Assembly (NCBI GenBank): GCA_001603005.1
Contig: LVAJ01000032.1
Span: forward strand, 1 to 64,000
DNA length: 64,000 nucleotides
Source: Clostridiales bacterium Firm_04
GTDB taxonomy: Bacteria; Bacillota; Clostridia; Oscillospirales; Ruminococcaceae
Reading direction: 5' to 3'
Part shown: positions 1 to 64,000 of the stretch, piece after piece
Layout of the letters: each line of letters opens with the position of its first letter
How positions within the stretch are numbered: position 1 is the first letter of the stretch
Position numbers and translations under genes: made by a program
The notes under the pieces: model-generated
Told to the model about the DNA's origin: nothing
The model's database searches: none
Seen by the model: only the letters and a program-made list of their open reading frames with translations

Positions 1-257
1 GACGACTCCCCTTTCCCTGTGGTTGTCCCTCTCGCATTCGCGCCCCGCGCCCAGTGAAAATCTTCATCGGACATACGATAAAGAGAGGATGACACAAACA
101 AGCTAACCTACAAATTCCGATTTACAGCAATCAGCTGCCGGAAACAAGTGTACTGAAAGACGCGCATAACGCATCCGGAAACCTTTAGAATAACGGCTGT
201 CGGCACTGCCGACTAACGGCAGCGGGCACTGCCCGCAAATTCCGATTTATCGTATTA
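1..257. other. Non-coding start of the window
   Basis: No gene was recognised. Positions 200-240 carry short GC-rich repeats of the type GGCACTGCCG / GGGCACTGCCCG, just downstream of the ArsR gene stop. They may act in termination but lack a clear T-run. Confidence 0.4.
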
Positions 258-578
258 TTACAATTCCTCTTTCACAAACTCCGCCAGCCGACGTATAGTT
301 TCCTCATTCCTGCGGTAATACGTCCACTTGCCGTGGCGCTCGGAGAGAAGAAGTCCGGCTCTTTGCAAGGTGTCGAGGTAGTTCGATACCGTAGAAGGGG
401 AGAGGTTCGCTTTTGCCTGTATACTGCTCACGCAGACACCGCCCTTGAGGTCAACCGGCTCACTCAGGCAGCCGCCCTGCGGGGGAAAATTGCCTTCGGG
501 ATCTTTGAGCCATTTGAGGATATTCAGACGTGTTTCGTTGGAAAGCGCCTTGCTGATCTCGATCATATCTATATCCAT
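258..578 (-). CDS. ArsR-family winged-helix repressor
   Basis: A 106-residue protein of typical ArsR/SmtB size. A winged-helix domain fills the chain: ALSNETRLNILKWL at the N-terminus, a recognition helix around LSPSTVSNYLDTL, and a wing at GKWTYYRRNE. A cysteine pair (GGCLSE and GGVCVS) lies before the recognition helix and might sense metal or redox state, but no complete ArsR metal box is evident. The start is set by a GAAGGTG ribosome site. It has its own promoter. No target gene lies next to it inside the window. Confidence 0.85.
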   Translation of the reverse strand: MDIDMIEISKALSNETRLNILKWLKDPEGNFPPQGGCLSEPVDLKGGVCVSSIQAKANLSPSTVSNYLDTLQRAGLLLSERHGKWTYYRRNEETIRRLAEFVKEEL

Positions 579-608
579 TTTTGCACCTTCTTTCCTGATG
601 TTAGATAT

Positions 609-637
609 ATTATATCATACATTTCGGAAATTATCAA
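609..637 (-). promoter_or_regulatory. Promoter of the ArsR gene
   Basis: Reading the minus strand, TTGATA is followed 17 bases later by TATAAT. The -10 lies inside a perfect 13-base palindrome, GATATATTATATC (604-616), a plausible site for self-repression. Confidence 0.75.
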
Positions 638-897
638 TATGTGAAAATGATTGCTCCTGAAATAATTGCATAAACGTGTCTTTGCCAAAAATGAACAGAC
701 TTTTGAAAAGAATCAGGGCTATGCCTTCCGTACACGGCCGCGGAGGACATAGCCCTTTCCTTATGCTGTGATCATATTAGTCCTGCATTTCCTGCATCAT
801 AGCCGCACTGTCCTTGAAACTGACTTTGCAGGAAGCTCTCATTTCAGCGGCGGCAGTCTTGCTCACGCAGTCGAGGAACTTTCATCACCGCCGCTGA

Positions 898-926
898 TTG
901 ACTTTTTCTCCCTGCTATGCTATAAT
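898..926 (+). promoter_or_regulatory. Promoter of cassette 1 (duplicated copy A)
   Basis: TTGACT, 17-base spacer, TATAAT. It lies in a segment of about 45 bases (from roughly 882) that recurs almost unchanged at 1436-1482 in front of the next gene. Confidence 0.8.
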
Positions 927-986
927 TCTGATGTGGGAGAGGCACCGGGCATTCTTTGTTTAAAACGAATTCGCAAGGAGAAGAGT

Positions 987-1388
987 ATGAAGAAACGTGT
1001 CATTATATCAAGCGGGTTGTCTGTCTTTATCATTTGTATCGCAGCAATAGCAGCAATTTATGGAAATCAAGAGACGAAATATAAAAGGCACTTCACTTTA
1101 TCTGGTACAACTAGAGTAGGCGGATTGATTCCAAATGTTCAGTCTGATTCAATCGTTGATGTTTCGGAAGAATATTTATTAAGCCTTAATGGCAGTAATA
1201 TGACTTATGAGGAACTTGTGTCTGAACTTGGTGAGCCAAGCGGTACTGTTGGCTCAGGCAGAGTGAGGGATTATTGGAGAATCGGCAAAGATAAATACGC
1301 TGTATGTACAAATTTAATCGGTACACCATTTCTTCATTTTGAGATTTGGACCGAAACTGAAACTCCATATAGTTCAGCACAACAATAG
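987..1388 (+). CDS. Small membrane-anchored or secreted protein of unknown function
   Basis: A 133-residue protein. An N-terminal hydrophobic segment (about residues 5-25) looks like a signal anchor. The rest is polar with no family I recognise; the part around MTYEELVSELGEPSGTVG resembles the short outer-membrane-assembly-type fold seen in small lipoproteins, but there is no lipobox cysteine. The ATG follows a good AAGGAGAAG ribosome site, which excludes the longer upstream reading. It is the first of two cassettes with the same promoter and terminator but unrelated gene bodies. Confidence 0.7.
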   Translation: MKKRVIISSGLSVFIICIAAIAAIYGNQETKYKRHFTLSGTTRVGGLIPNVQSDSIVDVSEEYLLSLNGSNMTYEELVSELGEPSGTVGSGRVRDYWRIGKDKYAVCTNLIGTPFLHFEIWTETETPYSSAQQ

Positions 1389-1398
1389 AATATACACA

Positions 1399-1424
1399 AA
1401 GCACTTGCAAACGCAGGTGCTTTT
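1399..1424 (+). terminator. Terminator of cassette 1
   Basis: Hairpin with arms AAGCACTTGC and GCAGGTGCTT around an AAAC loop, then TTTT. The same sequence ends the next cassette at 2016-2043. Confidence 0.75.
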
Positions 1425-1451
1425 GTATGTCCGTTTCATCACCGCCGCTGA

Positions 1452-1480
1452 TTGACTTTTTCTCCTTGCTGTGCTATAAT
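1452..1480 (+). promoter_or_regulatory. Promoter of cassette 2 (duplicated copy B)
   Basis: TTGACT, 17-base spacer, TATAAT, within the repeat shared with 882-928. It begins about 10 bases after the terminator of cassette 1. Confidence 0.8.
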
Positions 1481-1519
1481 TCCGGTGTAAATTATGAGGA
1501 GGCACAGGGGGTACATATC

Positions 1520-1999
1520 ATGCCGAAAATAACATTCGGAGAGCTTATGCGGGAGTTACTGTTTCCGCTTCTGCTTTACGGCCTGTTCACATTCATGATG
1601 CTGGAGCATGCGGTTCAGGCGTTCCGGATTCTGCGGCTTTATCGGCGCGAGGGAGTTTTAGTTCCTGCCAGAGTGACAGATTTCTTTGTGCAGACAGTAC
1701 AGTACGGTCGCCTGCGGCAGAAGCAGTACATAGTGACGATAGAATGTATGGTCCCGCGTACAGGAGAGGAGCAGCAATTTGTGCTGAAAACGGAGAGCGA
1801 TCACGGCAAGAAATATGCTGACCTGAAAGAGACTGAGGTTATGTTTATATCGCGGGAGGAGCCTTTTCCGATGTTGCAAGAGAATCTGCAAACATGGAAG
1901 CGGCTTCGGGTGACAACATTGTTCGGCGGAATATTCTGCCTGCTGTTCTGTCTGCTGCTTGTATTTGCGATAATCGTTTATTCCACAGGCATCCTGTAA
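1520..1999 (+). CDS. Two-span membrane protein, DUF3592-like
   Basis: A 159-residue protein with a hydrophobic helix near residues 13-30, a soluble middle (about 40-125) and a second helix near residues 133-155. A small extracytoplasmic or cytosolic beta-rich domain between two spans resembles the DUF3592 type, but the match is by architecture only. The start chosen (MPKITFGEL) follows GGAGGCACAGGGGG. Function unknown. Confidence 0.6.
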   Translation: MPKITFGELMRELLFPLLLYGLFTFMMLEHAVQAFRILRLYRREGVLVPARVTDFFVQTVQYGRLRQKQYIVTIECMVPRTGEEQQFVLKTESDHGKKYADLKETEVMFISREEPFPMLQENLQTWKRLRVTTLFGGIFCLLFCLLLVFAIIVYSTGIL

Positions 2000-2015
2000 T
2001 AACTGAATATACGCG

Positions 2016-2043
2016 AAGCACTTGCAAACGCAGGTGCTTTTCT
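2016..2043 (+). terminator. Terminator of cassette 2
   Basis: Same hairpin (AAGCACTTGC / GCAGGTGCTT) and T-run as at 1399-1424. Confidence 0.75.
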
Positions 2044-2069
2044 TTAACCTAAAACCGAAAGGAGAATTT

Positions 2070-2144
2070 ATGAGGCAGGACGAATACAAAGCATGTAAGC
2101 GTAAACCGCCAACATATAATACCAGAAAAACAGACGCACCTTGA
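2070..2144 (+). CDS. 24-residue basic small ORF, possibly the stump of a lost gene
   Basis: A strong ribosome site (AAAGGAG) sits 6 bases before an ATG that opens a 24-residue, lysine- and arginine-rich frame with no homology I recognise. It lies between a terminator and a module boundary, so it may be the 5' stump of a gene cut by rearrangement. No promoter is apparent. Confidence 0.3.
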   Translation: MRQDEYKACKRKPPTYNTRKTDAP

Positions 2145-2156
2145 AGTTGAGTCTGT

Positions 2157-2340
2157 GTGCATATTTTTATCCGGAACAGTTGCTTGATATATTCCCCGGT
2201 TTCTAAAACAGTCATATTCCTCTTTTCCCGAACATACACCTTTACGAAAACCAATTCAGAGGTGATATGTATGAAACCGGAAATCAAGTTACAAAATGTA
2301 CGCAGCGCCCCGCGGGGCGATGCTGTTTTTATCGTAGATT
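2157..2340 (+). repeat. Module boundary R0: cwlD upstream region with deleted coding part
   Basis: The roughly 110-base upstream region and first codons (MKPEI) match those of the later copies. The sequence then jumps straight to the foreign tail and hairpin. The jump coincides with the similar octamers GGAAATCA (cwlD codons 3-6) and GGGAATCA (start of the tail), so about 170 bases were probably lost by recombination between them. Confidence 0.7.
2302..2331 (+). terminator. Module-start GC hairpin, copy 0
   Basis: Hairpin core GCAGCGCCCC / GGGGCGATGC followed by TGTTTTTAT, then the shared TCGTAGATTCGTT. One of five copies, one at each boundary. Confidence 0.7.
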
Positions 2341-2417
2341 CGTTAATTTTGGCGCTATTCTTTTTGCAACGAAAATGCCGGGATTGGCTTGACAGCATAG
2401 GCTTTTCATAATAACAC

Positions 2418-2449
2418 AAAAAGGCGGTCCGGTAATGGATCGCCTTTTT
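2418..2449 (-). terminator. Terminator, likely bidirectional
   Basis: AAAAAGGCGGTCC pairs with GGATCGCCTTTTT around a short loop. It ends the minus-strand genes at 2460-3386. Confidence 0.8.
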
Positions 2450-2459
2450 CTGCATAATA

Positions 2460-2786
2460 TTAAAATCCCCCAAGCCCACGATGACCGTAGACCTTGCATC
2501 TGTTCAGCTCGCTTTCAAGCTGTCCAAGCTCCGCATCAGCCAGCGTGATCTCAGCATAATCAAGGTTTTCGATAATACGCTCCTTGTTCTTTGAGCCGGG
2601 AATCGGCACGACATTCGGGTATTTGCGGAGCATCCACGCAAGTGAGATCTGCGCAGGCGTTACATTTTTTCTGTCCGCAAACGCTCTGAGCATTTTTACA
2701 ATCGGCATATTTCCCTCGATGTTTCGCCGTGAAAGCTGCGGCACCCAATTCCGCACATCTGGTATCAGTTTTATCGGTTTCATCAT
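2460..2786 (-). pseudogene. Aldo/keto reductase, C-terminal fragment
   Basis: A 108-residue frame matching only the last third of a typical 280-330-residue aldo/keto reductase. It has the helix and cofactor-binding segment TPAQISLAWMLRK-VVPIPGSKNKERI and the C-terminal helix NLDYAEITLADAELGQLESEL. The TIM-barrel start and the catalytic Asp-Tyr-Lys-His residues are missing. It follows the NTF2-like lipoprotein gene by 6 bases and has a GGTGATATG ribosome site, so it may still be translated. Probably a deletion remnant. Confidence 0.75.
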
Positions 2787-2792
2787 ATCACC

Positions 2793-3386
2793 TTATTTCG
2801 GGGCATTGACAGCTATCCATTCTCCGTCACGCTTTTTGTAGTAATGTGTGCCTTTCATGCGGTAAGTTTCTCTGGCACCGCAGGCATTGGCATTCAGCAC
2901 CGAGGTATATGTAATACTTGCTGTATCACCGCTGACTGCAACAGTTGGGCTGTCCATACCGATCGTGAAGTACCGCAGGCTGCCGTCGGCAATGTCTGCA
3001 AAGTATTCCTCACGGGTCTGTGTCATACCGCTCATGTGGGTGTAGGTCATATCCTCGGAGACAAGCTCACGCATTGTGTCAATATCTGCATCGGTCATAG
3101 CCTGACAGTATCTTGCCTGTGCATACAGAACAGAAAGCTGTTCATCGTTCATCGAGCCGAGGTCTGCATTTATCAGCGCCACATTTGTCAGTGTAGAAAA
3201 GTCGTAATTCTTCATATCATCACCGCTTTCATTTTGGCTTGTGTCAATGATCTCAGTTATCACTTGTGATGTGACTGCTTTTGTTAGCTCAGTTTCAGCA
3301 GCAGTATTTGAAGCTGTCTGTTCGCTCTCATTTCCGCAGGAAGTCAGGCAAAGCAGCACTGCGGTCAATAGAATGATTCGTTTCAT
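2793..3386 (-). CDS. Lipoprotein with an NTF2/SnoaL-like (DUF4440-type) domain
   Basis: A 197-residue protein. A lipoprotein signal ends in LTSCG (Cys near residue 16), followed by a Ser/Thr/Glu-rich linker. An NTF2-like domain occupies about residues 90-197 and is clearly homologous to the C-terminal domain of the flavodoxin protein at 7534: both carry a TxTHMSGxTQTxEEYF/FF motif. The start after GGAGGTGATCTCA is preferred over the GTG three codons upstream. A copy of the shared operator (3461-3484) lies upstream, which places it in the same regulon. The NTF2 fold may bind a small ligand or be an enzyme; the substrate is unknown. Confidence 0.75.
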   Translation of the reverse strand: MKRIILLTAVLLCLTSCGNESEQTASNTAAETELTKAVTSQVITEIIDTSQNESGDDMKNYDFSTLTNVALINADLGSMNDEQLSVLYAQARYCQAMTDADIDTMRELVSEDMTYTHMSGMTQTREEYFADIADGSLRYFTIGMDSPTVAVSGDTASITYTSVLNANACGARETYRMKGTHYYKKRDGEWIAVNAPK

Positions 3387-3460
3387 TGAGATCACCTCCG
3401 ATCGTTTATCCTATGCATAATTATATCACATCTTCTGCGGTGTGTATAATTAAAAATCTA

Positions 3461-3484
3461 AATAACCGATAGAAATATTAAATT
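3461..3484 (-). promoter_or_regulatory. Shared operator, copy A (LysR-type candidate)
   Basis: Contains AATAACCGATAGAAATATTAA, nearly the core found at 6468-6490 and 7438-7454. It is upstream of the NTF2 lipoprotein gene, whose -10 (TATAAT on the minus strand) is near 3420. Confidence 0.6.
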
Positions 3485-3545
3485 ACAGTCTCGCTGCAAA
3501 CGATAAAACATGTCATCGGCAACTCGCAAACTGCATTTGAATAAA

Positions 3546-3584
3546 ACTGAATCCCCACACTCTTTTGCGAATGTGGGGAGTTCT
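3546..3584 (-). terminator. Terminator of the SDR/AKR operon
   Basis: CCCCACA / TGTGGGG arms, flanked by AACT / AGTT, with a T-rich tract on the minus strand. It lies just past the SDR stop. Confidence 0.75.
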
Positions 3585-3593
3585 TATTCGTAT

Positions 3594-4451
3594 TTACCTT
3601 CCTAACTGGAACTTCTTGTTTTTCAGCGCTGCTATCGTTCCGCCGTCCACAAGCAGGTCGGTGCCTGTCACATAGCTTGCAGCATCGCTTAATAGGAACG
3701 ATCCTGCCGCACCGATCTCGTCAGGCGAGCCCACGCGACGCATCGGTGTTGCGTCGATCATTCGCTGATAGCCTGCACCGTTTGCATTGAATTCGTCATA
3801 GGCAAGGGGCGTGACGATAACTCCGGGGCTTATGGTGTTGATCCTCGCACCACGCTCTCCCCATTCGTGGGCAGCGGCATACTGCACCTGCAGGTGGTTC
3901 GCCTTCTTGGAAACGATGTAAGCCGTACCGGAATTTGTGATACGCTCGAGTGACAGGCAGGGCAGGTCTTTCAGCTGATCCGCAGGAGTGGTCATGATCT
4001 GATATTCCTCCTCGGTGGAAAGCGGCGGGAACATATAGCCCGTCTGACTGGAGATCAGCAGTCCCGCACCGCCCCTTGCGATGACCTTTCCGAAAGCATC
4101 AAGTGCGTACTTCGAGCCGATGAGATCAAGGTTGATGATCTTCTCAGGGCTAGCCTGATTGGGCGAATGTCCTGCGGTGTGAATGTAGTATTTCACCTCG
4201 CCAAGCTCGGCGGCTTTTGCGGCAAATGCTTCGATGCTCTCTTTGCTGTTGGCATCGACCACCATAGTTTCCACTGCATAGCCGTAACCCTGATACTCAC
4301 GCTTTACTTCATCAAGACGCTTCTCGCTGATGTCACCGAAAAGCAGTGTCATTCCCGCACAAACACGGCGAAGGATCGCCGTTCCCATGCTGCCTGCACC
4401 AAGCAGTACAGCGACCTTTCTGTTCTCGTTTCTGTCAAATACCATAGCCAT
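3594..4451 (-). CDS. Short-chain dehydrogenase/reductase
   Basis: A 285-residue classical SDR. The nucleotide-binding glycine motif is GAGSMGTAI near residue 18. The middle has HTAGHSPN in place of NNAG, the catalytic Ser is in LISSQTG, and Tyr/Lys are in YIVSK. The C-terminal segment YVTGTDLLVDGG is typical. It is NAD(P)-dependent; the substrate cannot be read from sequence. Last gene of an operon with the two aldo/keto reductase genes (12-base gap to its neighbour); the start follows AAGGAGGTATTTTT. Confidence 0.85.
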   Translation of the reverse strand: MAMVFDRNENRKVAVLLGAGSMGTAILRRVCAGMTLLFGDISEKRLDEVKREYQGYGYAVETMVVDANSKESIEAFAAKAAELGEVKYYIHTAGHSPNQASPEKIINLDLIGSKYALDAFGKVIARGGAGLLISSQTGYMFPPLSTEEEYQIMTTPADQLKDLPCLSLERITNSGTAYIVSKKANHLQVQYAAAHEWGERGARINTISPGVIVTPLAYDEFNANGAGYQRMIDATPMRRVGSPDEIGAAGSFLLSDAASYVTGTDLLVDGGTIAALKNKKFQLGR

Positions 4452-4463
4452 AAAAATACCTCC

Positions 4464-5528
4464 TTAATAGTCCGCAAAGCGTTCGTTTTTATCAATTGCC
4501 GTGAGCTGTGCCATTTCGTCAGCACTTAGCTCAAAGTCAAATATCTCGCAGTTTTCCTGAATGTGGTCGGGGTTGCTGCTGCTGGGTATCGCAATATTCC
4601 CTGCCTGCAAATGCCACCGCAGAATGACCTGTGCAGAGGTCTTTCCGTGAGCCGCTGCGATAGAAAAAATAGTCGGATCATCAAAAAGCGTCTGCGTGTT
4701 GCCACGACCGCCCAGCGGGAACCACGATTCAAGCACTGTTCCGTACTGTGCGATATGCGACTGCATTTCCTTGCTCTGGTGGTAGGGGTGCGTTTCATTT
4801 TGCAGCAGTGCCGGCTTTATGCTTGTTGCATTTACAAGCCTGTCAAAGTCCTCCGGCTCGTAGTAATTGGAAATCCCTATTGAACGCAGCTTGCCTTCAC
4901 CGACTGCCTTTTCCATAGCCTGATAAGCCTGCACATCGTTCTCTGGCTGAGAGTGGTGAAGTATCATCAGGTCAATGTAATCAAGCCCCAGCCTGTCGAG
5001 AGAAGCCTGCACCGCAGCTTCACCGTCATCATAGTCAGACGTCCACATTTTTGTGGTAACGAAGATCTCCTCACGGGTGACGATGCCTTCGTCTATGGCT
5101 CGCTGAATACCACGTCCGACTGCCTCCTCATTGCCGTAAATTCGGGCTGTGTCGATCAGACGATAGCCGTCGGAGAGAGCCCAGTAAACAGAGTTCTCCG
5201 CCTCCTCGTCCGATAGAGAAAAGCAGCCTATACCCAGTATCGGCATTTCATAGCCGCTGTTGAGAGTGACGGTTTTCGTGTCGAAATCAAATTCGGGATA
5301 GCCTGAATTGACCGTTTCTGCCGGTAGCGTTTCCTGCTGTGATTCTGTTGCTTCGTCAGTTTCTTCTGAATTGACTTCAACCTCTGTTTTGGCTAATGTC
5401 ACAGCAGTTGAGGTTATTTCTTCTGACGTTGTATTGACAGATGTTGAAACAGAGCCGCTGTCGTTTGCACCGCAGGAAGCGAGTGCTGCACATAGCAAAA
5501 GTAGGATAACACAGTTTAATAATCTCAT
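4464..5528 (-). CDS. Aldo/keto reductase with a lipoprotein signal peptide
   Basis: A 354-residue protein. The N-terminus is a lipoprotein signal with lipobox LASCG (Cys near residue 19), then a Ser/Thr/Glu linker to about residue 70. A complete aldo/keto reductase domain follows. The catalytic tetrad is visible: Asp and Tyr in LIDTARIYGNE, Lys in TTKMW, His in LMILHHSQ. The C-terminal NADP-binding part has IAIPSSSNPDHIQENCEIF. The domain is usually cytosolic and NADPH-dependent, so export is unusual. The start MRLLNC follows AAGGAGGATGT; the longer frame from 5549 has no ribosome site. Confidence 0.8.
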   Translation of the reverse strand: MRLLNCVILLLLCAALASCGANDSGSVSTSVNTTSEEITSTAVTLAKTEVEVNSEETDEATESQQETLPAETVNSGYPEFDFDTKTVTLNSGYEMPILGIGCFSLSDEEAENSVYWALSDGYRLIDTARIYGNEEAVGRGIQRAIDEGIVTREEIFVTTKMWTSDYDDGEAAVQASLDRLGLDYIDLMILHHSQPENDVQAYQAMEKAVGEGKLRSIGISNYYEPEDFDRLVNATSIKPALLQNETHPYHQSKEMQSHIAQYGTVLESWFPLGGRGNTQTLFDDPTIFSIAAAHGKTSAQVILRWHLQAGNIAIPSSSNPDHIQENCEIFDFELSADEMAQLTAIDKNERFADY

Positions 5529-5548
5529 ACATCCTCCTTGATCTTCCA

Positions 5549-6394
5549 TCAGTGAATATGATACATTCCAAGCGTCACCGCATTTGCCATATTGTCGGGA
5601 TTGTGCGTTCCTTTGCCTTTATCGAGGGCACGGATCGCAGTCATATCATCATCTGTCAGTTCAAAATCAAAAATACTGATGTTGTCACGGATATGCTCGA
5701 TAGAAGTCGCTTTTGGAAGCGCGATGATGCCCTTCTGATAATGCCAGCGGAGAATGATCTGTGCGACTGATTTGCCGTACTTTTCGGCAAGCCTCACAAG
5801 TACCTTATCGGTCAGCAGCTTGCGATTTGCGTGACCGAGGGGATACCACGCCTCCATGCGGATATTGTATTTTGCAAGATACTCACGCAGCTCCTTCTGC
5901 TGAAAATACGGATTACACTCCATTTGGTTGACAACGGGCAGGATCTCCATGTTCGGCAGCAGCTTGTCAAGGAACTTGACTGTGTGATTGCTCACACCGA
6001 TCGACCTGATCTTCCCCGCCTTTACCGCTTCTTCAAGGGCTTTCCAAGCACCTGCGGTGTCACCGTAGGGCTGGTGGAGCAGATACAAGTCCATGTAGTC
6101 AAGTCCCAGTTTTGACAGCGAGGTGTCGATCGCCTTTTTCGCCGCTTCATAGCCGTAGTCCTGAATCCACAGCTTCGAGGTCACATAGATCTCCTCACGG
6201 GGAATGCCCGACTTCTTCACCGCCTTGCCCACATCACTCTCGTTCTGATAAGCAGCCGCCGTGTCGATCAGACGGTAGCCCTCTTTCAACGCAGTCGTGA
6301 CGGCTTCCTCTGTCGGGCCGTTGTTCGGCACCATAAATACGCCGAAGCCTGTTGCGGGAATCGTTGTGTTATCGTTCAGATTAAAATTTGTCAT
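5549..6394 (-). CDS. Aldo/keto reductase (cytosolic)
   Basis: A 281-residue single-domain aldo/keto reductase. It has the full tetrad: Asp/Tyr in LIDTAAAYQNE, Lys in TSKLW, His in LYLLHQPYG. The cofactor segment IALPKATSIEHIRDNISIF is near residue 245. It is first in the minus-strand operon AKR, AKR-lipoprotein, SDR, behind a promoter that overlaps the shared operator. The start MTNFNLN after GAGGTGATCTGC is preferred over the frame start three codons upstream. Confidence 0.88.
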   Translation of the reverse strand: MTNFNLNDNTTIPATGFGVFMVPNNGPTEEAVTTALKEGYRLIDTAAAYQNESDVGKAVKKSGIPREEIYVTSKLWIQDYGYEAAKKAIDTSLSKLGLDYMDLYLLHQPYGDTAGAWKALEEAVKAGKIRSIGVSNHTVKFLDKLLPNMEILPVVNQMECNPYFQQKELREYLAKYNIRMEAWYPLGHANRKLLTDKVLVRLAEKYGKSVAQIILRWHYQKGIIALPKATSIEHIRDNISIFDFELTDDDMTAIRALDKGKGTHNPDNMANAVTLGMYHIH

Positions 6395-6450
6395 GCAGAT
6401 CACCTCATTAAGATTTCTTTAATACCATTTTATCACACGAACAGTGATAA

Positions 6451-6490
6451 GTCTAATAGAAAACTTTAATAACCGATAGAAAAATTAAAT
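6451..6490. promoter_or_regulatory. Shared operator, copy B, between divergent AKR operon and LysR gene
   Basis: A 40-base AT-rich element ending in CGATAGAAAAATTAAAT. It matches copy C (7438-7477, opposite strand) over its full length with few changes. Its GTCTAAT end, read on the minus strand as ATTAGAC, sits where the -35 of the AKR operon would be, about 18 bases from TAAAAT. That placement suits a LysR-type activator. Confidence 0.7.
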
Positions 6491-6503
6491 CATTCAGAAT
6501 GTC

Positions 6504-6532
6504 TTTACAAAACAGAATGGCTATGCTATAAT
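6504..6532 (+). promoter_or_regulatory. Promoter of the LysR gene
   Basis: TTTACA, 17-base spacer, TATAAT, just downstream of operator copy B. Confidence 0.8.
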
Positions 6533-6549
6533 AAATCCGAGGTGATACC

Positions 6550-7408
6550 ATGACCACAAAGCAGCTTACCTATGCCGCCGAGCTTGCAAGAACGCAGAAT
6601 TTCAACCGAGCAGCCGAAAACCTCTTTATCTCCCAGCCAACTCTGACCTATCAGATCAAGCTGTTGGAGGACGAGATCGGCTTTGAGATATTTGCACGTT
6701 CGGGCAAGGGCGCAGCGCTCACGCCCGCAGGTGAGCAGTTCATCGTGACGATCAGAAGTGTGCTGACAGAGCTGAACAAGGCGATAGAAAACGGGCAGAA
6801 TTTCAGCTCAAAGTACAAGGGCAACATCAATATCTGTATGCCCGTGCGGTCTGCACTTTATTATCTGCCGCAGATCATCATGGAGTTTGCAAAGGTCTAT
6901 CCCGATATTTCAGTGACACCGTACTTTATTTATTCGGGCTACTTAGAGCGCTTTTTTGCAGGCGAAATGGACGTGACTTTCTCCCTCGAACATCAGATGA
7001 AGCGTATCCATGACGTGAAAAAGCATCACCTTTTTGACAGCGGCATCTATCTGATCTGCAAGAAAAACGATATGCTCTCCCGCAAGCGGCTGATCCGTGA
7101 AAGCGACCTCTCGGGACGGACACTTATGGTGGGCAATACCTCACCGCCCGAGCTGAAAGCTGTGCAGCAGCGGCTCATCGCAGGGGGGCAATATCAGCTA
7201 TTTCAACAGCCCCGATCACAATACCACGCTGACAAATGTGGCGTCCGAGCGTGGCATCTGTCTGTCACCGGGTTTCCTCAATGACCACACCGGCGAATTT
7301 GTTTGGATCCCCTTTGACTGTCAGGAGAAAATGCCCTGCGCCCTCTATACCCACAAGTCAGAGAGCCGAAAGTTCGTGCTGGATTTCGTGAAAATGGTTC
7401 AGGATTAA
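6550..7408 (+). pseudogene. LysR-family regulator, interrupted by a frameshift
   Basis: The first 213 codons encode an HTH_1 domain (LTYAAELARTQNFNRAAENL, then LFISQPTLTYQIKLLEDE) and most of the effector domain. The frame then ends early at 7284. Sequence from about 7190 continues the same protein in the next frame (NISYFNSPDHNTTLTNVASE through VLDFVKMVQD) to a stop at 7408. The shift falls at a run of six G (7183-7188); removing one G gives a normal protein of about 285 residues. It could be a real mutation, a switchable tract, or a sequencing error. It is divergent from the AKR operon it probably regulates. Confidence 0.8.
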
Positions 7409-7437
7409 TACAAAGACGATCCGCTTGCTGTGTGACG

Positions 7438-7477
7438 ATTTAATTTTTCTATCAGCAATTTAATATTTCAATTAGAC
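7438..7477 (-). promoter_or_regulatory. Shared operator, copy C
   Basis: Read on the minus strand it matches copy B across 40 bases, including the core CTGATAGAAAAATTAAAT. Its TTAGAC end on the plus strand lies 19 bases before TACAAT (7497-7502), at the -35 position of the flavodoxin gene. Confidence 0.7.
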
Positions 7478-7478
7478 T

Positions 7479-7528
7479 TACCTCCGTTCTGTATGCTACA
7501 ATAGAAGCAGCAAATCAGAACGGAGGTA
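7479..7528. repeat. 13-base perfect inverted repeat around the flavodoxin promoter
   Basis: TACCTCCGTTCTG (7479-7491) and CAGAACGGAGGTA (7516-7528) are exact reverse complements, 24 bases apart. The right arm contains the ribosome site; the left arm lies upstream of the -10. Confidence 0.8.
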
Positions 7529-7533
7529 TTTTT

Positions 7534-8706
7534 ATGAAACACTTTATTTCTTTGGTGCTTGCAGGTGTGATGACCGCTGTTTCCGTCACATTCAGCAGTC
7601 CCGCAGCCACGGCTGAGACAGAACATCATGACAACGTGCTGATCACATACTTTTCAAGAGCAGGAGAAAACTACAACGTGGGCGTTGTGGAGCGAGGAAA
7701 CACCGACCTCCTTGCCGGGATCGTCGCTGAGGAGACCGGCGGCGAGCTGTTCCGCATCGAGACTGTTAAGGAATATCCGTCCGCATACGATGAAATGCTC
7801 ACCGTTGCGACAGAGGAGCGCACCAACAAGGAGCGTCCCGAACTGAAAACATCTATCGAAAACTTCGATACATATGATGTGATCTTCGTGGGCTATCCGA
7901 TCTGGTGGGGCGATATGCCTATGGCGATGTATACCTTCCTCGAAAGCTATGACTGGAACGGCAAGACTGTGATCCCATTCAACACCCATGAGGGCAGCGG
8001 TCAGGCAAGTACCGTCACAACGATCAAGGGCATCTGCGGGGGCGCAGATGTGATGAGCGGCTTTTCCGTTCGTGGTTCTGTCGCACAGAATGACGGCGAA
8101 AGTGCAAGGACGATCGTGCAGAACTGGCTGGATTCCAACAATTTCGCTGCGATTGCAGCAAAGAAAACGGTTAGTTATACAGCACAGGATGTACGCAATT
8201 TGCAGCAGTTTCTGCTGACAAAATCGACCGGCGAAGACCTCAGCGACAAGTCCTGTGACCTGAACAATGACGGCAAATGGAACGCCGCTGATCTGACATT
8301 GATGAAACGGCAGATTCTGCAATCGCAGGAGGTGGATGCTGTGAGTTCAGCAACGATCACAGCGGATGAACGCGCAATTCTTGAAACGTATGAGAAATTC
8401 GAGCAGGCAATGATCGACAAGGATATGGATACGCTGAATGCACTTGTTACTGAGGATAAGACCTTTACGCATATGTCCGGCAAAACGCAGACCAAAGAGG
8501 AATTTTTCGGAGAGATCGCTGACGGTACACTGAATTATTACGCCTACAAGCTGAATGATCCGGTCGTTACCGTGGACGGCGACACTGCCGCTCTGACAGG
8601 CAGTACAACACTGGAAGCGAAGGTCTACGGTTCATCCGGAACATGGACACTGACAACAAATCAGAAGTTCGTGAAGCTGGACGGAGCGTGGAAGCTGTGC
8701 AATTAA
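7534..8706 (+). CDS. Secreted flavodoxin-dockerin-NTF2 fusion protein
   Basis: A 390-residue protein. A signal peptide (about 1-27, ending near SPAATAE) leads into a flavodoxin of the Flavodoxin_4 type (about 35-200) with FMN phosphate loop ITYFSRAGEN and GYPIWWGDMP. A dockerin-like segment follows at about 213-262, with one clear calcium loop (DLNNDGKWNAADLTLMKRQI) and a weaker first repeat. An NTF2-like domain (about 274-390) is homologous to the lipoprotein at 2793. Export of a flavodoxin and its linkage to a dockerin are unusual. The start follows CGGAGGTATTTTT. It is preceded by shared operator C and so is grouped with the AKR operon. Confidence 0.82.
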   Translation: MKHFISLVLAGVMTAVSVTFSSPAATAETEHHDNVLITYFSRAGENYNVGVVERGNTDLLAGIVAEETGGELFRIETVKEYPSAYDEMLTVATEERTNKERPELKTSIENFDTYDVIFVGYPIWWGDMPMAMYTFLESYDWNGKTVIPFNTHEGSGQASTVTTIKGICGGADVMSGFSVRGSVAQNDGESARTIVQNWLDSNNFAAIAAKKTVSYTAQDVRNLQQFLLTKSTGEDLSDKSCDLNNDGKWNAADLTLMKRQILQSQEVDAVSSATITADERAILETYEKFEQAMIDKDMDTLNALVTEDKTFTHMSGKTQTKEEFFGEIADGTLNYYAYKLNDPVVTVDGDTAALTGSTTLEAKVYGSSGTWTLTTNQKFVKLDGAWKLCN

Positions 8707-8710
8707 CAAG

Positions 8711-9202
8711 GTGATCGTCATGACAGATGCAAAAGAAAACATGATGGGAACGCTGCTGATCCTGAAAACGATCCGCATCTGCCTGATCGCAACGGTAGCG
8801 ATCACCCTCTGCGGACTACTGATCTTCCAGCTTATCCCTGATACACTGCTTGCACTGTTCAATGCGCAGGGCGAGGTACTTGAAATCGGCAGAGTTGCTC
8901 TGCGTATCGTCAGCTTTGTGTTCCCGTTTTCGGGGCTGACGCTGATACTCGGTGCTTTCTTTCAGGCACTCGGCAACAGCAGAAAAACACTCCTGACCTC
9001 AGTTGTACAGCTCGTTATCATGCTGACCTCTGCTATGATTCTGTCAAAGATCGGTACGGTCAATACAGTATGGTTTGCATTTGTTATCACCGAAGTGTTA
9101 GTGACATTGCTTGCAGTTTTGTTGATGAAAGAAGTGAACAGCAAGACAATTACCCGTATACCGTCAAATATTGTAAAAACAGATCTGGCGGCAGAGATGT
9201 AA
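8711..9202 (+). pseudogene. MATE-family efflux protein, C-terminal fragment
   Basis: A 163-residue frame with four hydrophobic helices that matches the last third of a MATE transporter (usually about 450 residues). It has TIRICLIATVAITLCGLLIF, the GAFFQALGNSRKTLL loop and a C-terminal helix. The first eight or so helices are missing, so transport is unlikely. Start is uncertain (GTG at 8711 or ATG at 8720). The last 50 bases of this gene and the sequence after it recur at 21700, in another module. Confidence 0.75.
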
Positions 9203-9360
9203 GAGATGTAGTTGAATATTGGCAATGCAGTGCATAATTCACCGCCTTTGCATTTATTATCCGGAACAGTTGCTTGATATATTTCCCGGTTCCTAAAACA
9301 GTCATATTCCTCTTTTCCCGAACATACACCTTTACGAAAACCAATTCAGAGGTGATATGT
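9203..9360 (+). repeat. Module boundary R1: cwlD upstream region
   Basis: Shared with 21740-21897 at high identity and in part with 2157-2270. It contains the conserved ATACACCTTTACGAAAACC and the ribosome site AGAGGTGATATGT found before every cwlD copy. CATACACC loosely resembles a sporulation sigma factor -10, which is only a guess. Confidence 0.7.
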
Positions 9361-9546
9361 ATGAAACCGGAAATCAGAAAGATTGTGACAAAAAGTGCGT
9401 TGTTCTTCGGGATCCTCGCCGTCAGCGCGGCAGGGATGCAGCTCACAGCATTGCGCAATGCGCAGAATGCACCGGATGCCGTGACTGCATCTGCCGCGCA
9501 ATCTCCTGTCATCGTCCTCGATGCCGGACACGGGGAATCAACTTAA
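9361..9546 (+). pseudogene. cwlD 5' remnant R1 (61 codons)
   Basis: Matches the first 58 codons of the complete cwlD at 26352: an N-terminal membrane anchor and the strand VIVLDAGHG. It then ends with EST and a stop supplied by foreign sequence. The signal-anchor and linker part (AAGMQLTALRNAQNAPDAV) differs from the other long copies. It has an intact ribosome site, so a 61-residue membrane peptide could be made; amidase activity is impossible. Confidence 0.8.
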
Positions 9547-9565
9547 ACTAAGTCGCTAAATGCAC

Positions 9566-9594
9566 GAATCGCCCCGCGGGGCGATTCTGTTTTT
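9566..9594 (+). terminator. Module-start GC hairpin, copy 1, with covarying stem
   Basis: GAATCGCCCC pairs with GGGGCGATTC, then TGTTTTTAT. Other copies have GCAGCGCCCC / GGGGCGCTGC. Both arms changed together, so pairing is kept. Confidence 0.8.
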
Positions 9595-9877
9595 ATCGTA
9601 GATTCGTGTGTTTTAAGATCGTTCTTCTTCGCAGCGTGAATGATAGTATTGTCTATCAATCCTTAAAGGCACCAGATATATGCTCGATTTTTGAGTTTCA
9701 AGCCGTCCTTGAATGCTTCGTAGACTCTCTCGCTATCTATGCGTATAATGGCCGAAAGCAATCGCATCGGATACATACATTTCCGCAAATCATCGGAAAG
9801 CACTTGCAATCTGAGCGGATATAGGGTATAATAAAGATGAATATATGCCGAAACTTTGCAGAAAGGAGAGACCATGC
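9595..9877. other. Intergenic region with a decayed minus-strand gene tail
   Basis: From about 9640 to 9800 the minus strand reads as a broken version of the gene tail better preserved at 18340-18490 (EAFKDGLKLKN is recognisable, out of frame with the part before it). The rest is the leader of the ATPase gene. Confidence 0.5.
9804..9832 (+). promoter_or_regulatory. Promoter of the AAA-ATPase/nuclease gene
   Basis: TTGCAA, 17-base spacer, TATAAT, 46 bases ahead of the start codon. Confidence 0.75.
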
Positions 9878-11467
9878 ATGAAAGTGTTTAATACAACCGC
9901 TGTCTGCATAGCATCTGAGCATTACATGGTTGATCTGACTGAGCGCGTCAAAGAAATCAAGAAGCTTGTGGACGCCAAAAAGTACTTCACGATCAACCGG
10001 GCAAGACAGTACGGAAAGACGACTACATTAGCGGCCTTAGATCGCTATTTATCCGCACAATATGATGTGATCAGCCTGGACTTTCAGGACATGACTGAAG
10101 GCAGTTTCCTTGATGAAAATGCCTTTGTCAGAGGGTTCGCGCAGGTCATGTGCGATACAAGGGATGCAATAGAGATTCCCTTCCCTGACGAGTACTACGA
10201 TGCCTGTCAAAAGCTGGCGGCGGAAGACAGAACGCTCGTAATGAATGACATCTTCCGTATTTTTGATCGCTGGTGCAAACAGAATCCGAAGCCGATCGTC
10301 CTGATCATTGACGAAGTTGATACTGCATCAAACAATCAGGTGTTCCTTGATTTTCTGGGCAAACTGCGTTCAAATTATCTGAAAAGAGCAAAGAACCCAA
10401 GATACAAGACCTTCCATTCGGTTATTCTCGCAGGTGTGACCGACATCAAGCACCTGAAAAGCAAGATCAGACCGGAGGAAGAAGGCAAGGAAAGCAGCCC
10501 GTGGAATATCTCCGCCGACTTCAACATTGATATGAGCCTTTCTGAAATAGACATCAAGGGAATGCTCGATGAATACGAAGCAGACCACCATACCGGCATG
10601 GACACAGCAGAAATGGCATCTTTGATCCGGTCGCAGACAAGCGGATATCCGTTTCTTGTCAGCCGCATCTGCCAGCTGATTGATGAACGTGTCATGCAAA
10701 CTGTGAAACCGTCAGAAGCATGGTCAAGAGAGGGCTTCAACGCGGCGATCAGACTGCTTTTATCTGAAAATAACACGCTGTTCCAGACTCTGACCAAAAA
10801 CCTGAATAATTTTCCGCGTCTCCGTAATGCGATCCGCAGCATCCTGATGGAAGGCACGAAGCTGACATATAATGCACAGCAGGATGCTATTGTACAAATG
10901 GCAATGTACGGCCTCATAAAGAATGACCATAATACTGTTCGGGTTGCCAATACAATCTTTGAAATGCTTCTCTACAACCTTTTTCTTTCCGATGCGGAAC
11001 TGGAAAACAATGTGTTCTATAATACGGGCACACTGAACAAGAGCAGATTCATTAAGGACAGACGGCTGGATATGATTGCTGTCCTGAACGGGTTTATCGA
11101 AACCTATACACAGGTTTTCGGGCCGCTGGAAGATAGGTTCAAAGAGAAGGACGGCAGAGAATATTTCCTGCTTTATCTCAAGCCGATCATCAACGGCACC
11201 GGCAATTTCTACATTGAAGCGCAGACAAGAGATCAGCTTCGTACCGATGTGATCGTCGATTATCTCGGAGAGCAGTTCATCATTGAACTGAAGATCTGGA
11301 ACGGTTCTGCCTATAATGAAAAAGGCGAACAGCAGCTTTGTGGGTATCTGGAACGCTTCGGTCTGAAAACCGGCTATATGCTGACATTCAATTTCAACAA
11401 AGAAAAAGAACAAGGCATCAAAGATGTGAAAATCGGAGATATGACAATTCACGAAGCGACACTATAA
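9878..11467 (+). CDS. AAA-ATPase-like protein with C-terminal PD-(D/E)XK nuclease domain
   Basis: A 529-residue protein of the AAA-ATPase-like plus PD-(D/E)XK family (DUF1703 type), common in gut anaerobes and of unknown role. The Walker A region is INRARQYGKTTTL near residue 45; Walker B is IVLIIDEVD near residue 145. A winged-helix-like middle follows. The C-terminal nuclease-like fold has FIIELKIW (E-x-K) after DVIVDYLGEQ. The start is MKVFN, seven bases after GAAAGGAGAG. It is followed by the SWIM gene. Its last 74 codons recur at 25965-26185 in another module. Confidence 0.82.
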   Translation: MKVFNTTAVCIASEHYMVDLTERVKEIKKLVDAKKYFTINRARQYGKTTTLAALDRYLSAQYDVISLDFQDMTEGSFLDENAFVRGFAQVMCDTRDAIEIPFPDEYYDACQKLAAEDRTLVMNDIFRIFDRWCKQNPKPIVLIIDEVDTASNNQVFLDFLGKLRSNYLKRAKNPRYKTFHSVILAGVTDIKHLKSKIRPEEEGKESSPWNISADFNIDMSLSEIDIKGMLDEYEADHHTGMDTAEMASLIRSQTSGYPFLVSRICQLIDERVMQTVKPSEAWSREGFNAAIRLLLSENNTLFQTLTKNLNNFPRLRNAIRSILMEGTKLTYNAQQDAIVQMAMYGLIKNDHNTVRVANTIFEMLLYNLFLSDAELENNVFYNTGTLNKSRFIKDRRLDMIAVLNGFIETYTQVFGPLEDRFKEKDGREYFLLYLKPIINGTGNFYIEAQTRDQLRTDVIVDYLGEQFIIELKIWNGSAYNEKGEQQLCGYLERFGLKTGYMLTFNFNKEKEQGIKDVKIGDMTIHEATL

Positions 11468-11721
11468 ACTGAAATAACATTTCCGCCCGCTGAGCAGATT
11501 CCGGTCTCATCCGGTTCCTGCACAGGCGGATTTGGCATTCTTAACTGCCAACCATGAACTTTTGAATCAAACTGTCGGCAACCGATTGACGAAGCAGCTG
11601 CACATATGGTATATTAGTGAAAGTGTCAGTATGATAACATATTGAATATTGGACTCCTGGGTAGGTCATTCTGTCATGCCCGGATTCATTTTGGATGCTG
11701 TTTATGAAGAAGGGGCGACGC
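11468..11721. other. Intergenic region with a GC-rich stem-loop
   Basis: At about 11485-11530 an imperfect stem-loop (CCGCC with GGCGG, inner CCGG-TCTCAT-CCGG) follows the ATPase stop and is repeated after the tail copy near 26200-26250. It is probably a terminator. TTGACG about 18 bases before TATATT (near 11585-11615) is a possible promoter for the SWIM gene. Confidence 0.45.
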
Positions 11722-13338
11722 ATGACGTGGAAAGACCTGTTTGAAACCCGCATTTTGCAGCGCGGAAGGGATTACTATCGGCAAGGTCTGGTTACAGATC
11801 TTTGGCAGGAATGCAATACGCTGCATGCTGTTGTACAGGGCAGCGAGGATTATGAGGTTGCCGTTACACTGAAGGATCATGTTCCGGTGTTTATGGACTG
11901 TACCTGTCCCCATGCTGAAAGCGGTTCAGCCTGTAAGCACATGGCGGCGGTTTTGTTTGCATACAATGAGGCAGCGGATAAATCCGAACCGGCTTCACCG
12001 CCGAAGCCGTCGCCGGAAAAGCTGATTGCGGACGCAGATGAAGATGCTTTACGCAGTTTTTTATTACAGGCGGTTATGTGTGATAAAGCATTGCTTGCCG
12101 GTCTGGAGCTTTATCTCAGCAGGCATGCTGAGGACATTGACCTTGCTGCATACCGCAGAAGCATTCAGGCAACGATCCGGAAGTATCAGGATCGGCACGG
12201 TGATATTGACTATGACCATGCTGATGATTTTATCGAAGCTATGGAGCAGTATCTCTATGAGGATATTGCCGACATGACAGAAAAGGGATATATCGCAGAG
12301 GCTTTTTCGCTCTGCTGCGACCTGTTCAAAGCGGTCGCAGACGCGGATATAGACGATGACGGCGGGCTTTCGGTATTCGGCAGCGATGCGGTTGAAGCAT
12401 GGTGCAAAATTATCCGTCTTGCCGATAAAAAACAAAAAGCGGACATGTTTATATGGTTTATGTCACATCTGGACGGCTGGGTTATGGATTATATGGAAAG
12501 CTATGTGGAACAGGTGCTTTTTGATTCGTTTAAAGAACCGGAATATCTGCGCCGGAAAATGAAATATCTGGACAGTCTGATATTGTCATCTGCAACGAAT
12601 TCATACAATTATGGCGTACTGATTCTCCGCCGGATTCGGCTAATGGAGCAAATGCAGGTGCCGGAGCAGGAATTGCTTGACTATTGCTCACAGCATGCAG
12701 AAATCTCTGATGTCCGCGATTATCTCATTGATTATCAAATTGCACACAACAGGAATGACGCTGCGATTCTCCTGCTGAAACATGCAATTGAAACCGCACA
12801 TCCGTACAGTCCTGTGAAGCAATACCGTGAAAAGCTGCTCAGATTATATCAAAAGCAGAACAGAAATGACGAATACCTTGAAGAGCTTCACCGTCTCGCA
12901 GCAGATTACGGGGATTTGGAATGTTACCGTGAACTGAAAGCATATTACGGAATTGATGAATGGCCGGCAGTCAGAGAGAAGCTTTTTGCGGACACAACAC
13001 AATACTATCTTCCCGAATTTTACGCAGAGGACAAACTATATAGCAGGCTGATGGAGTATGTAAGTCATGAAGCAACGATTTCTGTTCTGCGAAAATATGA
13101 GTATTTGCTGGTTGAACAGTATCCGGAGCAGATTCTCAGAATCTATACCGATTCTCTGATCAATGCAGCGCAGAGATCTGCTGACCGAAAATGTTATCAG
13201 GAATGGGCATATTGCCTGAAGCATATGGCTACAATTGAAGGCGGCACGGAAATTGCGCAGTCACTAGCGGCGAGATGGAAAAGTGAATATAAAAATCGTC
13301 CGGCTATGATGGAGGAACTTCGTAAAGCAGGATTTTGA
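11722..13338 (+). CDS. SWIM zinc-finger protein
   Basis: A 538-residue protein. A SWIM zinc-finger near residues 60-75 has the form CxC-x8-CxH (CTC, then CKH in CTCPHAESGSACKHMAAV). An N-terminal module (RILQRGRDYYRQGLV) is typical for SWIM proteins. The long remainder is alpha-helical and could form TPR-like repeats. SWIM fingers bind DNA or protein. The start MTWKDL is set by AAGGGG seven bases upstream; a start six codons earlier lacks a site. It lies 255 bases after the ATPase/nuclease gene in a two-gene module. Confidence 0.8.
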   Translation: MTWKDLFETRILQRGRDYYRQGLVTDLWQECNTLHAVVQGSEDYEVAVTLKDHVPVFMDCTCPHAESGSACKHMAAVLFAYNEAADKSEPASPPKPSPEKLIADADEDALRSFLLQAVMCDKALLAGLELYLSRHAEDIDLAAYRRSIQATIRKYQDRHGDIDYDHADDFIEAMEQYLYEDIADMTEKGYIAEAFSLCCDLFKAVADADIDDDGGLSVFGSDAVEAWCKIIRLADKKQKADMFIWFMSHLDGWVMDYMESYVEQVLFDSFKEPEYLRRKMKYLDSLILSSATNSYNYGVLILRRIRLMEQMQVPEQELLDYCSQHAEISDVRDYLIDYQIAHNRNDAAILLLKHAIETAHPYSPVKQYREKLLRLYQKQNRNDEYLEELHRLAADYGDLECYRELKAYYGIDEWPAVREKLFADTTQYYLPEFYAEDKLYSRLMEYVSHEATISVLRKYEYLLVEQYPEQILRIYTDSLINAAQRSADRKCYQEWAYCLKHMATIEGGTEIAQSLAARWKSEYKNRPAMMEELRKAGF

Positions 13339-13438
13339 CGGAAGATATGTTTTTTATTGCGCTGTGAATCTTGTCAGTTGTCATATCACGTTCGCCTTCT
13401 GTATACACCTTTACTAAAACATTCCAGAGGTGATATGT
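13339..13438 (+). repeat. Module boundary R2: cwlD upstream region (short form)
   Basis: Only about the last 40 bases (ATACACCTTTACTAAAAC and the ribosome site) match the other boundaries. The sequence before it differs, so this module joined closer to the cwlD start. Confidence 0.6.
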
Positions 13439-13624
13439 ATGAAACCGGAAATCAGGAAAATTGTGACGCGAAGCGCGTTGTTCTTCGGGATCCTCGCGGT
13501 CAGCGTTTGCGGGATGCAGCTCGCGGTGATTAGGAGCGGACGGAAACTGCCGGATGCGGTCACTGTATCTGCAAACCGGACGCCGGTCATTGTGCTGGAT
13601 GCCGGACACGGGGAATCAACTTAA
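13439..13624 (+). pseudogene. cwlD 5' remnant R2 (61 codons)
   Basis: Encodes the same membrane anchor and linker type as the complete gene (VCGMQLAVIRSGRKLPDAV). It ends at DAGHG plus EST and stop, exactly as in R1 and R4. Confidence 0.82.
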
Positions 13625-13643
13625 ACTAAGTCGAAAAATACAC

Positions 13644-13671
13644 GCAGCGCCCGCGGAGCGCTGCTGTTTTT
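13644..13671 (+). terminator. Module-start GC hairpin, copy 2
   Basis: GCAGCGCCCGCGGAGCGCTGC, an almost perfect palindrome, then TGTTTTTATCG. Confidence 0.75.
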
Positions 13672-13994
13672 ATCGTAGATTCGTTTGTTTTAATATCATC
13701 AATCTTCATTACGCGAATGATAGTCCAATCTATCAATTTGCAAAGGAACCGGATTCAAGCTCATTTTTGAATTTCAAACCGTCCTTGAATGCTTTGTCGG
13801 CTAAACCACCGACCTTATAGAATGCCTTACTGTCATATTTATACAAATCAGCGGAGCATCATACAATGTGAATGCTTTTTAGCCATTCTGTCTATTTTGA
13901 AAAAATTTTTGCTGCACTTGACAAATCAGTTAGCATGTGCTAAAATAATAATCGGATTATCGGTAATTCAAATTTCAATGAGAGGAGGAAGTAT
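13672..13994. other. Intergenic region with a decayed minus-strand gene tail
   Basis: About 13735-13800 on the minus strand reads ADKAFKDGLKFKNELESGSF, a tail shared with 18340-18410. The upstream part of that gene is missing. The TetR promoter lies at the right end. Confidence 0.5.
13918..13946 (+). promoter_or_regulatory. Promoter and operator of the TetR-ABC operon
   Basis: TTGACA, 17-base spacer, TAAAAT. The palindrome TTAGCATGTGCTAA (13930-13943) overlaps the spacer and the -10, a good position for self-repression by the TetR protein. Confidence 0.8.
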
Positions 13995-14621
13995 ATGTCT
14001 GTACCCGACAGAAGCATCAACCCGCGCCTGCTTGCCAGTGCAGAAGCTGAATTCTTAGCACGGGGCTTTATCAAGGCGGAGCTGAAAACAATCTGCGAGA
14101 ATGCCGGTATCACCACAGGCGCAGTTTACAAGCGCTATAAAGGCAAGGAAGACCTGTTCTGCGCGGTTGTTGATGATATAGCCGAACAGCTTGATTTATT
14201 TGTAAAGGAACGCGCTCACATTGACTTTTCATCGCTTTCTGATGCGGAAATATACCAGTCATGGCAGATGACCTACGATACAATGATTCCTTTGTTCCGC
14301 CTGCTTTATGAGCATCGTCAGACCTTCGCCTTACTGATCGACAAAGCGGCAGGCACCAGATACGAGAATTTCAGTCATGATTATGTAACCGAAATGAGCT
14401 ATGCCTATGAACAGTACTATGCAGAAGCAAAAAAGCGCGGTCTGGCGCAGACAGAGGTCACGCGGGAAGAATTTCATGTGCTGCTTTCCTCATTCTGGAC
14501 ATGTATTTGTGAACCGTTTATCCATGATATGACATGGGAGCAAATCAAAGAACATTGCCGGATCATCTGCCGATTCTTCAACTGGAGCGATGTTATCATG
14601 CTAAAGGAAGGAAATTCATAA
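13995..14621 (+). CDS. TetR-family regulator
   Basis: A 208-residue protein. The N-terminal TetR HTH is clear: LLASAEAEFLARGFIKAELK, then ICENAGITTGAVYKRYKGKE. The helical C-terminal ligand domain is not assignable. The start follows GAGAGGAGGAAGTAT. Its stop overlaps the start of the first ABC gene (TAATG), so the three genes form one operon, likely self-regulated through the palindrome in the promoter. Confidence 0.9.
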   Translation: MSVPDRSINPRLLASAEAEFLARGFIKAELKTICENAGITTGAVYKRYKGKEDLFCAVVDDIAEQLDLFVKERAHIDFSSLSDAEIYQSWQMTYDTMIPLFRLLYEHRQTFALLIDKAAGTRYENFSHDYVTEMSYAYEQYYAEAKKRGLAQTEVTREEFHVLLSSFWTCICEPFIHDMTWEQIKEHCRIICRFFNWSDVIMLKEGNS

Positions 14622-16363
14622 TGTTCAATAAGATCAAGCCCTATATGGGCAAATATATCAGGTATACCTATGCGGCGCTGTGCACGATGCTGATCGCACT
14701 GATCGCCTACATGGTACCGTTTTTTATGGCGTACCGTATCATCAGACCGCTGATCGACGGTGAACAGCTTTCGGCGGGATATCTGGTGATCCATATCGCT
14801 ATTATTTTTGCATGCGAGTTAGTCTATGCTTACTTATACGTGCTGGGACTGAAATTCTCCCATATATCAGCATTCAACACACTAAAAAATCTTCGCATTT
14901 CCTTACAGAAAAAGCTGGAGCGTCAGCCGCTTGGCACGATCCATGACATGGGAAACGGAAAAATCAAGAAGCTGTTCACGGATGATATTGATCAGGTCGA
15001 GCTGCTGCTTGCACACGCCATTCCGGAAGGCATTGCCAATCTGTCAATGGCGCTGATCGCGATTGTTTGTATGTTTTTCGCTGACTGGAAGCTGGCACTG
15101 CTGTCTCTCTGCTCTTTGCCGCTGGGCTTGTTTGCAATGGGGATGATGTTCAAAGCGGGCATGGCAAAAATGAACGACTACTACACTGCCGCCGCAAAAA
15201 TGAATGCTACGATCATTGAATATGTCAACGGCATGGAAGTTGTCAAGGTGTTCGGCCGGGACGGAGAATCCTATAAGCGCTACGAGAACGACATCAAAAG
15301 CTATCGGGATTTCACGCTCGCATGGTATAAGATCTGCTGGCCGTGGATGGCGCTTTACAGTGCGCTGATCCCGTGCGTAGCACTTGTGATGCTGCCTGTC
15401 GGAACGGTGATGGTTGTGAACGGCACAGCGGCGCTTGCCGATCTGGTGCTGGTATTCTGTCTGACGCTGTCAATTGGCGTACCGCTGCTCAAGGCACTGA
15501 ATTTTGCCGGCAAATTTCCGCAGCTGAATTATAAGGTTGACGAGATTGAAAAGGCGATGGACAACGAGCCGTTGAAAACCAATAACGCTCCGTTCAGCGG
15601 TGATTCACATATTGTAAAGTTTGAAGATGTGCGCTTTGCTTATAAGGAGCAGGAAGTCCTGCACGGCGTTTCGCTGGAACTCGGCGAGGGAACGCTCACC
15701 GCTCTGGTCGGCGAATCCGGCAGCGGAAAATCCACGCTTGCAAAGCTATTGGTGCATTATTACGATCTGAACGGCGGCAGGATCACGCTCGGCGGACAGG
15801 ACATCACAGATATGCGCATTGAAGCACTGAACGATCAGATTTCCTACGTTTCGCAGGAGCAGTTTTTGTTTAACACCACGTTGTACAACAATATCCTGAT
15901 CGGCAAGCCGGATGCAACCCGTGAAGAAGTCATGGCGGCTGCCGAAAAAGCGCAGTGCAGCGAATTTCTGAACCGTTTGCCCAATGGAATTGATACAATG
16001 GCGGGCGACGGGGGCAAGCAGCTTTCCGGCGGCGAACGGCAGCGCATCTCTCTTGCCCGGGCAATCCTGAAAAATGCGCCTGTCATCGTGCTGGACGAAG
16101 CGACTGCTTTCATTGATCCGGAAAACGAGGAGAAAATGAACGCGGCAATCGGCGAGATCATCAAAGGCAAAACCGTTCTTGTCATCGCACACCGCTTGCA
16201 GACCATCGTCAATGCAGACAAGATCTGCGTGATGAAAGACGGCAATATCATCGCCGCCGACAGGCATGAAAAATTGCTGCAAAGCTGTGACGAATATCAG
16301 AAACTCTGGAACAGCAGCGAAGAAAGCGCAAAATGGATGATCGGAAATGAGGTGAGAGCATGA
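14621..16363 (+). CDS. ABC exporter half-transporter, subunit 1
   Basis: A 580-residue fused permease-ATPase. Six hydrophobic segments lie in residues 20-290. The ATPase domain (about 330-570) has Walker A GESGSGKST, Q-loop SYVSQEQ, signature LSGGERQ, Walker B VIVLDEAT and the H-loop IAHRL. It overlaps the next ABC gene by four bases (ATGA), which suggests a heterodimer. TetR-linked pairs of this kind export drugs, peptides or siderophore-like compounds; the substrate is unknown. Confidence 0.88.
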   Translation: MFNKIKPYMGKYIRYTYAALCTMLIALIAYMVPFFMAYRIIRPLIDGEQLSAGYLVIHIAIIFACELVYAYLYVLGLKFSHISAFNTLKNLRISLQKKLERQPLGTIHDMGNGKIKKLFTDDIDQVELLLAHAIPEGIANLSMALIAIVCMFFADWKLALLSLCSLPLGLFAMGMMFKAGMAKMNDYYTAAAKMNATIIEYVNGMEVVKVFGRDGESYKRYENDIKSYRDFTLAWYKICWPWMALYSALIPCVALVMLPVGTVMVVNGTAALADLVLVFCLTLSIGVPLLKALNFAGKFPQLNYKVDEIEKAMDNEPLKTNNAPFSGDSHIVKFEDVRFAYKEQEVLHGVSLELGEGTLTALVGESGSGKSTLAKLLVHYYDLNGGRITLGGQDITDMRIEALNDQISYVSQEQFLFNTTLYNNILIGKPDATREEVMAAAEKAQCSEFLNRLPNGIDTMAGDGGKQLSGGERQRISLARAILKNAPVIVLDEATAFIDPENEEKMNAAIGEIIKGKTVLVIAHRLQTIVNADKICVMKDGNIIAADRHEKLLQSCDEYQKLWNSSEESAKWMIGNEVRA

Positions 16364-18096
16364 TCGGCATGATTAAGCGAATCCTTGATGTATCGGGCAA
16401 TTACAAAGGCAGAATTTACGGCGCAATGGTTCTGTCACTGCTGAAAGGGATGCTGATGAAGGTGCCTGCGGTTGCAGTATTTCTGATTGTATCCGCTTTC
16501 ATTGACGGCGAACTGACAAAGACGGCAGGTATTTATGCGGCGATTGCACTTGTGGGCAGCGTGGCGGTTCAGGCGGTTTTTCAGAATATCGCGGACAGAC
16601 TGCAAAGTGCGGCAGGATATATGATATTTGCGGATATGCGCATGAAACTGGGTGCGCATCTCCGCCGGCTGCCGATGGGATTTTTTACCGAAGGCAATAT
16701 CGGGCGCATCAGTTCCGTGCTGTCAACGGATATGGTGTTCATCGAGGAAAACTGCATGATGGTGCTTGCAGATGTGATGAGCTATCTGTTCTCGCAAATC
16801 ATTATGATCGTGTTCATGTTTTTCTTTGACTGGCGGCTTGGTCTGGCATCCCTTGCTGTTACGGGCTGCATGATGCTGCTTGGCAGGGGGATGATCAAAA
16901 GCGACCTCTCCAACTCAAAGGAAAGACAGGATGCAGCCGAGATCCAGACAAAAGCGGTACTGGATTTCACAGAGGGCATCGGCATTATCAAGACCTATAA
17001 TCTGCTTGGTGAAAAATCAAAGGAACTGACAGACAGCTTTGCGCATAACTGCAAGGTCAATCTTGCATTTGAAGAAGAACACGCTCCCTGGGCGCGGGGC
17101 GTGAACATGATCTATGCTGCGGGAACTGTACTGGTACTGGCGATTTCGACATTTCTGTACGTGAAAGGCGCTATGCCGCTGAATTACTATATCGGTATGC
17201 TGCTGTTTCTCTTTGATCTGTTCGTGCCGATCAAGACCTTCTATGATCAGGAGGCAAGACTGACGGTGATGAGCGCCTGCATGGACAGAATTGAAGCGCT
17301 CTTTGCAGAAAAACAGCTTGATGACAGCGGCACACAATTGCTGACGGACACCAATGCACCGGAAATCGAATACCGGAATGTGACCTTTGCCTACGATCAA
17401 AAAGATGTCCTCAAAGATGTTTCATTCAAAGCGGATAAGGGCACGATGACAGCGCTTGTCGGGCCGTCCGGCGGCGGAAAATCGACAATTGCCAGCCTGC
17501 TGACGCGTTTCTGGGATATTCAGTCGGGTGAAATACTTTTGCGTGGTACGGATATCCGGAAGATACCGCTTGCGGCGCTCATGAGCAACATCAGCATGGT
17601 GTTCCAGCGTGTGTATCTGTTTCAGGATACTGTTTACAATAACATTGCACTCGGCAGGCCCGATGCGAGCCGGGAGGAAATTATCGAAGCAGCGAAAAAA
17701 GCGCGGTGCTATGATTTTATTATGGATCTTCCCGACGGCTTTGATACCGTCATCGGTGAGGGCGGTGCATCCCTTTCAGGCGGTCAGGCACAGCGCTTGT
17801 CAATCGCAAGGTGCATTCTCAAGGATTCGCCGATTGTGATCCTCGATGAAGCAACTGCAAGTGTAGATGCTGACAATGAGAGCTATATCCAGCAGGCGAT
17901 TTCCGAGCTTTGTAAGGGCAAGACACTGCTGGTCATTGCACACAGGCTCAATACCATTGCCGGTGCAGATCAGATCATGGTCATCCGTGACGGTCAGGTC
18001 GCTGAATCGGGCGATCATAACAGTCTGATGCAAAAGGACGGCATTTACCGTTCTATGGTGACAAAGCGTGCAGTTAGCACGGGCTGGAAAAACTAA
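16360..18096 (+). CDS. ABC exporter half-transporter, subunit 2
   Basis: A 578-residue fused permease-ATPase, partner of the preceding gene. The transmembrane part spans about residues 15-290. The ATPase domain has Walker A GPSGGGKST, Q-loop SMVFQRVYLF, signature LSGGQAQ and Walker B VILDEAT. Both ATP sites of the pair look competent. The terminator at 18117 ends the operon. Confidence 0.88.
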   Translation: MIGMIKRILDVSGNYKGRIYGAMVLSLLKGMLMKVPAVAVFLIVSAFIDGELTKTAGIYAAIALVGSVAVQAVFQNIADRLQSAAGYMIFADMRMKLGAHLRRLPMGFFTEGNIGRISSVLSTDMVFIEENCMMVLADVMSYLFSQIIMIVFMFFFDWRLGLASLAVTGCMMLLGRGMIKSDLSNSKERQDAAEIQTKAVLDFTEGIGIIKTYNLLGEKSKELTDSFAHNCKVNLAFEEEHAPWARGVNMIYAAGTVLVLAISTFLYVKGAMPLNYYIGMLLFLFDLFVPIKTFYDQEARLTVMSACMDRIEALFAEKQLDDSGTQLLTDTNAPEIEYRNVTFAYDQKDVLKDVSFKADKGTMTALVGPSGGGKSTIASLLTRFWDIQSGEILLRGTDIRKIPLAALMSNISMVFQRVYLFQDTVYNNIALGRPDASREEIIEAAKKARCYDFIMDLPDGFDTVIGEGGASLSGGQAQRLSIARCILKDSPIVILDEATASVDADNESYIQQAISELCKGKTLLVIAHRLNTIAGADQIMVIRDGQVAESGDHNSLMQKDGIYRSMVTKRAVSTGWKN

Positions 18097-18116
18097 AGGG
18101 GGAAAGGATTCCTCAC

Positions 18117-18156
18117 AAAAACAGAGCATTGTTGTATTTGATAATGCTCTGTTTTT
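18117..18156 (+). terminator. Terminator of the TetR-ABC operon
   Basis: AAAACAGAGCATT pairs with AATGCTCTGTTTT around a short loop, followed by TT. Confidence 0.85.
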
Positions 18157-18164
18157 TGATTATG

Positions 18165-18230
18165 TCATAACTGCATCTTCCGCGCAATCCCCTGTCATCG
18201 TACTGGATGCCGGATATGGCATCAACTGAA
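18165..18230 (+). pseudogene. cwlD 5' remnant R3 (last ~20 codons only)
   Basis: Reads ITASSAQSPVIVLDAGYG then IN and a stop. It is closest to R1 (same SAQSPV linker) but lacks the promoter, start and membrane anchor. It has lost the CAC codon (now TAT) and bases around the junction. The oldest-looking copy. Confidence 0.7.
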
Positions 18231-18249
18231 ACGAAATCGCAAAATAAAC

Positions 18250-18278
18250 GCAGCGCCCCGCGGGACGCTGCTGTTTTT
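18250..18278 (+). terminator. Module-start GC hairpin, copy 3
   Basis: GCAGCGCCCC / GGGACGCTGC with one mismatch, then TGTTTTTATGG. Confidence 0.7.
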
Positions 18279-18339
18279 ATGGTAGATTCGTTTGTTTTAA
18301 TATCGTGTTTCTACAAACAGCAAATGATAGTCTAATCTA

Positions 18340-18490
18340 TCAATTTGCAAAGGAACCGGATTCAGGCTCGTTTTTGAATTTCAAACCGTTCTTGAATGCT
18401 TCGTCGGCTCCTACGCTGACTTTATAGTATCCATGCGTATAAGGAACAAAATCGATATCGTCAGATACATATATTTCCACAAATCAGCAG
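18340..18490 (-). pseudogene. Gene tail of unknown family, shared by module starts
   Basis: The minus strand encodes about 46 residues (VEIYVSDDIDFVPYTHGYYK, then GADEAFKNGLKFKNEPESGS) before a stop. Shorter or shifted versions follow the hairpin in the modules at 9.64 and 13.74 kb, and a trace is seen near 22.2 kb. I do not recognise the parent protein. It joins the ArsR fragment upstream by a frame break near 18535. Confidence 0.45.
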
Positions 18491-18535
18491 GAAAACACTT
18501 ACAGTCTGATCGGATATAAGGAATTGCTTCGAGAA

Positions 18536-18644
18536 GATTGCAAGCGCATTTCTCGCCGTTTTGCAGAAGCCTGAATATCTGCACACGGTTCTCATCACAC
18601 AGAGCCATGAACATTACGGTGATCTGCTTGTTCGTCAGTTCCAT
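18536..18644 (-). pseudogene. ArsR-family regulator, N-terminal fragment
   Basis: The first 36 codons encode an ArsR-type start (VMFMALCDENRVQIFRLLQN and a CACNLLEA segment with two cysteines). The sequence then runs into the unrelated tail described at 18340, so the recognition helix is missing. It keeps a GAGGTGA ribosome site and a good promoter. Confidence 0.7.
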
Positions 18645-18668
18645 TCGCTCACCTCATATCGAAATTTT

Positions 18669-18697
18669 TCTATATCATACAAATAGGAACTTGTCAA
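18669..18697 (-). promoter_or_regulatory. Promoter of the ArsR fragment
   Basis: Minus strand: TTGACA, 17-base spacer, TATAGA. Confidence 0.7.
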
Positions 18698-18780
18698 TAT
18701 GTACTCAAAAATTTTCTTGTTCTTTCAGAAAATCTAAAGCCCCCATTATAGAGAGCTTTCCATACTGATATGAAATAAAC

Positions 18781-19539
18781 TTATTCGTTCAATAGATCAT
18801 AGATACCGTCCTCCGAGAGAACACCGCGTTTCAGGTCTTTTGGGAGCAGTCCGGCTTCATCAGCGGCGAAGTCACGCTTCCAAGCATCGCTGCTGTAATA
18901 GGCAGATAGCTCACTGAGGAGTTTTTCTCGTTCAGGTGAGTCGCTGTCCATAGACTGAACCATGTCCATTATATTCTCAAAGTAAGTGATACGCCTGATC
19001 TGAGCCTGTATGGATTCCGGTGTGGATGGCAGTATTTTTTCAAAGCGGAACATATCAAATAATTCGCCGTCTTTATCATCCGGCGCACAATGATGCTCGT
19101 TGAAATACTCTACAATATGGAATCCGCAGCGGTTGACATAGAAGTGTATATTACGCTTTTCAAAATAAGGCGTAACGGTTTCCCAGACCGTGACCTCCGG
19201 ATGCATTGTTTCGATTTCACACCACGCTGCATATCCGATACCTTTGCTGTGAACGTCAGGTGATACGAACAGCAGTTCCAGCTCGCCGTGATCGTATTCT
19301 GTTTTGATCACAACACCGCCGACAGGTTTATTGTCCTGCATGATCCTGAAAGCTGTACCCTCGTCGATCGAACGGGAAATCGTATCATGGGAGATGATCT
19401 CGCCGTCTTCTTCAAAATGATCGTCCCGCTGACCGAATTCTTCCAATGCACCGTAATTGAATGCTTCCTGATTGTCCCTTATAAACTGCTCTCTGTCAGA
19501 CGTTTCAAGCGGAACAAGCTGTATTTCTGTCATATTCAT
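18781..19539 (-). CDS. GNAT acetyltransferase fused to DUF4298
   Basis: A 252-residue protein. A GNAT domain occupies about residues 1-160, with the acetyl-CoA-binding strand and turn LELLFVSPDVHSKGIGYAAW. A DUF4298 domain follows (about 180-250), recognised by SAYYSSDAWKRDFAADEAG and LPKDLKRGVLSEDGIYDLL. DUF4298 usually occurs alone, so this is a fusion; the substrate is unknown. It lies 9 bases after the second ChrA gene, in the same minus-strand operon. Confidence 0.82.
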   Translation of the reverse strand: MNMTEIQLVPLETSDREQFIRDNQEAFNYGALEEFGQRDDHFEEDGEIISHDTISRSIDEGTAFRIMQDNKPVGGVVIKTEYDHGELELLFVSPDVHSKGIGYAAWCEIETMHPEVTVWETVTPYFEKRNIHFYVNRCGFHIVEYFNEHHCAPDDKDGELFDMFRFEKILPSTPESIQAQIRRITYFENIMDMVQSMDSDSPEREKLLSELSAYYSSDAWKRDFAADEAGLLPKDLKRGVLSEDGIYDLLNE

Positions 19540-19548
19540 TCTCCTTTT

Positions 19549-20115
19549 TTACAATCCGAATCCATATCCTGCCACTATGCCGATAACAGCAGAAATTCCT
19601 ATGATCGCTATTGGGTGCAGTTTCTTGAAAGCAAGCACTGCTCCAATAACGAATATTGCAAGTGATAACCAAAAACCAGCACCTGAAAAAACAGTGGTCT
19701 GTAAACCGTTTGGAAAGAAAACCGTCATTCCCACAGACAGGAATGCTGCACCGATAAGCCCTATCACAGCAGGACGCAGACCGTACATCACACCGTCAAC
19801 AGCACGGCTCTTGCGGAACTTTTCATAAAACTTCGCTACGATCAGGATAATCACAAAGGACGGCAGAACTACTCCGAGTGTTGCACAAACAGCACCAAGC
19901 ACTCCGCCGGTGCGGATGCCGACGAATGTAGCCATATTGATCGCCAGCGGCCCCGGTGTGCTTTCACTGACTGCAATGAAATCCACGACCTCCGCCTGCG
20001 TAAGCCATCCGTGACGCTCGACTTCGCTCTGTATCAGAGGAAGCATTGCATATCCGCCGCCGAACGTAAACGCACCGATCTTCAGGAAGGTCAGAAACAG
20101 CTCAATCCATATCAT
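19549..20115 (-). CDS. Chromate transporter half (CHR family)
   Basis: A 188-residue half-size CHR protein. The CHR signature GAFTFGGGYAMLPLIQSEV is near residue 15 and SESTPGPLAINMATFVG near residue 50. Five to six hydrophobic segments follow. It overlaps the preceding CHR gene by 14 bases. Two half proteins of this kind together correspond to one full ChrA. They may export chromate or another anion. Confidence 0.88.
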   Translation of the reverse strand: MIWIELFLTFLKIGAFTFGGGYAMLPLIQSEVERHGWLTQAEVVDFIAVSESTPGPLAINMATFVGIRTGGVLGAVCATLGVVLPSFVIILIVAKFYEKFRKSRAVDGVMYGLRPAVIGLIGAAFLSVGMTVFFPNGLQTTVFSGAGFWLSLAIFVIGAVLAFKKLHPIAIIGISAVIGIVAGYGFGL

Positions 20116-20659
20116 CGCTCTGCTCCTTTCTGAATATCAGCGACCATATAAGTCCGAATATCGCACAGCCGATGATCACGAACACTGTATCTATTTTCAG
20201 GAAAGCTGTCAGCACCAATGCCGCTGCCATGATAACATAGGAAACAGCGTGTTTTTTCGTCGCCATGAACATGGTATATACCGCTTTGAGTATCAGGGCA
20301 AGAACACCTGCACGAATCCCCATAAAGGCGTACTGCACAGCTTTTGACTCCTGAAATGCTTTCAGAACAAAAGAGATCACGGATATTATCAGAAACGACG
20401 GCAGGACAACGCCGAGCGTTGCACAGACAGCACCGAGTGTCCCGGCGGTACGGCTGCCGACAAAGGTAGCAGCATTGATCGCAACCGGACCCGGTGTTGA
20501 TTCTGCTATCGCAACAACTTCAAGTATATCATCCTCATTCAGCCAATGCTTATTATCACAGACCTCGCGCTGTATGAGCGGTATCATCGCATAACCGCCG
20601 CCGAAGGTAAAAGCTCCGATCTTCATGAAGGTCAGGAACAATTCAAGATTCTTATTCAC
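20102..20659 (-). CDS. Chromate transporter half (CHR family)
   Basis: A 185-residue half-size CHR protein with GAFTFGGGYAMIPLIQREV and ESTPGPVAINAATFVG. It is first of the operon CHR, CHR, GNAT-DUF4298 and divergent from the DUF134-NifX gene. The region between them holds the repeated GACATAAGTC sites, which may control both directions. Confidence 0.88.
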   Translation of the reverse strand: MNKNLELFLTFMKIGAFTFGGGYAMIPLIQREVCDNKHWLNEDDILEVVAIAESTPGPVAINAATFVGSRTAGTLGAVCATLGVVLPSFLIISVISFVLKAFQESKAVQYAFMGIRAGVLALILKAVYTMFMATKKHAVSYVIMAAALVLTAFLKIDTVFVIIGCAIFGLIWSLIFRKEQSDDMD

Positions 20660-20732
20660 AATATCACTCCCACAGAAAAATTATACCAAATGAAGCAATA
20701 TTCGTCAATATCTGAATATGCCAAGAATATAC

Positions 20733-20772
20733 TTGACATAAGTCGAGAAATATGTTATAATCGACATAAGTC
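20733..20772 (+). promoter_or_regulatory. Promoter and repeated operator of the DUF134-NifX gene
   Basis: TTGACA (20733), 17-base spacer, TATAAT (20756). The decamer GACATAAGTC occurs at 20735-20744, overlapping the -35, and again at 20763-20772, near the transcription start. This is the classic placement for a repressor. Confidence 0.75.
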
Positions 20773-20789
20773 AGAAAGGAGATGCTATT

Positions 20790-21503
20790 ATGCCAAGACC
20801 ACAAAAATCACGCCGTATCTGTTGTTACCCCGATTACTGGAGCTTTGCGCCCGATCAGGATACAGCAAACGATACGGTCGTTATGTCGCTTGACGAGTTT
20901 GAAACGATACGTCTGATAGATTATCAGTCAAAGACACAGGAACAATGTGCTCAGGAGATGAACGTGGCAAGAACGACCATCACGGCGATCTATGACACGG
21001 CAAGAAAAAAGCTTGCACAGGCTCTGGTCGAAGGCAGACGCATCGTCATTTCAGGCGGAAATTATACTCTTGATAACACGATCTCGGAGGAGATCGCACG
21101 GAAAGGAAGCAGTATTATGAGAATCGCAGTAACCTATGAAAACGGTCAGATCTTTCAGCATTTCGGCAGAACAGAGCAGTTCAAGCTCTATGACGTTGCT
21201 GACGGCAAGATCATCAACGAGCAGGTAGTTGGAACAATGGGCGCAGGACATGGTGCGCTTGCGGGATTCCTGAAAAATGCTCAGGCTGACGTTCTGATCT
21301 GCGGAGGTATCGGCGGAGGAGCACAGATGGCTATGCAGGAGGCAGGCATCACACTCTACGGTGGAAATACGGGCAGCGCTGATGAAGCTGTAAAGGCTTT
21401 CCTTGCACAGACACTTGTTCAGAATGAGAATCCGACTTGCGATCATCACCATGAACATGGCGAAGGTCATTCTTGCGGAGATCACGGCTGCGGTAAACAC
21501 TGA
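20790..21503 (+). CDS. DUF134 HTH protein fused to a NifX/NifB-type cofactor domain
   Basis: A 237-residue protein. The N-terminal DUF134 domain (about 1-100) begins MPRPQKSRRICCYPDYWSF and contains a sigma-like HTH (TQEQCAQEMNVARTTITAIY). A dinitrogenase iron-molybdenum cofactor domain (about 108-215) has MRIAVTYENGQIFQHFGRTEQF and the glycine-rich ICGGIGGGAQMAM. The tail is rich in His and Cys (DHHHEHGEGHSCGDHGCGKH) and probably binds metal. It may sense metal or Fe-S state and act on the repeated operator. DUF134-NifX fusions are known in Firmicutes. Confidence 0.85.
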   Translation: MPRPQKSRRICCYPDYWSFAPDQDTANDTVVMSLDEFETIRLIDYQSKTQEQCAQEMNVARTTITAIYDTARKKLAQALVEGRRIVISGGNYTLDNTISEEIARKGSSIMRIAVTYENGQIFQHFGRTEQFKLYDVADGKIINEQVVGTMGAGHGALAGFLKNAQADVLICGGIGGGAQMAMQEAGITLYGGNTGSADEAVKAFLAQTLVQNENPTCDHHHEHGEGHSCGDHGCGKH

Positions 21504-21699
21504 TGAAGATCATAACATTAGTTGAGAACACCGTAGAAAACGAGAAATGCATTGCGGAGCACGGCTTTTCAATCTATATTGAGACTGAAAAGCATTAACT
21601 CCTGCTCGACACGGGGCAGACGGATGCAGTTGTAAAGAATGCGGAAGTGCTGAACATTGACCTGTCTGCTGTTGACACAGTTATCCTAAGTCACGGTCA
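21503..21699 (+). pseudogene. Metallo-beta-lactamase-fold protein, stop-interrupted and truncated
   Basis: Overlaps the previous stop (TGATG). It reads MKIITLVENTVENEKCIAEH, then an in-frame TAA where a lysine codon would be expected, then LLLDTGQTDAVVKNAEVLNI and DTVILSHGHS. It ends at the start of the HxHxDH metal motif, where the sequence switches to a copy of the MATE gene tail. Both a nonsense change and a module junction inactivate it. Confidence 0.75.
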
Positions 21700-21897
21700 T
21701 TCCGTATACCGTCCAATATCGTAAAAACTGATCTGGCGGCAGAGATGTAGTTGAACATTGGCAATGCAGCGCATAATTCACCGCCTTTGCATTTATTATC
21801 CGGAACAGTTGCTTGATATTCCCCGGTTTCTAAAACAGTCATATTTCTCTTTTCCCGAACATACACCTTTACTAAAACCACTTCAGAGGTGATATAT
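21700..21897 (+). repeat. Module boundary R4: MATE gene tail plus cwlD upstream region
   Basis: Repeats 9154-9360 nearly base for base: the last 16 MATE codons and stop, then the shared upstream region and cwlD ribosome site. The join to the previous gene is within CCGTATACCGT. Confidence 0.8.
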
Positions 21898-22083
21898 ATG
21901 AAACCGGAAATCAGAAAGATTGTGACGCGCAGCGCATTATTTTTCGGGATTCTTGCGGTCAGTGTCTGCGGGATGCAGCTCGCGGTGATCAGGAGCGGAC
22001 GGAAGCTGCCGGAAGCGGTTTCCGTATCCGCAAACCGGACGCCGGTCATTGTACTGGATGCGGGACACGGGGAATCAACTTAA
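21898..22083 (+). pseudogene. cwlD 5' remnant R4 (61 codons)
   Basis: The same 61-residue frame ending GHGEST, with the linker type of the complete gene (VIRSGRKLPEAVSV). Its upstream region is of the R1 kind, so it is a hybrid of the two forms. Confidence 0.82.
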
Positions 22084-22102
22084 ACATAGTTGTAAAACAA
22101 AC

Positions 22103-22131
22103 GCAGCGCCCCGCGGGGCGCTGCTGTTTTT
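22103..22131 (+). terminator. Module-start GC hairpin, copy 4
   Basis: A perfect 22-base palindrome with arms GCAGCGCCCCG and CGGGGCGCTGC, followed by TGTTTTTATCG. Confidence 0.85.
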
Positions 22132-22506
22132 ATCGTAGATTCGTTTGTTTTAATATCATCCTTCTTCTCAAAAAAATGATAGTCATATATATCAATCTGC
22201 AAAGGCACCAGATATATACTCATTTTCGGGTGGTTCGTACAGCCAACTTCATAGCATTCAACGAAAGTTTTGAAAAGGATTGTTATTCTGTTCATAGGTC
22301 GATGCTATAACGGATGATTACTTTGCAATATTGGACAAGGTCTCGCAACCGTGCTATAATGAATACAGCCAGGCAGCTTTGAAAATGAGCATTGGGAAAG
22401 AAGGGATTTTTGATGAGAACAGGCACCTTTCAAAAGAACTGGCGATGTATCAGGCAGCCAGGAAACCGCTTCTGAAACAACGAACTGCTCTGGAGGGATC
22501 AATACG
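22132..22506. other. Leader region of the GNAT gene
   Basis: Holds the shared post-hairpin sequence, a trace of the minus-strand tail (22185-22230), a promoter TGGACA-17-TATAAT (22332-22360) and a 20-codon open frame starting at 22413 after GAAGGG (MRTGTFQKNW...). The latter ends at 22475, before the GNAT coding region, and might be a leader peptide or chance. Confidence 0.45.
22332..22360 (+). promoter_or_regulatory. Promoter of the GNAT/NMT1-like operon
   Basis: TGGACA, 17-base spacer, TATAAT. Confidence 0.65.
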
Positions 22507-23064
22507 ATTACAATCAGAAACGCAGAAATTGCGGATGCCGCACGTATTCTTGAAATTTATGCATATTATGTAGAGAATACGGCAATCACATTTGAATATG
22601 AGGTTCCGACACTTGCGGAATTTCAGGATCGAATGTGCAGCACAATGCAGAAATATCCGTACATCGTCATCGAAAAGGATGGCGTGATCGCAGGGTATGC
22701 ATATGCGGGCGCATTAAAGAACCGGGCAGCATATAACTGGTCATGTGAAATGACAGTATATCTGGATCACAATGTTCAGAAATGCGGGCTTGGACGAATG
22801 ATATATGAGGAAATGGAAAGGCGGCTTGGCAGAATGGGAATCCTGAATCTCTATGCGTGCATCGGATATCCCGAAACAGAGGATGAATACCTAACCAACA
22901 ACAGTACGGAATTTCATGCGCATCTCGGTTATAAACGAGTCGGCGAATTCCGGAACAGCGGTTACAAATTCGGACGCTGGTATCACATGGTATGGATGGA
23001 AAAAATCATCGGTGCGCACAGGGAAAATCAGCCGGATGTAATATTTGCCGGCAACAATATCTGA
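22507..23064 (+). CDS. GNAT acetyltransferase without a standard start codon
   Basis: From 22507 the frame reads ITIRNAEIADAARILEIY, the usual start of a phosphinothricin/PAT-type GNAT. It continues to QKCGLGRMIYEEMERR (acetyl-CoA site) and NNSTEFHAHLGYKRVGEF. No ATG, GTG or TTG is in frame before residue ~43. A GGAGGG ribosome site lies nine bases before an ATT at 22507. The sequence CAATACG could be CAATGACG with one G lost. So either ATT is used or the start is broken. Substrate unknown. Confidence 0.7.
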   Translation: MTIRNAEIADAARILEIYAYYVENTAITFEYEVPTLAEFQDRMCSTMQKYPYIVIEKDGVIAGYAYAGALKNRAAYNWSCEMTVYLDHNVQKCGLGRMIYEEMERRLGRMGILNLYACIGYPETEDEYLTNNSTEFHAHLGYKRVGEFRNSGYKFGRWYHMVWMEKIIGAHRENQPDVIFAGNNI

Positions 23065-23096
23065 GTTATATTTGCAAAACAAGGAGAGATGTATTT

Positions 23097-24032
23097 ATGA
23101 GATACAAGTTTACTTCAGTCATCATTGCACAGGAGGAAGGCTTCTATCAGGAAGAGGGGCTGGACGTCACGCTGACACAGTTTGACAATAATCCCGCCGA
23201 GTTGGCTGCGCTGGAATCGGGCAAAATTGATGTTGCGCCAATCAATGCAACAAATCTGATCTCGTTCCTTGGAAGCGGACATCAGATCACATCCATCGGC
23301 GGTGTCATGAGTGACGGGCACGCACTGGTTGTGGCACCGGAAGTAGTAGAGGGCGTTGATCCGGAGGATTATAGTCTGGAACTGCTGAAAGGAAAAACGA
23401 TCATTTTGCAGGCGGGCAGTACCTATGATATCGAGTTCCGCAAGGCGCTCACAGATGCGGGATTTGATCTGGAAAAGGACATCACGATCCTGAGCGCAGA
23501 CAGCGGAACGAGTGCTTATAACTCACTGAAAAACAAGGAGATTGACGGTGCAGCAGTCTATGCACCGTTCCGTCAGAAAGCCATTGATGAAGGTTTTGTT
23601 CCGCTGCTCTACTGCGATGAAATCGAGTATTTTGACCATCCGATCTGCTGCCGGGATGTGGGACTTACGGAGAACATCGAGCAGAATCCAGAAAAGTTCA
23701 AGGCATTTACAAAAGCCATGATCAGAGCCGGTGAATTTCTGGAAAATAACCATGCAGGTGCCGTAAAGGATGCCAAGAAGTATCTGGATATGGACGAAGA
23801 ACTCCTTGAAGGCGAGATCTACAACCATTCCGTAAACAATCCCGATCCGGACAGAAAGAAAACGGAAACATTCTACCACGCAATGGACGAGCTTGGATAT
23901 ATAACCAATCCGGTCAATATCACAGATTACATCAACAGCACGATCTACGAAGAAGCATTGCAGGAGCTGCTTGATGAATCACCGGACAATGCGTATTATC
24001 AATATCTCAAAACTTATCATGAAAATGCCTGA
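23097..24032 (+). CDS. NMT1/SsuA-like substrate-binding fold protein without signal peptide
   Basis: A 311-residue protein of the NMT1/SsuA-type binding fold: IIAQEEGFYQEEGLDVTL at the very start, then AALESGKIDVAPINATN and GKTIILQAGSTYDIEF. It has no signal peptide or lipobox, and the first strand is short, so it is cytosolic as read. NMT1 relatives include the eukaryotic pyrimidine synthase THI5/NMT1, which is also cytosolic. A Cys pair in HPICCRDVG is noted, but the THI5 active-site pattern is not established. The start follows AAGGAGAGATGTATTT. Confidence 0.7.
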   Translation: MRYKFTSVIIAQEEGFYQEEGLDVTLTQFDNNPAELAALESGKIDVAPINATNLISFLGSGHQITSIGGVMSDGHALVVAPEVVEGVDPEDYSLELLKGKTIILQAGSTYDIEFRKALTDAGFDLEKDITILSADSGTSAYNSLKNKEIDGAAVYAPFRQKAIDEGFVPLLYCDEIEYFDHPICCRDVGLTENIEQNPEKFKAFTKAMIRAGEFLENNHAGAVKDAKKYLDMDEELLEGEIYNHSVNNPDPDRKKTETFYHAMDELGYITNPVNITDYINSTIYEEALQELLDESPDNAYYQYLKTYHENA

Positions 24033-24052
24033 TCGGACGCGGAGAATGTGAA

Positions 24053-24961
24053 ATGGATGCACTAGAAAGATCCGCTTTCAAGCAAAGGATCAAGCGTGAA
24101 GCGAAAAAGCTCGGTATCAATCTGATCGGCTTTGCAAATGCAGAGCGCTGGGAGGAATTTGCCGAGATCAGCAGTGACTATTATCCGCAGACGATCTGGC
24201 CGTGGTGCAAAACTGTGATCGTACTTGCGGTACAGATTTTCCCCTCCATGATCGAGACAACGCCGTCTGTGGTATATTCAGAGCTGTATAATACCACAAA
24301 TCGTATGCTGGATGAATCGGCAACCGTCTTGCAAATTTCATGTACCGGAACGGGTACAGGGCGCATTTCTTTCCGCGTGACTGCTATGGAGATATTTCTG
24401 TTCTTGTTCACAAACCGGAAGCAGCGTTTTCCCATGTGATTGCAGGAAAATACGCAGGTTTGGGAACGATTGGCCTGAATCATACGCTGATCACCAAGGA
24501 ATACGGTCCCAGAATCCGGCTTGTTTCTGTGATTACGGATGCGGAGATCGTACCTGATCCGTTACCGAAAAAGGAATACTGTATCAAATGCGGACTTTGC
24601 ATGAAAAAGTGCCCGATGCAGGCATTCAGCCCGAATGAGGGCGGTGCAGTCGCATGCATGGACAAACATAAATGTGCGTTGTATCATCAGAAACTGAAAA
24701 ATGAATTCCGCTATCCCTGCGGTGTCTGCACGGCGGTCTGTCCGGTCGGTGAGGACAAGAAGATCTACGGAAAATCCTCGGTTTCAGAAGATGGCATTGC
24801 ACATTGTCAGGCTTTTGGTTCTAAAAATGCAGTCAGTAATATGGTTTGAACCTCGGCATACTGCGCAGTATGATACACGATATATAGGCTTGGATCGCAA
24901 TAAACGGGCTCTGATCGTGAGGAGATTGCAGGAGATCACGGAGCGTGAAGTACAGGAATGA
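24053..24961 (+). pseudogene. 4Fe-4S protein of the epoxyqueuosine-reductase type, frameshifted
   Basis: Three consecutive frames make one protein. Frame 1 (24053 to about 24330) gives LGINLIGFANAERWEEF and LDESATVL. Frame 2 (from about 24331) gives ANFMYRNGYRAHFFPRDCYG, KYAGLGTIGLNHTLI, and two Fe-S clusters: CIKCGLCMKKCP and PCGVCTAVCP. A possible third frame runs from about 24840 to the stop at 24961, which overlaps the next start (ATGA). One missing G at 24330 explains the first shift. The gene is either decaying or affected by sequencing errors. This family includes QueG relatives and uncharacterised reductases. Confidence 0.7.
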
Positions 24962-26004
24962 ATGATGCAACAGAAATATCACTCGACGAATTTTTGAAAC
25001 TCCCCAAGGGAAGCTATTTGCTGATTGACACACGAAACGAAGTCTCCTATCAGCTCGGTCATATTGAGGGTGCTGTCCTCCCCCATGAAAATATCAGATC
25101 AGCAGACAATCGCAAGCTGATATTTTACTGTCAGTATGGCGTGCAGAGTGTTGAAACAGCAGAGCAGTTCAGAAAACGCGGCTTTCAGGCTTACAGTCTG
25201 AAGGGCGGGTATGCGGCGTGGCTGAAAAAACAGTTTCACGCTCTGGACACAGACGAATGGGAACGCTACGACAGGCAGATAACACTGTCGCAGATCGGTG
25301 TTACTGGTCAGCTCAGGCTGAAAAATACGGCAGTGCTTATCATAGGTGCAGGGGGTCTTGGCTGTCCCTGCGGAATGTACCTCGCCGCCGCAGGGGTGGG
25401 CAGGATCGGCATTATCGACCATGACGAGGTAAGTCTTTCCAACATGAACAGGCAGGTCGCTCATCGTGAAACAGGCTTGAATAAGGCGGTCTCGCTGAAA
25501 AATACGCTCGAAGGTATCAATGACAAGATACAAGTGACGGCGTACCCTGAGCGTTTCGGTACAGATAATGCCGCCGAACTGCTTGACGGGTATGATTTTG
25601 TGATAGACTGCACGGATACTGCCGAAACAAAATTTATGGTGAATGACCTGTGCGTGCGATATGATAAGCCCTACTGCTACGGTGGTGTGATCGGCTTTGA
25701 AGGACAGGTGATGACAGTCATTCCTCACAAAACAGCTTGCCTGAGATGTATTTTTGAAGAACCGCCCACAGGCTGTGAGACCTGTGAGAGCCACGGCATC
25801 ATCGGTGCAGCGGCAGGCATGATAGGCTGTATCCAGGCACTTGAAGCGATCAAATATATCACTTCTCCGGACAGGCTCCTGACGAATCAGATATTTATCT
25901 TCAATATGCTTACCATGAAAACAAGAACTGTTGGATTTGGCGGTATCAGTTCAAAGTGCAGTATATGTGATCGTCGATTATCTCAGAGAACAGTTCATCA
26001 TTGA
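24958..26004 (+). CDS. Rhodanese-MoeB/ThiF fusion, C-terminus altered at a module junction
   Basis: A 348-residue protein. The N-terminal rhodanese domain (about 1-95) has its active-site cysteine in FYCQYGVQS. An E1-like MoeB/ThiF domain (about 100-338) has ATP motif IIGAGGLGCPCGMYL, SNMNRQ, and zinc cysteines CLRC and CSIC. It probably adenylates a sulfur-carrier protein and hands it sulfur. Rhodanese first is the reverse of eukaryotic MOCS3. The last ~10 residues (after CSICD) are read from the shifted tail of a copied ATPase gene, so the original end is lost. No partner ThiS/MoaD gene is seen. Confidence 0.8.
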   Translation: MNDATEISLDEFLKLPKGSYLLIDTRNEVSYQLGHIEGAVLPHENIRSADNRKLIFYCQYGVQSVETAEQFRKRGFQAYSLKGGYAAWLKKQFHALDTDEWERYDRQITLSQIGVTGQLRLKNTAVLIIGAGGLGCPCGMYLAAAGVGRIGIIDHDEVSLSNMNRQVAHRETGLNKAVSLKNTLEGINDKIQVTAYPERFGTDNAAELLDGYDFVIDCTDTAETKFMVNDLCVRYDKPYCYGGVIGFEGQVMTVIPHKTACLRCIFEEPPTGCETCESHGIIGAAAGMIGCIQALEAIKYITSPDRLLTNQIFIFNMLTMKTRTVGFGGISSKCSICDRRLSQRTVHH

Positions 26005-26185
26005 GCTGAAGATCTGGAACGGTTCTGCCTATAATGAAAAAGGCGAACAGCAGCTTTGTGAGTATCTGGAAAGCTTCGGTCTGAAAACCTGCTACATGCT
26101 GACGTTCAATTTCAACAAAGAAAAAGAGCAAGGCATCAAAGATGTGAAAATCGGAGATATGACCATACACGAAGCGACACTATAA
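25965..26185 (+). pseudogene. 3' end of the AAA-ATPase/nuclease gene (copy of 11250-11467)
   Basis: A 73-codon tail (FIIELKIWNGSAYNEKGEQQ onward) nearly identical to the end of the protein at 9878, with the same stop and the same downstream stem-loop. It has no start. It is fused in a different frame to the rhodanese-ThiF gene. Confidence 0.85.
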
Positions 26186-26198
26186 ACTGAAAAATGCA

Positions 26199-26250
26199 CT
26201 TCGCCCGCTGAGCAGATTCCGGTCTCATCCGGTTCCTGCACGGCGGGCGG
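26199..26250 (+). repeat. Stem-loop after the ATPase tail, second copy
   Basis: CGCCCGC...GGCGGGCG arms with an inner CCGG-TCTCAT-CCGG hairpin. It matches the element at about 11483-11530 and may be a terminator. Confidence 0.55.
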
Positions 26251-26294
26251 TTTCGGTCTATAATCATGCGCTTGTGATTCAAGCTGTTGAAAAT

Positions 26295-26351
26295 CATATT
26301 CCGCTGCGCTTCCGCATACACCTTTACTAAAACACTTCAGAGGTGATATGT
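26295..26351 (+). repeat. Module boundary R5: upstream region of the complete cwlD
   Basis: Contains GCATACACCTTTACTAAAAC and the ribosome site AGAGGTGATATGT common to all copies. The sequence before 26310 is not shared with R0, R1 and R4, so the join again lies close to the gene. Confidence 0.65.
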
Positions 26352-27098
26352 ATGAAACCGGAAATCAGAAAGATTGTTACAAGAAGCGCGTTGTTCTTCG
26401 GGATCCTCGCGGTCAGCGTTTGCGGGATGCAGCTTGCGGTGATCAGGAGCGGACGGAAACTGCCGGATGCGGTTTCCGTATCCGCAAACCGGACGCCGGT
26501 CATTGTGCTGGATGCGGGGCACGGCGGCATTGACGGCGGATGCTCCACAGCGGAAGGCGTGCCGGAAAAGGGGATCAATCTTGCGATCATGCTGGATCTG
26601 CGGGATCTGCTGGAAATGTCCGGCTTTGAGGTGCATGTCACGCGGGACAGCGACCGTTCGATCCATGACAAAGGCATCGAGGGCATTGCAAATCAGAAAA
26701 GCTCCGACATGGACAATCGCCTTGCGATCCTCAATGCGCCGGAGCATGCGGTCTGCCTTTCGATTCACCAGAATCAGTTCACCGATCCGAAGTACAGCGG
26801 TGCGCAGATGTTTTATTCCGATACCAATGACCGCAGCGAAAGTCTCGCAGAATCGCTGCAAACGGCTTTTCGGGAGCAGCTTCAGCCGGAGAACAGCCGC
26901 GAGATCAAGCGCTGCGGCAAGGAACTGTTTCTCTGCTGTTTCTGCAAGCATCCGATGGTCATGGCGGAGTGCGGCTTTCTCTCCAATCCGGACGAGGCGA
27001 AACGGCTGACCGATCCGGACTACCAGAAGCAGACTGCCTTTACGCTCTATGCCGGACTGACGCGCTGGCTTGCGGAGCAGGAACGCGCATTTACATGA
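26352..27098 (+). CDS. cwlD: N-acetylmuramoyl-L-alanine amidase, CwlD-like (complete)
   Basis: A 248-residue protein. A signal anchor lies at about residues 12-30 and an Amidase_3 domain at about 50-240. The zinc and catalytic residues are visible: His in LDAGHGG, Glu in PEKGINLAI, His in LSIHQNQF and Glu in MAECGFLSN. CwlD of spore formers removes peptides from muramic acid to allow cortex muramic lactam. Size, anchor and single domain fit CwlD. The first ~55 codons recur in the truncated copies upstream, so this 5' part was probably delivered by the latest module. Confidence 0.85.
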   Translation: MKPEIRKIVTRSALFFGILAVSVCGMQLAVIRSGRKLPDAVSVSANRTPVIVLDAGHGGIDGGCSTAEGVPEKGINLAIMLDLRDLLEMSGFEVHVTRDSDRSIHDKGIEGIANQKSSDMDNRLAILNAPEHAVCLSIHQNQFTDPKYSGAQMFYSDTNDRSESLAESLQTAFREQLQPENSREIKRCGKELFLCCFCKHPMVMAECGFLSNPDEAKRLTDPDYQKQTAFTLYAGLTRWLAEQERAFT

Positions 27099-27128
27099 TC
27101 CGCCAGCTTTCCTTCCATGATTTTTGCA

Positions 27129-27157
27129 TTGCTTTTTCGCGCAGATACGTGTATAAT
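27129..27157 (+). promoter_or_regulatory. Promoter of the small peptide gene
   Basis: TTGCTT, 17-base spacer, TATAAT. Confidence 0.7.
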
Positions 27158-27216
27158 GAAAGCATCCCGAATACATGAGAGAAACGGGAAATCGAAACAT
27201 GAAGGAGGCTGAAACC

Positions 27217-27282
27217 ATGTGTAGTACTTCGTTCTTTCAGGCGCTCTGTTCGCTTCTGAGAGCATTTGGATGCGGCTGCTGA
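27217..27282 (+). CDS. 21-residue cysteine-containing small peptide
   Basis: ATG follows AAGGAGG by nine bases. The peptide has cysteines at residues 2, 11, 19 and 21, a hydrophobic middle (FFQALCSLLRAF) and ends in GCGC. It has its own promoter (27129) and terminator (27307), so it is a complete transcription unit. An in-frame ATG 18 bases upstream has no ribosome site. I know no matching family. It might be a membrane-active or metal-binding peptide, or a dual-function RNA. Confidence 0.55.
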   Translation: MCSTSFFQALCSLLRAFGCGC

Positions 27283-27306
27283 CCGTGCTGCTGCATGAAA
27301 ATCTGC

Positions 27307-27350
27307 AAAACACCGGATGCGCATTCTCTGCCGGCGCGTCCGGTGTTTTG
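27307..27350 (+). terminator. Terminator of the small peptide gene
   Basis: AAAACACCGGA pairs with TCCGGTGTTTT; an inner GCCGGCGC segment adds structure in the loop. Confidence 0.8.
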
Positions 27351-27379
27351 TGCTGGGCAGAAATATTACGGGTTCGTAC

Positions 27380-27408
27380 TTGCTTTTTTCCGGAAACTGT
27401 GCTATAAT
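27380..27408 (+). promoter_or_regulatory. Promoter of the lipoprotein gene at 27478
   Basis: TTGCTT, 17-base spacer, TATAAT. Confidence 0.7.
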
Positions 27409-27477
27409 ATGAAAGAATGCATCGAGAGGGCAAACTGGATGCTGATTTTCACAACCCATTTTGGAGGAATGTTGTAT

Positions 27478-28113
27478 ATGAAATCTTTTCGTCAGTATGC
27501 TGCGCTGATTCTGGCAGCAGCGATTACTTGTTCCGCGGCATTCACGCTGACCGGCTGCGGAAGCAGGAATCATTCGAGCGAGGACGAATTTATCGACAGC
27601 GTGTATACGCCGGAAGTGCCGGAGAATCCGGTGCCGGATGATGTGCCGGGCAAGGAGCAGCGCGCTGCGATCGGTGATGACGTCCTCTTTGACAATAAGA
27701 TCAGCGCAAAGCTTGACCGCGTGATCGAGCTGGATGCGGTCAACAAGTCGTCTTACCGTGTGCTGCTCTGCGAAATGACGATCACGAACAATGACAGCAA
27801 GAAGATCGACTGCCAGACGCTGACGCATTTCCGGATGAACATTGACGGTGAGGATGCGGGCAATTCCGTGCGCGATATCTCGGCGGCGGTTCTTGCGCGT
27901 AAGTACTATTCCCGCACGCACTCTGACCTCAAGAGCTTCAATCAGGCGATCGAGCCGGGGCAGACGCTGCAGGGCTATGTGTATGTCTATGCGCCGACCT
28001 CGTGGGACACCATGGAGCTTGTCTATGTCCCGAAGCGCTACTACACCAATGACTGCATCATCTATGAGCTGGACGAGGATCGCTTTGAGCATTACGCAGA
28101 GGATCTCGGCTGA
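27478..28113 (+). CDS. Lipoprotein with a DUF4352/DUF5067-like domain
   Basis: A 211-residue protein. The lipoprotein signal ends in LTGCG (Cys near residue 26), then an acidic, proline-rich linker. A beta-rich domain (about 65-205) has a run of strands, YRVLLCEMTITNNDSKKIDC and an IEPGQTLQGYVYVYAP motif typical of immunoglobulin-like DUF4352/DUF5067 lipoproteins. The ATG at 27478 is 10 bases after GGAGG and preferred over the one at 27467. Function unknown. Confidence 0.7.
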   Translation: MKSFRQYAALILAAAITCSAAFTLTGCGSRNHSSEDEFIDSVYTPEVPENPVPDDVPGKEQRAAIGDDVLFDNKISAKLDRVIELDAVNKSSYRVLLCEMTITNNDSKKIDCQTLTHFRMNIDGEDAGNSVRDISAAVLARKYYSRTHSDLKSFNQAIEPGQTLQGYVYVYAPTSWDTMELVYVPKRYYTNDCIIYELDEDRFEHYAEDLG

Positions 28114-28142
28114 TACTATACTATAAAATATAAGCATGAAAA

Positions 28143-28180
28143 CCGCCGTTCCGGAGCTGATCCGGAGCGGCGGATTTTTT
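28143..28180. terminator. Bidirectional terminator
   Basis: CCGCCGTTCCGGA pairs with TCCGGAGCGGCGG, followed by ATTTTTT on the plus strand and by a T/A-rich stretch on the minus strand. It serves the convergent genes on both sides. Confidence 0.85.
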
Positions 28181-28185
28181 GCGGT

Positions 28186-28974
28186 TTATGATACGGGCGG
28201 TGTGATCTGCGGAGAGAGTGCGCCGGCAAAATAGCTTTCCGGATCGACATAGGAATCGTTGTGCAGCACCTCAAAATGCAGATGCGGCTCCATATTGCGT
28301 TCGGCTTCGTTGGTCTCGCCGACCGTGCCGAGGACTGCGCCGCGCAGAATGACGTCGCCTGCCTGCACGGACAGATTCTCATGCAGCCCGCAGTAGCGCG
28401 TCACCGTGCCGTTTTCGTGCAGCACCGAGACCGTCACGCCCCAGAGCGGATCGTTTGCAATGCCGGAGACCGTGCCGTCCTCTGTGCAGAGCACCTCTGT
28501 CCCGATCGGAACGGCATAATCCGTGCCGTTGTGCGTAGACCAGATGCCGGTCGTTGCCGATTTCACCAGCTCGCCCTGACTGAACCGCTCCAGAACCGTC
28601 CCGCTCACCGGCTGCATCGGATACAGCAGTGCGGGATCCGGCGACTGCTCCGGCTCGGTTTCCGGTGCCGGCGCTGTCTGCGGGACGGGCGCGGCTGTTG
28701 TCGTGCGCCGCAGGATCGCGGCGGCTTCCTCGGCTTCTGCGGCAGTCGTCTGCGGCTGCGTCGGGACGGTTCGTGCGGCAGTCTGTGCAGGCGCAGAGCT
28801 GCGCGTGCTGCCGGAGATTTCCGCCGCGGAACTGCTTTCCGGTACTACCGGCGGGCGCAGCCTGTCTGCCTGCGACCAGGCGTACCAGCAGGCGGCTCCG
28901 ACCATTGCGACGCTCATGCTGAGTGCCGCGTAAAAGCCCTTGCCGGACATGCCGGCTTGTTTTGTTTGTTTCAT
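28186..28974 (-). CDS. M23-family peptidase with N-terminal membrane anchor, possibly SpoIIQ
   Basis: A 262-residue protein. A membrane segment (about 13-32) is followed by a Pro/Ala/Thr-rich linker to about residue 140 and a LytM/M23 domain. All zinc and catalytic residues are present: H and D in HNGTDYAV, H in YCGLHEN and HLHFEV. SpoIIQ of spore formers has this size and layout, and clostridial forms keep the active site. CwlD and a SpoVB-like gene lie nearby. It could equally be a general cell-wall endopeptidase. The start MKQTKQAG follows AAAGGCGAT. Confidence 0.72.
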   Translation of the reverse strand: MKQTKQAGMSGKGFYAALSMSVAMVGAACWYAWSQADRLRPPVVPESSSAAEISGSTRSSAPAQTAARTVPTQPQTTAAEAEEAAAILRRTTTAAPVPQTAPAPETEPEQSPDPALLYPMQPVSGTVLERFSQGELVKSATTGIWSTHNGTDYAVPIGTEVLCTEDGTVSGIANDPLWGVTVSVLHENGTVTRYCGLHENLSVQAGDVILRGAVLGTVGETNEAERNMEPHLHFEVLHNDSYVDPESYFAGALSPQITPPVS

Positions 28975-29288
28975 AGATATCGCCTTTCTTCTTTTGCATA
29001 CTCTCGGAACAGAGCATGCGCTGCATTCAAGCCTCGTCACCCGAACGGCTTTCAGCAGTAGTATGCGGCATTTTTTCAGGTTTATGCAGGAGATTTAGTT
29101 TTGTTATATTCTCACGAAATTTTGCAGCGAGTAAACATGAAACAGGCTTTTTTCGGTTCCCATTTTTATGCAAATGAACAAAGAACGCCAAAACGCTTGC
29201 TTATCAGCGGGGATTTGTGCTATAATTATTCTGTTCCGGTTTGCGTTTTTCCGGAGCAATGCAATAAAGGGAAGGGAATTGAAACACT
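28975..29288. other. Divergent intergenic region
   Basis: Contains the 5' leaders of the M23 gene and the LRR-dockerin gene. A promoter for the latter is at 29197-29226 (TTGCTT, 18-base spacer, TATAAT). I see no further gene. Confidence 0.5.
29197..29226 (+). promoter_or_regulatory. Promoter of the LRR-dockerin gene
   Basis: TTGCTT, 18-base spacer, TATAAT. Confidence 0.65.
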
Positions 29289-31631
29289 ATGAAGGCAAAG
29301 AAATTCGCTGCCGTGCTGGCGGCAGCCGTGACGCTTTCTGCCGCATGCAGTACCGTGCTGCCGCAGAACAGCATCGCGCAGTTCGGGATTTCTGTCAGTG
29401 CCGCGGAGTATGAAACCGGCAAAGAGGGGAATCTCACCTATCAGAAGTATGCTGACTATACCGTTCTCACTGCATGTGAAAAAACGGCGGTCGGCGCAAT
29501 CAAAATTCCGGAGAAGCTCGGTGGAAACAAGGTGACCGCGATCGCGGACAATGCGTTCAGCGGATGCAAAAAGATCACCTCTGTCGAGATGCCTGACGGT
29601 CTGACCGCGATCGGGGAAAACGCGTTTGCAGACTGTGAGAGCCTCGCAGCTCTGAAGCTGAACAGCAAGATCCAGCATCTCGGCAACGGCGCATTCAGCG
29701 GCTGTATCAGCCTGCCGCGTGTCTCCATGCCGGACAGCGTGACCAAGATCGGCAAGGACTGCTTCAAGGGCTGCACGACGCTCGCAACGATCGGCGTCGG
29801 AAGCGGGCTGGCAGTTGTTTCGGATTCTGCTTTTGAGGGCTGTACTGCTCTGACAAGAGTCGAACTGCCGAAAAATGTGACCGGCATCGGCAAGTCTGCA
29901 TTCAGCGGCTGTATTTCTTTGAGTGCCGTCAATCTCTATGACGGGGTACAGAGTATCGGCACTTCTGCGTTTGCAGGCTGCAAATCGCTCAGCAAGATCA
30001 CACTGCCGGAAACGGTCAAGTCGGTCGGACAGAGCGCATTTGAGGGCTGCACCGCACTGACCGGCGTAAAACTTCCTGCGGCTGTGACAACGGTTCCGGT
30101 TTCTGCGTTCAGCAAGTGCACCAGCCTCAAGGATGTCCGCCTTTCCGCAAAAACAGAAACAATCGGCGCATATGCATTTTCGGGCTGCACGAGCCTTGCG
30201 CAGATCACACTGCCGGAGACTGTGACCGGCATTGATTCCTGTGCATTCAAGGACTGCACCGCACTGAAAAGCTTCACTGTGCCTGCAAAGGTCATTACGA
30301 TCGGAAATGCAAGCTTTGAGAACTGCACCGCACTCGAAAGCTGCACGCTGCCGGACGGACTCACATCCCTCGGCGCAAGCGTTTTCAGCGGCTGCGCAAA
30401 GCTGACCGGCATGACACTGCCCAATTCCGTTGTGAAGATGGATCAGGCAGTCTTCGCGGGATGCACCGCGCTGAAAGAGGCAAAGCTCTCCGACAGTCTG
30501 ACCGCGATCCCGTATCAGGCATTCTATCAGTGCGAATCGCTCACAGAGATGAATATTCCGGATAATGTTTCCGGTATCAGCGCATATGCCTTTTTCGGCT
30601 GCAAGGCGCTCGAAAAGCTGAAGATCGGCGACGGCACCGTCAATGTGAAAAACAGCGCGTTTCAGGATTGTGAATCGCTTGTCAGCGCAGAGTTCGGCAG
30701 CAATGTGGCTGCGATCGGCGCGGATGCGTTCCGCAACTGCAAATCGCTGAAAAAGATTGCGCTCCCGAAGGATCTGGAGATCCTTTCGCCGCATGCATTC
30801 CTCGGCTGCGCCGCACTGGAGGAGATCAGACTGCCGGAAGCGCTCAGCGCACTGACTGAGCAGGTCTTCTTCGGCTGCGCAAAGCTGGAAAATGTCGAGC
30901 TGCCGAAGAATATTGAAAAGATCGACACAGAAGCGTTCTATTACTGCACGGCGCTGAAATCTGTGACGATCCGGAATCCGGAGTGCGAGATCTTCGCGGA
31001 TGATCTGGTGTTTGCGAATAAATACGGAACACATAATACGGTCATTTACGGTGCGGAGAACTCCACTGCAAAGCAGTATGCCGCAAAATACGGCTACACA
31101 TTCAAGGAAGCCGGCGCAGCGCAGACCGATATTGCCCAGACAACGGCTGCGGCTTCGGCTGTCACGACGACCACGACTTCCGCAGCGACCGTGAGCGAGA
31201 CAACGACGACATCTGACACGCAGACCACTGCGGTCACGACCACAACTGCGGACACCACCACGACCGCAGATACCACCACAACTGCTGCGACCACCACAAC
31301 AACGGTCACGACGACTGCGGCAACAACGACCGTTCCGGTGACCACGACGGCTGTCCGCACCAAGCGTCTGCGCGGTGATCTGGACGGCGACAACAGAGTC
31401 ACGGCTGCGGATGCACAGGATACCCTGAAAGCATATGTGCAGATCCTTGCATTCGGCGAATCGACGCTGGATGCGGAGTCGTATGAGGCTGGCGACGTGG
31501 ATCGCGACAGCAGAATCACCTGCATGGACGCACAGCTTGTCCTGCGCTACTATGTTATCAATTCGCTGGTCGGCATTGATATTTCGTGGGATGTGCTGAT
31601 CGCGACGATGCGGCTTTCGGGGCTGAACTGA
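29289..31631 (+). CDS. Secreted BspA-type leucine-rich repeat protein with dockerin
   Basis: A 780-residue protein. A signal peptide of about 35-43 residues is followed by some 20 LRR_5 (BspA/TpLRR) repeats of 23 residues, each like AFSGCISLxxVxLPDSVTxIG (about 50-600). A Thr/Ala/Val linker (about 617-690) leads to a type I dockerin (about 694-780) with calcium loops DLDGDNRVTAADAQDTL and DVDRDSRITCMDAQLVL. The LRR part suggests adhesion or protein/polysaccharide binding; the dockerin would attach it to a cohesin, such as those of the scaffoldin at 44096. The start follows AAGGGAAGGGAA. Confidence 0.88.
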   Translation: MKAKKFAAVLAAAVTLSAACSTVLPQNSIAQFGISVSAAEYETGKEGNLTYQKYADYTVLTACEKTAVGAIKIPEKLGGNKVTAIADNAFSGCKKITSVEMPDGLTAIGENAFADCESLAALKLNSKIQHLGNGAFSGCISLPRVSMPDSVTKIGKDCFKGCTTLATIGVGSGLAVVSDSAFEGCTALTRVELPKNVTGIGKSAFSGCISLSAVNLYDGVQSIGTSAFAGCKSLSKITLPETVKSVGQSAFEGCTALTGVKLPAAVTTVPVSAFSKCTSLKDVRLSAKTETIGAYAFSGCTSLAQITLPETVTGIDSCAFKDCTALKSFTVPAKVITIGNASFENCTALESCTLPDGLTSLGASVFSGCAKLTGMTLPNSVVKMDQAVFAGCTALKEAKLSDSLTAIPYQAFYQCESLTEMNIPDNVSGISAYAFFGCKALEKLKIGDGTVNVKNSAFQDCESLVSAEFGSNVAAIGADAFRNCKSLKKIALPKDLEILSPHAFLGCAALEEIRLPEALSALTEQVFFGCAKLENVELPKNIEKIDTEAFYYCTALKSVTIRNPECEIFADDLVFANKYGTHNTVIYGAENSTAKQYAAKYGYTFKEAGAAQTDIAQTTAAASAVTTTTTSAATVSETTTTSDTQTTAVTTTTADTTTTADTTTTAATTTTTVTTTAATTTVPVTTTAVRTKRLRGDLDGDNRVTAADAQDTLKAYVQILAFGESTLDAESYEAGDVDRDSRITCMDAQLVLRYYVINSLVGIDISWDVLIATMRLSGLN

Positions 31632-31660
31632 TCCGGCGCCTGACCGCGTAAACGCATAAC

Positions 31661-31714
31661 AATTTTCGCCATAGTATTTCTGATTTGCATGCGGAAATAC
31701 TATGGCGATTTTGT
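31661..31714. terminator. Bidirectional terminator
   Basis: AATTTTCGCCATAGTATTTC pairs with GAAATACTATGGCGATTTT. It ends the LRR-dockerin gene and the convergent flippase gene. Confidence 0.9.
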
Positions 31715-31719
31715 TTGTA

Positions 31720-33279
31720 TCATGGAAAATAATGCTGCGGTTTTCTGCGCAGATGCGTCAGGATCGCATATGCAGCGAAATAGACCGCGCCGCCTGCTGC
31801 GACTGCGCCGGACACTGCGATCCGCTGTGGAATCTGTGCGGTCAGCTTCGTATATCCCGCGATCGCGGCAGCAGCGCAGAGCCCGCCGCAGAACAGTTCG
31901 CAGAAACAGAGCCGCAGCAGCCGGAGCCGGATCCCCGTCCGCAGCCGGAACCGCCGCAGCGCAAGCAGCAGGATCAGCGCGTAGCAGCAGACCGTTGCCC
32001 ATGCCATGCCGCGCAGTCCGGTGCGGGGGATCAGCAGCAGATTGCAGAGCAGCTTGACCGCGGCGCCTGCCAGCATGATCCGCACCGTGTCGCCCGCATG
32101 ACCGGCTGCCTGCATCATGCTGAACAGCGGGTAGCTCCATGCGGAGAAGATGACCGCGATGCCCAGCACCGACAGGGCAGGGGATGCTGCCGCGATCTCT
32201 GCCGGACGCGCAGGAAACAGCATCGTCAGCAGCGGCTCTGCAAGGACGGCAATGCCGAATCCGGCTGGGAGCGCAAGCAATGCGGTGCGCTGCATGACCG
32301 TTTCTGCATGCGCCTGCATCTCGTCGGTGCGGTGCCGCGCGTAGCTTTCGGCGAATGCGGGGAACACGCCCTTGCCGAACATATTCGTGACCGCCGGTAC
32401 AAGGCTGAAAACGGTCACGGCGAGCCCTGCATATGCGCCGTAGAGGAAATTTGCCTGCGCCTGTTTCGGTGCGAGCAGACGCATTCCGGCGGCAAGGTCG
32501 ATCAGCGTCGTCAGATTCGTGACGAGTGATGCCGCAGCGACCGGCAGGAGCGTCCGGAACAGCGCGCGCAGCAGCATGCGGTCATTTTTTGCGCGGTGTG
32601 CTGCCGGAACCGCAGACGCCGGACATTTCGGCTGCGGGAACAGCAGCAGCGTCAGCGTGCCGATCGCCGTGGAAAGCGTAACGCCGGCGATCGCGGCAGC
32701 GGCAGCAGCTTCCGGCAGCGCGATGCCTGCGGGGAGCAGCGCCGGATGCGTGCAGACAAAGCGGCAGAGCCCAAGTCCGCAGACCACGCGCCCGATGCCC
32801 TCTGCCGCCTGCGAAACTGCTGTCGGCTGCATATTGTGATGCCCCTCGAATATGCCGCGCAGGACTGCATTGATGCAGCAGAACCAGATCGCCGGCGCAA
32901 AGCACCGCACAGCGAGCGATGCCTGCGGATTATGCAGCAGATGCGCACAAAATGATTCTGCCGGCAGAAACAGCAGCAGGCTGCCGAGCAGTCCGCAGAT
33001 GCCGAAAACGCGCTGTGCAAGATGCGCCGTTCTGTCCGCTGCCTGCGGATCGTTCCGCGCGAGTGCCTGCGCCGTTACTGCGGAAACGGCTGTATTGATG
33101 CCCGTGACCGACAGCGCGAATACCGGCAGAAACAAGCCGTATGCGCAGGAAAAATAGCCCATTCCCGTTCCGCCGAGCATCGCGGTCAGCGGGATGCGGA
33201 AAATCGCACCGAGTATCTTTGCAAGGAGCGCCGAGCCGATCAGCCAGACCGAGCCGCTCAAAACAGACTGCCGCTTCAT
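31720..33279 (-). CDS. Polysaccharide/lipid flippase of the SpoVB type (MOP superfamily)
   Basis: A 519-residue integral membrane protein with about 14 hydrophobic segments. It has the N-terminal GSVWLIGSALLAKILGAIFR motif of SpoVB/MurJ-like exporters and NLTTLIDLAAGMRLL in the middle. SpoVB has 518 residues and moves lipid-linked precursors for spore cortex in Bacillus. The length and motif support SpoVB, but other family members cannot be excluded. It is a single gene, convergent with the LRR gene. Confidence 0.78.
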   Translation of the reverse strand: MKRQSVLSGSVWLIGSALLAKILGAIFRIPLTAMLGGTGMGYFSCAYGLFLPVFALSVTGINTAVSAVTAQALARNDPQAADRTAHLAQRVFGICGLLGSLLLFLPAESFCAHLLHNPQASLAVRCFAPAIWFCCINAVLRGIFEGHHNMQPTAVSQAAEGIGRVVCGLGLCRFVCTHPALLPAGIALPEAAAAAAIAGVTLSTAIGTLTLLLFPQPKCPASAVPAAHRAKNDRMLLRALFRTLLPVAAASLVTNLTTLIDLAAGMRLLAPKQAQANFLYGAYAGLAVTVFSLVPAVTNMFGKGVFPAFAESYARHRTDEMQAHAETVMQRTALLALPAGFGIAVLAEPLLTMLFPARPAEIAAASPALSVLGIAVIFSAWSYPLFSMMQAAGHAGDTVRIMLAGAAVKLLCNLLLIPRTGLRGMAWATVCCYALILLLALRRFRLRTGIRLRLLRLCFCELFCGGLCAAAAIAGYTKLTAQIPQRIAVSGAVAAGGAVYFAAYAILTHLRRKPQHYFP

Positions 33280-33338
33280 TCAGGTTCCGTGCCTCCGTTC
33301 GTCATATGTGAAAAATCTGCCGTATATCCAAAAATATG

Positions 33339-33367
33339 TTGCAAAATCCGAAAATATGTGTTATAAT
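33339..33367 (+). promoter_or_regulatory. Promoter of the 33453-trpS operon
   Basis: TTGCAA, 17-base spacer, TATAAT. A small hairpin (TACGG/CCGTA, 33375-33390) follows at the start of the transcript; a like hairpin follows the rpsF promoter. Confidence 0.75.
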
Positions 33368-33452
33368 AGAGCGGTACGGTCTTTGCCGTATCATCGCAAA
33401 ACACCGATTTTCGGTTATTATCCCGTATGGGTTACAGGAAAGGATTTTTACA

Positions 33453-33998
33453 ATGGCAAACGAAAACCAGACATTTTACCGGAGAGTTCCCGTCAGCAAG
33501 CCCTATCTCGTCACGAGAAATCAGGCACTGCGCCTCTCTCCCTCCAATTTTACGCAGTTTATGAAGGACAGCACTGTTTACGGCGTCATCGTTGACATGC
33601 CGATGTCCCCGACCGTCATCACGACGCTCGCATGTTATGTCAACGGCGCTGCAAATCTGTATTTCAACAACGGCACCGATTATTCCGGCGCTGCACAGTT
33701 CTATCCGGGCGTCGTGCAGGCTGCGAGAATGTTCGTGACCAATGCTGCACATTATGTCAATGACGAGAATAAGGTCAACAATTTTGAGCTGCCGAACAGC
33801 AGAGCGCATTTCGCTTACATCCTGACAACAAAGGGCGTGCACCGTCTGGAAATCAACCCGATCAACGGACAGCAGACCGCAGAGGAGCGCGTGTTCCTCG
33901 CAATGTATCAGCGTGTCATGGGTGAGCTGCGCTCCGCACAGATGAAGGATCAGGCAGCCGGCAATACACCGAAGACCATGCTGGTGCCCGGCAACTGA
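33453..33998 (+). CDS. Conserved-looking protein of unknown function
   Basis: A 181-residue soluble protein with no signal or membrane segment and no family I recognise. Features are YGVIVDMPMSPTVITTLACY, an aromatic and asparagine-rich middle (YFNNGTDYSG), and a helical C-terminus. It is separated from trpS by 14 bases and shares its promoter, so a housekeeping role is likely. The start follows AGGAAAGGA. Confidence 0.65.
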   Translation: MANENQTFYRRVPVSKPYLVTRNQALRLSPSNFTQFMKDSTVYGVIVDMPMSPTVITTLACYVNGAANLYFNNGTDYSGAAQFYPGVVQAARMFVTNAAHYVNDENKVNNFELPNSRAHFAYILTTKGVHRLEINPINGQQTAEERVFLAMYQRVMGELRSAQMKDQAAGNTPKTMLVPGN

Positions 33999-34012
33999 TA
34001 AAGGAGCAGAAC

Positions 34013-35029
34013 ATGGCAGAACAGAACGTACAGCCGAAGAAGCAGCGCATTTTCAGTGCGATCCAGCCGACCGGCGTGTTTACACTCGGCAACTATATCG
34101 GTGCCGTGCGCAACTGGGACAAGCTTCAGGAAGAATATGAGTGCATCTATGCGATCGCCGATCTGCATGCGATCACCGTTCTGCAGGAGCCGGCACAGCT
34201 GCGCCAGAACACCATGCGCGCCTTTGCACTGATGCTCGCCTGCGGTATGGATCCGAAGCGCAGCATTACTTTCGTGCAGAGCCAGAATCCGCATCATGCG
34301 GAGCTGAGCTGGGTGCTCTCCTGCTCGACGATGTTCGGAGAACTGAGCAGAATGACGCAGTTCAAGGACAAGAGCCAGCGTCATGCGGACAATATCAATG
34401 CAGGTCTGTTCACCTATCCGGTGCTCATGGCTGCCGATATTCTCGCGTATAACGCGGATCTCGTGCCGATCGGCGCAGACCAGAAGCAGCATCTTGAGCT
34501 CGCGCGCAATATCGCACAGCGCTTCAATCAGCGCTACGGCGATACCTTCACCGTGCCGGACGGCTACTTCCCGAAGCAGGGCGCCCGCCTGATGTCGCTT
34601 CAGGATCCGACCAAGAAGATGTCCAAATCCGATGAAAATGCAAACGGCTGCGTTTTCATTCTGGATGACAAGGATACGATCCTGCGCAAATTCAAGCGCG
34701 CTGTCACCGACTCCGATACAGAGGTCTGCTATCGCGAGGGCAAGGACGGCATCAACAATCTCATGACGATCTACGGTGCTGTCACCGGCAAGACCAATGA
34801 GGAGATCGAAGCGGAATTTGCGGGAAAGGGTTACGGCGATTTCAAGATCGCAGTCGGCGAGGCGGTCGCAGATCATCTCGCACCGCTGCAGGCGGAATAT
34901 GCGCGCCTGATCGCGGATAAAGCCTATCTGACCGCATGCATGACCGAGGGCGCTGAGCAGGCATTCCGCCTGACCAGAAAGACGCTCCAGAAGGTTTATC
35001 GCAAGGTCGGCTTCATTGACCGAAAATAA
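34013..35029 (+). CDS. trpS: Tryptophanyl-tRNA synthetase
   Basis: A 338-residue class I synthetase of normal bacterial length; charges tRNA-Trp in the cytosol. The N-terminal signature is IFSAIQPTGVFTLGNYIG (HIGH region TLGN) and the KMSKS loop is KKMSKSDEN near residue 200. The start ATG follows AAGGAGCAGAAC. It is second in an operon behind the gene at 33453. No T-box was recognised upstream. Confidence 0.95.
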   Translation: MAEQNVQPKKQRIFSAIQPTGVFTLGNYIGAVRNWDKLQEEYECIYAIADLHAITVLQEPAQLRQNTMRAFALMLACGMDPKRSITFVQSQNPHHAELSWVLSCSTMFGELSRMTQFKDKSQRHADNINAGLFTYPVLMAADILAYNADLVPIGADQKQHLELARNIAQRFNQRYGDTFTVPDGYFPKQGARLMSLQDPTKKMSKSDENANGCVFILDDKDTILRKFKRAVTDSDTEVCYREGKDGINNLMTIYGAVTGKTNEEIEAEFAGKGYGDFKIAVGEAVADHLAPLQAEYARLIADKAYLTACMTEGAEQAFRLTRKTLQKVYRKVGFIDRK

Positions 35030-35042
35030 TATTCATAAAAAA

Positions 35043-35110
35043 CCGCGCCGAATTATAGAAAGTTTCGGGTATAAATTACCAGTTTGGAAAACGGATTCGG
35101 CGCGGATTTT
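35043..35110 (+). terminator. Terminator of trpS with a long loop
   Basis: CCGCGCCGAAT (35043-35053) pairs with ATTCGGCGCGG (35095-35105), followed by ATTTT. Confidence 0.7.
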
Positions 35111-35149
35111 GGATGAATGCCGAAAGTTTCGGGAAAATGCCAAAAACAC

Positions 35150-35178
35150 TTGCTTTTTATGAAAAAAAGAGGTAAAAT
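35150..35178 (+). promoter_or_regulatory. Promoter of mazG, very close to the start codon
   Basis: TTGCTT, 17-base spacer, TAAAAT. The -10 ends nine bases before the ATG, so the transcript would be almost leaderless. Confidence 0.6.
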
Positions 35179-35187
35179 AAACAATAT

Positions 35188-36018
35188 ATGAGAACCAGCG
35201 AAGAAACACTCGCAGCATTGCGCAGCAAGCCGCATTACGGCATCGAGGATCTGCTGCAGATCATGCAGGTGCTGCGGAGCGAAAACGGCTGTCCGTGGGA
35301 TAAGGAGCAGACGCACAAAAGCATCCGGCAGGATTTTCTGGAGGAATGCTATGAAGCGGTCGAAGCGATTGATGCGGACAGTGTTCCCATGATGCGCGAG
35401 GAACTCGGCGATGTGCTGCTGCAGGTGGTGTTCCACTGCCAGATCGAAACCGAGCAGTCGCATTTCACATTCGATGATATCTGTGATGAGCTGTGCAGAA
35501 AGCTCGTGGTACGGCACCCGCATGTCTTCGGAAATGTCAATGTGTCCGGCAGCGAGGAAGTGCTCAAGAACTGGGACAGCATCAAGCAGGAGACCAAGCA
35601 CCAGACAACCGCTGCGGATACCCTCGACAGCGTGTGCAAGGCGCTCCCCGCACTGATGTATGCACAGAAGCTCGGAAAGCGTGCCGGCAGAGCCGGCATG
35701 GACTGGAATAACGCAGAGGACGCATTCTCCTATATCCGGAAGGAAACCGATGAGCTGGAGGATGCAATGCAGAGCGGACAGCAGGCACAGATCGAGGAGG
35801 AACTCGGAGATCTGCTTTTCTCCTGCGTCAATACGGCGCGGCATCTGAACATTGATGCGGAAACTGCTTTGCGTGCTGCTGCGGAAAAGTTCCGGAAGCG
35901 TTTTGCAGAAACGGAGCGGCTTGTGACGGCGGACGGCAAGGAAATGTCCGGCTTGCCGATCGAAACCCTCGACCGTTACTGGGAAATCGCGAAAAAGGCT
36001 TCAGACGGACAGAAATGA
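35188..36018 (+). CDS. mazG: Nucleoside triphosphate pyrophosphohydrolase MazG
   Basis: A 276-residue protein with two MazG domains. The first has ENGCPWDKEQTHKSIRQDFL and EECYEAVEAID, with REELGDVLLQVVFHCQ; the second has KETDELEDAM and EEELGDLLFSCVN, each with the ExxE...ExxD metal pattern. It hydrolyses NTPs to NMP and pyrophosphate and may limit mutagenic nucleotides. It is followed by hup and rqcP, the usual Firmicute order. GAGG lies 15 bases before the ATG, too far for a normal ribosome site. Confidence 0.93.
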   Translation: MRTSEETLAALRSKPHYGIEDLLQIMQVLRSENGCPWDKEQTHKSIRQDFLEECYEAVEAIDADSVPMMREELGDVLLQVVFHCQIETEQSHFTFDDICDELCRKLVVRHPHVFGNVNVSGSEEVLKNWDSIKQETKHQTTAADTLDSVCKALPALMYAQKLGKRAGRAGMDWNNAEDAFSYIRKETDELEDAMQSGQQAQIEEELGDLLFSCVNTARHLNIDAETALRAAAEKFRKRFAETERLVTADGKEMSGLPIETLDRYWEIAKKASDGQK

Positions 36019-36125
36019 TTTGCGTTTTAGGTGTGTGACGAAGTATTATGGAAGGCTGCATACCGCGTATCAAACCGACGCGGTGCACATAAATAAAACA
36101 GAGATGCAATGTGGAGGATCTTACA

Positions 36126-36404
36126 ATGACCAAGATTGAACTGATTACTGCACTGGCGCAGAAGGGTAACTGCACCAGAAAAGAGGCTGATGATGCACTT
36201 GAGCTCGTCACTTCTGTTATCGTGGAATCACTGATTGCAGGTGAGAAAGTGCACCTGACCGGTCTCGGCACATTTGAAATTCATGACCGGAAGGCAAAGG
36301 AAACCAAGAACCCGCGCACCGGAAAACCCATGACCACACCCGCAAAGAAGGCTCCGGCTTTCCGCGCATCCAAGGCATTGAAGGAAGCTGTTAACAAGGA
36401 ATGA
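36126..36404 (+). CDS. hup: HU-type DNA-binding protein
   Basis: A 92-residue protein of the bacterial histone-like family. It has the beta-arm region GLGTFEIHDRKAKETKNPRT and a KAPAFRASKALKEAVN C-terminus. A dimer bends and compacts DNA. The start MTKIELI follows GTGGAGGATCTTACA. It overlaps the next gene by four bases (ATGA). Confidence 0.95.
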   Translation: MTKIELITALAQKGNCTRKEADDALELVTSVIVESLIAGEKVHLTGLGTFEIHDRKAKETKNPRTGKPMTTPAKKAPAFRASKALKEAVNKE

Positions 36405-36643
36405 GACTCGACAAATATCTGAAGGTATCCCGTCTGATGAAGCGCAGAACTGTCGCAAATGAAGCCTGCGACGCCGGACGCGTTTCTGTGAACGGGAAGC
36501 CTGCACGCGCCTCATACGATGTGAAGGTCGGCGATGTCATTGAGATCGCATTCGGTCAGCGCATGATGAAGGTGCGGGTGGCTGCTGTCTCCGAGGTCGT
36601 GACCAAGGAGAAGGCGGCAGAGCTTTATACCGTTGAAGCGTAA
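36401..36643 (+). CDS. rqcP: S4-domain RNA-binding protein RqcP
   Basis: An 80-residue S4-domain protein (MRLDKYLKVSRLMKRRTVAN, then GRVSVNGKPARASYDVKVGD). RqcP (YabO/YlmH-Hsp15 type) works on stalled 50S subunits with RqcH in Firmicutes. Position directly after hup and mazG supports this rather than Hsp15. Confidence 0.88.
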   Translation: MRLDKYLKVSRLMKRRTVANEACDAGRVSVNGKPARASYDVKVGDVIEIAFGQRMMKVRVAAVSEVVTKEKAAELYTVEA

Positions 36644-36645
36644 AA

Positions 36646-36685
36646 ATCAGGCACGGAACATTGCGTTCTGTGCCTGATTCTCTTT
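36646..36685. terminator. Terminator of mazG-hup-rqcP
   Basis: AATCAGGCACGGAA pairs with TTCTGTGCCTGATT (G-U pair allowed), then CTCTTTG. Confidence 0.8.
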
Positions 36686-36703
36686 GTTTCGGTGTTTTGC
36701 GTG

Positions 36704-38605
36704 TCAGATCTTTTCGGAGCGTCTGGCGCGCTTTTTCTGCTTTTTGATCTCGTACATCTTCTCGTCCGCCTGCTTGATGATGCTGTAAAGCGAATCGCCT
36801 TCTTCCGCGAGGATCACCACGCTGCCGAGACTTGCCGAGACCGCATAGGGCTTGCGAATCAGATCATTGACCGCCTGCAGCGCGCCGGCAAATTTCTTTG
36901 CGAGCGCAATATCGTCATTGCGATCCACATTTACGCTGAGGATCAGGAACTCGTCGCCGCCGAAACGTGCGCAAATGCTGTTTTTATTGCAGCAGTCCTG
37001 AATAACGCCGGCGAGCCGCTGGATCGCAAAATCGCCCTCATTGTGCCCGTAGTTGTCGTTGATATATTTCAGCCCGTCCATATCAATGAAGCTGAGCATT
37101 ACGCGGCGGTGCTGCGCAATGCTGTCGCGGAACATGTCGTCTGCAATGTTGAAAAAGCCGTTGCGGTTATAGATATTGCAGAGCGGATCAATGACATAGA
37201 GCCGGTTCAGCTCGTCCATTGCATTGTTGATATGGAACAGCTTGCGGATGTTTTCGACGGAGTTGCTGAGCGTCAAGGTCAGCGTGTGGCAGATCAGGCT
37301 GCTGATCGGGAAATCGCTGTTCGTGATGATGTAATAGCCGAGGCAGCGTTCGCCGAAATGCAGCGGCAGGAAGTAACTGACATTGCCGCCGGTCTCGAAC
37401 GGCTCCGGAAACATATTGCTGCTTGGGAACAGCGCGACGCTTCTGCGCCTGCCGCGGTCCCAGATCAGCGGGGCAGTCATGCGCTCCGCATAGTCAGAGG
37501 GATCCGGCAGCGGCGTGCCCGCCTGAAACGAGCTTTCCCAGTCCTTTGTCAGACACAGGCAGAATTTTTCGCAGCCGAGATCCTTGATGACGCTTTCGAT
37601 CGCATCGAAGCATTCGTCGGCAGTTTCCGCTTCGGCAAGACCTGCCGTCAGGCGGTTCAGCATATGAATATTGGTGTTGGTCGTTTCCATTCTGCGGTAG
37701 GCGCTCTTGGTGTATTCGCCGAGATTATCGCTGTGCTCTGCCGTGCAGCCGCAGCTTTCGGAGAACACCGGCGTCGCGTTCAGAACCGTGCTGACGGGCT
37801 GCTCGGTGCCGTTCAGGAGCTTGCAGAGGATCTCCATTGCCTGATAGCCGGAATCAAAGAGCGGTCTGCTGACGGTCGTCAGTGCCGGAAACGAGTTTCT
37901 TGCGTTCGAGGTGTTGTCGAAGCCGGTGACGATAATATCATCCGGCACGCGGTAGCCGAGCTTTTCAAGCGATGAGATCACGGTCAGCGCCATGCTGTCG
38001 TTTGAGCAGATGATCGCATCGGGCATCGGCAGACCGGACGCGACAAAGTCCTCGACTGCGCGGATGCCGTCATAGCTGCGGAAGCTGCCGGGATAGATCC
38101 GCGCTTCCTCGATCTTGAGCTTGTTGTCGCGCATGGCGCTCAAAAACGCATTATAGCGCGCTCTGCCTTCCGGATTCGCAAGCGGACCGGAAACGAAATT
38201 CAGGATTTTTGCGCCGTGCTTCTGAATGACATGATTGACCAGCGCTTTCATGACGGAAAAGTTGTCGATGCTGATGTCGTGGAAATCCGGATAGTCCTTT
38301 GTTTCAAATACGACGGCAGGAATGCCGGCAGCGCGGACTCTGTCCATGATCCTTCCGCGGATCTTCGCGTCGCCGAAGGTGTTGGTCATGACGAGCGCAC
38401 CGTCAAACTTCGTGAAGTCTGTCAGGCTGTAAATGCTGTATTCTCCGATGTCGAAGCGTCTGCTGTCCACCATGCCGCCGAATGCAGCAAAATAAGAAAC
38501 GTTGATCTTCCGTTCTCGGGCATACTGATTGATGCCGCGGATGATATTATATTGGTATTCCTCATCGAGTCCGGACACGACAACCGCAATATTGATGATG
38601 CCCAT
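36704..38605 (-). CDS. Cytosolic LacI-type sugar-binding domain fused to a GGDEF domain
   Basis: A 633-residue protein. The N-terminal LacI/periplasmic-binding-like domain (about 1-290) starts directly at MGIINIAVVVSGLDEEYQ; no HTH and no signal peptide are present. It has CSNDSMALTVISSLEKLGYR and DDIIVTGFDN. A middle region (about 300-460), possibly GAF-like, precedes a GGDEF domain (about 470-625) with PLCNIYNRNGFFN and active motif FGGDEF. The RxxD inhibitory site is not seen. It should make cyclic di-GMP in response to a cytosolic ligand, perhaps a sugar. Single gene. Confidence 0.85.
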   Translation of the reverse strand: MGIINIAVVVSGLDEEYQYNIIRGINQYARERKINVSYFAAFGGMVDSRRFDIGEYSIYSLTDFTKFDGALVMTNTFGDAKIRGRIMDRVRAAGIPAVVFETKDYPDFHDISIDNFSVMKALVNHVIQKHGAKILNFVSGPLANPEGRARYNAFLSAMRDNKLKIEEARIYPGSFRSYDGIRAVEDFVASGLPMPDAIICSNDSMALTVISSLEKLGYRVPDDIIVTGFDNTSNARNSFPALTTVSRPLFDSGYQAMEILCKLLNGTEQPVSTVLNATPVFSESCGCTAEHSDNLGEYTKSAYRRMETTNTNIHMLNRLTAGLAEAETADECFDAIESVIKDLGCEKFCLCLTKDWESSFQAGTPLPDPSDYAERMTAPLIWDRGRRRSVALFPSSNMFPEPFETGGNVSYFLPLHFGERCLGYYIITNSDFPISSLICHTLTLTLSNSVENIRKLFHINNAMDELNRLYVIDPLCNIYNRNGFFNIADDMFRDSIAQHRRVMLSFIDMDGLKYINDNYGHNEGDFAIQRLAGVIQDCCNKNSICARFGGDEFLILSVNVDRNDDIALAKKFAGALQAVNDLIRKPYAVSASLGSVVILAEEGDSLYSIIKQADEKMYEIKKQKKRARRSEKI

Positions 38606-38767
38606 TTTATCCCCTCACTGTTCCAGTGTGATACAGTTATCTATATTATAACACATTTATGCGAAAAAGAAAACCCTGCGCGCGGATTTTGGCGATTTTC
38701 ACATGAAACCGCAGTGCTTCTTGTGCAATTGTGCAGGAAACGGAGCGTAAATTTCCGCTAGTTCTGT

Positions 38768-39283
38768 TCAAAGTGTAATATTGTAGATATCTGCCTGTTT
38801 TCCCTCACAGAGAAAGCTGCGCTGAAGCACGCCGCCGTTGTGCAGGATCGTCTGAACCGAGGGGAGATTGTCCCGCATGACGGAAAGCTGCAGATGCTCC
38901 ATGCCGCATTGTTTTGCGATCCCGCAGACCTGCCGGAGCATTTCGGTTGCGCAGCCGCGTCCTCTTGCAGCGGGCAGCACGCTGTAACCGCTGTGCCCGA
39001 AATCCTTCAGGAACACGTTGAGCGTATGCCGCAGGTCGATGATGCCGACGAGTGCGCCGGTTTCATCCAGCGCGAAAAAAGTGTCCGTCACCACCCAGTC
39101 CGGACTGACCGTGACCGGCGATGTATTGGCGGTGACTGTCAGCAGCCACGATTCAAAGTTCTCTGCGCGGTCGAGCAGCTCGCTCCCGTGAATGACCGTT
39201 TCGCCGGCATCGAAGAATGCCTGCCGGAAGGCGAGTGCTGCCTGTTTGTGCGCCGCCGCAGGGCGAACCAGTGTAATTTGCAT
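38768..39283 (-). CDS. GNAT acetyltransferase
   Basis: A 171-residue GNAT protein. The acetyl-CoA motif is SVLPAARGRGCATEMLRQV and a C-terminal HLQLSVMRDNLPSVQTILHN follows. It resembles small-molecule or ribosomal-protein acetyltransferases of the RimJ-like group. The start MQITLV follows GAGGGAATCAT; the longer frame has no ribosome site. Confidence 0.82.
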   Translation of the reverse strand: MQITLVRPAAAHKQAALAFRQAFFDAGETVIHGSELLDRAENFESWLLTVTANTSPVTVSPDWVVTDTFFALDETGALVGIIDLRHTLNVFLKDFGHSGYSVLPAARGRGCATEMLRQVCGIAKQCGMEHLQLSVMRDNLPSVQTILHNGGVLQRSFLCEGKQADIYNITL

Positions 39284-39398
39284 ATGATTCCCTCTTTTCT
39301 GCCCGAATACCCCATTATACCGCATTTGCCGGAAAAAGTCAAATCGCTTGCAAAAATCGCGCGAACCGGGCGGGAACGAAGAAATTTTGCATTTGCTC

Positions 39399-39427
39399 TT
39401 GACAAATCACCGGTTTTCTGCTAAAAT
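39399..39427 (+). promoter_or_regulatory. Promoter of rpsF-ssb-rpsR
   Basis: TTGACA, 17-base spacer, TAAAAT. Confidence 0.8.
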
Positions 39428-39432
39428 AGATA

Positions 39433-39520
39433 GGTACGGTTTATCCGTATCAGGCAGAAGAATGATCCTGCCGATTCCTTGTCCGCCCGAAATTTTCAAG
39501 AACGGACGGGCTTTATCCAG
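39433..39520 (+). promoter_or_regulatory. Structured leader of rpsF
   Basis: Contains a small TACGG/CCGTA hairpin (39435-39449), a GGCAG/CTGCC hairpin (39452-39474) and overlapping alternatives GTCCG/CGGAC or GCCCG/CGGGC around 39481-39512. Firmicute rpsF leaders can bind S6-S18; I cannot confirm that motif here. Confidence 0.4.
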
Positions 39521-39537
39521 AAGGAGGTGTATCAAAC

Positions 39538-39831
39538 ATGGCGAAGAAATCTGCAAGCTATGAGCTGATGGTCGTCCTGAGCCTTGCAAAGGGCGAGGAG
39601 GCTGTCCAGAACACTTGGGCAAAGTTCAAGGAGCTCATCGAAAAGAATGCAGAACTCGGCGAGGTTGATGAGTGGGGTAAGCGTAAGCTGGCATACCCGA
39701 TCAACTACGAGACTGACGCATACTACATCGTGGCGCAGTTTACGTCCACACCGGATTTCCCGGCAGAGCTGGACCGTATCCTGAACATCACGGACGGTGT
39801 GCTGCGCTCCATGATCACGGTCACGGAGTAA
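39538..39831 (+). CDS. rpsF: 30S ribosomal protein S6
   Basis: A 97-residue S6 (SYELMVVLSLAKGEE, KRKLAYPINYETDAYYIVAQ). It binds 16S rRNA with S18. The start follows AAGGAGGTGTATCAAAC. First gene of rpsF-ssb-rpsR. Confidence 0.96.
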   Translation: MAKKSASYELMVVLSLAKGEEAVQNTWAKFKELIEKNAELGEVDEWGKRKLAYPINYETDAYYIVAQFTSTPDFPAELDRILNITDGVLRSMITVTE

Positions 39832-39856
39832 TTTCCAGAAAGAGGAGGTTCGGTTT

Positions 39857-40417
39857 ATGCTGAACAAGGTTATTATTATGGGACGTCTGACCCGTGATCC
39901 GGAATTTCGGCAGACGACCTCCGGCGTTCCTGTTTGTCGCTTTTCTGTCGCGATCAGCCGTCAGTTTGCAAATAAGCAGACCGGTGAGCGCGAAGCGGAT
40001 TTTGTCGATTGCGTTGCATGGAGACAGACCGCTGAATTTGTTTCCCGCTATTTCAGCAAGGGAAATATGATTCTGGTAGAGGGACAGCTCAGAAACGACA
40101 ACTATACCGATAACAATGGTGTGAAGCATTATCGCATGAATGTATTTGTCGATAATGTCAGCTTCTGTGAATCCAAAGGCAACGGCGGTCAGGGCGGCGG
40201 CGATTATGCACCGCAGGGCGGCTACAGCCAGCAGGGCGGCGGTTACGGTCAGCAGGGCGGCTATCAGCAGAACGGCGGCGGTTATCAGAATAACAGCTAC
40301 CAGAATGCACCGGCTCCGGCAGCACCGCGTCCCGCAGCACCCGCACAGGATGCGCTTTCCATCGGTGACATCGGTGAATTTGAAGAAATTCTCAGCGACG
40401 GCGAAGTGCCGTTCTGA
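39857..40417 (+). CDS. ssb: Single-stranded DNA-binding protein
   Basis: A 186-residue SSB. The OB fold (about 1-110) starts MLNKVIIMGRLTRDPEFRQT. A Gly/Gln/Tyr-rich linker follows. The C-terminus is EILSDGEVPF, close to the DDDIPF tip that binds partner proteins. It lies between rpsF and rpsR, its standard place in Firmicutes. Confidence 0.96.
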   Translation: MLNKVIIMGRLTRDPEFRQTTSGVPVCRFSVAISRQFANKQTGEREADFVDCVAWRQTAEFVSRYFSKGNMILVEGQLRNDNYTDNNGVKHYRMNVFVDNVSFCESKGNGGQGGGDYAPQGGYSQQGGGYGQQGGYQQNGGGYQNNSYQNAPAPAAPRPAAPAQDALSIGDIGEFEEILSDGEVPF

Positions 40418-40460
40418 GCAATCGAGAACGACAATTTCCTGAAAGGGAGGGAAATGTATC

Positions 40461-40709
40461 ATGCCTATGGATCATGAGAGACCGCAGCGCGGCGGCAAGA
40501 GACCGCGCAGAAAGGTTTGCATGTTCTGCGCTGACAAGGTTCAGAACATCGACTACAAGGACATCAACCGTCTGAAGAAGTGCATGACCGAGCGTGCAAA
40601 GATTCTGCCCCGCAGAGTCACCGGCACCTGCGCATTCCATCAGCGTCAGCTGACGACCGCGATCAAGCGCTCCAGATACGTTGCACTGATTCCGTACACT
40701 GCGGACTAA
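40461..40709 (+). CDS. rpsR: 30S ribosomal protein S18
   Basis: An 82-residue S18 with [19 protein letters not shown] and the conserved [18 protein letters not shown]. Cysteines at CMFC and CAFH suggest a zinc-binding form. Last gene of the operon before the terminator at 40721. Confidence 0.96.
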
Positions 40710-40720
40710 TGCAAAAAACG

Positions 40721-40759
40721 AAATACGCTGTATCCTGTTCGGGTACAGCGTATTTTTTT
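40721..40759. terminator. Terminator of rpsF-ssb-rpsR, likely bidirectional
   Basis: AAATACGCTGTA pairs with TACAGCGTATTT, followed by TTTT. Confidence 0.9.
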
Positions 40760-40772
40760 GCGCTCATTCAGT

Positions 40773-41303
40773 TCAGGGGAGCACGGTCATGGACGCGTTT
40801 TGCAGCTCCACAAAGGGCTGATCGTCTTCCGTATAGACGCTGTACAGCCCGATCACCTCGATCGGCGTGCCCTGTTCCGGATAATCGTCCGGATATTTGT
40901 AGGAATCCGGCAGCACAAATTCGATGCCCTGCGCACAGCATGCGGTCGCGTCATTGACCAGCACCGCGAAATATTCCCGCTTCGTATCGGGATTCTGATA
41001 ATAATTGAACGTGCCGCGCACGCGGATGCGCTTGCCCTTGTAATTGTCGGTGTTCGTCACCATGTCGTAGACCTGCGCATAGACCATGTTGCTTTCCAGC
41101 GTGGTTAGGTCTACGTCATATTCGCCGTTCGCAGAATCGGGGACCGGGACGGTCGGTGCGGGCGCATCTGAATTCGGCGCTGCGGATGACGCATCTGCTT
41201 CTGACTGCTGTGCGATCAGCGTGTCAATGGTTTGCGTATCGGCATTGCCGCATGCCGTCAGAAGCAACAGTGCGGCTGCCGGAATCAGAAAACGAAATCT
41301 CAT
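40773..41303 (-). CDS. Lipoprotein with a CC motif (YcgQ/DUF1980-like), linked to zinc uptake
   Basis: A 176-residue protein. The lipoprotein signal ends in LTACG (Cys near residue 18), then an Ala/Asp/Pro linker. An OB-like domain (about 70-175) has YKGKRIRVRGTFNYY, the pair ACC in NDATACCAQGIEFVLP, and IEVIGLYSVY. YcgQ/DUF1980 proteins carry a similar domain and CC motif and occur beside zinc genes. It overlaps znuB by four bases and ends the znu operon, so a role in zinc handling at the membrane is likely. Confidence 0.68.
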   Translation of the reverse strand: MRFRFLIPAAALLLLTACGNADTQTIDTLIAQQSEADASSAAPNSDAPAPTVPVPDSANGEYDVDLTTLESNMVYAQVYDMVTNTDNYKGKRIRVRGTFNYYQNPDTKREYFAVLVNDATACCAQGIEFVLPDSYKYPDDYPEQGTPIEVIGLYSVYTEDDQPFVELQNASMTVLP

Positions 41304-42154
41304 GCTTTGCTGCCTCCTTTGCAGCGTGCGATCAGGCTGAACAGGAAAAAGACGACCATATCCGCGACCACGATCGTCGAGCCGACCGGCGTGGAGAACA
41401 GGATCGACAGGATGATGCCTGCTCCGGCGCAGATGACGGAGATGACCGCAGAGCAGATGATGACGCTGCGGAAGCTCCGGAACAGCCGCATTGCCGAAAG
41501 CGCCGGAAAAATAATCAGCGCGGAGATCAGCAGCGAGCCGACCAGATTCATCGCGAGCACGATGATCATGGATGTGATGACCGCGATCAGCAGGTTGTAG
41601 CCGTTTGCGGGAATGCCGCTTGCCTGCGCGAAGCTCTCGTCAAAGGTCACCGCAAAGATCTTGTGATAGAACAGCAGGAACATCAGGATGACGATGACCG
41701 CCATGACGACACAGAGCGCAACATCGGATTTGCGCAGCGTCAGGATCGAGGTCGAGCCGAACAGCGTGCTGCAAACGTCGCCGGAGATGTTCGAGGATGA
41801 GGGAAACACATTCATCAGCATGTAGCCGACCGCAAGTGCGCCGACCGAGATCATCGCGACTGCGGCATCGCCCTTGATTTTTGTATTCTGACCGGTTCGC
41901 AGCAGCAGGATCGCAGAGAGCACCGTGACCGGCAGCACGATGATCATTTTGTTCGTCAGACCGGTGACGGCGGCGACTGCCATTGCGCCGAATGCGACAT
42001 GCGAAAGACCGTCGCCGATGAACGAGAAGCGCTTGAGCACAAGCGTTACGCCGAGCAGCGAGGCACAGAGCGCGATCAGCAGCCCGACAACAAATGCATA
42101 GCGCACGAACGGGTAGTTGACGAAATAATCCGCCAGTTTTGCAAGATTATTCAA
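41300..42154 (-). CDS. znuB: Zinc ABC transporter permease ZnuB
   Basis: A 284-residue permease of the ABC-3 (zinc/manganese) family with about 8 hydrophobic helices. It has RFSFIGDGLSHVAFGAMAVA near the start. Its probable start is TTG (NNLAKLADYF), overlapping the end of znuC by eight bases; an ATG is absent in this region. Third gene of znuA-znuC-znuB. Confidence 0.88.
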   Translation of the reverse strand: MNNLAKLADYFVNYPFVRYAFVVGLLIALCASLLGVTLVLKRFSFIGDGLSHVAFGAMAVAAVTGLTNKMIIVLPVTVLSAILLLRTGQNTKIKGDAAVAMISVGALAVGYMLMNVFPSSSNISGDVCSTLFGSTSILTLRKSDVALCVVMAVIVILMFLLFYHKIFAVTFDESFAQASGIPANGYNLLIAVITSMIIVLAMNLVGSLLISALIIFPALSAMRLFRSFRSVIICSAVISVICAGAGIILSILFSTPVGSTIVVADMVVFFLFSLIARCKGGSKA

Positions 42155-42854
42155 TTTCCGCACCCCCTGATTCCAGAAACGCTTTGCCGATCCGGCTGTT
42201 TTTGTATTCGTCTGCCGTTCCGTAGAAAAGCTGCTGTTTGCTGCCGATTTGCAGGATATGGGACGCATACTGCAATGCGGCTGCAACATCGTGCGAGACC
42301 ATGATGATCGTGATGCCGCTGCGGTTGAGCGCTGCAATTTGCTCATAAAGCTCATTCTGCGCGCGGGGATCCAGTCCGGTGACCGGTTCATCGAGCAGCA
42401 GCATATTTTTCGCGGCACAGAGCGCTCTTGCGAGCAGAACGCGCTGCTGCTGACCGCCGGACAGATCGCGGTAGCAGCGCTTTGCCAGTTCCGTAATGCC
42501 GAGCTGCTGCATCATCTGCGCGGCGAGCGCCTTTTCCTCTTTGGTATAAAACGGACGCAGACCGCTCTTGCCGAGACAGCCCGACCGCACGATTTCCTGC
42601 ACAGATGCGGGAAAATCGCGCTGCACGACGGTCTGCTGCGGGAGATAGCCGATGCCCTGATGCGCACAGATGATCTCGCCGCTGACCTGCGGTTTCAGTC
42701 CGAGCAGCGCTTTCATCAGCGTGCTTTTGCCGGAGCCGTTTTCGCCGAGAATGCAGAGATAATCGCCGCTGCTGACGGTGAAATTCAGGTGCTCCGCGAC
42801 GATCCTGTTTTCATATCCGAGTGCTGCGTCCTTGCAGGTGATCTGCACAGACAT
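42147..42854 (-). CDS. znuC: Zinc ABC transporter ATPase ZnuC
   Basis: A 235-residue ABC ATPase with Walker A GENGSGKST, signature LSGGQQQR and Walker B LLLDEPVTG. It energises metal uptake through ZnuB. The start MSVQITCKDA follows AAGGAGGCTGGAAAC. It lies 27 bases after znuA. Confidence 0.9.
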   Translation of the reverse strand: MSVQITCKDAALGYENRIVAEHLNFTVSSGDYLCILGENGSGKSTLMKALLGLKPQVSGEIICAHQGIGYLPQQTVVQRDFPASVQEIVRSGCLGKSGLRPFYTKEEKALAAQMMQQLGITELAKRCYRDLSGGQQQRVLLARALCAAKNMLLLDEPVTGLDPRAQNELYEQIAALNRSGITIIMVSHDVAAALQYASHILQIGSKQQLFYGTADEYKNSRIGKAFLESGGAEIE

Positions 42855-42881
42855 GTTTCCAGCCTCCTTGTTCAATCTTTG

Positions 42882-43853
42882 TTATCCCAGATGCTCCTGC
42901 AAAACCGCATAATTCTGCTGCATCAGGGAAAGATAGGTTGCGCCGTCTGCGATCTGCGTATCCGTAACGGACTGGATCGAGTTGAGCACGGCGGTCTGTT
43001 GATCTTTCGATTTTGTATTTTCGATGACGGTGCGGGCGATCTTGCCGTCGCCGCCTTCAATGGTATAGACCGTGTCAAGACCGAGCTCGTCCGCTTTGTT
43101 CGCAAGGAAAACAACTGTCTCGAAGCTTGCCTCTGTCTCCGCAGAGCAGCCCGCAAATGCCGCGTAGTAATCGAGCCCGTAGTCATCCGTGAAGTAGCGG
43201 AACGGGAAGCGGTCTGCAAACAGCAGCGTCTTCCGATCGGAGCGTTCGGTCAACTCCGTAAACTGCTGGTCGAGCTGATCGAGCTGTGCGGTATAGGCAG
43301 CGAGATTTGCGCGGTAGTCGTCCGCATTGGTGCTGTCCAGCGCGCAGAGCTTCTCGGTGATTTCCCCGCAGATCTGCTTTGCATTCCGCAGCGAGAGCCA
43401 CACATGCTCGTCCAATTCCGGCTCGTCCGCATCTTCTTCCTCATCCTCTGCCTGCATGCCTTCCTTTTGTTCCTCGGTCTTTGCACTGACCGTTTCGAGC
43501 AGCGCGATCGTCTGCATCTCCGGATTGACGGATTCCGCGAGGGCATCCGCAGTCCATTCGTCCGATTCGCCGCCGATATAGAGGAACAGGTCGCAGTCGG
43601 AGATTCTGATCATATCCTCGGCAGTCGGCTGAAAGCTGTGCAGATCGGCGCCGTTGTCGAGCAGATAGTAGAGATCGGTGTCGGCTGCATGCGTGCCGAG
43701 GATCTGCCTTGTCCAGTCATATTCCGGAAAGATCGTGCAGACGATCCGGAGCTTGTCATGTCCGTTGTTTTGGCTGGCAGCATTGCCGCAGCCGGAAAGC
43801 AGGATCGCGCCTGCGGTGCAAAGCGCGGTCATCATGAGATATTTGAAGCGCAT
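42882..43853 (-). CDS. znuA: Zinc ABC transporter binding lipoprotein ZnuA
   Basis: A 323-residue protein. The lipoprotein signal ends in LSGCG (Cys near residue 22). Metal-ligand segments are DLHSFQPTAEDM, DEHVWLSLRNAK and FADRFPFRYFTDDYGLDYYAAFAGCS. An acidic stretch (about 133-148, EDEEEDADEPELDEH) lies where many ZnuA proteins have a His/Asp loop. First gene of the operon, behind a Zur/Fur-type box. Confidence 0.9.
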   Translation of the reverse strand: MRFKYLMMTALCTAGAILLSGCGNAASQNNGHDKLRIVCTIFPEYDWTRQILGTHAADTDLYYLLDNGADLHSFQPTAEDMIRISDCDLFLYIGGESDEWTADALAESVNPEMQTIALLETVSAKTEEQKEGMQAEDEEEDADEPELDEHVWLSLRNAKQICGEITEKLCALDSTNADDYRANLAAYTAQLDQLDQQFTELTERSDRKTLLFADRFPFRYFTDDYGLDYYAAFAGCSAETEASFETVVFLANKADELGLDTVYTIEGGDGKIARTVIENTKSKDQQTAVLNSIQSVTDTQIADGATYLSLMQQNYAVLQEHLG

Positions 43854-43890
43854 GTGGATTCTCCTTGATTCTCGTTAAAAGAAATTGAAA

Positions 43891-43938
43891 TTGAAACTCA
43901 TTCTCGTTTTATTATACCACGTTTTCGGAAATTGTCAA
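43891..43938 (-). promoter_or_regulatory. Promoter and Zur/Fur-type box of the znu operon
   Basis: Minus strand: TTGACA (43933-43938), 16-base spacer, TATAAT (43911-43916). Right after it lies AACGAGAATGAGTTTCAA (43891-43908), which has the 7-1-7 shape of Fur/Zur boxes. Zinc-dependent repression is likely. Confidence 0.7.
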
Positions 43939-44018
43939 GCGGATTTTTCACGCTTTGGCAAAATGAACAGTCCTGCATCGGATATCCGACCAAACTTATA
44001 TGTTTCCATATGCAGCCG

Positions 44019-44060
44019 CAAAAAAACGCAGCATTCTGCATCTCTGCAAAATGCTGCGTT
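44019..44060 (-). terminator. Terminator of the scaffoldin gene
   Basis: Minus strand: AACGCAGCATT pairs with AATGCTGCGTT, then TTTTTT. Confidence 0.85.
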
Positions 44061-44095
44061 CTGTTCTGTTTGATGATTCGGCTTCTGACCGAGTG

Positions 44096-45769
44096 TCAGA
44101 TCACTTCAGACCACGGCACATCATTGCCGGAAAGCTTGTTGTTGACATAGTATTTCAGAATGGACTGTGCATCGGTGACCGAGACATTGCCGTCGCCGTT
44201 GACGTCCGCGAGCGGATAAAGCTCAGGCGGGATGCGGCCCTCATTGCCTGCGAAGACCTCGGTATAGTGTACCAGCACGATCTGTGCGTCGGCACTGGTC
44301 ACATCGCCGTTGCGATCGACGTCGCCCAGCATGCCTACCACGACGTCGCAGGTATACTCCTGATCGCCGCAGGTTGCGGTGATCGTGGTGGTGCCGTACT
44401 TGATCGACTTGATGAAGCCGTTCTGATCGACCGTTGCGATCTCCGGAGCGGAGCTCATCCATGTGACAGGTCCGTCTGCATTGAACAGCGTCAGGTTGCA
44501 GTACTCGTTCGGACCGGAAAGGGTAGCAGACTGACGGTTCAGCATTTTCTTGCCTTCTTCTTCGACGACCGTGATGCTGCCGTCAAAGTATGCCACGTCG
44601 ATTGCCACACCGTCGATATCGACGATCTTCTGCATCGGCGGCGTGGTGTTATCGTCATTCTCAATGACTTCGCCCACATGCTCGCTCTCGTGGTAGAACT
44701 TGACCGGATAAACAGTGCCTTCCTTTGCGTCCTCAGGGATCTTGAGATTGATATCCAGCAGCTTTGCACCCTGCGGCGCAGTCAGCTGTGTATCGGTTGC
44801 GAACGTGAAGCAAGGATACTGGAAGTCCGTATTGATCGTGGCAACCTGTCTGTAGGCGCCGCCGCGCGTGCCCTGCTTGATCGACTGCAGCTCCAGATTC
44901 TTGTTGATGTCGAAATAGACCTGAAGACCTGCCGTGCCCTTGTCGTTGAAGACATAGACCGGAACGGAGACTGTCTCACCGGGCTTGCCGCAGACATCGC
45001 CGGCGATGAGATAATGTCCCGCGCCCTCGATCTCATAGGATTCGTCCCATTTGGTCGGCGCAGTCTCATCCACCTTGACGGTCAGCGGTACGGACTCGAA
45101 GCTGACTTCGGAATCGCTCACCGAGTTGGTACACATGGAGCGCGTCTTGATTCCGCCGGAAACATTGGAGCTCAGCGAATTGATGTATTCATCTTTGCGG
45201 ATATCGAGCTTGTATTCGCCGGGGGCAGTGCCCTTCGGAATGACGAGATTTGCGGTCACGAATGCATTGTCATATGCCCAGTTCACCGAAGAATCCCACT
45301 TGATCGTGTTTGCCTCGGCTGCTGCATCCGGCAGCTCGGCGACTTTCTGGGAGTAAACCCAGCTCAGGTTCATCATTTTGTCGGTGAACAGCGAGGAGAA
45401 CGAAGCAGACGGATCGCCCTTGGAAGCGCTGTCAAAGCAGAACGGGGACGCCATTGCGCCGTCTGTGAGATACAGACCGTAATTGCCGAAGCTGCCGTCC
45501 TCTGCGATCTGTCCGTCATTGACCTGCAGTTTCAGGTTGATGTAGTTGACGCCGGGATTAGAGGGGATAAAGATCTGAACCGGAACAGTGATGTCTCTTG
45601 CCGCGATATCCTCTGCCTTGATCTCGACCGCATTTTGTCCGTTCGAGCGGATGTCAAATGTCAAGGTCGGATCCGCAGCGGCGGCAGCGGAAAAAACACC
45701 GGTACCGGTGTTTGCGCCGACAGCCATCATCCATGCTGCGGCAGCAGAAACTAGCTTTTTCATTTGCAT
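44096..45769 (-). CDS. Scaffoldin-like protein: two cohesin-type domains, Big2 domain, dockerin
   Basis: A 557-residue secreted protein. After a signal peptide (about 1-30) come two cohesin-type domains: the first about 30-245 (divergent), the second about 255-405 with ETVSVPVYVFNDKGTAGLQV. A Big2-like domain follows (about 415-475), with SSAPEIATVDQNGFIKSIKY. The C-terminal dockerin (481-557) has calcium loops DVDRNGDVTSADAQIVL and DVNGDGNVSVTDAQSIL. It could hold dockerin-bearing proteins and itself dock to another cohesin. The start MQMKKLVS is set by AAAGGATCAATGTC. Confidence 0.82.
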   Translation of the reverse strand: MQMKKLVSAAAAWMMAVGANTGTGVFSAAAAADPTLTFDIRSNGQNAVEIKAEDIAARDITVPVQIFIPSNPGVNYINLKLQVNDGQIAEDGSFGNYGLYLTDGAMASPFCFDSASKGDPSASFSSLFTDKMMNLSWVYSQKVAELPDAAAEANTIKWDSSVNWAYDNAFVTANLVIPKGTAPGEYKLDIRKDEYINSLSSNVSGGIKTRSMCTNSVSDSEVSFESVPLTVKVDETAPTKWDESYEIEGAGHYLIAGDVCGKPGETVSVPVYVFNDKGTAGLQVYFDINKNLELQSIKQGTRGGAYRQVATINTDFQYPCFTFATDTQLTAPQGAKLLDINLKIPEDAKEGTVYPVKFYHESEHVGEVIENDDNTTPPMQKIVDIDGVAIDVAYFDGSITVVEEEGKKMLNRQSATLSGPNEYCNLTLFNADGPVTWMSSAPEIATVDQNGFIKSIKYGTTTITATCGDQEYTCDVVVGMLGDVDRNGDVTSADAQIVLVHYTEVFAGNEGRIPPELYPLADVNGDGNVSVTDAQSILKYYVNNKLSGNDVPWSEVI

Positions 45770-45808
45770 GACATTGATCCTTTCTATATGTGGATTTTGG
45801 ATGCGCAT

Positions 45809-46477
45809 TTATTCTGAATCCGCAGTCCCCCCTGCGGTTTCATTCGAGGATTCATGTCCCAGACCGTATGTCAGTGTCAGCAGACTGTCAGCGAGATGCA
45901 CATTTTCCACGAGGATCGCAGGATCCTCAAAATGGAGATCGCCGTGACTGAAATTCCAGAATGCACGCACGCCCAGCGAAACAAGCTGCTGCGCGATCAC
46001 GGGCGCTGCATTCTCCGGCACACAGAGCACCGCGAGCTCCGGATGCTCCTGATGACAGAAGCCGGAGAGCGTATCCGTATGGTGCACCGGCATGCCGTCG
46101 AGATCCCTGCCGGCAACGAACGGGTTGGAATCAAACAGTCCGATCAGCTCGCAGCCGCACTGCGGAAAGATCACATGTGTGGCGATCGCTCTGCCGAGGT
46201 TGCCGAGCCCGACCAGAATGGTGCGGCGATGCTCGGAAACGCCGAGGATCTGTCCGATTTCGTCGCGCAGCGCACGGACATTGTAGCCGTATCCCTGCTG
46301 ACCGAACCCGCCGAAGCAGTTCAGATCCTGCCGGATCTGCGAGGCAGTCATGCCCATTTGCTGGGAAAGCTCCTTGGACGAGATCCGGACAGTGCCTTTA
46401 TCTGCGAGCTCGCCGAGGAACCGGTGATAGCGCGGCAGGCGCCGGATCACAGACGGAGAGATCTCCTGTTTTGACAT
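45809..46477 (-). CDS. rex: Redox-sensing transcriptional repressor Rex
   Basis: A 222-residue Rex. The N-terminal winged helix has PRYHRFLGELADKG and TASQIRQDLNCFGGFGQQGY. The Rossmann domain has GLGNLGRAIATH. It senses the NADH/NAD ratio and represses fermentation and respiration genes. It starts 16 bases after the icd stop, so it is co-transcribed with aconitase and isocitrate dehydrogenase. Confidence 0.95.
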   Translation of the reverse strand: MSKQEISPSVIRRLPRYHRFLGELADKGTVRISSKELSQQMGMTASQIRQDLNCFGGFGQQGYGYNVRALRDEIGQILGVSEHRRTILVGLGNLGRAIATHVIFPQCGCELIGLFDSNPFVAGRDLDGMPVHHTDTLSGFCHQEHPELAVLCVPENAAPVIAQQLVSLGVRAFWNFSHGDLHFEDPAILVENVHLADSLLTLTYGLGHESSNETAGGTADSE

Positions 46478-46492
46478 TTCTGCTGCGCCCCC

Positions 46493-47704
46493 TTATTGCA
46501 GCTTCGCTGCGAGGCGCGTACCGATCTCCTCAAGGAACTGCTTCGAGTTGACCTTCTGCTTGTTCGCAAGGCTGGAGAGCAGATAGAGGTCGCCGGTCAT
46601 GATGCCGTCCTCAATGGTCTGGATCGTTGCAGCTTCCAGCTTGTCGGCAAATTCGCAGAGTGCGGGGATGCTGTCAAGCTCGCCGCGCTTGCGGAGTGCG
46701 CCGCTCCATGCAAAGATCGTTGCAACGGAGTTGGTCGAGGTCTCCTCGCCCTTGAGATGCTTGTAGTAGTGGCGCTGCACGGTGCCGTGCGCTGCCTCAT
46801 ACTCATAGACGCCGGTCGGGGAGACCAGCACGGAGGTCATCATGGCAAGCGAGCCGTAAGCGGTCGAGACCATGTCGGACATCACGTCGCCGTCATAGTT
46901 CTTGCAAGCCCAGATATAGCCGCCGTTGGAGCGGATGACGCGGGCAACGGCATCGTCGATGAGCGTGTAGAAATACTCAATGCCTGCCGCCTCAAACTTC
47001 TCCTTATACTCATTTTCGTATATTTCGCTGAAAATATCCTTAAATCTGTGATCGTACTGCTTGGAAATGGTGTCCTTTGTTGCGAACCACAGATCCTGCT
47101 TGCGGTCGAGCGCATAGTTGAAGCAGGATTTCGCAAAGCCTGCGATCGATTTGTCGCGGTTATGGAGTCCCTGAATGATTCCGTCGTCGGTGAACTCATG
47201 AATCAGCTGACGGGTTTCGTTGCCATCCTTGTCCGTCCAGACGAGCTCCGCCTTGCCGCCGCCCTTGACCTGCATCTCGGTGTTCTTGTAGACGTCGCCG
47301 TATGCGTGACGGGCAATGGTGATGGGCTTTGTCCATGTCGGGATATACGGGGTAATGCCCTTGACGAGGATCGGGGTGCGGAACACGGTGCCGTCGAGGA
47401 TCGCACGGATCGTGCCGTTCGGAGACTTCCACATCTCGGAGAGGTTGTATTCCTCCACGCGTGCAGCATTCGGGGTGATCGTTGCGCACTTGACCGCGAC
47501 GCCGTATTTCAGGGTAGCGTTTGCGCTGTCAACGGTGATCTGATCTCTGGTCTCCTCGCGCTTTTTCAGTCCGAGATCGTAGTATTCGGTTTTGAGATCG
47601 ACATACGGGCAGATGAGGATATCCTTGATCCACTGCCAGAGGATGCGTGTCATTTCGTCGCCGTCCATTTCGACGAGCGGCGTTGTCATTTTGATCTTGT
47701 CCAT
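46493..47704 (-). CDS. icd: NADP-type isocitrate dehydrogenase
   Basis: A 403-residue enzyme of the eukaryote-like (subfamily II) class, begun by [18 protein letters not shown]. Isocitrate-binding residues lie in [16 protein letters not shown], metal-binding residues in [12 protein letters not shown], and the cofactor region is [11 protein letters not shown]. It makes 2-oxoglutarate and NADPH, probably for glutamate synthesis. The start follows AAAGGAGGTCTTTCCA. It is downstream of the aconitase gene. Confidence 0.94.
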
Positions 47705-47773
47705 TGGAAAGACCTCCTTTATAGTATCGTAGCAGAATCATTCTGCAAATCGGAAAGCTGTTGTCCGTCAGTG

Positions 47774-48109
47774 TTAGTGCATGCTGTGCATCAGAATGCG
47801 GAACACCACGCCCAGTACGATCAGGATTGCCACAGTGACAAGCATGATGATGAGGTCAATGCGCAGAACCGCTTTTTCCGCCCGTTTGTCATCCAGCCAG
47901 CGGTGAAACAGAACAGATCTCAGCAGCATCATTCCTGCAAAGCCGAGTCCGTATCCGCCGCCAATACACAGCATCATCCACGTTCCGAGTTCTGCTGCGC
48001 TGACGGCACCGCGGTAACCGAGATACAGCAGCGTCATCGAGCTGACAAGTGCCAGCGCGGTACCGAGTCCGGCGCCGGGAAGCTTAGGCTTTTTGGAATG
48101 CCAGCTCAT
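47774..48109 (-). CDS. Small membrane protein of unknown function
   Basis: A 111-residue protein with three hydrophobic helices (about 15-33, 40-60 and 83-105) and a basic N-terminus (SWHSKKPKLPG). No family recognised. It overlaps the aconitase gene by four bases, so it belongs to the aconitase-icd-rex operon. Confidence 0.65.
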   Translation of the reverse strand: MSWHSKKPKLPGAGLGTALALVSSMTLLYLGYRGAVSAAELGTWMMLCIGGGYGLGFAGMMLLRSVLFHRWLDDKRAEKAVLRIDLIIMLVTVAILIVLGVVFRILMHSMH

Positions 48110-50043
48110 TTCAATGCTTCACGGGTGTAGTCAAGCAGACCGCCTGCGAGCATGATATCTTTCGTTCTGCCGGTCAGTTCGCAGAGCACCGGAATTTCGG
48201 CGCCGCTGGTCTTGTTGACGACCGTCAGCTCCGTCCTGCCTTCTTCGACCGCCTTGCGCACGCCTGTGAGCACGAGCTGATCGCCCTGTGCGATCTTGTC
48301 GTAGTCCGCCTCATTGACGAAGGTCAGCGGCAGAATGCCTGCATTGATGAGGTTTGCGCGGTGGATACGTGCAAAGGACTTCACGAGCACAGCCTTGACG
48401 CCGAGATAGAGCGGCGCGAGGGCAGCATGCTCACGGGACGAGCCCTGACCGTAGTTTGCACCGCCGACGATGATGCTCTGACCGAGTGCCTTTGCGCGCT
48501 TCGGGAACTCCTCGTCGCAGACTGCGAAGCAGTGCTCGGAGATCTTCGGAATATTGGAGCGCAGCGGCAGGATCTTGGCGCCTGCGGGCATGATGTGGTC
48601 AGTGGTGATATTGTCGCCGACTTTCAGCGAAACCGGAGCGTCGATCGTTTCGAGCAGCGGGTGGGTTTCCGGATACGGCTTGATGTTCGGTCCGAGTTTG
48701 ATCTCAACGGAATCCATATCCTTTTCGTCGGCAGGCAGCGTGACCATGTTATCGTTGACCGTGAAGACATCCGGCAGCTTAAATTCCGGCATATCGCCGA
48801 GCGTGCGCGGATCGGTCAGGTAGCCGGTCAGTGCGGAAGCCGCAGCGGTTTCCGGCGAAACGAGGTAGATCTGACCGTCCTTTGTGCCGGAGCGGCCTTC
48901 AAAGTTGCGGTTGAATGTACGCAGGGAGATGCCGCCGGAGTTCGGGGACTGTCCCATGCCGATGCACGGACCGCATGCAGATTCGAGAATTCTCGCACCT
49001 GCGTCGATCATATCGCCGAGTGCGCCGTTTGCCGCGATCATGTTGAGCACCTGCTTGGAGCCCGGTGCGATCGCGAGCGAAACATCCGGATGCACGGTCT
49101 TGCCCTTGAGAATGTGCGCGACCTTCATCATGTCGAGCAGCGAGGAGTTCGTGCAGGAACCGATGCAGACCTGATCGACTTTCAGCTTGCCGATCTCCGA
49201 CATGGTCTTGACATTGTCCGGAGAATGCGGGCATGCAGCCAGCGGCTCCAGTTTGGAGAGGTCGATCTCGATGACCTCGTCATAGACCGCATCATCGTCC
49301 GCGCAGAGCGGCGTCCAGACTTCTTCGCGCTGCTGTGCCTTCAGGAATGCTCTGGTCATTTCATCGGACGGGAACACAGAGGTCGTTGCGCCGAGCTCTG
49401 CGCCCATGTTTGTGATCGTTGCGCGCTCCGGAACGGTCAGCGTTTTGACGCCCTCGCCGGTGTACTCAATGACCTTGCCGACGCCGCCCTTGACGGACAT
49501 TCTGCGGAGCACTTCGAGGATGACGTCCTTTGCTGCAACCCACGGGCTGAGCTTGCCGGACAGCCTGACGTTGACAACCTTCGGACATGTGATGTAGTAT
49601 GCGCCGCCGCCCATTGCAACAGCGACATCAAGCCCGCCTGCGCCGATCGCGAGCATGCCGAGGCCGCCGCCGGTCGGGGTGTGGGAGTCAGAGCCGATCA
49701 GTGTCTTGCCCGGAATGCCGAAGCGCTCCAGATGCACCTGATGGCAGATGCCGTTGCCCGGACGGGAGAAGTAGAGACCGTGCTTTTTCGCACAGCTGCC
49801 GATAAAACGGTGGTCATCGGCGTTCTCGAAGCCGTTCTGAAGGGTGTTGTGGTCGATATACGCAACGGAGCGTTCGGTGCGGACACGCGGTACGCCCATT
49901 GCCTCAAATTCGAGATACGCCATGGTACCGGTCGCATCCTGTGTTAAGGTCTGGTCGATGCGGATGCCGATTTCGGTGCCGCGGATGAGCTCGCCCTCTA
50001 CGAGATGTGCAGAGAGGATCTTTTCAGTCATGGTAAGTCCCAT
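48106..50043 (-). CDS. acn: Aconitate hydratase
   Basis: A 645-residue aconitase of the short bacterial/mitochondrial-like type. The Fe-S cysteines are in IGSCTNSSLLDM and ESACGPCIGMG. The substrate loop is GSDSHTPTGGGLGML, and the swivel domain has VGGANYGQGSSREHAALAP. It converts citrate to isocitrate. First gene of the operon with icd and rex. The start MGLTMTEK follows AAGGCAGGAATGTCAAA. Confidence 0.95.
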   Translation of the reverse strand: MGLTMTEKILSAHLVEGELIRGTEIGIRIDQTLTQDATGTMAYLEFEAMGVPRVRTERSVAYIDHNTLQNGFENADDHRFIGSCAKKHGLYFSRPGNGICHQVHLERFGIPGKTLIGSDSHTPTGGGLGMLAIGAGGLDVAVAMGGGAYYITCPKVVNVRLSGKLSPWVAAKDVILEVLRRMSVKGGVGKVIEYTGEGVKTLTVPERATITNMGAELGATTSVFPSDEMTRAFLKAQQREEVWTPLCADDDAVYDEVIEIDLSKLEPLAACPHSPDNVKTMSEIGKLKVDQVCIGSCTNSSLLDMMKVAHILKGKTVHPDVSLAIAPGSKQVLNMIAANGALGDMIDAGARILESACGPCIGMGQSPNSGGISLRTFNRNFEGRSGTKDGQIYLVSPETAAASALTGYLTDPRTLGDMPEFKLPDVFTVNDNMVTLPADEKDMDSVEIKLGPNIKPYPETHPLLETIDAPVSLKVGDNITTDHIMPAGAKILPLRSNIPKISEHCFAVCDEEFPKRAKALGQSIIVGGANYGQGSSREHAALAPLYLGVKAVLVKSFARIHRANLINAGILPLTFVNEADYDKIAQGDQLVLTGVRKAVEEGRTELTVVNKTSGAEIPVLCELTGRTKDIMLAGGLLDYTREALK

Positions 50044-50082
50044 TTTGACATTCCTGCCTTTCGGATATAATTATACACATAT

Positions 50083-50111
50083 ATTGTACAACAAAACCCT
50101 GATAATGTCAA
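50083..50111 (-). promoter_or_regulatory. Promoter of the aconitase-icd-rex operon
   Basis: Minus strand: TTGACA, 17-base spacer, TACAAT. I do not see a clear Rex box. Confidence 0.75.
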
Positions 50112-50131
50112 GCGGAAATTCTTTGCATAAC

Positions 50132-50163
50132 GCAAAATCCCCTGCCGCAAAATGCAGCAGGGG
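50132..50163 (-). terminator. Terminator of the 50188 lipoprotein gene
   Basis: CCCCTGC pairs with GCAGGGG, followed on the minus strand by ATTTTG. Confidence 0.75.
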
Positions 50164-50187
50164 AAGGGAGAATATTTTGTTTGCAGT

Positions 50188-51279
50188 TCAGTCTGCGCGG
50201 ACAATGATCTTTTTATCGGTGTAGGTGCCGTCCTCATAGAACGAAACGGTATAAAACCCGTAGGCTGTGCCGTTGATGCATTGGCAGTGCCCGTCAAGGA
50301 TGTAGTCTTCGCTTTTCGCGAAAGTCAGCATTTTGCCGGTGTATTCATCCGCCTTTTCATGGAGCAGCTGCGCGAATGCTGTCGCATCGGGCATGTCGGC
50401 GTACTGCACCGAAAAAGAATTGAGCGTGCCGTCGATGTTCAGTTCTACGGCAGCATAATCGCATACCTCACTCGCTTGCCAGCGCCGTGAGATGACTTTG
50501 CACGGGGTTACGGTGCCTGTTTCATCATCCCAATGATTTGTGCGTGTATCCTCGTCATTGAACCGGTCGGCATCCGGTACGAGCACATGCAGGGCATCGG
50601 CTGCCATTTCGAGATAGGTGAACTCCGGCAGCAGCAGCGACATATCTATTTCACAAAAGACCTGCTCGATGCCGTTTCCGGATGCATCCGGCACAGGCAG
50701 ATCTGCTTTGAGCGGCAGATACAGGTCAGGCTGCGGAGCGTCTGCCGCGGGCTCCGCGACCGGATCGGACATTGAGGAGTCCGACGGCGGAAGGGTTTCG
50801 CCGTAGCTGCCGTCCGGACCGGTCGTCTTCGGAACGGTGCCCGTGACCGGCTCGAAGGTCCAGACTGTCTGCTGATGCGTCTGATAGGAGCGGAGTCTGC
50901 CCTGCGTGTCGAACAGCATCTCGTCGCCGTCCGGATTGCGGAAGGCATAGAGCGTTTCGGTCGGCACATCGCCGTCATATGCGGGACTGCCGAAATTGTA
51001 TGTATAGATCGTATCCTGATCGGCTGCGGTGAATGCCGCGGTGTCAATGCCGAGCGCGGAAAGATCCGGCAGCACGATCTCCGCTTTCGTGACGGTCTGC
51101 GGCGCATCCGCATCGGACTGTGCAGGCTCTGCGGTTTCTGTTTCGGCGGACTCTGTGACGGGCGCGCCTGTTTCAGACGGCTCGCTGCTTTCGACCGCCG
51201 AAGAATCCTGCTTTGCGCTGCATCCTGTCAGCAGCATTGCAGCACAGAGGATCGCTGCATATCCGGAAAAAAGCTTCAT
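50188..51279 (-). CDS. Lipoprotein of unknown function
   Basis: A 363-residue protein. The lipoprotein signal ends in LTGCS (Cys near residue 20), then a Ser/Glu/Thr/Pro-rich linker (to about residue 65). The remaining chain has two parts, about 65-150 (TIYTYNFGSPAYDGDVPTET) and 190-360 (LPEFTYLEMAADALHVLVPD). No family is recognised. Probably an extracellular membrane-anchored protein with species-level distribution. Confidence 0.65.
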   Translation of the reverse strand: MKLFSGYAAILCAAMLLTGCSAKQDSSAVESSEPSETGAPVTESAETETAEPAQSDADAPQTVTKAEIVLPDLSALGIDTAAFTAADQDTIYTYNFGSPAYDGDVPTETLYAFRNPDGDEMLFDTQGRLRSYQTHQQTVWTFEPVTGTVPKTTGPDGSYGETLPPSDSSMSDPVAEPAADAPQPDLYLPLKADLPVPDASGNGIEQVFCEIDMSLLLPEFTYLEMAADALHVLVPDADRFNDEDTRTNHWDDETGTVTPCKVISRRWQASEVCDYAAVELNIDGTLNSFSVQYADMPDATAFAQLLHEKADEYTGKMLTFAKSEDYILDGHCQCINGTAYGFYTVSFYEDGTYTDKKIIVRAD

Positions 51280-51373
51280 AGTATCCCTCTTTTCTGTATT
51301 CGTATGATGCTTGACAAATCCTGCTATGCATAGTATACTATAAATATAAATGTCAGGTCAAGCGGAATCGCCG

Positions 51374-51408
51374 GATTGTTACGGGCATGATGCCGGATTG
51401 TAACAATC
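51374..51408. repeat. Nested inverted repeat without T-run
   Basis: GATTGTTAC and GTAACAATC enclose GGCATGATGCC. It lies between the lipoprotein and rpsO promoters. It is not a standard terminator; it could be a protein-binding site. Confidence 0.55.
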
Positions 51409-51472
51409 AGAAGGATCTTGCCCTGATCGGAGCTGTATTTATACAGTTCACAAAATGTTCATAATTTATTCA

Positions 51473-51501
51473 TAGACAAATCGCGCGGAATATGTTATAA
51501 T
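51473..51501 (+). promoter_or_regulatory. Promoter of rpsO-pnp
   Basis: TAGACA, 17-base spacer, TATAAT. Confidence 0.7.
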
Positions 51502-51609
51502 GAATAGACCGTTTACGCGGATTCGGGGTTATGCCTGCCGATTTGCAGGAGGTTTTCACCTTCCCGCACCTGCGTTTACCGGATTACAATGACGAAAGAG
51601 GTGAAACAC

Positions 51610-51876
51610 ATGCTTCGTAAGGAAGAAAAGACAGAGGTCATCCTTGCAAACGCGACTCATGAGGGCGATACCGGTTCTCCTGAGGTGCAGATCGCAATTC
51701 TGACTCGTCGGATCAACGACCTGAACGCTCATCTGAAAGAGCACAAGCACGACCACCACTCCTACCGTGGTCTGCTGAAGATGGTCGGCCGCCGCCGTAA
51801 CCTGCTCGCATACCTGAAGAAGAAGGACATCGAGCGTTACAGAGCTACGATCGAGCGTCTCGGTCTGCGTAAGTAA
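51610..51876 (+). CDS. rpsO: 30S ribosomal protein S15
   Basis: An 88-residue S15 ([40 protein letters not shown]). The start MLRKEEK follows GAAAGAGGTGAAACAC and gives the family length; the ATG seven codons upstream would extend it. It is followed by its own terminator and then pnp, the usual pair. Confidence 0.96.
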
Positions 51877-51889
51877 GACGCAAAGCAAC

Positions 51890-51929
51890 GGAGGGAGGGG
51901 GGTAACCCTCTCCCTCTGTCTCTGTTTTT
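51890..51929 (+). terminator. Terminator between rpsO and pnp
   Basis: GAGGGAGGGGGG pairs with CCCTCTCCCTC, followed within eight bases by TTTTT. Confidence 0.75.
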
Positions 51930-51981
51930 CAGAGTCCGGTTCATCCTGCGGATCTTTCCTTTGCCTGCTGCTCGCCGCTTA

Positions 51982-52016
51982 GCATGAAATCATGCACTGC
52001 ATGAAGCTGATGCAGT
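51982..52016 (+). promoter_or_regulatory. Two adjacent hairpins in the pnp leader
   Basis: GCATGAAATCATGC (51982-51995) and ACTGCAT-loop-ATGCAGT (51996-52016) stand directly side by side. In E. coli, leader hairpins near pnp are cut by RNase III for self-control; a similar role here is a guess. Confidence 0.45.
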
Positions 52017-52096
52017 CCGTGATTTTGTGCTAACAGATGACGGCTGAACAAAAGAAATATTCGCAGAACAAAAAATATAAGGAGGCTATTTTTCCT

Positions 52097-54226
52097 ATGT
52101 TCGAGAATCATAAGATTTTCAAGACGACCTTCTGCGGCCGTGAGCTGACGATCGAAACAGGCAAGACCTGTGAGCTCTCCAACGGTTCGTGCTGGGTGCG
52201 TTACGGCGATACCGTCGTAATGGCAAACGTGACCGCAAGCGAAAAGCCGCGTGACGGCATCGACTTTTTCCCGCTTTCCGTTGACTATGAGGAGCGGCTC
52301 TATTCCGTCGGCAGAATCCCCGGCAGCTTCATGAAGCGCGAGGGCAAGCCGAGCGAGCATGCGATCCTCACTTCCCGCTGTGTGGACAGACCGATCCGTC
52401 CGCTGTTCCCGAAGGACATGCGCAATGACGTCGCAGTCGTGATGACCGTGCTTGCTGTCGATCAGGACGCAATGCCGGAAATTCTCGGCATGATCGGTAC
52501 TTCTGTTGCGATTTCCATTTCCGATATTCCGTGGAACGGCCCGATCGGCGGCGTTGAGGTTGCACTGGTCAACGGCGAGATCATTCTTATGCCGACCAAG
52601 GAGCAGAGAGCTGTCTCCGACCTGAAGCTGACCGTTGCGGCAACTGCGCAGAAGATCGTCATGATCGAGGCAGGCGCAAACGAAGTGCCGGAAGACCTGA
52701 TGCTCGAATGCATCCTCAAGGCACACGAGGAGATCAAGAAGCTGGTCGCATTCATCTCCGAGATCCAGAAGGAGATCGGCAAGCCGAAGTTCACCTTCGA
52801 GTCCATGGAAGTCGATCACGAGCTGTTCGACGCGATCATGGAATTTGCACGCAAGGACGTCGAGTTCGCACTCGATACCAATGACAAGAATATCCGTGAA
52901 GCAAGACTGCTTCCGATCAAGAATGCAATTCACGAGAAGTTCGATCCGGAGAATGAGACGCGCATCGCGATGATCGACGAGTGCATCTACAAGCTCCAGA
53001 AGACGATCGTCCGCGACTGGCTCTATCAGGGCAAGCGCGTGGACGGCAGAAAGATCGACGAGATCCGCCCGCTGGCGGCGGAAGTCGGCGTGCTGCCGCG
53101 TGTACACGGCTCCGGTCTGTTCACCCGCGGTCAGACGCAGGTTCTGACGATTGCAACCCTCGGCCCTGTCTCTGATGCACAGCGCATCGACGGTCTGGAT
53201 GAGAACGAGGAGTCCAAGCGCTACATGCACCAGTACAACTTCCCGTCCTACTCCGTCGGCGAGACCAAGCCGAGCAGAGGACCGGGACGCCGCGAGATCG
53301 GTCACGGCGCACTGGCAGAGAAGGCACTGGTTCCGGTGCTGCCGTCTGTCGAGGAGTTCCCGTATGCAATGCGTCTGGTCTCCGAGGTGCTTTCCTCGAA
53401 CGGTTCGACCTCGCAGGGTTCGATCTGCGGTTCGACGCTCGCACTCATGGATGCAGGTGTGCCGATCAAGGCACCGGTCGCAGGTATCTCCTGCGGTCTG
53501 ATCACCAAGCCGGATTCCGACGAGTTCATGACGATGGTCGATATTCAGGGACTTGAGGACTTCTTCGGCGACATGGACTTCAAGGTCGGCGGTACGCACA
53601 AGGGTATCACCGCAATTCAGGTCGATATCAAGGTTGACGGTCTGACACCGGCGATCATCAAGGAAGCATTCGAGAAGACGCGCAAGGCAAGACTCTATAT
53701 CCTTGATGAGATCATGCTGAAGGCGATCGGGGCACCGCGTGATACGGTTTCCGATTACGCACCGAAGATGCTTCAGACACGGGTTCCGGTCGATAAGATC
53801 CGTGAGGTCATCGGCTCCGGCGGAAAGGTCATCCAGAAGATCTCCGCAGAGTGCGATGTCAAAATCGACATCAATGAAGACGGCAGTGTATTTGTTTCCG
53901 GCATTGATCTCGCAAATGCGAGAAAGGCAATCCAGATCGTTGACACCATTGCAAACGGTCCGGAAATCGGCGCGATTTACAAGGGCAAGGTCACTGGTAT
54001 CCAGACCTTCGGCGCGTTTGTTGAGATCGTTCCCGGCAAGGAGGGACTTGTTCACATCTCCAAGCTGGACAAGCAGCGCGTCGAAAAGACCGAGGACGTC
54101 GTCTCTCTGGGTGATGAGATCGTCGTCAAGGTCATGGAAATCGACGATGTCAAGGGCAAGATCTCTCTTTCCAGAAAGGATGCACTTGCAGAGCTGGAAG
54201 CAAGAAAGCAGCTCGTTCAGGATTAA
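52097..54226 (+). CDS. pnp: Polynucleotide phosphorylase
   Basis: A 709-residue protein of normal length with two RNase PH-like domains (VHGSGLFTRGQTQVLTIATL in the second), a KH domain (VIGSGGKVIQKISAE) and an S1 domain (KVTGIQTFGAFVEIVPGKEG). It degrades RNA 3' to 5' with phosphate. The start MFENHKIF follows AAGGAGGCTATTTTTCCT. Confidence 0.96.
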   Translation: MFENHKIFKTTFCGRELTIETGKTCELSNGSCWVRYGDTVVMANVTASEKPRDGIDFFPLSVDYEERLYSVGRIPGSFMKREGKPSEHAILTSRCVDRPIRPLFPKDMRNDVAVVMTVLAVDQDAMPEILGMIGTSVAISISDIPWNGPIGGVEVALVNGEIILMPTKEQRAVSDLKLTVAATAQKIVMIEAGANEVPEDLMLECILKAHEEIKKLVAFISEIQKEIGKPKFTFESMEVDHELFDAIMEFARKDVEFALDTNDKNIREARLLPIKNAIHEKFDPENETRIAMIDECIYKLQKTIVRDWLYQGKRVDGRKIDEIRPLAAEVGVLPRVHGSGLFTRGQTQVLTIATLGPVSDAQRIDGLDENEESKRYMHQYNFPSYSVGETKPSRGPGRREIGHGALAEKALVPVLPSVEEFPYAMRLVSEVLSSNGSTSQGSICGSTLALMDAGVPIKAPVAGISCGLITKPDSDEFMTMVDIQGLEDFFGDMDFKVGGTHKGITAIQVDIKVDGLTPAIIKEAFEKTRKARLYILDEIMLKAIGAPRDTVSDYAPKMLQTRVPVDKIREVIGSGGKVIQKISAECDVKIDINEDGSVFVSGIDLANARKAIQIVDTIANGPEIGAIYKGKVTGIQTFGAFVEIVPGKEGLVHISKLDKQRVEKTEDVVSLGDEIVVKVMEIDDVKGKISLSRKDALAELEARKQLVQD

Positions 54227-54237
54227 GTAAGGATGAG

Positions 54238-54271
54238 AGCAGATCGGAGCTTTTGCTTCGGTCTGCTTTTG
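54238..54271 (+). terminator. Terminator of pnp
   Basis: AGCAGATCGGAGC pairs with GCTTCGGTCTGCT around TTTT, then TTTTG. Confidence 0.8.
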
Positions 54272-54320
54272 CGTTTCAGAGAAGACAGCGTTATGTTCTG
54301 ATTGAAAAAAGGGGATAAAT

Positions 54321-56141
54321 ATGAAAAAATTGCGCATCGTGGCTGCGGCGGCAGCGCTCAGCATCGTGCTGTCCGGATGCAGCAGTCAAAAGGGAAATGA
54401 GCAGTCCTCGGATAATTCGCAGACTGCACAGATCACAGAACCTCTTATCGCTGAAACAACTGCACCGGCTGACGGTGAGCCGGAGGATACGGGTACGGAT
54501 ACGGAATCTGCTGCGGCTCCGGAACAGGGTGAGCAGGAGAACAAGCTGACATACGAATGGGAAAGAGAACCGTTCCTTGAAGCGGATGACATCAATATGC
54601 TCAGCGCGGGCGCCGGCATCCTGAACAACGGCGACTATCTCCATTCGGACTATCTGCTGATCACACGCGGCGGAAAAGTCGGTCTGATCAACGGCGCAGG
54701 CGAGATCATCGTCGAGCCGGAATGCACGCGCGCATTCAGCAATGCCGAAAACGGCGATCAGCATATCATCTTCACGGACGGCAGTCCGGAGGAGGGCGAC
54801 CGGATCTGCTTCTGCGTCAGCGCAGGCGGCTTGTTCCGCACTGCTGAAGACGTCTGTACGCTCTGCGGCGGCTCGCTGCATGATTCGGAGATCGGACTGG
54901 AAGCGGTCTATGATCCGGAACTGGATCTTTCCGGTACGCTGCCGGCACCGCTTCTGCTGCAAAAGAAAGAGGGCGAGGGCGTTCTGCTCGGCACGGTGCT
55001 TGAGCTGGAACCGGATCTGCTCCTGAACGGCGCGGTCGTGCGCAGTATCTCGCTGCCGCGGGATTATTCCGAAGACGATGATCTGGCGACCGGCACGCTC
55101 AATGCGAATTACGGCATTGTCCGCAACCGGATCGCAATGACGGCGATGATCTATGAAGATGCAACGGATTTCAAGAATGGCGTTGCAGCACTCTGCCGCA
55201 ACGGAAAATGGGGCTACCTGAATACCGCAGGCAGACAGTTCCTGCCATTTGATTACGATGCGGATTTTGCATGCTTCTACGACCGGAACGGAAAATCCGG
55301 CGTAACGTACTATCCGTATCTGCCGAGCGAAGGCAGTATTGCGCTGAATCGCGACGGCAGAGCGGGCTATGTTGCGCTCAGCGGCGAGGTCATTGCGCCG
55401 ATCGGTACCTTTGCAAAGGCAAGACCGGTCATCGGCGGCATCGCATGGGTAAAGGACAAGCAGACAGGTCTGTGGGGCACGATCCGGATGTACGGTGGTA
55501 CGCAGATCCCGGAGACAGAAACGGTTGAAGTGCCTGCCGTTGAGGTCGAGCCGCCGGAACAGGGCGGTCAGACGCAGAATCCGAATCCGGACGGCTGGCA
55601 GCAGGCGTATGCCGACATTCTGCGGAGCGACGGCACGGGCGAATCGCTGCAGTTCAGCCTCTGCAATGTGGACGGCGACGGCGTTCCGGAGCTCGTGCTG
55701 CACTGGTATGACCGGAAGGGCTTTGAGCAGTCCAATGAGGATGTCGAGATGTATACCTATTACGACGGCAAGGTGCTGTCGCTCGGCAATGTCGCCTGCG
55801 ACGGCTACTGCACCTGCAAATATCTGCCGCAAAAGAGCATGGTTCTGATCGGCGGACTGCGGGATGACGTTGCGGTCTACGATTTCCGGAGACTCGAAAA
55901 CGGCTCGCTGGTCACGGTCTGCTCCTTTAATATGGTGATCGGCGGTGACAAGGTCACTTATATGGTAGACGACAAGGAGTGCGACAAGGCGACCTACATC
56001 GCGAAGTGGAAGTCGTATTACAACGGCGATATTTCGTATGACGGCGGTATGTACCATAATAATGAGGCGAATATCGCCGCGGCGCTCGGACTCGATGCAC
56101 CTGCTGCGCCTGTTGCGGAACAGCCGGCGGCTGCGGGATGA
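54321..56141 (+). CDS. Lipoprotein with WG repeats
   Basis: A 606-residue protein. The lipoprotein signal ends in LSGCS (Cys near residue 20). At least three WG-type beta repeats are seen: GGKVGLINGAGEIIVEPE, NGKWGYLNTAGRQFLPFDYD and DGRAGYVALSGEVIAPIG. After a Pro/Gln linker near residue 410, a C-terminal domain (about 425-590) has CNVDGDGVPELVLHWYDRKG, the metal-loop type motif of VCBS/FG-GAP-like domains found in many Firmicute lipoproteins. It is probably a cell-surface binding protein; the ligand is unknown. Confidence 0.75.
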   Translation: MKKLRIVAAAAALSIVLSGCSSQKGNEQSSDNSQTAQITEPLIAETTAPADGEPEDTGTDTESAAAPEQGEQENKLTYEWEREPFLEADDINMLSAGAGILNNGDYLHSDYLLITRGGKVGLINGAGEIIVEPECTRAFSNAENGDQHIIFTDGSPEEGDRICFCVSAGGLFRTAEDVCTLCGGSLHDSEIGLEAVYDPELDLSGTLPAPLLLQKKEGEGVLLGTVLELEPDLLLNGAVVRSISLPRDYSEDDDLATGTLNANYGIVRNRIAMTAMIYEDATDFKNGVAALCRNGKWGYLNTAGRQFLPFDYDADFACFYDRNGKSGVTYYPYLPSEGSIALNRDGRAGYVALSGEVIAPIGTFAKARPVIGGIAWVKDKQTGLWGTIRMYGGTQIPETETVEVPAVEVEPPEQGGQTQNPNPDGWQQAYADILRSDGTGESLQFSLCNVDGDGVPELVLHWYDRKGFEQSNEDVEMYTYYDGKVLSLGNVACDGYCTCKYLPQKSMVLIGGLRDDVAVYDFRRLENGSLVTVCSFNMVIGGDKVTYMVDDKECDKATYIAKWKSYYNGDISYDGGMYHNNEANIAAALGLDAPAAPVAEQPAAAG

Positions 56142-56196
56142 CCTATGGTGAATATCACCAAATATCCGATCGAATGATTGGCAAAGTTCTCTGAAG

Positions 56197-56232
56197 AAAG
56201 CCGCGGGAAATGCTTGCAATTCCTGCGGCTTT
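56197..56232 (+). terminator. Terminator of the WG-repeat lipoprotein gene, overlapping the S10 promoter
   Basis: AAAGCCGCGGGAA pairs with TTCCTGCGGCTTT around TGCTTGCAA (one mismatch). The -35 of the S10 promoter lies in its loop. Confidence 0.75.
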
Positions 56233-56242
56233 GTGTTATAAT
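56214..56242 (+). promoter_or_regulatory. Promoter of the S10-spc ribosomal protein operon
   Basis: TTGCAA, 17-base spacer, TATAAT. Confidence 0.8.
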
Positions 56243-56666
56243 AAATAGGCTGATGCACAAGATATGCTGAGAAACACGAGGTTGCGGCTGTGTGCCGGTA
56301 ATTCGTGCGGAGCATGTCCGCTTAGACGGGCGATTTGAGATTATGCACTGTGTGTGTGAAAAGCTGCGAAACCGCAGGCTTTGGTTGAAGGAGTCGGTAT
56401 GGTCATCTTACGGGCTGTGCCTTCAGGAAAACCGCTGCTTGCAGGTCGGAAGACTTTTTGCGTACAAACAGCAGGAACACTTCCTGCGTATCTCAGACCG
56501 GAAGCCCGATGCAAGGACACTTGCAGCGGGGTTTTTTATGGACTGCGGTTCAGGAAACACGCGGCTCGGTTGTAAGAGCTGAACGCGGAACTTCACGGGA
56601 TGACACATAGGCGCGCTCACTTCATGCCCCCAAAGGCAAACAAAAAATCTAAAGGAGGCTAATCAA
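56243..56666 (+). promoter_or_regulatory. S10 operon leader with candidate attenuator
   Basis: A leader of about 420 bases with no likely gene. An intrinsic terminator sits at 56505-56537: CCCGATGCAAG pairs with CTTGCAGCGGG, then TTTTTT. Upstream, AAAACCGCTGC (56428-56438) can pair instead with GCAGCGGGGTTTT of the terminator's 3' side, an anti-terminator arrangement. A further hairpin GCAGGAA-CAC-TTCCTGC lies at 56471-56487. Control by a ribosomal protein such as L4 is possible. Confidence 0.6.
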
Positions 56667-56984
56667 GTGGCAGGCAGCGAAAAATTGAGAATCCGGATCA
56701 AGGGCTATGAGCATGCGACAGTTGATGCCGCAGCGGCAAAAATTGTGGAGACCGCAAAGCGCGGCGGCGCACAGAAGGTTTCGGGACCGATCCCGCTTCC
56801 GACTGACAAGGAGATCATCACGATCCTCCGCGCTGTTCACAAGTACAAGGACAGCCGTGAGCAGTTTGAAATGCGCACGCACAAGCGCCTGATCGACGTC
56901 CTGCGCCCGACAAAGGCAACGATGGACGCTCTCACAAGACTGGAAATTCCCGCTGGCGTTGAGATCAGCATGGAGATGAAATAA
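56667..56984 (+). CDS. rpsJ: 30S ribosomal protein S10
   Basis: A 105-residue S10 ([40 protein letters not shown]). The start is GTG, nine bases after AAAGGAGG. First gene of the S10-spc cluster. Confidence 0.96.
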
Positions 56985-57006
56985 TCTCCGCGAGGGATTT
57001 TCGCTA

Positions 57007-57032
57007 TTGGCGGCTGCTTCTTCAAGCCGCCG
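57007..57032 (+). other. Hairpin between rpsJ and rplC
   Basis: GGCGGCT and AGCCGCC arms with a pyrimidine-rich loop and no T-run, in a 97-base gap. It may slow decay or tune expression of rplC. Confidence 0.5.
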
Positions 57033-57081
57033 GTCAAGTTGGCGCGAATGCGTCAACCAATAACCAAAGGAGGACACCAAC

Positions 57082-57717
57082 ATGAAGAAAGCCATTCTTG
57101 GCAAGAAGATCGGCATGACGCAGATCTTCGACGAAGCCGGCAAGGTCGTGCCGGTCACGGTTGTCGAGGCAGGTCCCTGCTTCGTCGTTCAGAAGAAGAC
57201 CGTGGAAAATGACGGCTACAATGCAATTCAGGTCGGTTTTGGCGCAGCCAAGGCGGACAAGGTCAACAAGCCGATGAAGGGCCACTTCGACAAGGCAAAC
57301 ACCGGTGCGCTTCGCACGCTGCGTGAGTTCCGCCTTGAAGACTGCGATGCTTACAATGTCGGCGATGCGATCCAGCCCGATATCTTCGAGGCAGGCGAAA
57401 TTGTTGACGTGCAGGGCACCAGCAAGGGTAAAGGCTATGCAGGTCCGATCAAGCGCTACGGTCAGCACAGACTGAAGGAAACCCACGGTACCGGTCCGGT
57501 TCACCGTCAGGCGGGTTCCATGGGCGCCTGCTCGTCCCCGTCCCGTATCTACAAGGGCAAGGGCCTTGCAGGTCATATGGGTGCTGAGACTGTCACTGTT
57601 CAGAATCTCCGCATCGTCTCCGTTGACGCTGAGAATCATCTCATCGCAGTCCGCGGCGCGATCCCGGGTCCGAAGGGCAGCCTTGTCACCATTACGAACA
57701 GCGTGAAAAAGGGTTAA
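57082..57717 (+). CDS. rplC: 50S ribosomal protein L3
   Basis: A 211-residue L3. It starts [20 protein letters not shown] and contains the conserved loop [20 protein letters not shown] near the peptidyl transferase centre. The start follows AAAGGAGGACACCAAC. Confidence 0.96.
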
Positions 57718-57735
57718 GGAAGGAGGAAATCAGAA

Positions 57736-58362
57736 ATGGCAAATGTTCCGGTTTATGATATGAACGGCAAGAAGGTTTCCGAAACCGAGCTCAATGACGC
57801 TGTGTTCGGCATCACCCCGAACGAGGCGGTCATGCACGCAATGGTCGTGAATTATCTCGCAAATCAGCGCCAGGGTACACAGTCCACTCTGACTCGTACC
57901 GAGGTCGCAGGCGGCGGCAGAAAGCCGTACCGTCAGAAGGGTACCGGTCATGCCCGTCAGGGTTCGATCCGCGCACCGCAGTGGTATCACGGCGGCGTTG
58001 CACTCGGCCCGAAGCCACGCAGCTACCGTTACACCCTCAACAAGAAGGTTCGCCGTCTGGCAATGCTTTCCGCATTCTCCCAGAAGGTTCTCGATCAGAA
58101 CCTCGTTGTCATTGACAACCTCGCAGTCGAAGGCTTCAAGACCAAGACCATCGTCAACATGCTCAAAGGTCTGGAGATCACCGGCAAGGCTCTGATCGTT
58201 ACACAGGAAGCTGACAAGCAGGTCTACAAGAGTGCAGCGAATATTCCGGGTGTCAAGGCTTCTGCCGTCAACACGCTGAATGTTTACGACATTCTCAACT
58301 ATGACAAGTTCATCGTCAGCAAGGGCGCTGTTGCAAAAATCGAGGAGGTGTATGCAAAATGA
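57736..58362 (+). CDS. rplD: 50S ribosomal protein L4
   Basis: A 208-residue L4 with the extended loop GGGRKPYRQKGTGHARQGSI. L4 is also a leader-binding regulator of the S10 operon in some bacteria. It overlaps rplW by four bases. Confidence 0.96.
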   Translation: MANVPVYDMNGKKVSETELNDAVFGITPNEAVMHAMVVNYLANQRQGTQSTLTRTEVAGGGRKPYRQKGTGHARQGSIRAPQWYHGGVALGPKPRSYRYTLNKKVRRLAMLSAFSQKVLDQNLVVIDNLAVEGFKTKTIVNMLKGLEITGKALIVTQEADKQVYKSAANIPGVKASAVNTLNVYDILNYDKFIVSKGAVAKIEEVYAK

Positions 58363-58682
58363 AGGCACCGCAGGATATTATTCTGAAGCCCGTCATCACC
58401 GAGCAGAGCACCGATATTCTGCCGGAGGGCAAGTACACCTTCAAGGTTGCGAAGGACGCAAATAAGCTTGAAATTGCCGATGCAGTCGAAAAGCTCTTTA
58501 ACGTCGAAGTCCTCAAGGTCAACACCGTGAACGTCCGCGGCCGCGCAAAGCGCGTCGGCAGATACATGGGCAAGACCGCGAGCTGGAAAAAGGCAGTTGT
58601 CACTGTCAATCCGGAGCCGGCAGCTGATGCACAGGGCAAGAAGCGCAACGGCACGATCGAATTCTTCGACGGCATGTTCTGA
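58359..58682 (+). CDS. rplW: 50S ribosomal protein L23
   Basis: A 107-residue L23 (IILKPVITEQSTDILPEGKY, VNVRGRAKRVGRYMGKTASW). It sits at the ribosome tunnel exit. The gap to rplB holds a TGATCT/AGATCA hairpin at about 58683-58700. Confidence 0.95.
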   Translation: MKAPQDIILKPVITEQSTDILPEGKYTFKVAKDANKLEIADAVEKLFNVEVLKVNTVNVRGRAKRVGRYMGKTASWKKAVVTVNPEPAADAQGKKRNGTIEFFDGMF

Positions 58683-58783
58683 TTGATCTGAAAGAAGATC
58701 AGTCCCGCTGCTGAAAGATGCAGCCAATTGTATGGGAGTCATGCTCCCGATAAGTAAGCATTGAAGCTAAGGAGTGAAATCAA

Positions 58784-59617
58784 ATGGCAATTAAGGCTTA
58801 TAAGCCGACGACTCCGGGCCGCCGCGGTATGACCGTGACCGACTACTCCGGACTGTCCAAGAACGGTCCTGAGAAGTCCCTCTGCGTCACACTGAAGAAG
58901 AAGTCCGGTCGTAATAACTACGGCAGAATCACCGTTCGTCATCACGGCGGCGGTACGCGCCCGAAGTACAGAATCATCGACTTCAAGCGCAATAAGGACG
59001 GCATGAACGCAACTGTCATGACGCTCGAGTACGATCCGAACCGCAGCGCATTCATCGCTCTGGTTCAGTATGAGGACGGCGAGAAGCGCTACATCCTCGC
59101 ACCGCACGGTCTGAAGGTCGGCGATACCGTCCGCAGCGGATCTGACTGCGACATCAAGCCGGGCAATGCTCTGCCGCTCGCAGACATCCCGGTCGGTACG
59201 TTCATCCACAACATTGAGCTTTATCCGGGCAAGGGCGGCCAGCTCGTCCGCTCCGCCGGCAACCAGGCTCAGCTGATGTCCAAGGAAGGTGCTTATGCAC
59301 TGGTTCGTCTGCCTTCCGGCGAGATGAGAAAGGTTCCGGTCATCGGCAAAGCAACGATCGGTCAGGTTTCCAACATTGACCATGAAAATGTCCACATCGG
59401 TAAAGCAGGCCGTACCCGTCACATGGGTATCCGCCCGACTGTCCGCGGTTCTGTTATGAACCCGAATGACCATCCGCACGGCGGTGGTGAGGGCAAGTCC
59501 CCGATCGGACGTCCGGGTCCTGTTACCCCGTGGGGCAAGCCGGCACTCGGTTATAAGACACGTAAGCATCACAAGCCTTCCGATAAGCTCATCGTGAAGC
59601 GCCGCAACGGTAAATAA
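58784..59617 (+). CDS. rplB: 50S ribosomal protein L2
   Basis: A 277-residue L2. It begins [20 protein letters not shown] and ends with [19 protein letters not shown], which carries the conserved histidine. It is required for subunit joining and peptidyl transfer. Confidence 0.96.
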
Positions 59618-59633
59618 GAAAGGAGGCTGACTC

Positions 59634-59918
59634 ATGAGCAGAAGTGTGAAAAAGGGTCCTTATGTTCAGGAATCCCTTTATAAGCGCGTTGTCGCTATGA
59701 ACGAAACCGGCGAGAAGAAGGTTCTCAAGACATGGAGCCGTTCTTCCACGATTTTCCCGGAGTTTGTCGGCCACACCTTCGCGGTTCACGACGGACGCAA
59801 GCACATTCCGGTTTTTGTTACCGAGGAAATGATCGGTCATAAGCTCGGCGAGTTCGCACCGACCAGAACCTTTAAGGGCCATGCCGGTTCCAAGACGTCC
59901 AACAACGGCAAGAAGTAA
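59634..59918 (+). CDS. rpsS: 30S ribosomal protein S19
   Basis: A 94-residue S19 ([39 protein letters not shown]). The start follows AAAGGAGGCTGACTC. Confidence 0.96.
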
Positions 59919-59938
59919 TCGGAAGGAGGAGAACAAGC

Positions 59939-60304
59939 ATGGCTAAGAATGAATTTACCTACGAGCCGGAAGCAAAGGCGATCCTTCGCGGCGAGCGCAT
60001 CTCTCCCAGAAAGGTGCAGATCGTGCTCGACCTCATCCGCAATCAGCCCGTAGACAAGGCAATCGCAGCTCTGGATCTGACACCGAAGGCAGCTTGCCCG
60101 ATCGTTAAGAAGCTCCTCAATTCCGCGATTGCAAATGCTGATAACAATCATTCGATGAACAAGGATCAGCTTTATGTTGCTGCATGCTATGTCGGTCCGG
60201 GCCCGATTCTCAAGAGAATCCAGCCGCGTGCACAGGGCAGAGCGTTCCGCATCAACAAGCGCACCTCGAATATCACCATTATTCTGAAGGAAAGGGAGGC
60301 ATAA
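59939..60304 (+). CDS. rplV: 50S ribosomal protein L22
   Basis: A 121-residue L22 with ISPRKVQIVLDLIRNQPVDK and the tunnel loop PILKRIQPRAQGRAFRINKR. Confidence 0.95.
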   Translation: MAKNEFTYEPEAKAILRGERISPRKVQIVLDLIRNQPVDKAIAALDLTPKAACPIVKKLLNSAIANADNNHSMNKDQLYVAACYVGPGPILKRIQPRAQGRAFRINKRTSNITIILKEREA

Positions 60305-60310
60305 AATCCT

Positions 60311-61162
60311 ATGGGACAGAAAGTGAATCCGCACGGCCTGAGAGTCGGCGTTATCAAAGACTGGGATTCCCGTTGGTTCGCCGATAAGAAGCACTTCGGT
60401 GACACCCTCGTCGAGGATTATAACCTCCGCGAGTTCATTAAGAAGTCTCTGTATGCTGCCGGCATCGCACGCATTGAGATCGAGCGCCTTCCGGAGAAGG
60501 TCCGCATCCACATCCACTGCGCAAAGCCGGGCCTCATCATCGGCAGAGGCGGCACGGAGATTGATAAGCTCCGCGCAAATATCGAAAAGCGCATCGGCAA
60601 GTCCACTGCAATCAATATCATCGAGATCAAGAACATGGATCTCTCTGCACAGCTCGTTGCTGAGAAGATCGCTTCCGACCTCGAAAACCGTGTATCCTTC
60701 CGTCGTGCAATGAAGGGCTCTATCGGCAGAACGATGAAGTCCGGCGCGAAGGGCATCAAGATCAAGTGCGGCGGCCGTCTCGGCGGTGCTGAAATCGCAC
60801 GTTCTGAGTGCTACCATGAGGGTACCATTCCGCTGCAGACCATCCGTGCTGACATTGACTACGGTTTTGCTGAGGCAAACACCACTTACGGCAGAATCGG
60901 CATCAAGGTCTGGATCTACAAGGGCGAGATCCTGAAGGGCGATGCTGCAAAGGCAGCTGCTAACAAGGAGCGCTATGAGCGCAAGAATGACCGTCCGCGT
61001 GATAACAGACGCCGCAGAGATGACCGCAACGGCGGCAACGGCGATCGCAGACCGCGCCGCGATTTCAACAACAACGGCGACCGCAGACCGCGCGGTGACC
61101 GTCCGCAGGGTCAGAACAGAAGAGAAGGAGGTTCCGCAAATGCTGCTTCCAAAGAGAGTTAA
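60311..61162 (+). CDS. rpsC: 30S ribosomal protein S3 with a long basic Arg/Asp/Gly/Asn-rich tail
   Basis: A 283-residue S3. The KH domain has [20 protein letters not shown]. The C-terminal S3 domain has [20 protein letters not shown] and [12 protein letters not shown]-like sequence. About 65 residues after IYKGEIL form a low-complexity tail of [20 protein letters not shown] and [10 protein letters not shown] type, beyond the usual ~220 residues. The tail end overlaps the rplP start by 23 bases. Confidence 0.94.
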
Positions 61163-61586
61163 GTATCGCCGCGTGCACAGAGGTCGTCTGACCGGTAAGG
61201 CATACCGCGGCAACAAGGTGTGCTACGGCGATTTCGGTCTTGTTGCACTGGAGCCGTCGTGGATCACCTCTAATCAGATCGAGGCTGCCCGTGTTGCGAT
61301 GACACGTCGTATCAAGAGAGGCGGTAAGGTCTGGATCAAGATCTTCCCGGATAAGCCGATCACTGAGAAGCCGGCAGAAACCCGAATGGGTTCCGGTAAG
61401 GGTTCTCCGGAGTACTGGGTTGCAGTTGTCAAGCCGGGCAGAGTTCTGTTCGAGATCGGTGCTGACAAGGATAAGCCGATTTCGCAGGAGGACCTGAAGG
61501 AAGCACTTCGTCTGGCAATGCACAAGCTGCCGGTCAAGTGCAAGATCGTTGCAAAAGATGATCAGGATGGAGGTGCACAGGCATGA
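61140..61586 (+). CDS. rplP: 50S ribosomal protein L16
   Basis: A 148-residue L16 starting [20 protein letters not shown], with [20 protein letters not shown]. The ATG lies inside the end of rpsC, behind GAAGGAGGTTCCGCAA. Confidence 0.95.
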
Positions 61587-61783
61587 AGGCTTCTGATATC
61601 AGAGAAATGAGCTATGAAGAAATGGCTGCGCAGCTCCAGACACTGAAGGAGGAGCTTTTCAACCTCCGTTTCCAGCTGGCTGCAAATCAGCTTGAGAATA
61701 CTGCCAGACTGAAGGCAGTCAAGAAAGATATCGCCCGTGTCAAGACTTGCATGCGTGCCGCACAGCCTGCGGCAAAGGCATGA
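61583..61783 (+). CDS. rpmC: 50S ribosomal protein L29
   Basis: A 66-residue L29 ([40 protein letters not shown]). It overlaps rplP by four bases. Confidence 0.95.
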
Positions 61784-61799
61784 GGAAGGAGGACATGTC

Positions 61800-62066
61800 A
61801 TGAGTGAGACTACCGAAAGAAACCTCAGAAAAACCCGTACAGGTAAGGTTGTCAGCGATAAGATGGATAAGACCGTCGTTGTCGCAATCGCCGACAATGT
61901 CCAGCATCCGCTGTACAAGAAGATCGTCAAGCGCACCGTGAAGCTGAAGGCTCACGATGAGAACAACGAGTGCAGAATCGGCGACCGCGTTCTCGTGATG
62001 GAAACACGTCCGCTTTCCAAGGATAAGAGATGGCGCGTCGTTGAGATCATCGAAAAGGCAAAGTAA
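61800..62066 (+). CDS. rpsQ: 30S ribosomal protein S17
   Basis: An 88-residue S17 ([40 protein letters not shown]). The start MSETTERN follows AAGGAGGACATGTC. Confidence 0.95.
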
Positions 62067-62160
62067 TTCCGCTTTCAAATGAAATAGGCGCTCAGACCGC
62101 AGATCCGGACGGCAAAATCCGTGCGGAGCGGCAGCGCAGTACAGATAGGAGGAATCTGCT

Positions 62161-62529
62161 GTGATTCAAATGCAGTCTTACTTAAAGGTTGCAGATAACA
62201 CCGGCGCGAAAGAGCTTATGTGCATCCGCGTGCTGGGCGGCACCCGCAGACGTTATGCAAATGTCGGCGATGTCGTGGTTGCATCCGTTAAGAAAGCAAC
62301 ACCCGGCGGCGTTGTGAAAAAGGGCGATGTTGTCAAGGCAGTCATCGTTCGTTCCGCGAAGGGACTCCGCAGAGATGACGGAACCTACATTCGCTTCGAT
62401 GAGAACGCAGCCGTTATCATCAAGGAAGACAAGACCCCGCGTGGGACCCGTATTTTTGGACCGGTCGCAAGAGAGCTGAGAGAGCATGACTATGTCAAGA
62501 TCCTCTCCCTCGCACCGGAAGTTCTTTGA
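62161..62529 (+). CDS. rplN: 50S ribosomal protein L14
   Basis: A 122-residue L14 with GTG start ([19 protein letters not shown]), after GATAGGAGGAATCTGCT. It ends [20 protein letters not shown]. The 94-base gap before it holds no gene. Confidence 0.95.
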
Positions 62530-62543
62530 TCCGGAGGTGCCCG

Positions 62544-62903
62544 ATGTCTAACGTTCATGTAAAGAAGGGCGATACCGTTCGCCTGCTCGTCGGTGATCCT
62601 GCGGATAAGTACACCGACATCGAAAAGAAGAAGATCAAGACCGGCAAGGTGCTTGAGGTCAGCCCGAAAGAGGGCAAGGTCATCGTTGAGGGCATCAACA
62701 TGATCACCAAGCATGTCAAGCCCACCAGAGTCGGCCAGCAGGGCGGCATCGTCAAGGCTGAGTCCCCGGTCTATGCCTGCAAGGTTCAGCTGATCTGCCC
62801 GAAGTGCGGCAAGCCCACCAGAGTCGGTCACTCGATCGAGGAGAAGGGCGACAAGAAGACGAAGCTCCGCGTCTGCAAGAAGTGCGGCGCGACATTTGAG
62901 TAA
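62544..62903 (+). CDS. rplX: 50S ribosomal protein L24
   Basis: A 119-residue L24 with a KOW motif at the start (HVKKGDTVRLLVGDPADKYT) and zinc-type cysteines CPKCGKPTRVGH and CKKCGATFE at the C-terminus, which is a longer form. The start MSNVHVKKG follows GGAGGTGCCCG. Confidence 0.95.
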   Translation: MSNVHVKKGDTVRLLVGDPADKYTDIEKKKIKTGKVLEVSPKEGKVIVEGINMITKHVKPTRVGQQGGIVKAESPVYACKVQLICPKCGKPTRVGHSIEEKGDKKTKLRVCKKCGATFE

Positions 62904-62915
62904 AGGAGTACGATG

Positions 62916-63455
62916 ATGGCTAGACTGAGAGATTATTATGTCAGCACCGTCGCTCCGGCGCTGATGAGCAAATTCGGCTATAAAAATGTCATGCAGATCC
63001 CGCGCCTTGACAAGGTCGTTGTCAATGTCGGTGCAGGTGAGGCAAAGGAAAACGCAAAGGCAATCGACGCGATCATGGGAGACCTCTCCCTTATCACTGG
63101 TCAGCGTCCGGTCGTCTGCCGCGCAAAGAAGTCCGTCGCAAACTTCAAGCTCCGTGAGGGCATGCCGATCGGCGTCAAGGTGACGCTCCGCGGCGAGAAG
63201 ATGTGGGACTTCGTGGATAAGCTCTTCAATGTTGCTTTCCCGCGCGTCCGCGACTTCCGCGGCATCAATCCCAATTCCTTTGACGGTAAGGGCAACTACT
63301 CTACCGGTATCAAGGAACAGCTCATTTTCCCTGAAATTGAGTACGACAAGATCGACAAGGTCCGCGGTATGGATATCAACTTCATCACTACCGCTTCTAC
63401 CGACGAAGAAGCCAAAGAGCTGCTGACGCTGCTCGGCGCTCCGTTCGCAAAGTAA
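62916..63455 (+). CDS. rplE: 50S ribosomal protein L5
   Basis: A 179-residue L5 ([58 protein letters not shown]). It binds 5S rRNA. The second ATG has better spacing to AAAGGAG than the one at 62913. Confidence 0.95.
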
Positions 63456-63468
63456 TCGGGAGGGTTTT

Positions 63469-63654
63469 ATGGCAAAGAAATCTATGATCCTGAAGCAGCA
63501 GAGAGCACCGAAGTACTCGACGCGCGCTTATAACAGATGCAAAATCTGCGGCAGACCCCATGCCTATCTCAGAAAGTTCGGTATTTGCCGAATTTGCTTC
63601 CGAGAGCTTGCACACGACGGTCAGATCCCCGGTGTCAAGAAGGCTAGCTGGTAA
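63469..63654 (+). CDS. rpsN: 30S ribosomal protein S14, zinc type
   Basis: A 61-residue S14 of the short C+ form with zinc cysteines CKICG and CRICF. It ends [11 protein letters not shown]. The start follows GGGAGGGTTTT. Confidence 0.96.
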
Positions 63655-63684
63655 ACCGGACGATAGAAAAGGAGGTCATTTGGT

Positions 63685-64000
63685 ATGCAAATTTCCGATA
63701 CCATTGCGGATCTGTTGACCAGAATCCGTAACGCTGCTACCGCAAAGCACGCGACCGTTGACGTTCCTGCTTCCAACGTGAAGAAAGCCATCACCCAGAT
63801 CCTGACCGACGAAGGCTATGTCAAGAGCTTTCAGGTCATCGACGATGGCAAGCAGGGCATCATCCGCATCACCCTGAAATACGACGATAACAGAACTTCC
63901 GTCATCAGCGGCCTGCGCCGCATCTCCAAGCCGGGTCTGAGAATTTACAGCTCCTGCGCGGATATGCCGAAGGTTCGCAAGGGACTCGGTATCGTTATCG
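63685..64000 (+). CDS. rpsH: 30S ribosomal protein S8, cut by the window end
   Basis: The first 105 codons of S8 ([52 protein letters not shown]). The start follows AAAGGAGGTCATTTGGT. The final ~25 residues are outside the window. Confidence 0.95.

Follow-up and report, generated by a model that had tools for sequence, protein, structure and literature searches.

Integrative elements carry a large serine recombinase (LSR) that probably recombines its attP with an attB inside the amidase gene cwlD, and the locus studied here is best understood as a partly decayed, SCC-like cargo island at that gene; we put the probability of this reading at roughly three in four. The stretch of DNA analysed (the window; 64,000 nucleotides) contains five partial copies of the cwlD 5' end ahead of a single complete gene. 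This ladder is real, and is neither a chance product nor an assembly artefact, since the same junction is present in relatives and in isolates.

All five partial copies lie on the + strand between 2 and 27 kb of the window. Three of them are uncut, namely C2 (9154-9533, upstream region and 61-codon front with an intact B half), C3 (13381-13611) and C5 (21702-22070, upstream region and 61-codon front), and each ends at exactly the same base at the core CACGG, which is codon 61 of a GTG-initiated open reading frame. Past the core they enter GGAATCAACTTAAAC, encoding DAGHG-E-S-T-stop, and the junction thus reads VIVLDAGHG/EST-stop. The P' arm and tail follow at 9534-9746 in C2 (arm GGAATCAACTTAAACTAAGTC; tail with a terminator-like hairpin), 13612-13823 in C3 and 22071-22240 in C5, all on the + strand, and tail homology among the copies starts at the first base past the core and extends over 156-213 nt. 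The same tail follows C1 and C4, whose fronts are incomplete. C1 (2164-2286, +) consists of the upstream region and the first codons, with an internal deletion into a tail (2287-2377, +) that retains the hairpin on the P' side and lacks the P' arm itself; C4 (18170-18217, +) is a remnant of the last ~16 codons before a degenerate P' arm and tail (18218-18430, +). Truncated stumps were also found in G010, on contig C33 of the window's own genome and on contig C186 of G008. Contig C11 of the window's genome likewise carries a further stump. Stump decay follows no clear old-to-new gradient along the array. The complete gene occupies 26343-27098 (+) in a repeat unit that begins at 26294; its front end (B half, 26294-26524) and its body (B' half, Amidase_3, 26525-27098) meet in attB (B-B', 26505-26545), which spans DAGHG/GIDGG and, judged from symmetry, has CA at 26520-26521 as its likely crossover dinucleotide. 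With 189.6 bits the window's gene lies under the cut-off (221.55) of the CwlD equivalog model TIGR02883, which is nonetheless its best NCBIfam family; cwlD of Ruminococcus flavefaciens MA2007 reaches 201.8 bits against the same cut-off.

The cargo blocks between the copies are mutually unrelated. Module 1 (2400-9150) encodes a DUF4440/SnoaL lipoprotein, an SDR protein, two aldo/keto reductases, a LysR protein, a flavodoxin-dockerin-DUF4440 protein and a MATE fragment; module 2 (9845-13338, +) an AAA-ATPase with a PD-(D/E)XK domain and a SWIM zinc-finger protein; module 3 (13995-18096, +) a TetR regulator and an ABC transporter pair; module 4 (18781-21503) a GNAT protein, two chromate transporters and a DUF134/NifX-like protein; and module 5 (22633-26241, +) a GNAT protein, an NMT1-like binding protein, a 4Fe-4S protein, a ThiF/rhodanese protein and the 3' fragment of the AAA-ATPase. 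An earlier note, made from the window alone, had described five partial copies ahead of one complete gene, a common end codon and foreign tail in three of them, and unrelated cargo in between, and each of these descriptions proved accurate. The window contains neither a tRNA nor a tmRNA gene, and such a gene was therefore rejected as the target.

Two types of front end are present in the window. The foreign-type front of C2 shares 82-91% identity with those of G001, G002, G008, G012 and G020 but 74% with the complete gene of its own genome, which in turn is 93% identical to the own-type front of C3 and 91% identical to that of C5. C5 is a mosaic, C2-like upstream and resembling the complete gene in its front; therefore homologous recombination between repeats has also acted, and the copies do not establish a strict order with the newest unit beside the gene. 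Row G008_a was excluded from the tree of front ends.

The stump junction is present in 15 of 30 genomes of the same genus, the window's own included, a count that covers the stretches brought in by similarity and does not make the other 15 genomes negative. It also occurs in two isolates of R. flavefaciens, MA2007 and YL228, the latter with a pair of stumps separated by 188 kb of the same contig. A pattern scan of genome contigs returned 37 stretches, 27 with a cwlD frame before the junction, three decayed or diverged (L091, L108, L118) and seven in unrelated taxa that were set aside as chance matches, as were two viral-contig matches devoid of a cwlD frame. The stump-tail had no match among 50,697 phage and 72,556 plasmid records, and a phage or plasmid origin was rejected on this ground. 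The downstream flank of the locus recurs in G014 and G011 (four genes matched); a conserved chromosomal flank upstream of the leftmost stump was sought and none was shared.

Across these genomes we read four types of site directly: attB, the intact cwlD (B-B'); attL, the stumps (B-P'); attR, a cwlD lacking its front (P-B'); and attP (P-P'). They share one core, and recombination activity is predicted from their sequences. The attP arms are near-inverted (GACTyrGTTTwAGTTGATTC and GAATCAACTTAAACTrAGTC), and a promoter-like TTGACA-N16-18-TATAAT precedes 13 of the 19 P sites checked (one mismatch allowed per box; counted without a shuffle control). In 10 of the 23 same-genus genomes that have a cwlD body the gene is split (P-B') and the host reading frame broken. 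The bodies are open in 24 of 24 cases, with a median pairwise omega of 0.129 (B-B') and 0.153 (P-B'); the split state is therefore recent or reversible.

The elements inserted at this point of cwlD in relatives carry a 526-amino-acid LSR, found among the open frames that separate the stump from the body in G102. It lies between stump and P-B' body within one 11.9-kb element, and in G019 on one contig with them. The protein has the domains of the large serine recombinase family (Resolvase catalytic, Recombinase and zinc ribbon) together with DUF4368; among proteins of solved structure the nearest to it in sequence is the SP-beta recombinase YokA (E 1.1e-18), and it scores 127.9 bits against CcrB (cut-off 900), 104.2 against CcrC (900) and 74.4 against CcrA (700). 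In G110 a relaxase (PF03432; NikA-like, below cut-off) and a coupling-type ATPase adjoin it; an integrative and mobilizable element (IME) would pair its own integrase with a relaxase and lack a full conjugation set. Within the genus, all 10 P-B' genomes have the LSR, versus 1 of 13 B-B' genomes (Fisher p 9.6e-6, uncorrected for kinship). Further LSR genomes with an intact cwlD are MA2007, examined after the model had already been set down, and YL228; in both, P-P' lies ~180 nt after the LSR gene. G023 likewise combines the LSR with an intact cwlD, and the three stretches scanned in it (among them C68:1-36000 and C100:1-10000) contain no arm other than the stump's P'. The window's contig (C27) has no match to the Phage_integrase, Recombinase or Resolvase models, and its genome has no ortholog of the LSR (best match 32%); the family matches of this genome, 11 Recombinase and 11 Resolvase (E<=0.01) and 8 Phage_integrase (PF00589; E<=1e-5), all lie on other contigs, and a recombinase inside the window was rejected accordingly. 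The machinery thus lies outside the window, as the earlier note had supposed.

The array modules have the form [P'...cargo...B], with ends at the core; carrying a front, they form a second kind of unit, distinct from the LSR-bearing elements. Of the earlier proposal, site-specific entry into cwlD at one point is upheld, and so is the existence of modules ending in a cwlD 5' part; the added claim that every arriving module restores the gene is not supported, since the LSR-bearing element leaves cwlD front-less in the 10 split genomes. Stretches of module 3 (14136-18304) and module 4 (19274-21913) are 98% and 95.5% identical in G008, a species whose core genes are only 85-88% identical to those of the window's genome. 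Related units in the isolates read B/P'...B/B' in MA2007 and P/P'...B/P' in YL228; their neighbours differ and switch at the core, homology at the left end beginning, and the better right-end homology stopping, within <=5 nt of it. These two units have common ends, but their genes show just 28% identity along the greater part of their length, and the notion of one identical module in two isolates was withdrawn; the right end of the MA2007 unit also matches a second YL228 unit (85%).

We propose that the Ruminococcus LSR would recombine attP on an integrative element with attB in cwlD (DAGHG/GIDGG), splitting the gene into an attL stump that would keep the promoter and 61 codons, and an attR body that would lack its front and follow a promoter borne by the element. 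A [P'-cargo-B] circle (junction B-P') may then be taken up at P-B', which would yield P-P', cargo and B-B' and thereby restore cwlD. The LSR part might subsequently be lost, for instance between repeated P' tails. Such loss, combined with homologous recombination between the fronts, would produce stable arrays like that of the window, presumably a partly decayed SCC-like cargo island devoid of a recombinase of its own. Several observations count against this model. Entry of B-P' into B-B' is not canonical for an LSR, the same product would arise if the duplicated fronts recombined by homology, and the 11 other Recombinase-family matches in the window's genome could act in trans. G023, the C5 mosaic, the lack of a clear decay gradient and the distant YL228 stumps were likewise counted against it, as were the low gene identity of the MA2007 and YL228 units and the second match of the MA2007 right end.

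It is possible, if on the unlikely side, that the LSR made the first split only and that the ladder grew by RecA-type homologous recombination between repeated cwlD fronts and tails, either because circles entered by Campbell insertion or by unequal exchange. The C5 mosaic, duplicated fronts of mostly 210-475 nt, a C1-type truncated stump that adjoins different modules in G000 and G008, and a window genome without an LSR ortholog fit this course; against it, the common left end of the two isolates' units meets B in MA2007 but P in YL228, with the join at the core, and P lacks homology to the front. That the stumps are instead kept for themselves, as short genes for 64-amino-acid secreted peptides or as promoter-terminator insulators, would agree with open frames with like ends across many species and with a terminator-like hairpin <=120 nt past the core at 26 of 35 sites (20 of 700 shuffles; sites not independent). 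The stump ends exactly at the attL half-site, and truncation affects C1, C4 and the stumps in G010, on contig C33 of the window's genome and on contig C186 of G008; a peptide role is unlikely, and we regard retention for either function as highly improbable. An artefact of a repeat-rich MAG is scarcely credible: the window's genome is indeed a draft of 53 contigs with 88.6% completeness, and several contigs of relatives end in or near stumps, but the same junctions recur in half of the same-genus genomes and in both isolates.

The earlier note knew of no described element of this kind; this holds for cwlD in the literature searched, yet described LSR islands, namely SCC, ECC and those at ssrA in Dehalococcoides, also pile up at one gene. 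The ssrA islands stand in tandem, flanked by gene-end repeats, with the LSR DsiB, a CcrB homolog; 15 of 31 lack an integration module, and they are discussed as IMEs (PMC3146451). The cwlD system shares, with the portions of that account consulted, the tandem arrangement, bounding repeats of the gene end, an LSR and many units without an integration module. The ssrA repeat consists of 20 bp from the 3' end of an RNA gene; those portions describe no break of ssrA (PMC3146451); here the site is in cwlD, no tmRNA is found in the window, the repeat comprises the promoter and 61 codons of a protein gene's 5' end, and the gene is either broken or whole. SCC and the Enterococcus cassette chromosome (ECC), in the excerpts used, are LSR-driven cargo islands and composites with several att sites, targeted to the 3' end of rlmH by a CcrA/CcrB pair (PMC6222049, PMC5595907). 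The cwlD cargo blocks, LSR-linked and with several att sites, resemble the Staphylococcus methicillin-resistance cassettes at a new target; they differ by insertion into a 5' part and by an LSR far under the CcrB cut-off. In the cases of gin in gerE, SP-beta in spsM and skin in sigK a serine recombinase element splits a gene that excision can restore (PMC5595907, PMC4191935, PMC5025042). The split host frame is found at cwlD too; regulated, developmental excision that would restore it is hypothetical here, and the 24 of 24 open bodies bear on it only indirectly. The arrays of front-carrying cargo units set cwlD apart from the sections of those accounts consulted. SCC/ECC and the ssrA islands are the closest known kinds. 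What is new at cwlD is the target itself, a gene front present in duplicate, and a gene that is broken or restored.

An integron combines a recombinase gene with a neighbouring promoter and site and an array of unrelated cargo, and uses the tyrosine recombinase IntI. By analogy, the cwlD system might be a serine-recombinase counterpart, in which a platform (LSR, outward promoter, P site) would keep cwlD split until any [P'-cargo-B] circle supplied promoter and front; this we consider doubtful. It would differ from an integron in its serine recombinase and in a unit end that is a host-gene piece, and of the genome's 8 PF00589 matches (E<=1e-5) none lies on contig C27, where the array is.

Collectively, these data identify an LSR island system in Ruminococcus of the rumen and gut, together with the recombinase and the full set of four attachment sites, which might serve as an LSR-att set. 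The system explains why cwlD is split in 10 of the 23 same-genus genomes that possess a body, and it reveals a path along which genes for stress, transport and detoxification pass between species. If front-carrying units are captured as proposed, cargo uptake would be tied to host-gene repair, a link of which we found no description in the parts of the SCC, ECC and ssrA island literature consulted. If the integron-like reading were true, cargo uptake and repair of the amidase gene would be one reversible reaction, and the cells capturing a cassette would be the ones regaining cwlD.

Within the window, repeat searches and alignment confirmed the ladder described in an earlier note: a single complete cwlD-like gene (26343-27098, plus strand; named CwlD-like because its score falls below the NCBIfam CwlD cut-off) is preceded by five partial 5' copies (C1 to C5), three of which share their end codon. 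Copies C2, C3 and C5 stop at the identical base and then enter GGAATCAACTTAAAC, read as DAGHG-E-S-T-stop, while C1 and C4 are shortened and carry the same tail. The cargo between successive copies is indeed unrelated: oxidoreductases and flavodoxin (module 1); an AAA-ATPase and a SWIM protein (module 2); TetR and ABC transporters (module 3); GNAT, chromate transporters and DUF134 (module 4); and GNAT, a binding protein and ThiF (module 5). For the AAA-ATPase/PD-(D/E)XK gene, the 3' end (11247-11523) is present a second time at 25965-26241, directly ahead of the complete cwlD. Two small tandem units with a common promoter-like start (D11) and terminator-like end (D13) lie at 880-2041, and positions 1388-2094 are 97% identical to a stretch (L089) of the relative G002. 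The left boundary of the array may lie beyond the end of contig C27, which begins at window base 1 and of which the window is the first 64 kb; the draft source genome (3.54 Mb, 88.6% complete) holds two more stumps, both imperfect, on contigs C33 and C11.

The recombination machinery, suspected beforehand to act in trans or to lie outside the ladder, was found in relatives as a 526-aa large serine recombinase (LSR) together with four attachment junctions. In genome G102, a stump (L147, 6002) and a cwlD body (17892), that is, the gene without its promoter region and first 61 codons (the front), stand 11.9 kb apart with the LSR between them. This body is preceded by a different sequence, GACTTAGTTTTAGTTGATTCGCCGCACGG joined to CGGCATAGACGG, reading ...VDSPHGGIDGG. 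Stump and re-fronted body thus identify attL as B-P', attR as P-B' and attB, the whole gene, as B-B'. The remaining site, P-P', was read in Ruminococcus flavefaciens YL228, by eye in G106 (its diverged P' was missed by the junction script), and, after the model had been set down, 183 nt behind the LSR of R. flavefaciens MA2007. A DUF134-type gene behind the latter site (L215, 17656-18039) resembles by eye, in its start residues, that at window 20790-21503 in module 4. P' comes close to being an inverted repeat of P, and so do the two sets of inner bases of attB (GATGCCG...CGGCATC) of each other; from this symmetry, the crossover dinucleotide in the core CACGG at codon 61 would be CA. Among the window's copies, homology of the P' tails begins at base 1 past the core and extends over 156-213 nt. 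On the P' side, 26 of 35 chosen, mutually related sites (C1 left out) have a terminator-like hairpin after the core, versus 20 of 700 shuffles; the hairpins differ from species to species. Promoter-like boxes (TTGACA-N16-18-TATAAT) precede 13 of the 19 P sites checked, so that P sites seem to face out towards any sequence joined there.

The best NCBIfam models for the LSR are XisF (128.8 bits; cut-off 375) and CcrB (127.9; cut-off 900), both below cut-off, and its nearest solved protein by sequence is SP-beta YokA. An AAA-ATPase/PD-(D/E)XK-type protein adjoins the LSR in G110 (L155). In L157 (7154-8051), a DUF3990 protein and its neighbour, which PADLOC scores as a candidate defence pair (PDC-M10A/B), lie between LSR and P; L158 (5266-6160) is similar by reading, and in L147 a weakly HipA-like protein (PDC-M03A) takes this place. 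The source genome of the window has no LSR ortholog; its 11 other Recombinase-family matches all lie off the array's contig, and one of these proteins could conceivably act on the array in trans. Contig C3 of this genome carries a cluster of three or four serine recombinase genes (about 60.4-68.8 kb).

Presence of the LSR follows the state of the gene. We recovered 24 cwlD bodies from 23 same-genus genomes, 13 with B-B' and 10 with P-B'; in 7 of 30 same-genus genomes no body was found. G026 contains two bodies, each joined to P-like sequence (L191, L199; the second was scored '?' by the script and called P-like by eye). Of the 29 other same-genus genomes, 12 have an LSR ortholog (at least 64% identity; incomplete in G007 and G026): all ten P-B' genomes, one of the 13 B-B' genomes (G023), and G007, in which no body was found (Fisher p = 9.6e-6, uncorrected for kinship). 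Among 11 genomes reached via named records (G109 and G110 have the contigs of G013 and G011), five further ones show P-B': G102, G104, G105 and G106, which have the LSR, and G108, in which a contig ends 308 bp from the junction. Both LSR and P-P' accompany B-B' in MA2007 and YL228; no body was obtained from G103 and G107. G023 does not fit fully: its LSR lies beside P', its cwlD is whole, and no P occurs in the three stretches scanned. There, the LSR and an AAA-ATPase/PD-(D/E)XK-type gene (assigned by DNA similarity) adjoin the P' side in inverted order (L166, 1154-4505), with the intact cwlD on another contig; possibly, the element is inverted.

The stump junction recurs in the genus. With the window's stump-tail as query, 17 of 100 genomes matched, 16 within the genus (its own included; G020 solely through its complete gene) and one, weakly, outside. 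Base-by-base reading of the stretches brought in by similarity placed B-P' in 15 of 30 same-genus genomes, again counting its own. A DNA pattern scan of genome_contigs (84,980 species) returned 37 stretches. In 27 of them the junction is preceded by a cwlD frame, and these are titled Ruminococcus (MA2007 and YL228 included) or Oscillospiraceae, save three from isolate pig4.7 (Clostridia bacterium). The junction is constant across species despite strong divergence of the front ends. On YL228 contig C13, two stumps in the same direction (L149, 1267; L150, 12193) are 188 kb apart, a spacing that speaks against the model given below and may reflect a chromosome rearrangement or the borders of one very large island. 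G021 has a decayed stump (L200, 454-711) 11.8 kb ahead of intact cwlD, and the neighbouring gene is 73% identical to that beside the C11 stump of the window's genome (L057).

Units of the form P'...cargo...B were delimited in R. flavefaciens. MA2007 carries a 4.4-kb unit (B/P'...B/B') with one large secreted-type gene, and YL228 a 4.2-kb unit (P/P'...B/P') whose large secreted-type gene encodes LRR and dockerin domains. On the left, the two units share 277 nt at 87% identity, from 4-5 nt before the core end; on the right, they share 808 nt at 92% identity, up to 2 nt past it; the MA2007 right end also matches that of a second YL228 unit (85%), continuing into cwlD. We considered whether these are one unit. 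The ends are alike and the last ~160 residues of the genes near-identical (63% over 369 aligned), but the first ~1,000 residues are just 28% identical, so the units are related rather than the same. It stands, judged from the junction sequences, that the same unit left end is joined at the core to B in MA2007 and to P in YL228.

Modules 3 and 4 recur in the same order in G008 (98% and 95.5% identity; G008 lacks ~1 kb of the sequence between the two), and the aconitase and PNPase regions of these genomes are 85-88% identical; for another stretch, common to G002, the values are 97% versus 89-90%. The C2 front shares 82-91% identity with its counterparts in five related genomes but 74% with the complete gene of its own genome, so fronts travel with modules. 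The duplicated front mostly measures 210-475 nt, and 51 nt between two G004 stumps, one of them shortened. In G010, whose 1.2-kb module (L075, 7729-8961) is the smallest, the duplicates match at 100% across the 103 + 51 nt that align; this module looks recent, and its stump front looks to have been lost through deletion between two 9-bp repeats.

The site, recombinase, four junctions, link to gene state, unit ends and spread between species thus established can be accommodated in a proposed model of how the elements move. Integration would join P-P' with B-B'; a P-B' body would then capture a B-P' circle, yielding P-P' and B-B', and the LSR part would be lost afterwards, e.g., through exchange between P' tails. 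That an LSR can be relaxed is shown by CcrAB, which is reported to use non-canonical as well as canonical att pairs and to do so without an RDF (PMC5595907). The locus is also subject to homologous recombination: C5 is a mosaic, and stumps of the C1 type have different module neighbours in G000 and G008.

SCC, ECC and the Dehalococcoides ssrA islands are reported likewise to be LSR islands piling up at one gene, and gin and skin are serine-recombinase elements splitting a gene, as the LSR element splits cwlD. Our literature searches returned no report linking 'large serine recombinase' with cwlD; near searches gave other subjects, by title. New features are that cwlD serves as the target, that a long part of its front is duplicated, and that the gene occurs both broken and whole, with front-carrying units. 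An in-frame stop stands right ahead of the core at many P-B' junctions, all 24 bodies are open for 184-190 codons past it, and median pairwise omega is 0.153 for P-B' (44 of 55 pairs usable) vs. 0.129 for B-B' (66 of 78 pairs). Hence, either the split of cwlD is recent or can be reversed, or the body still serves without its front.
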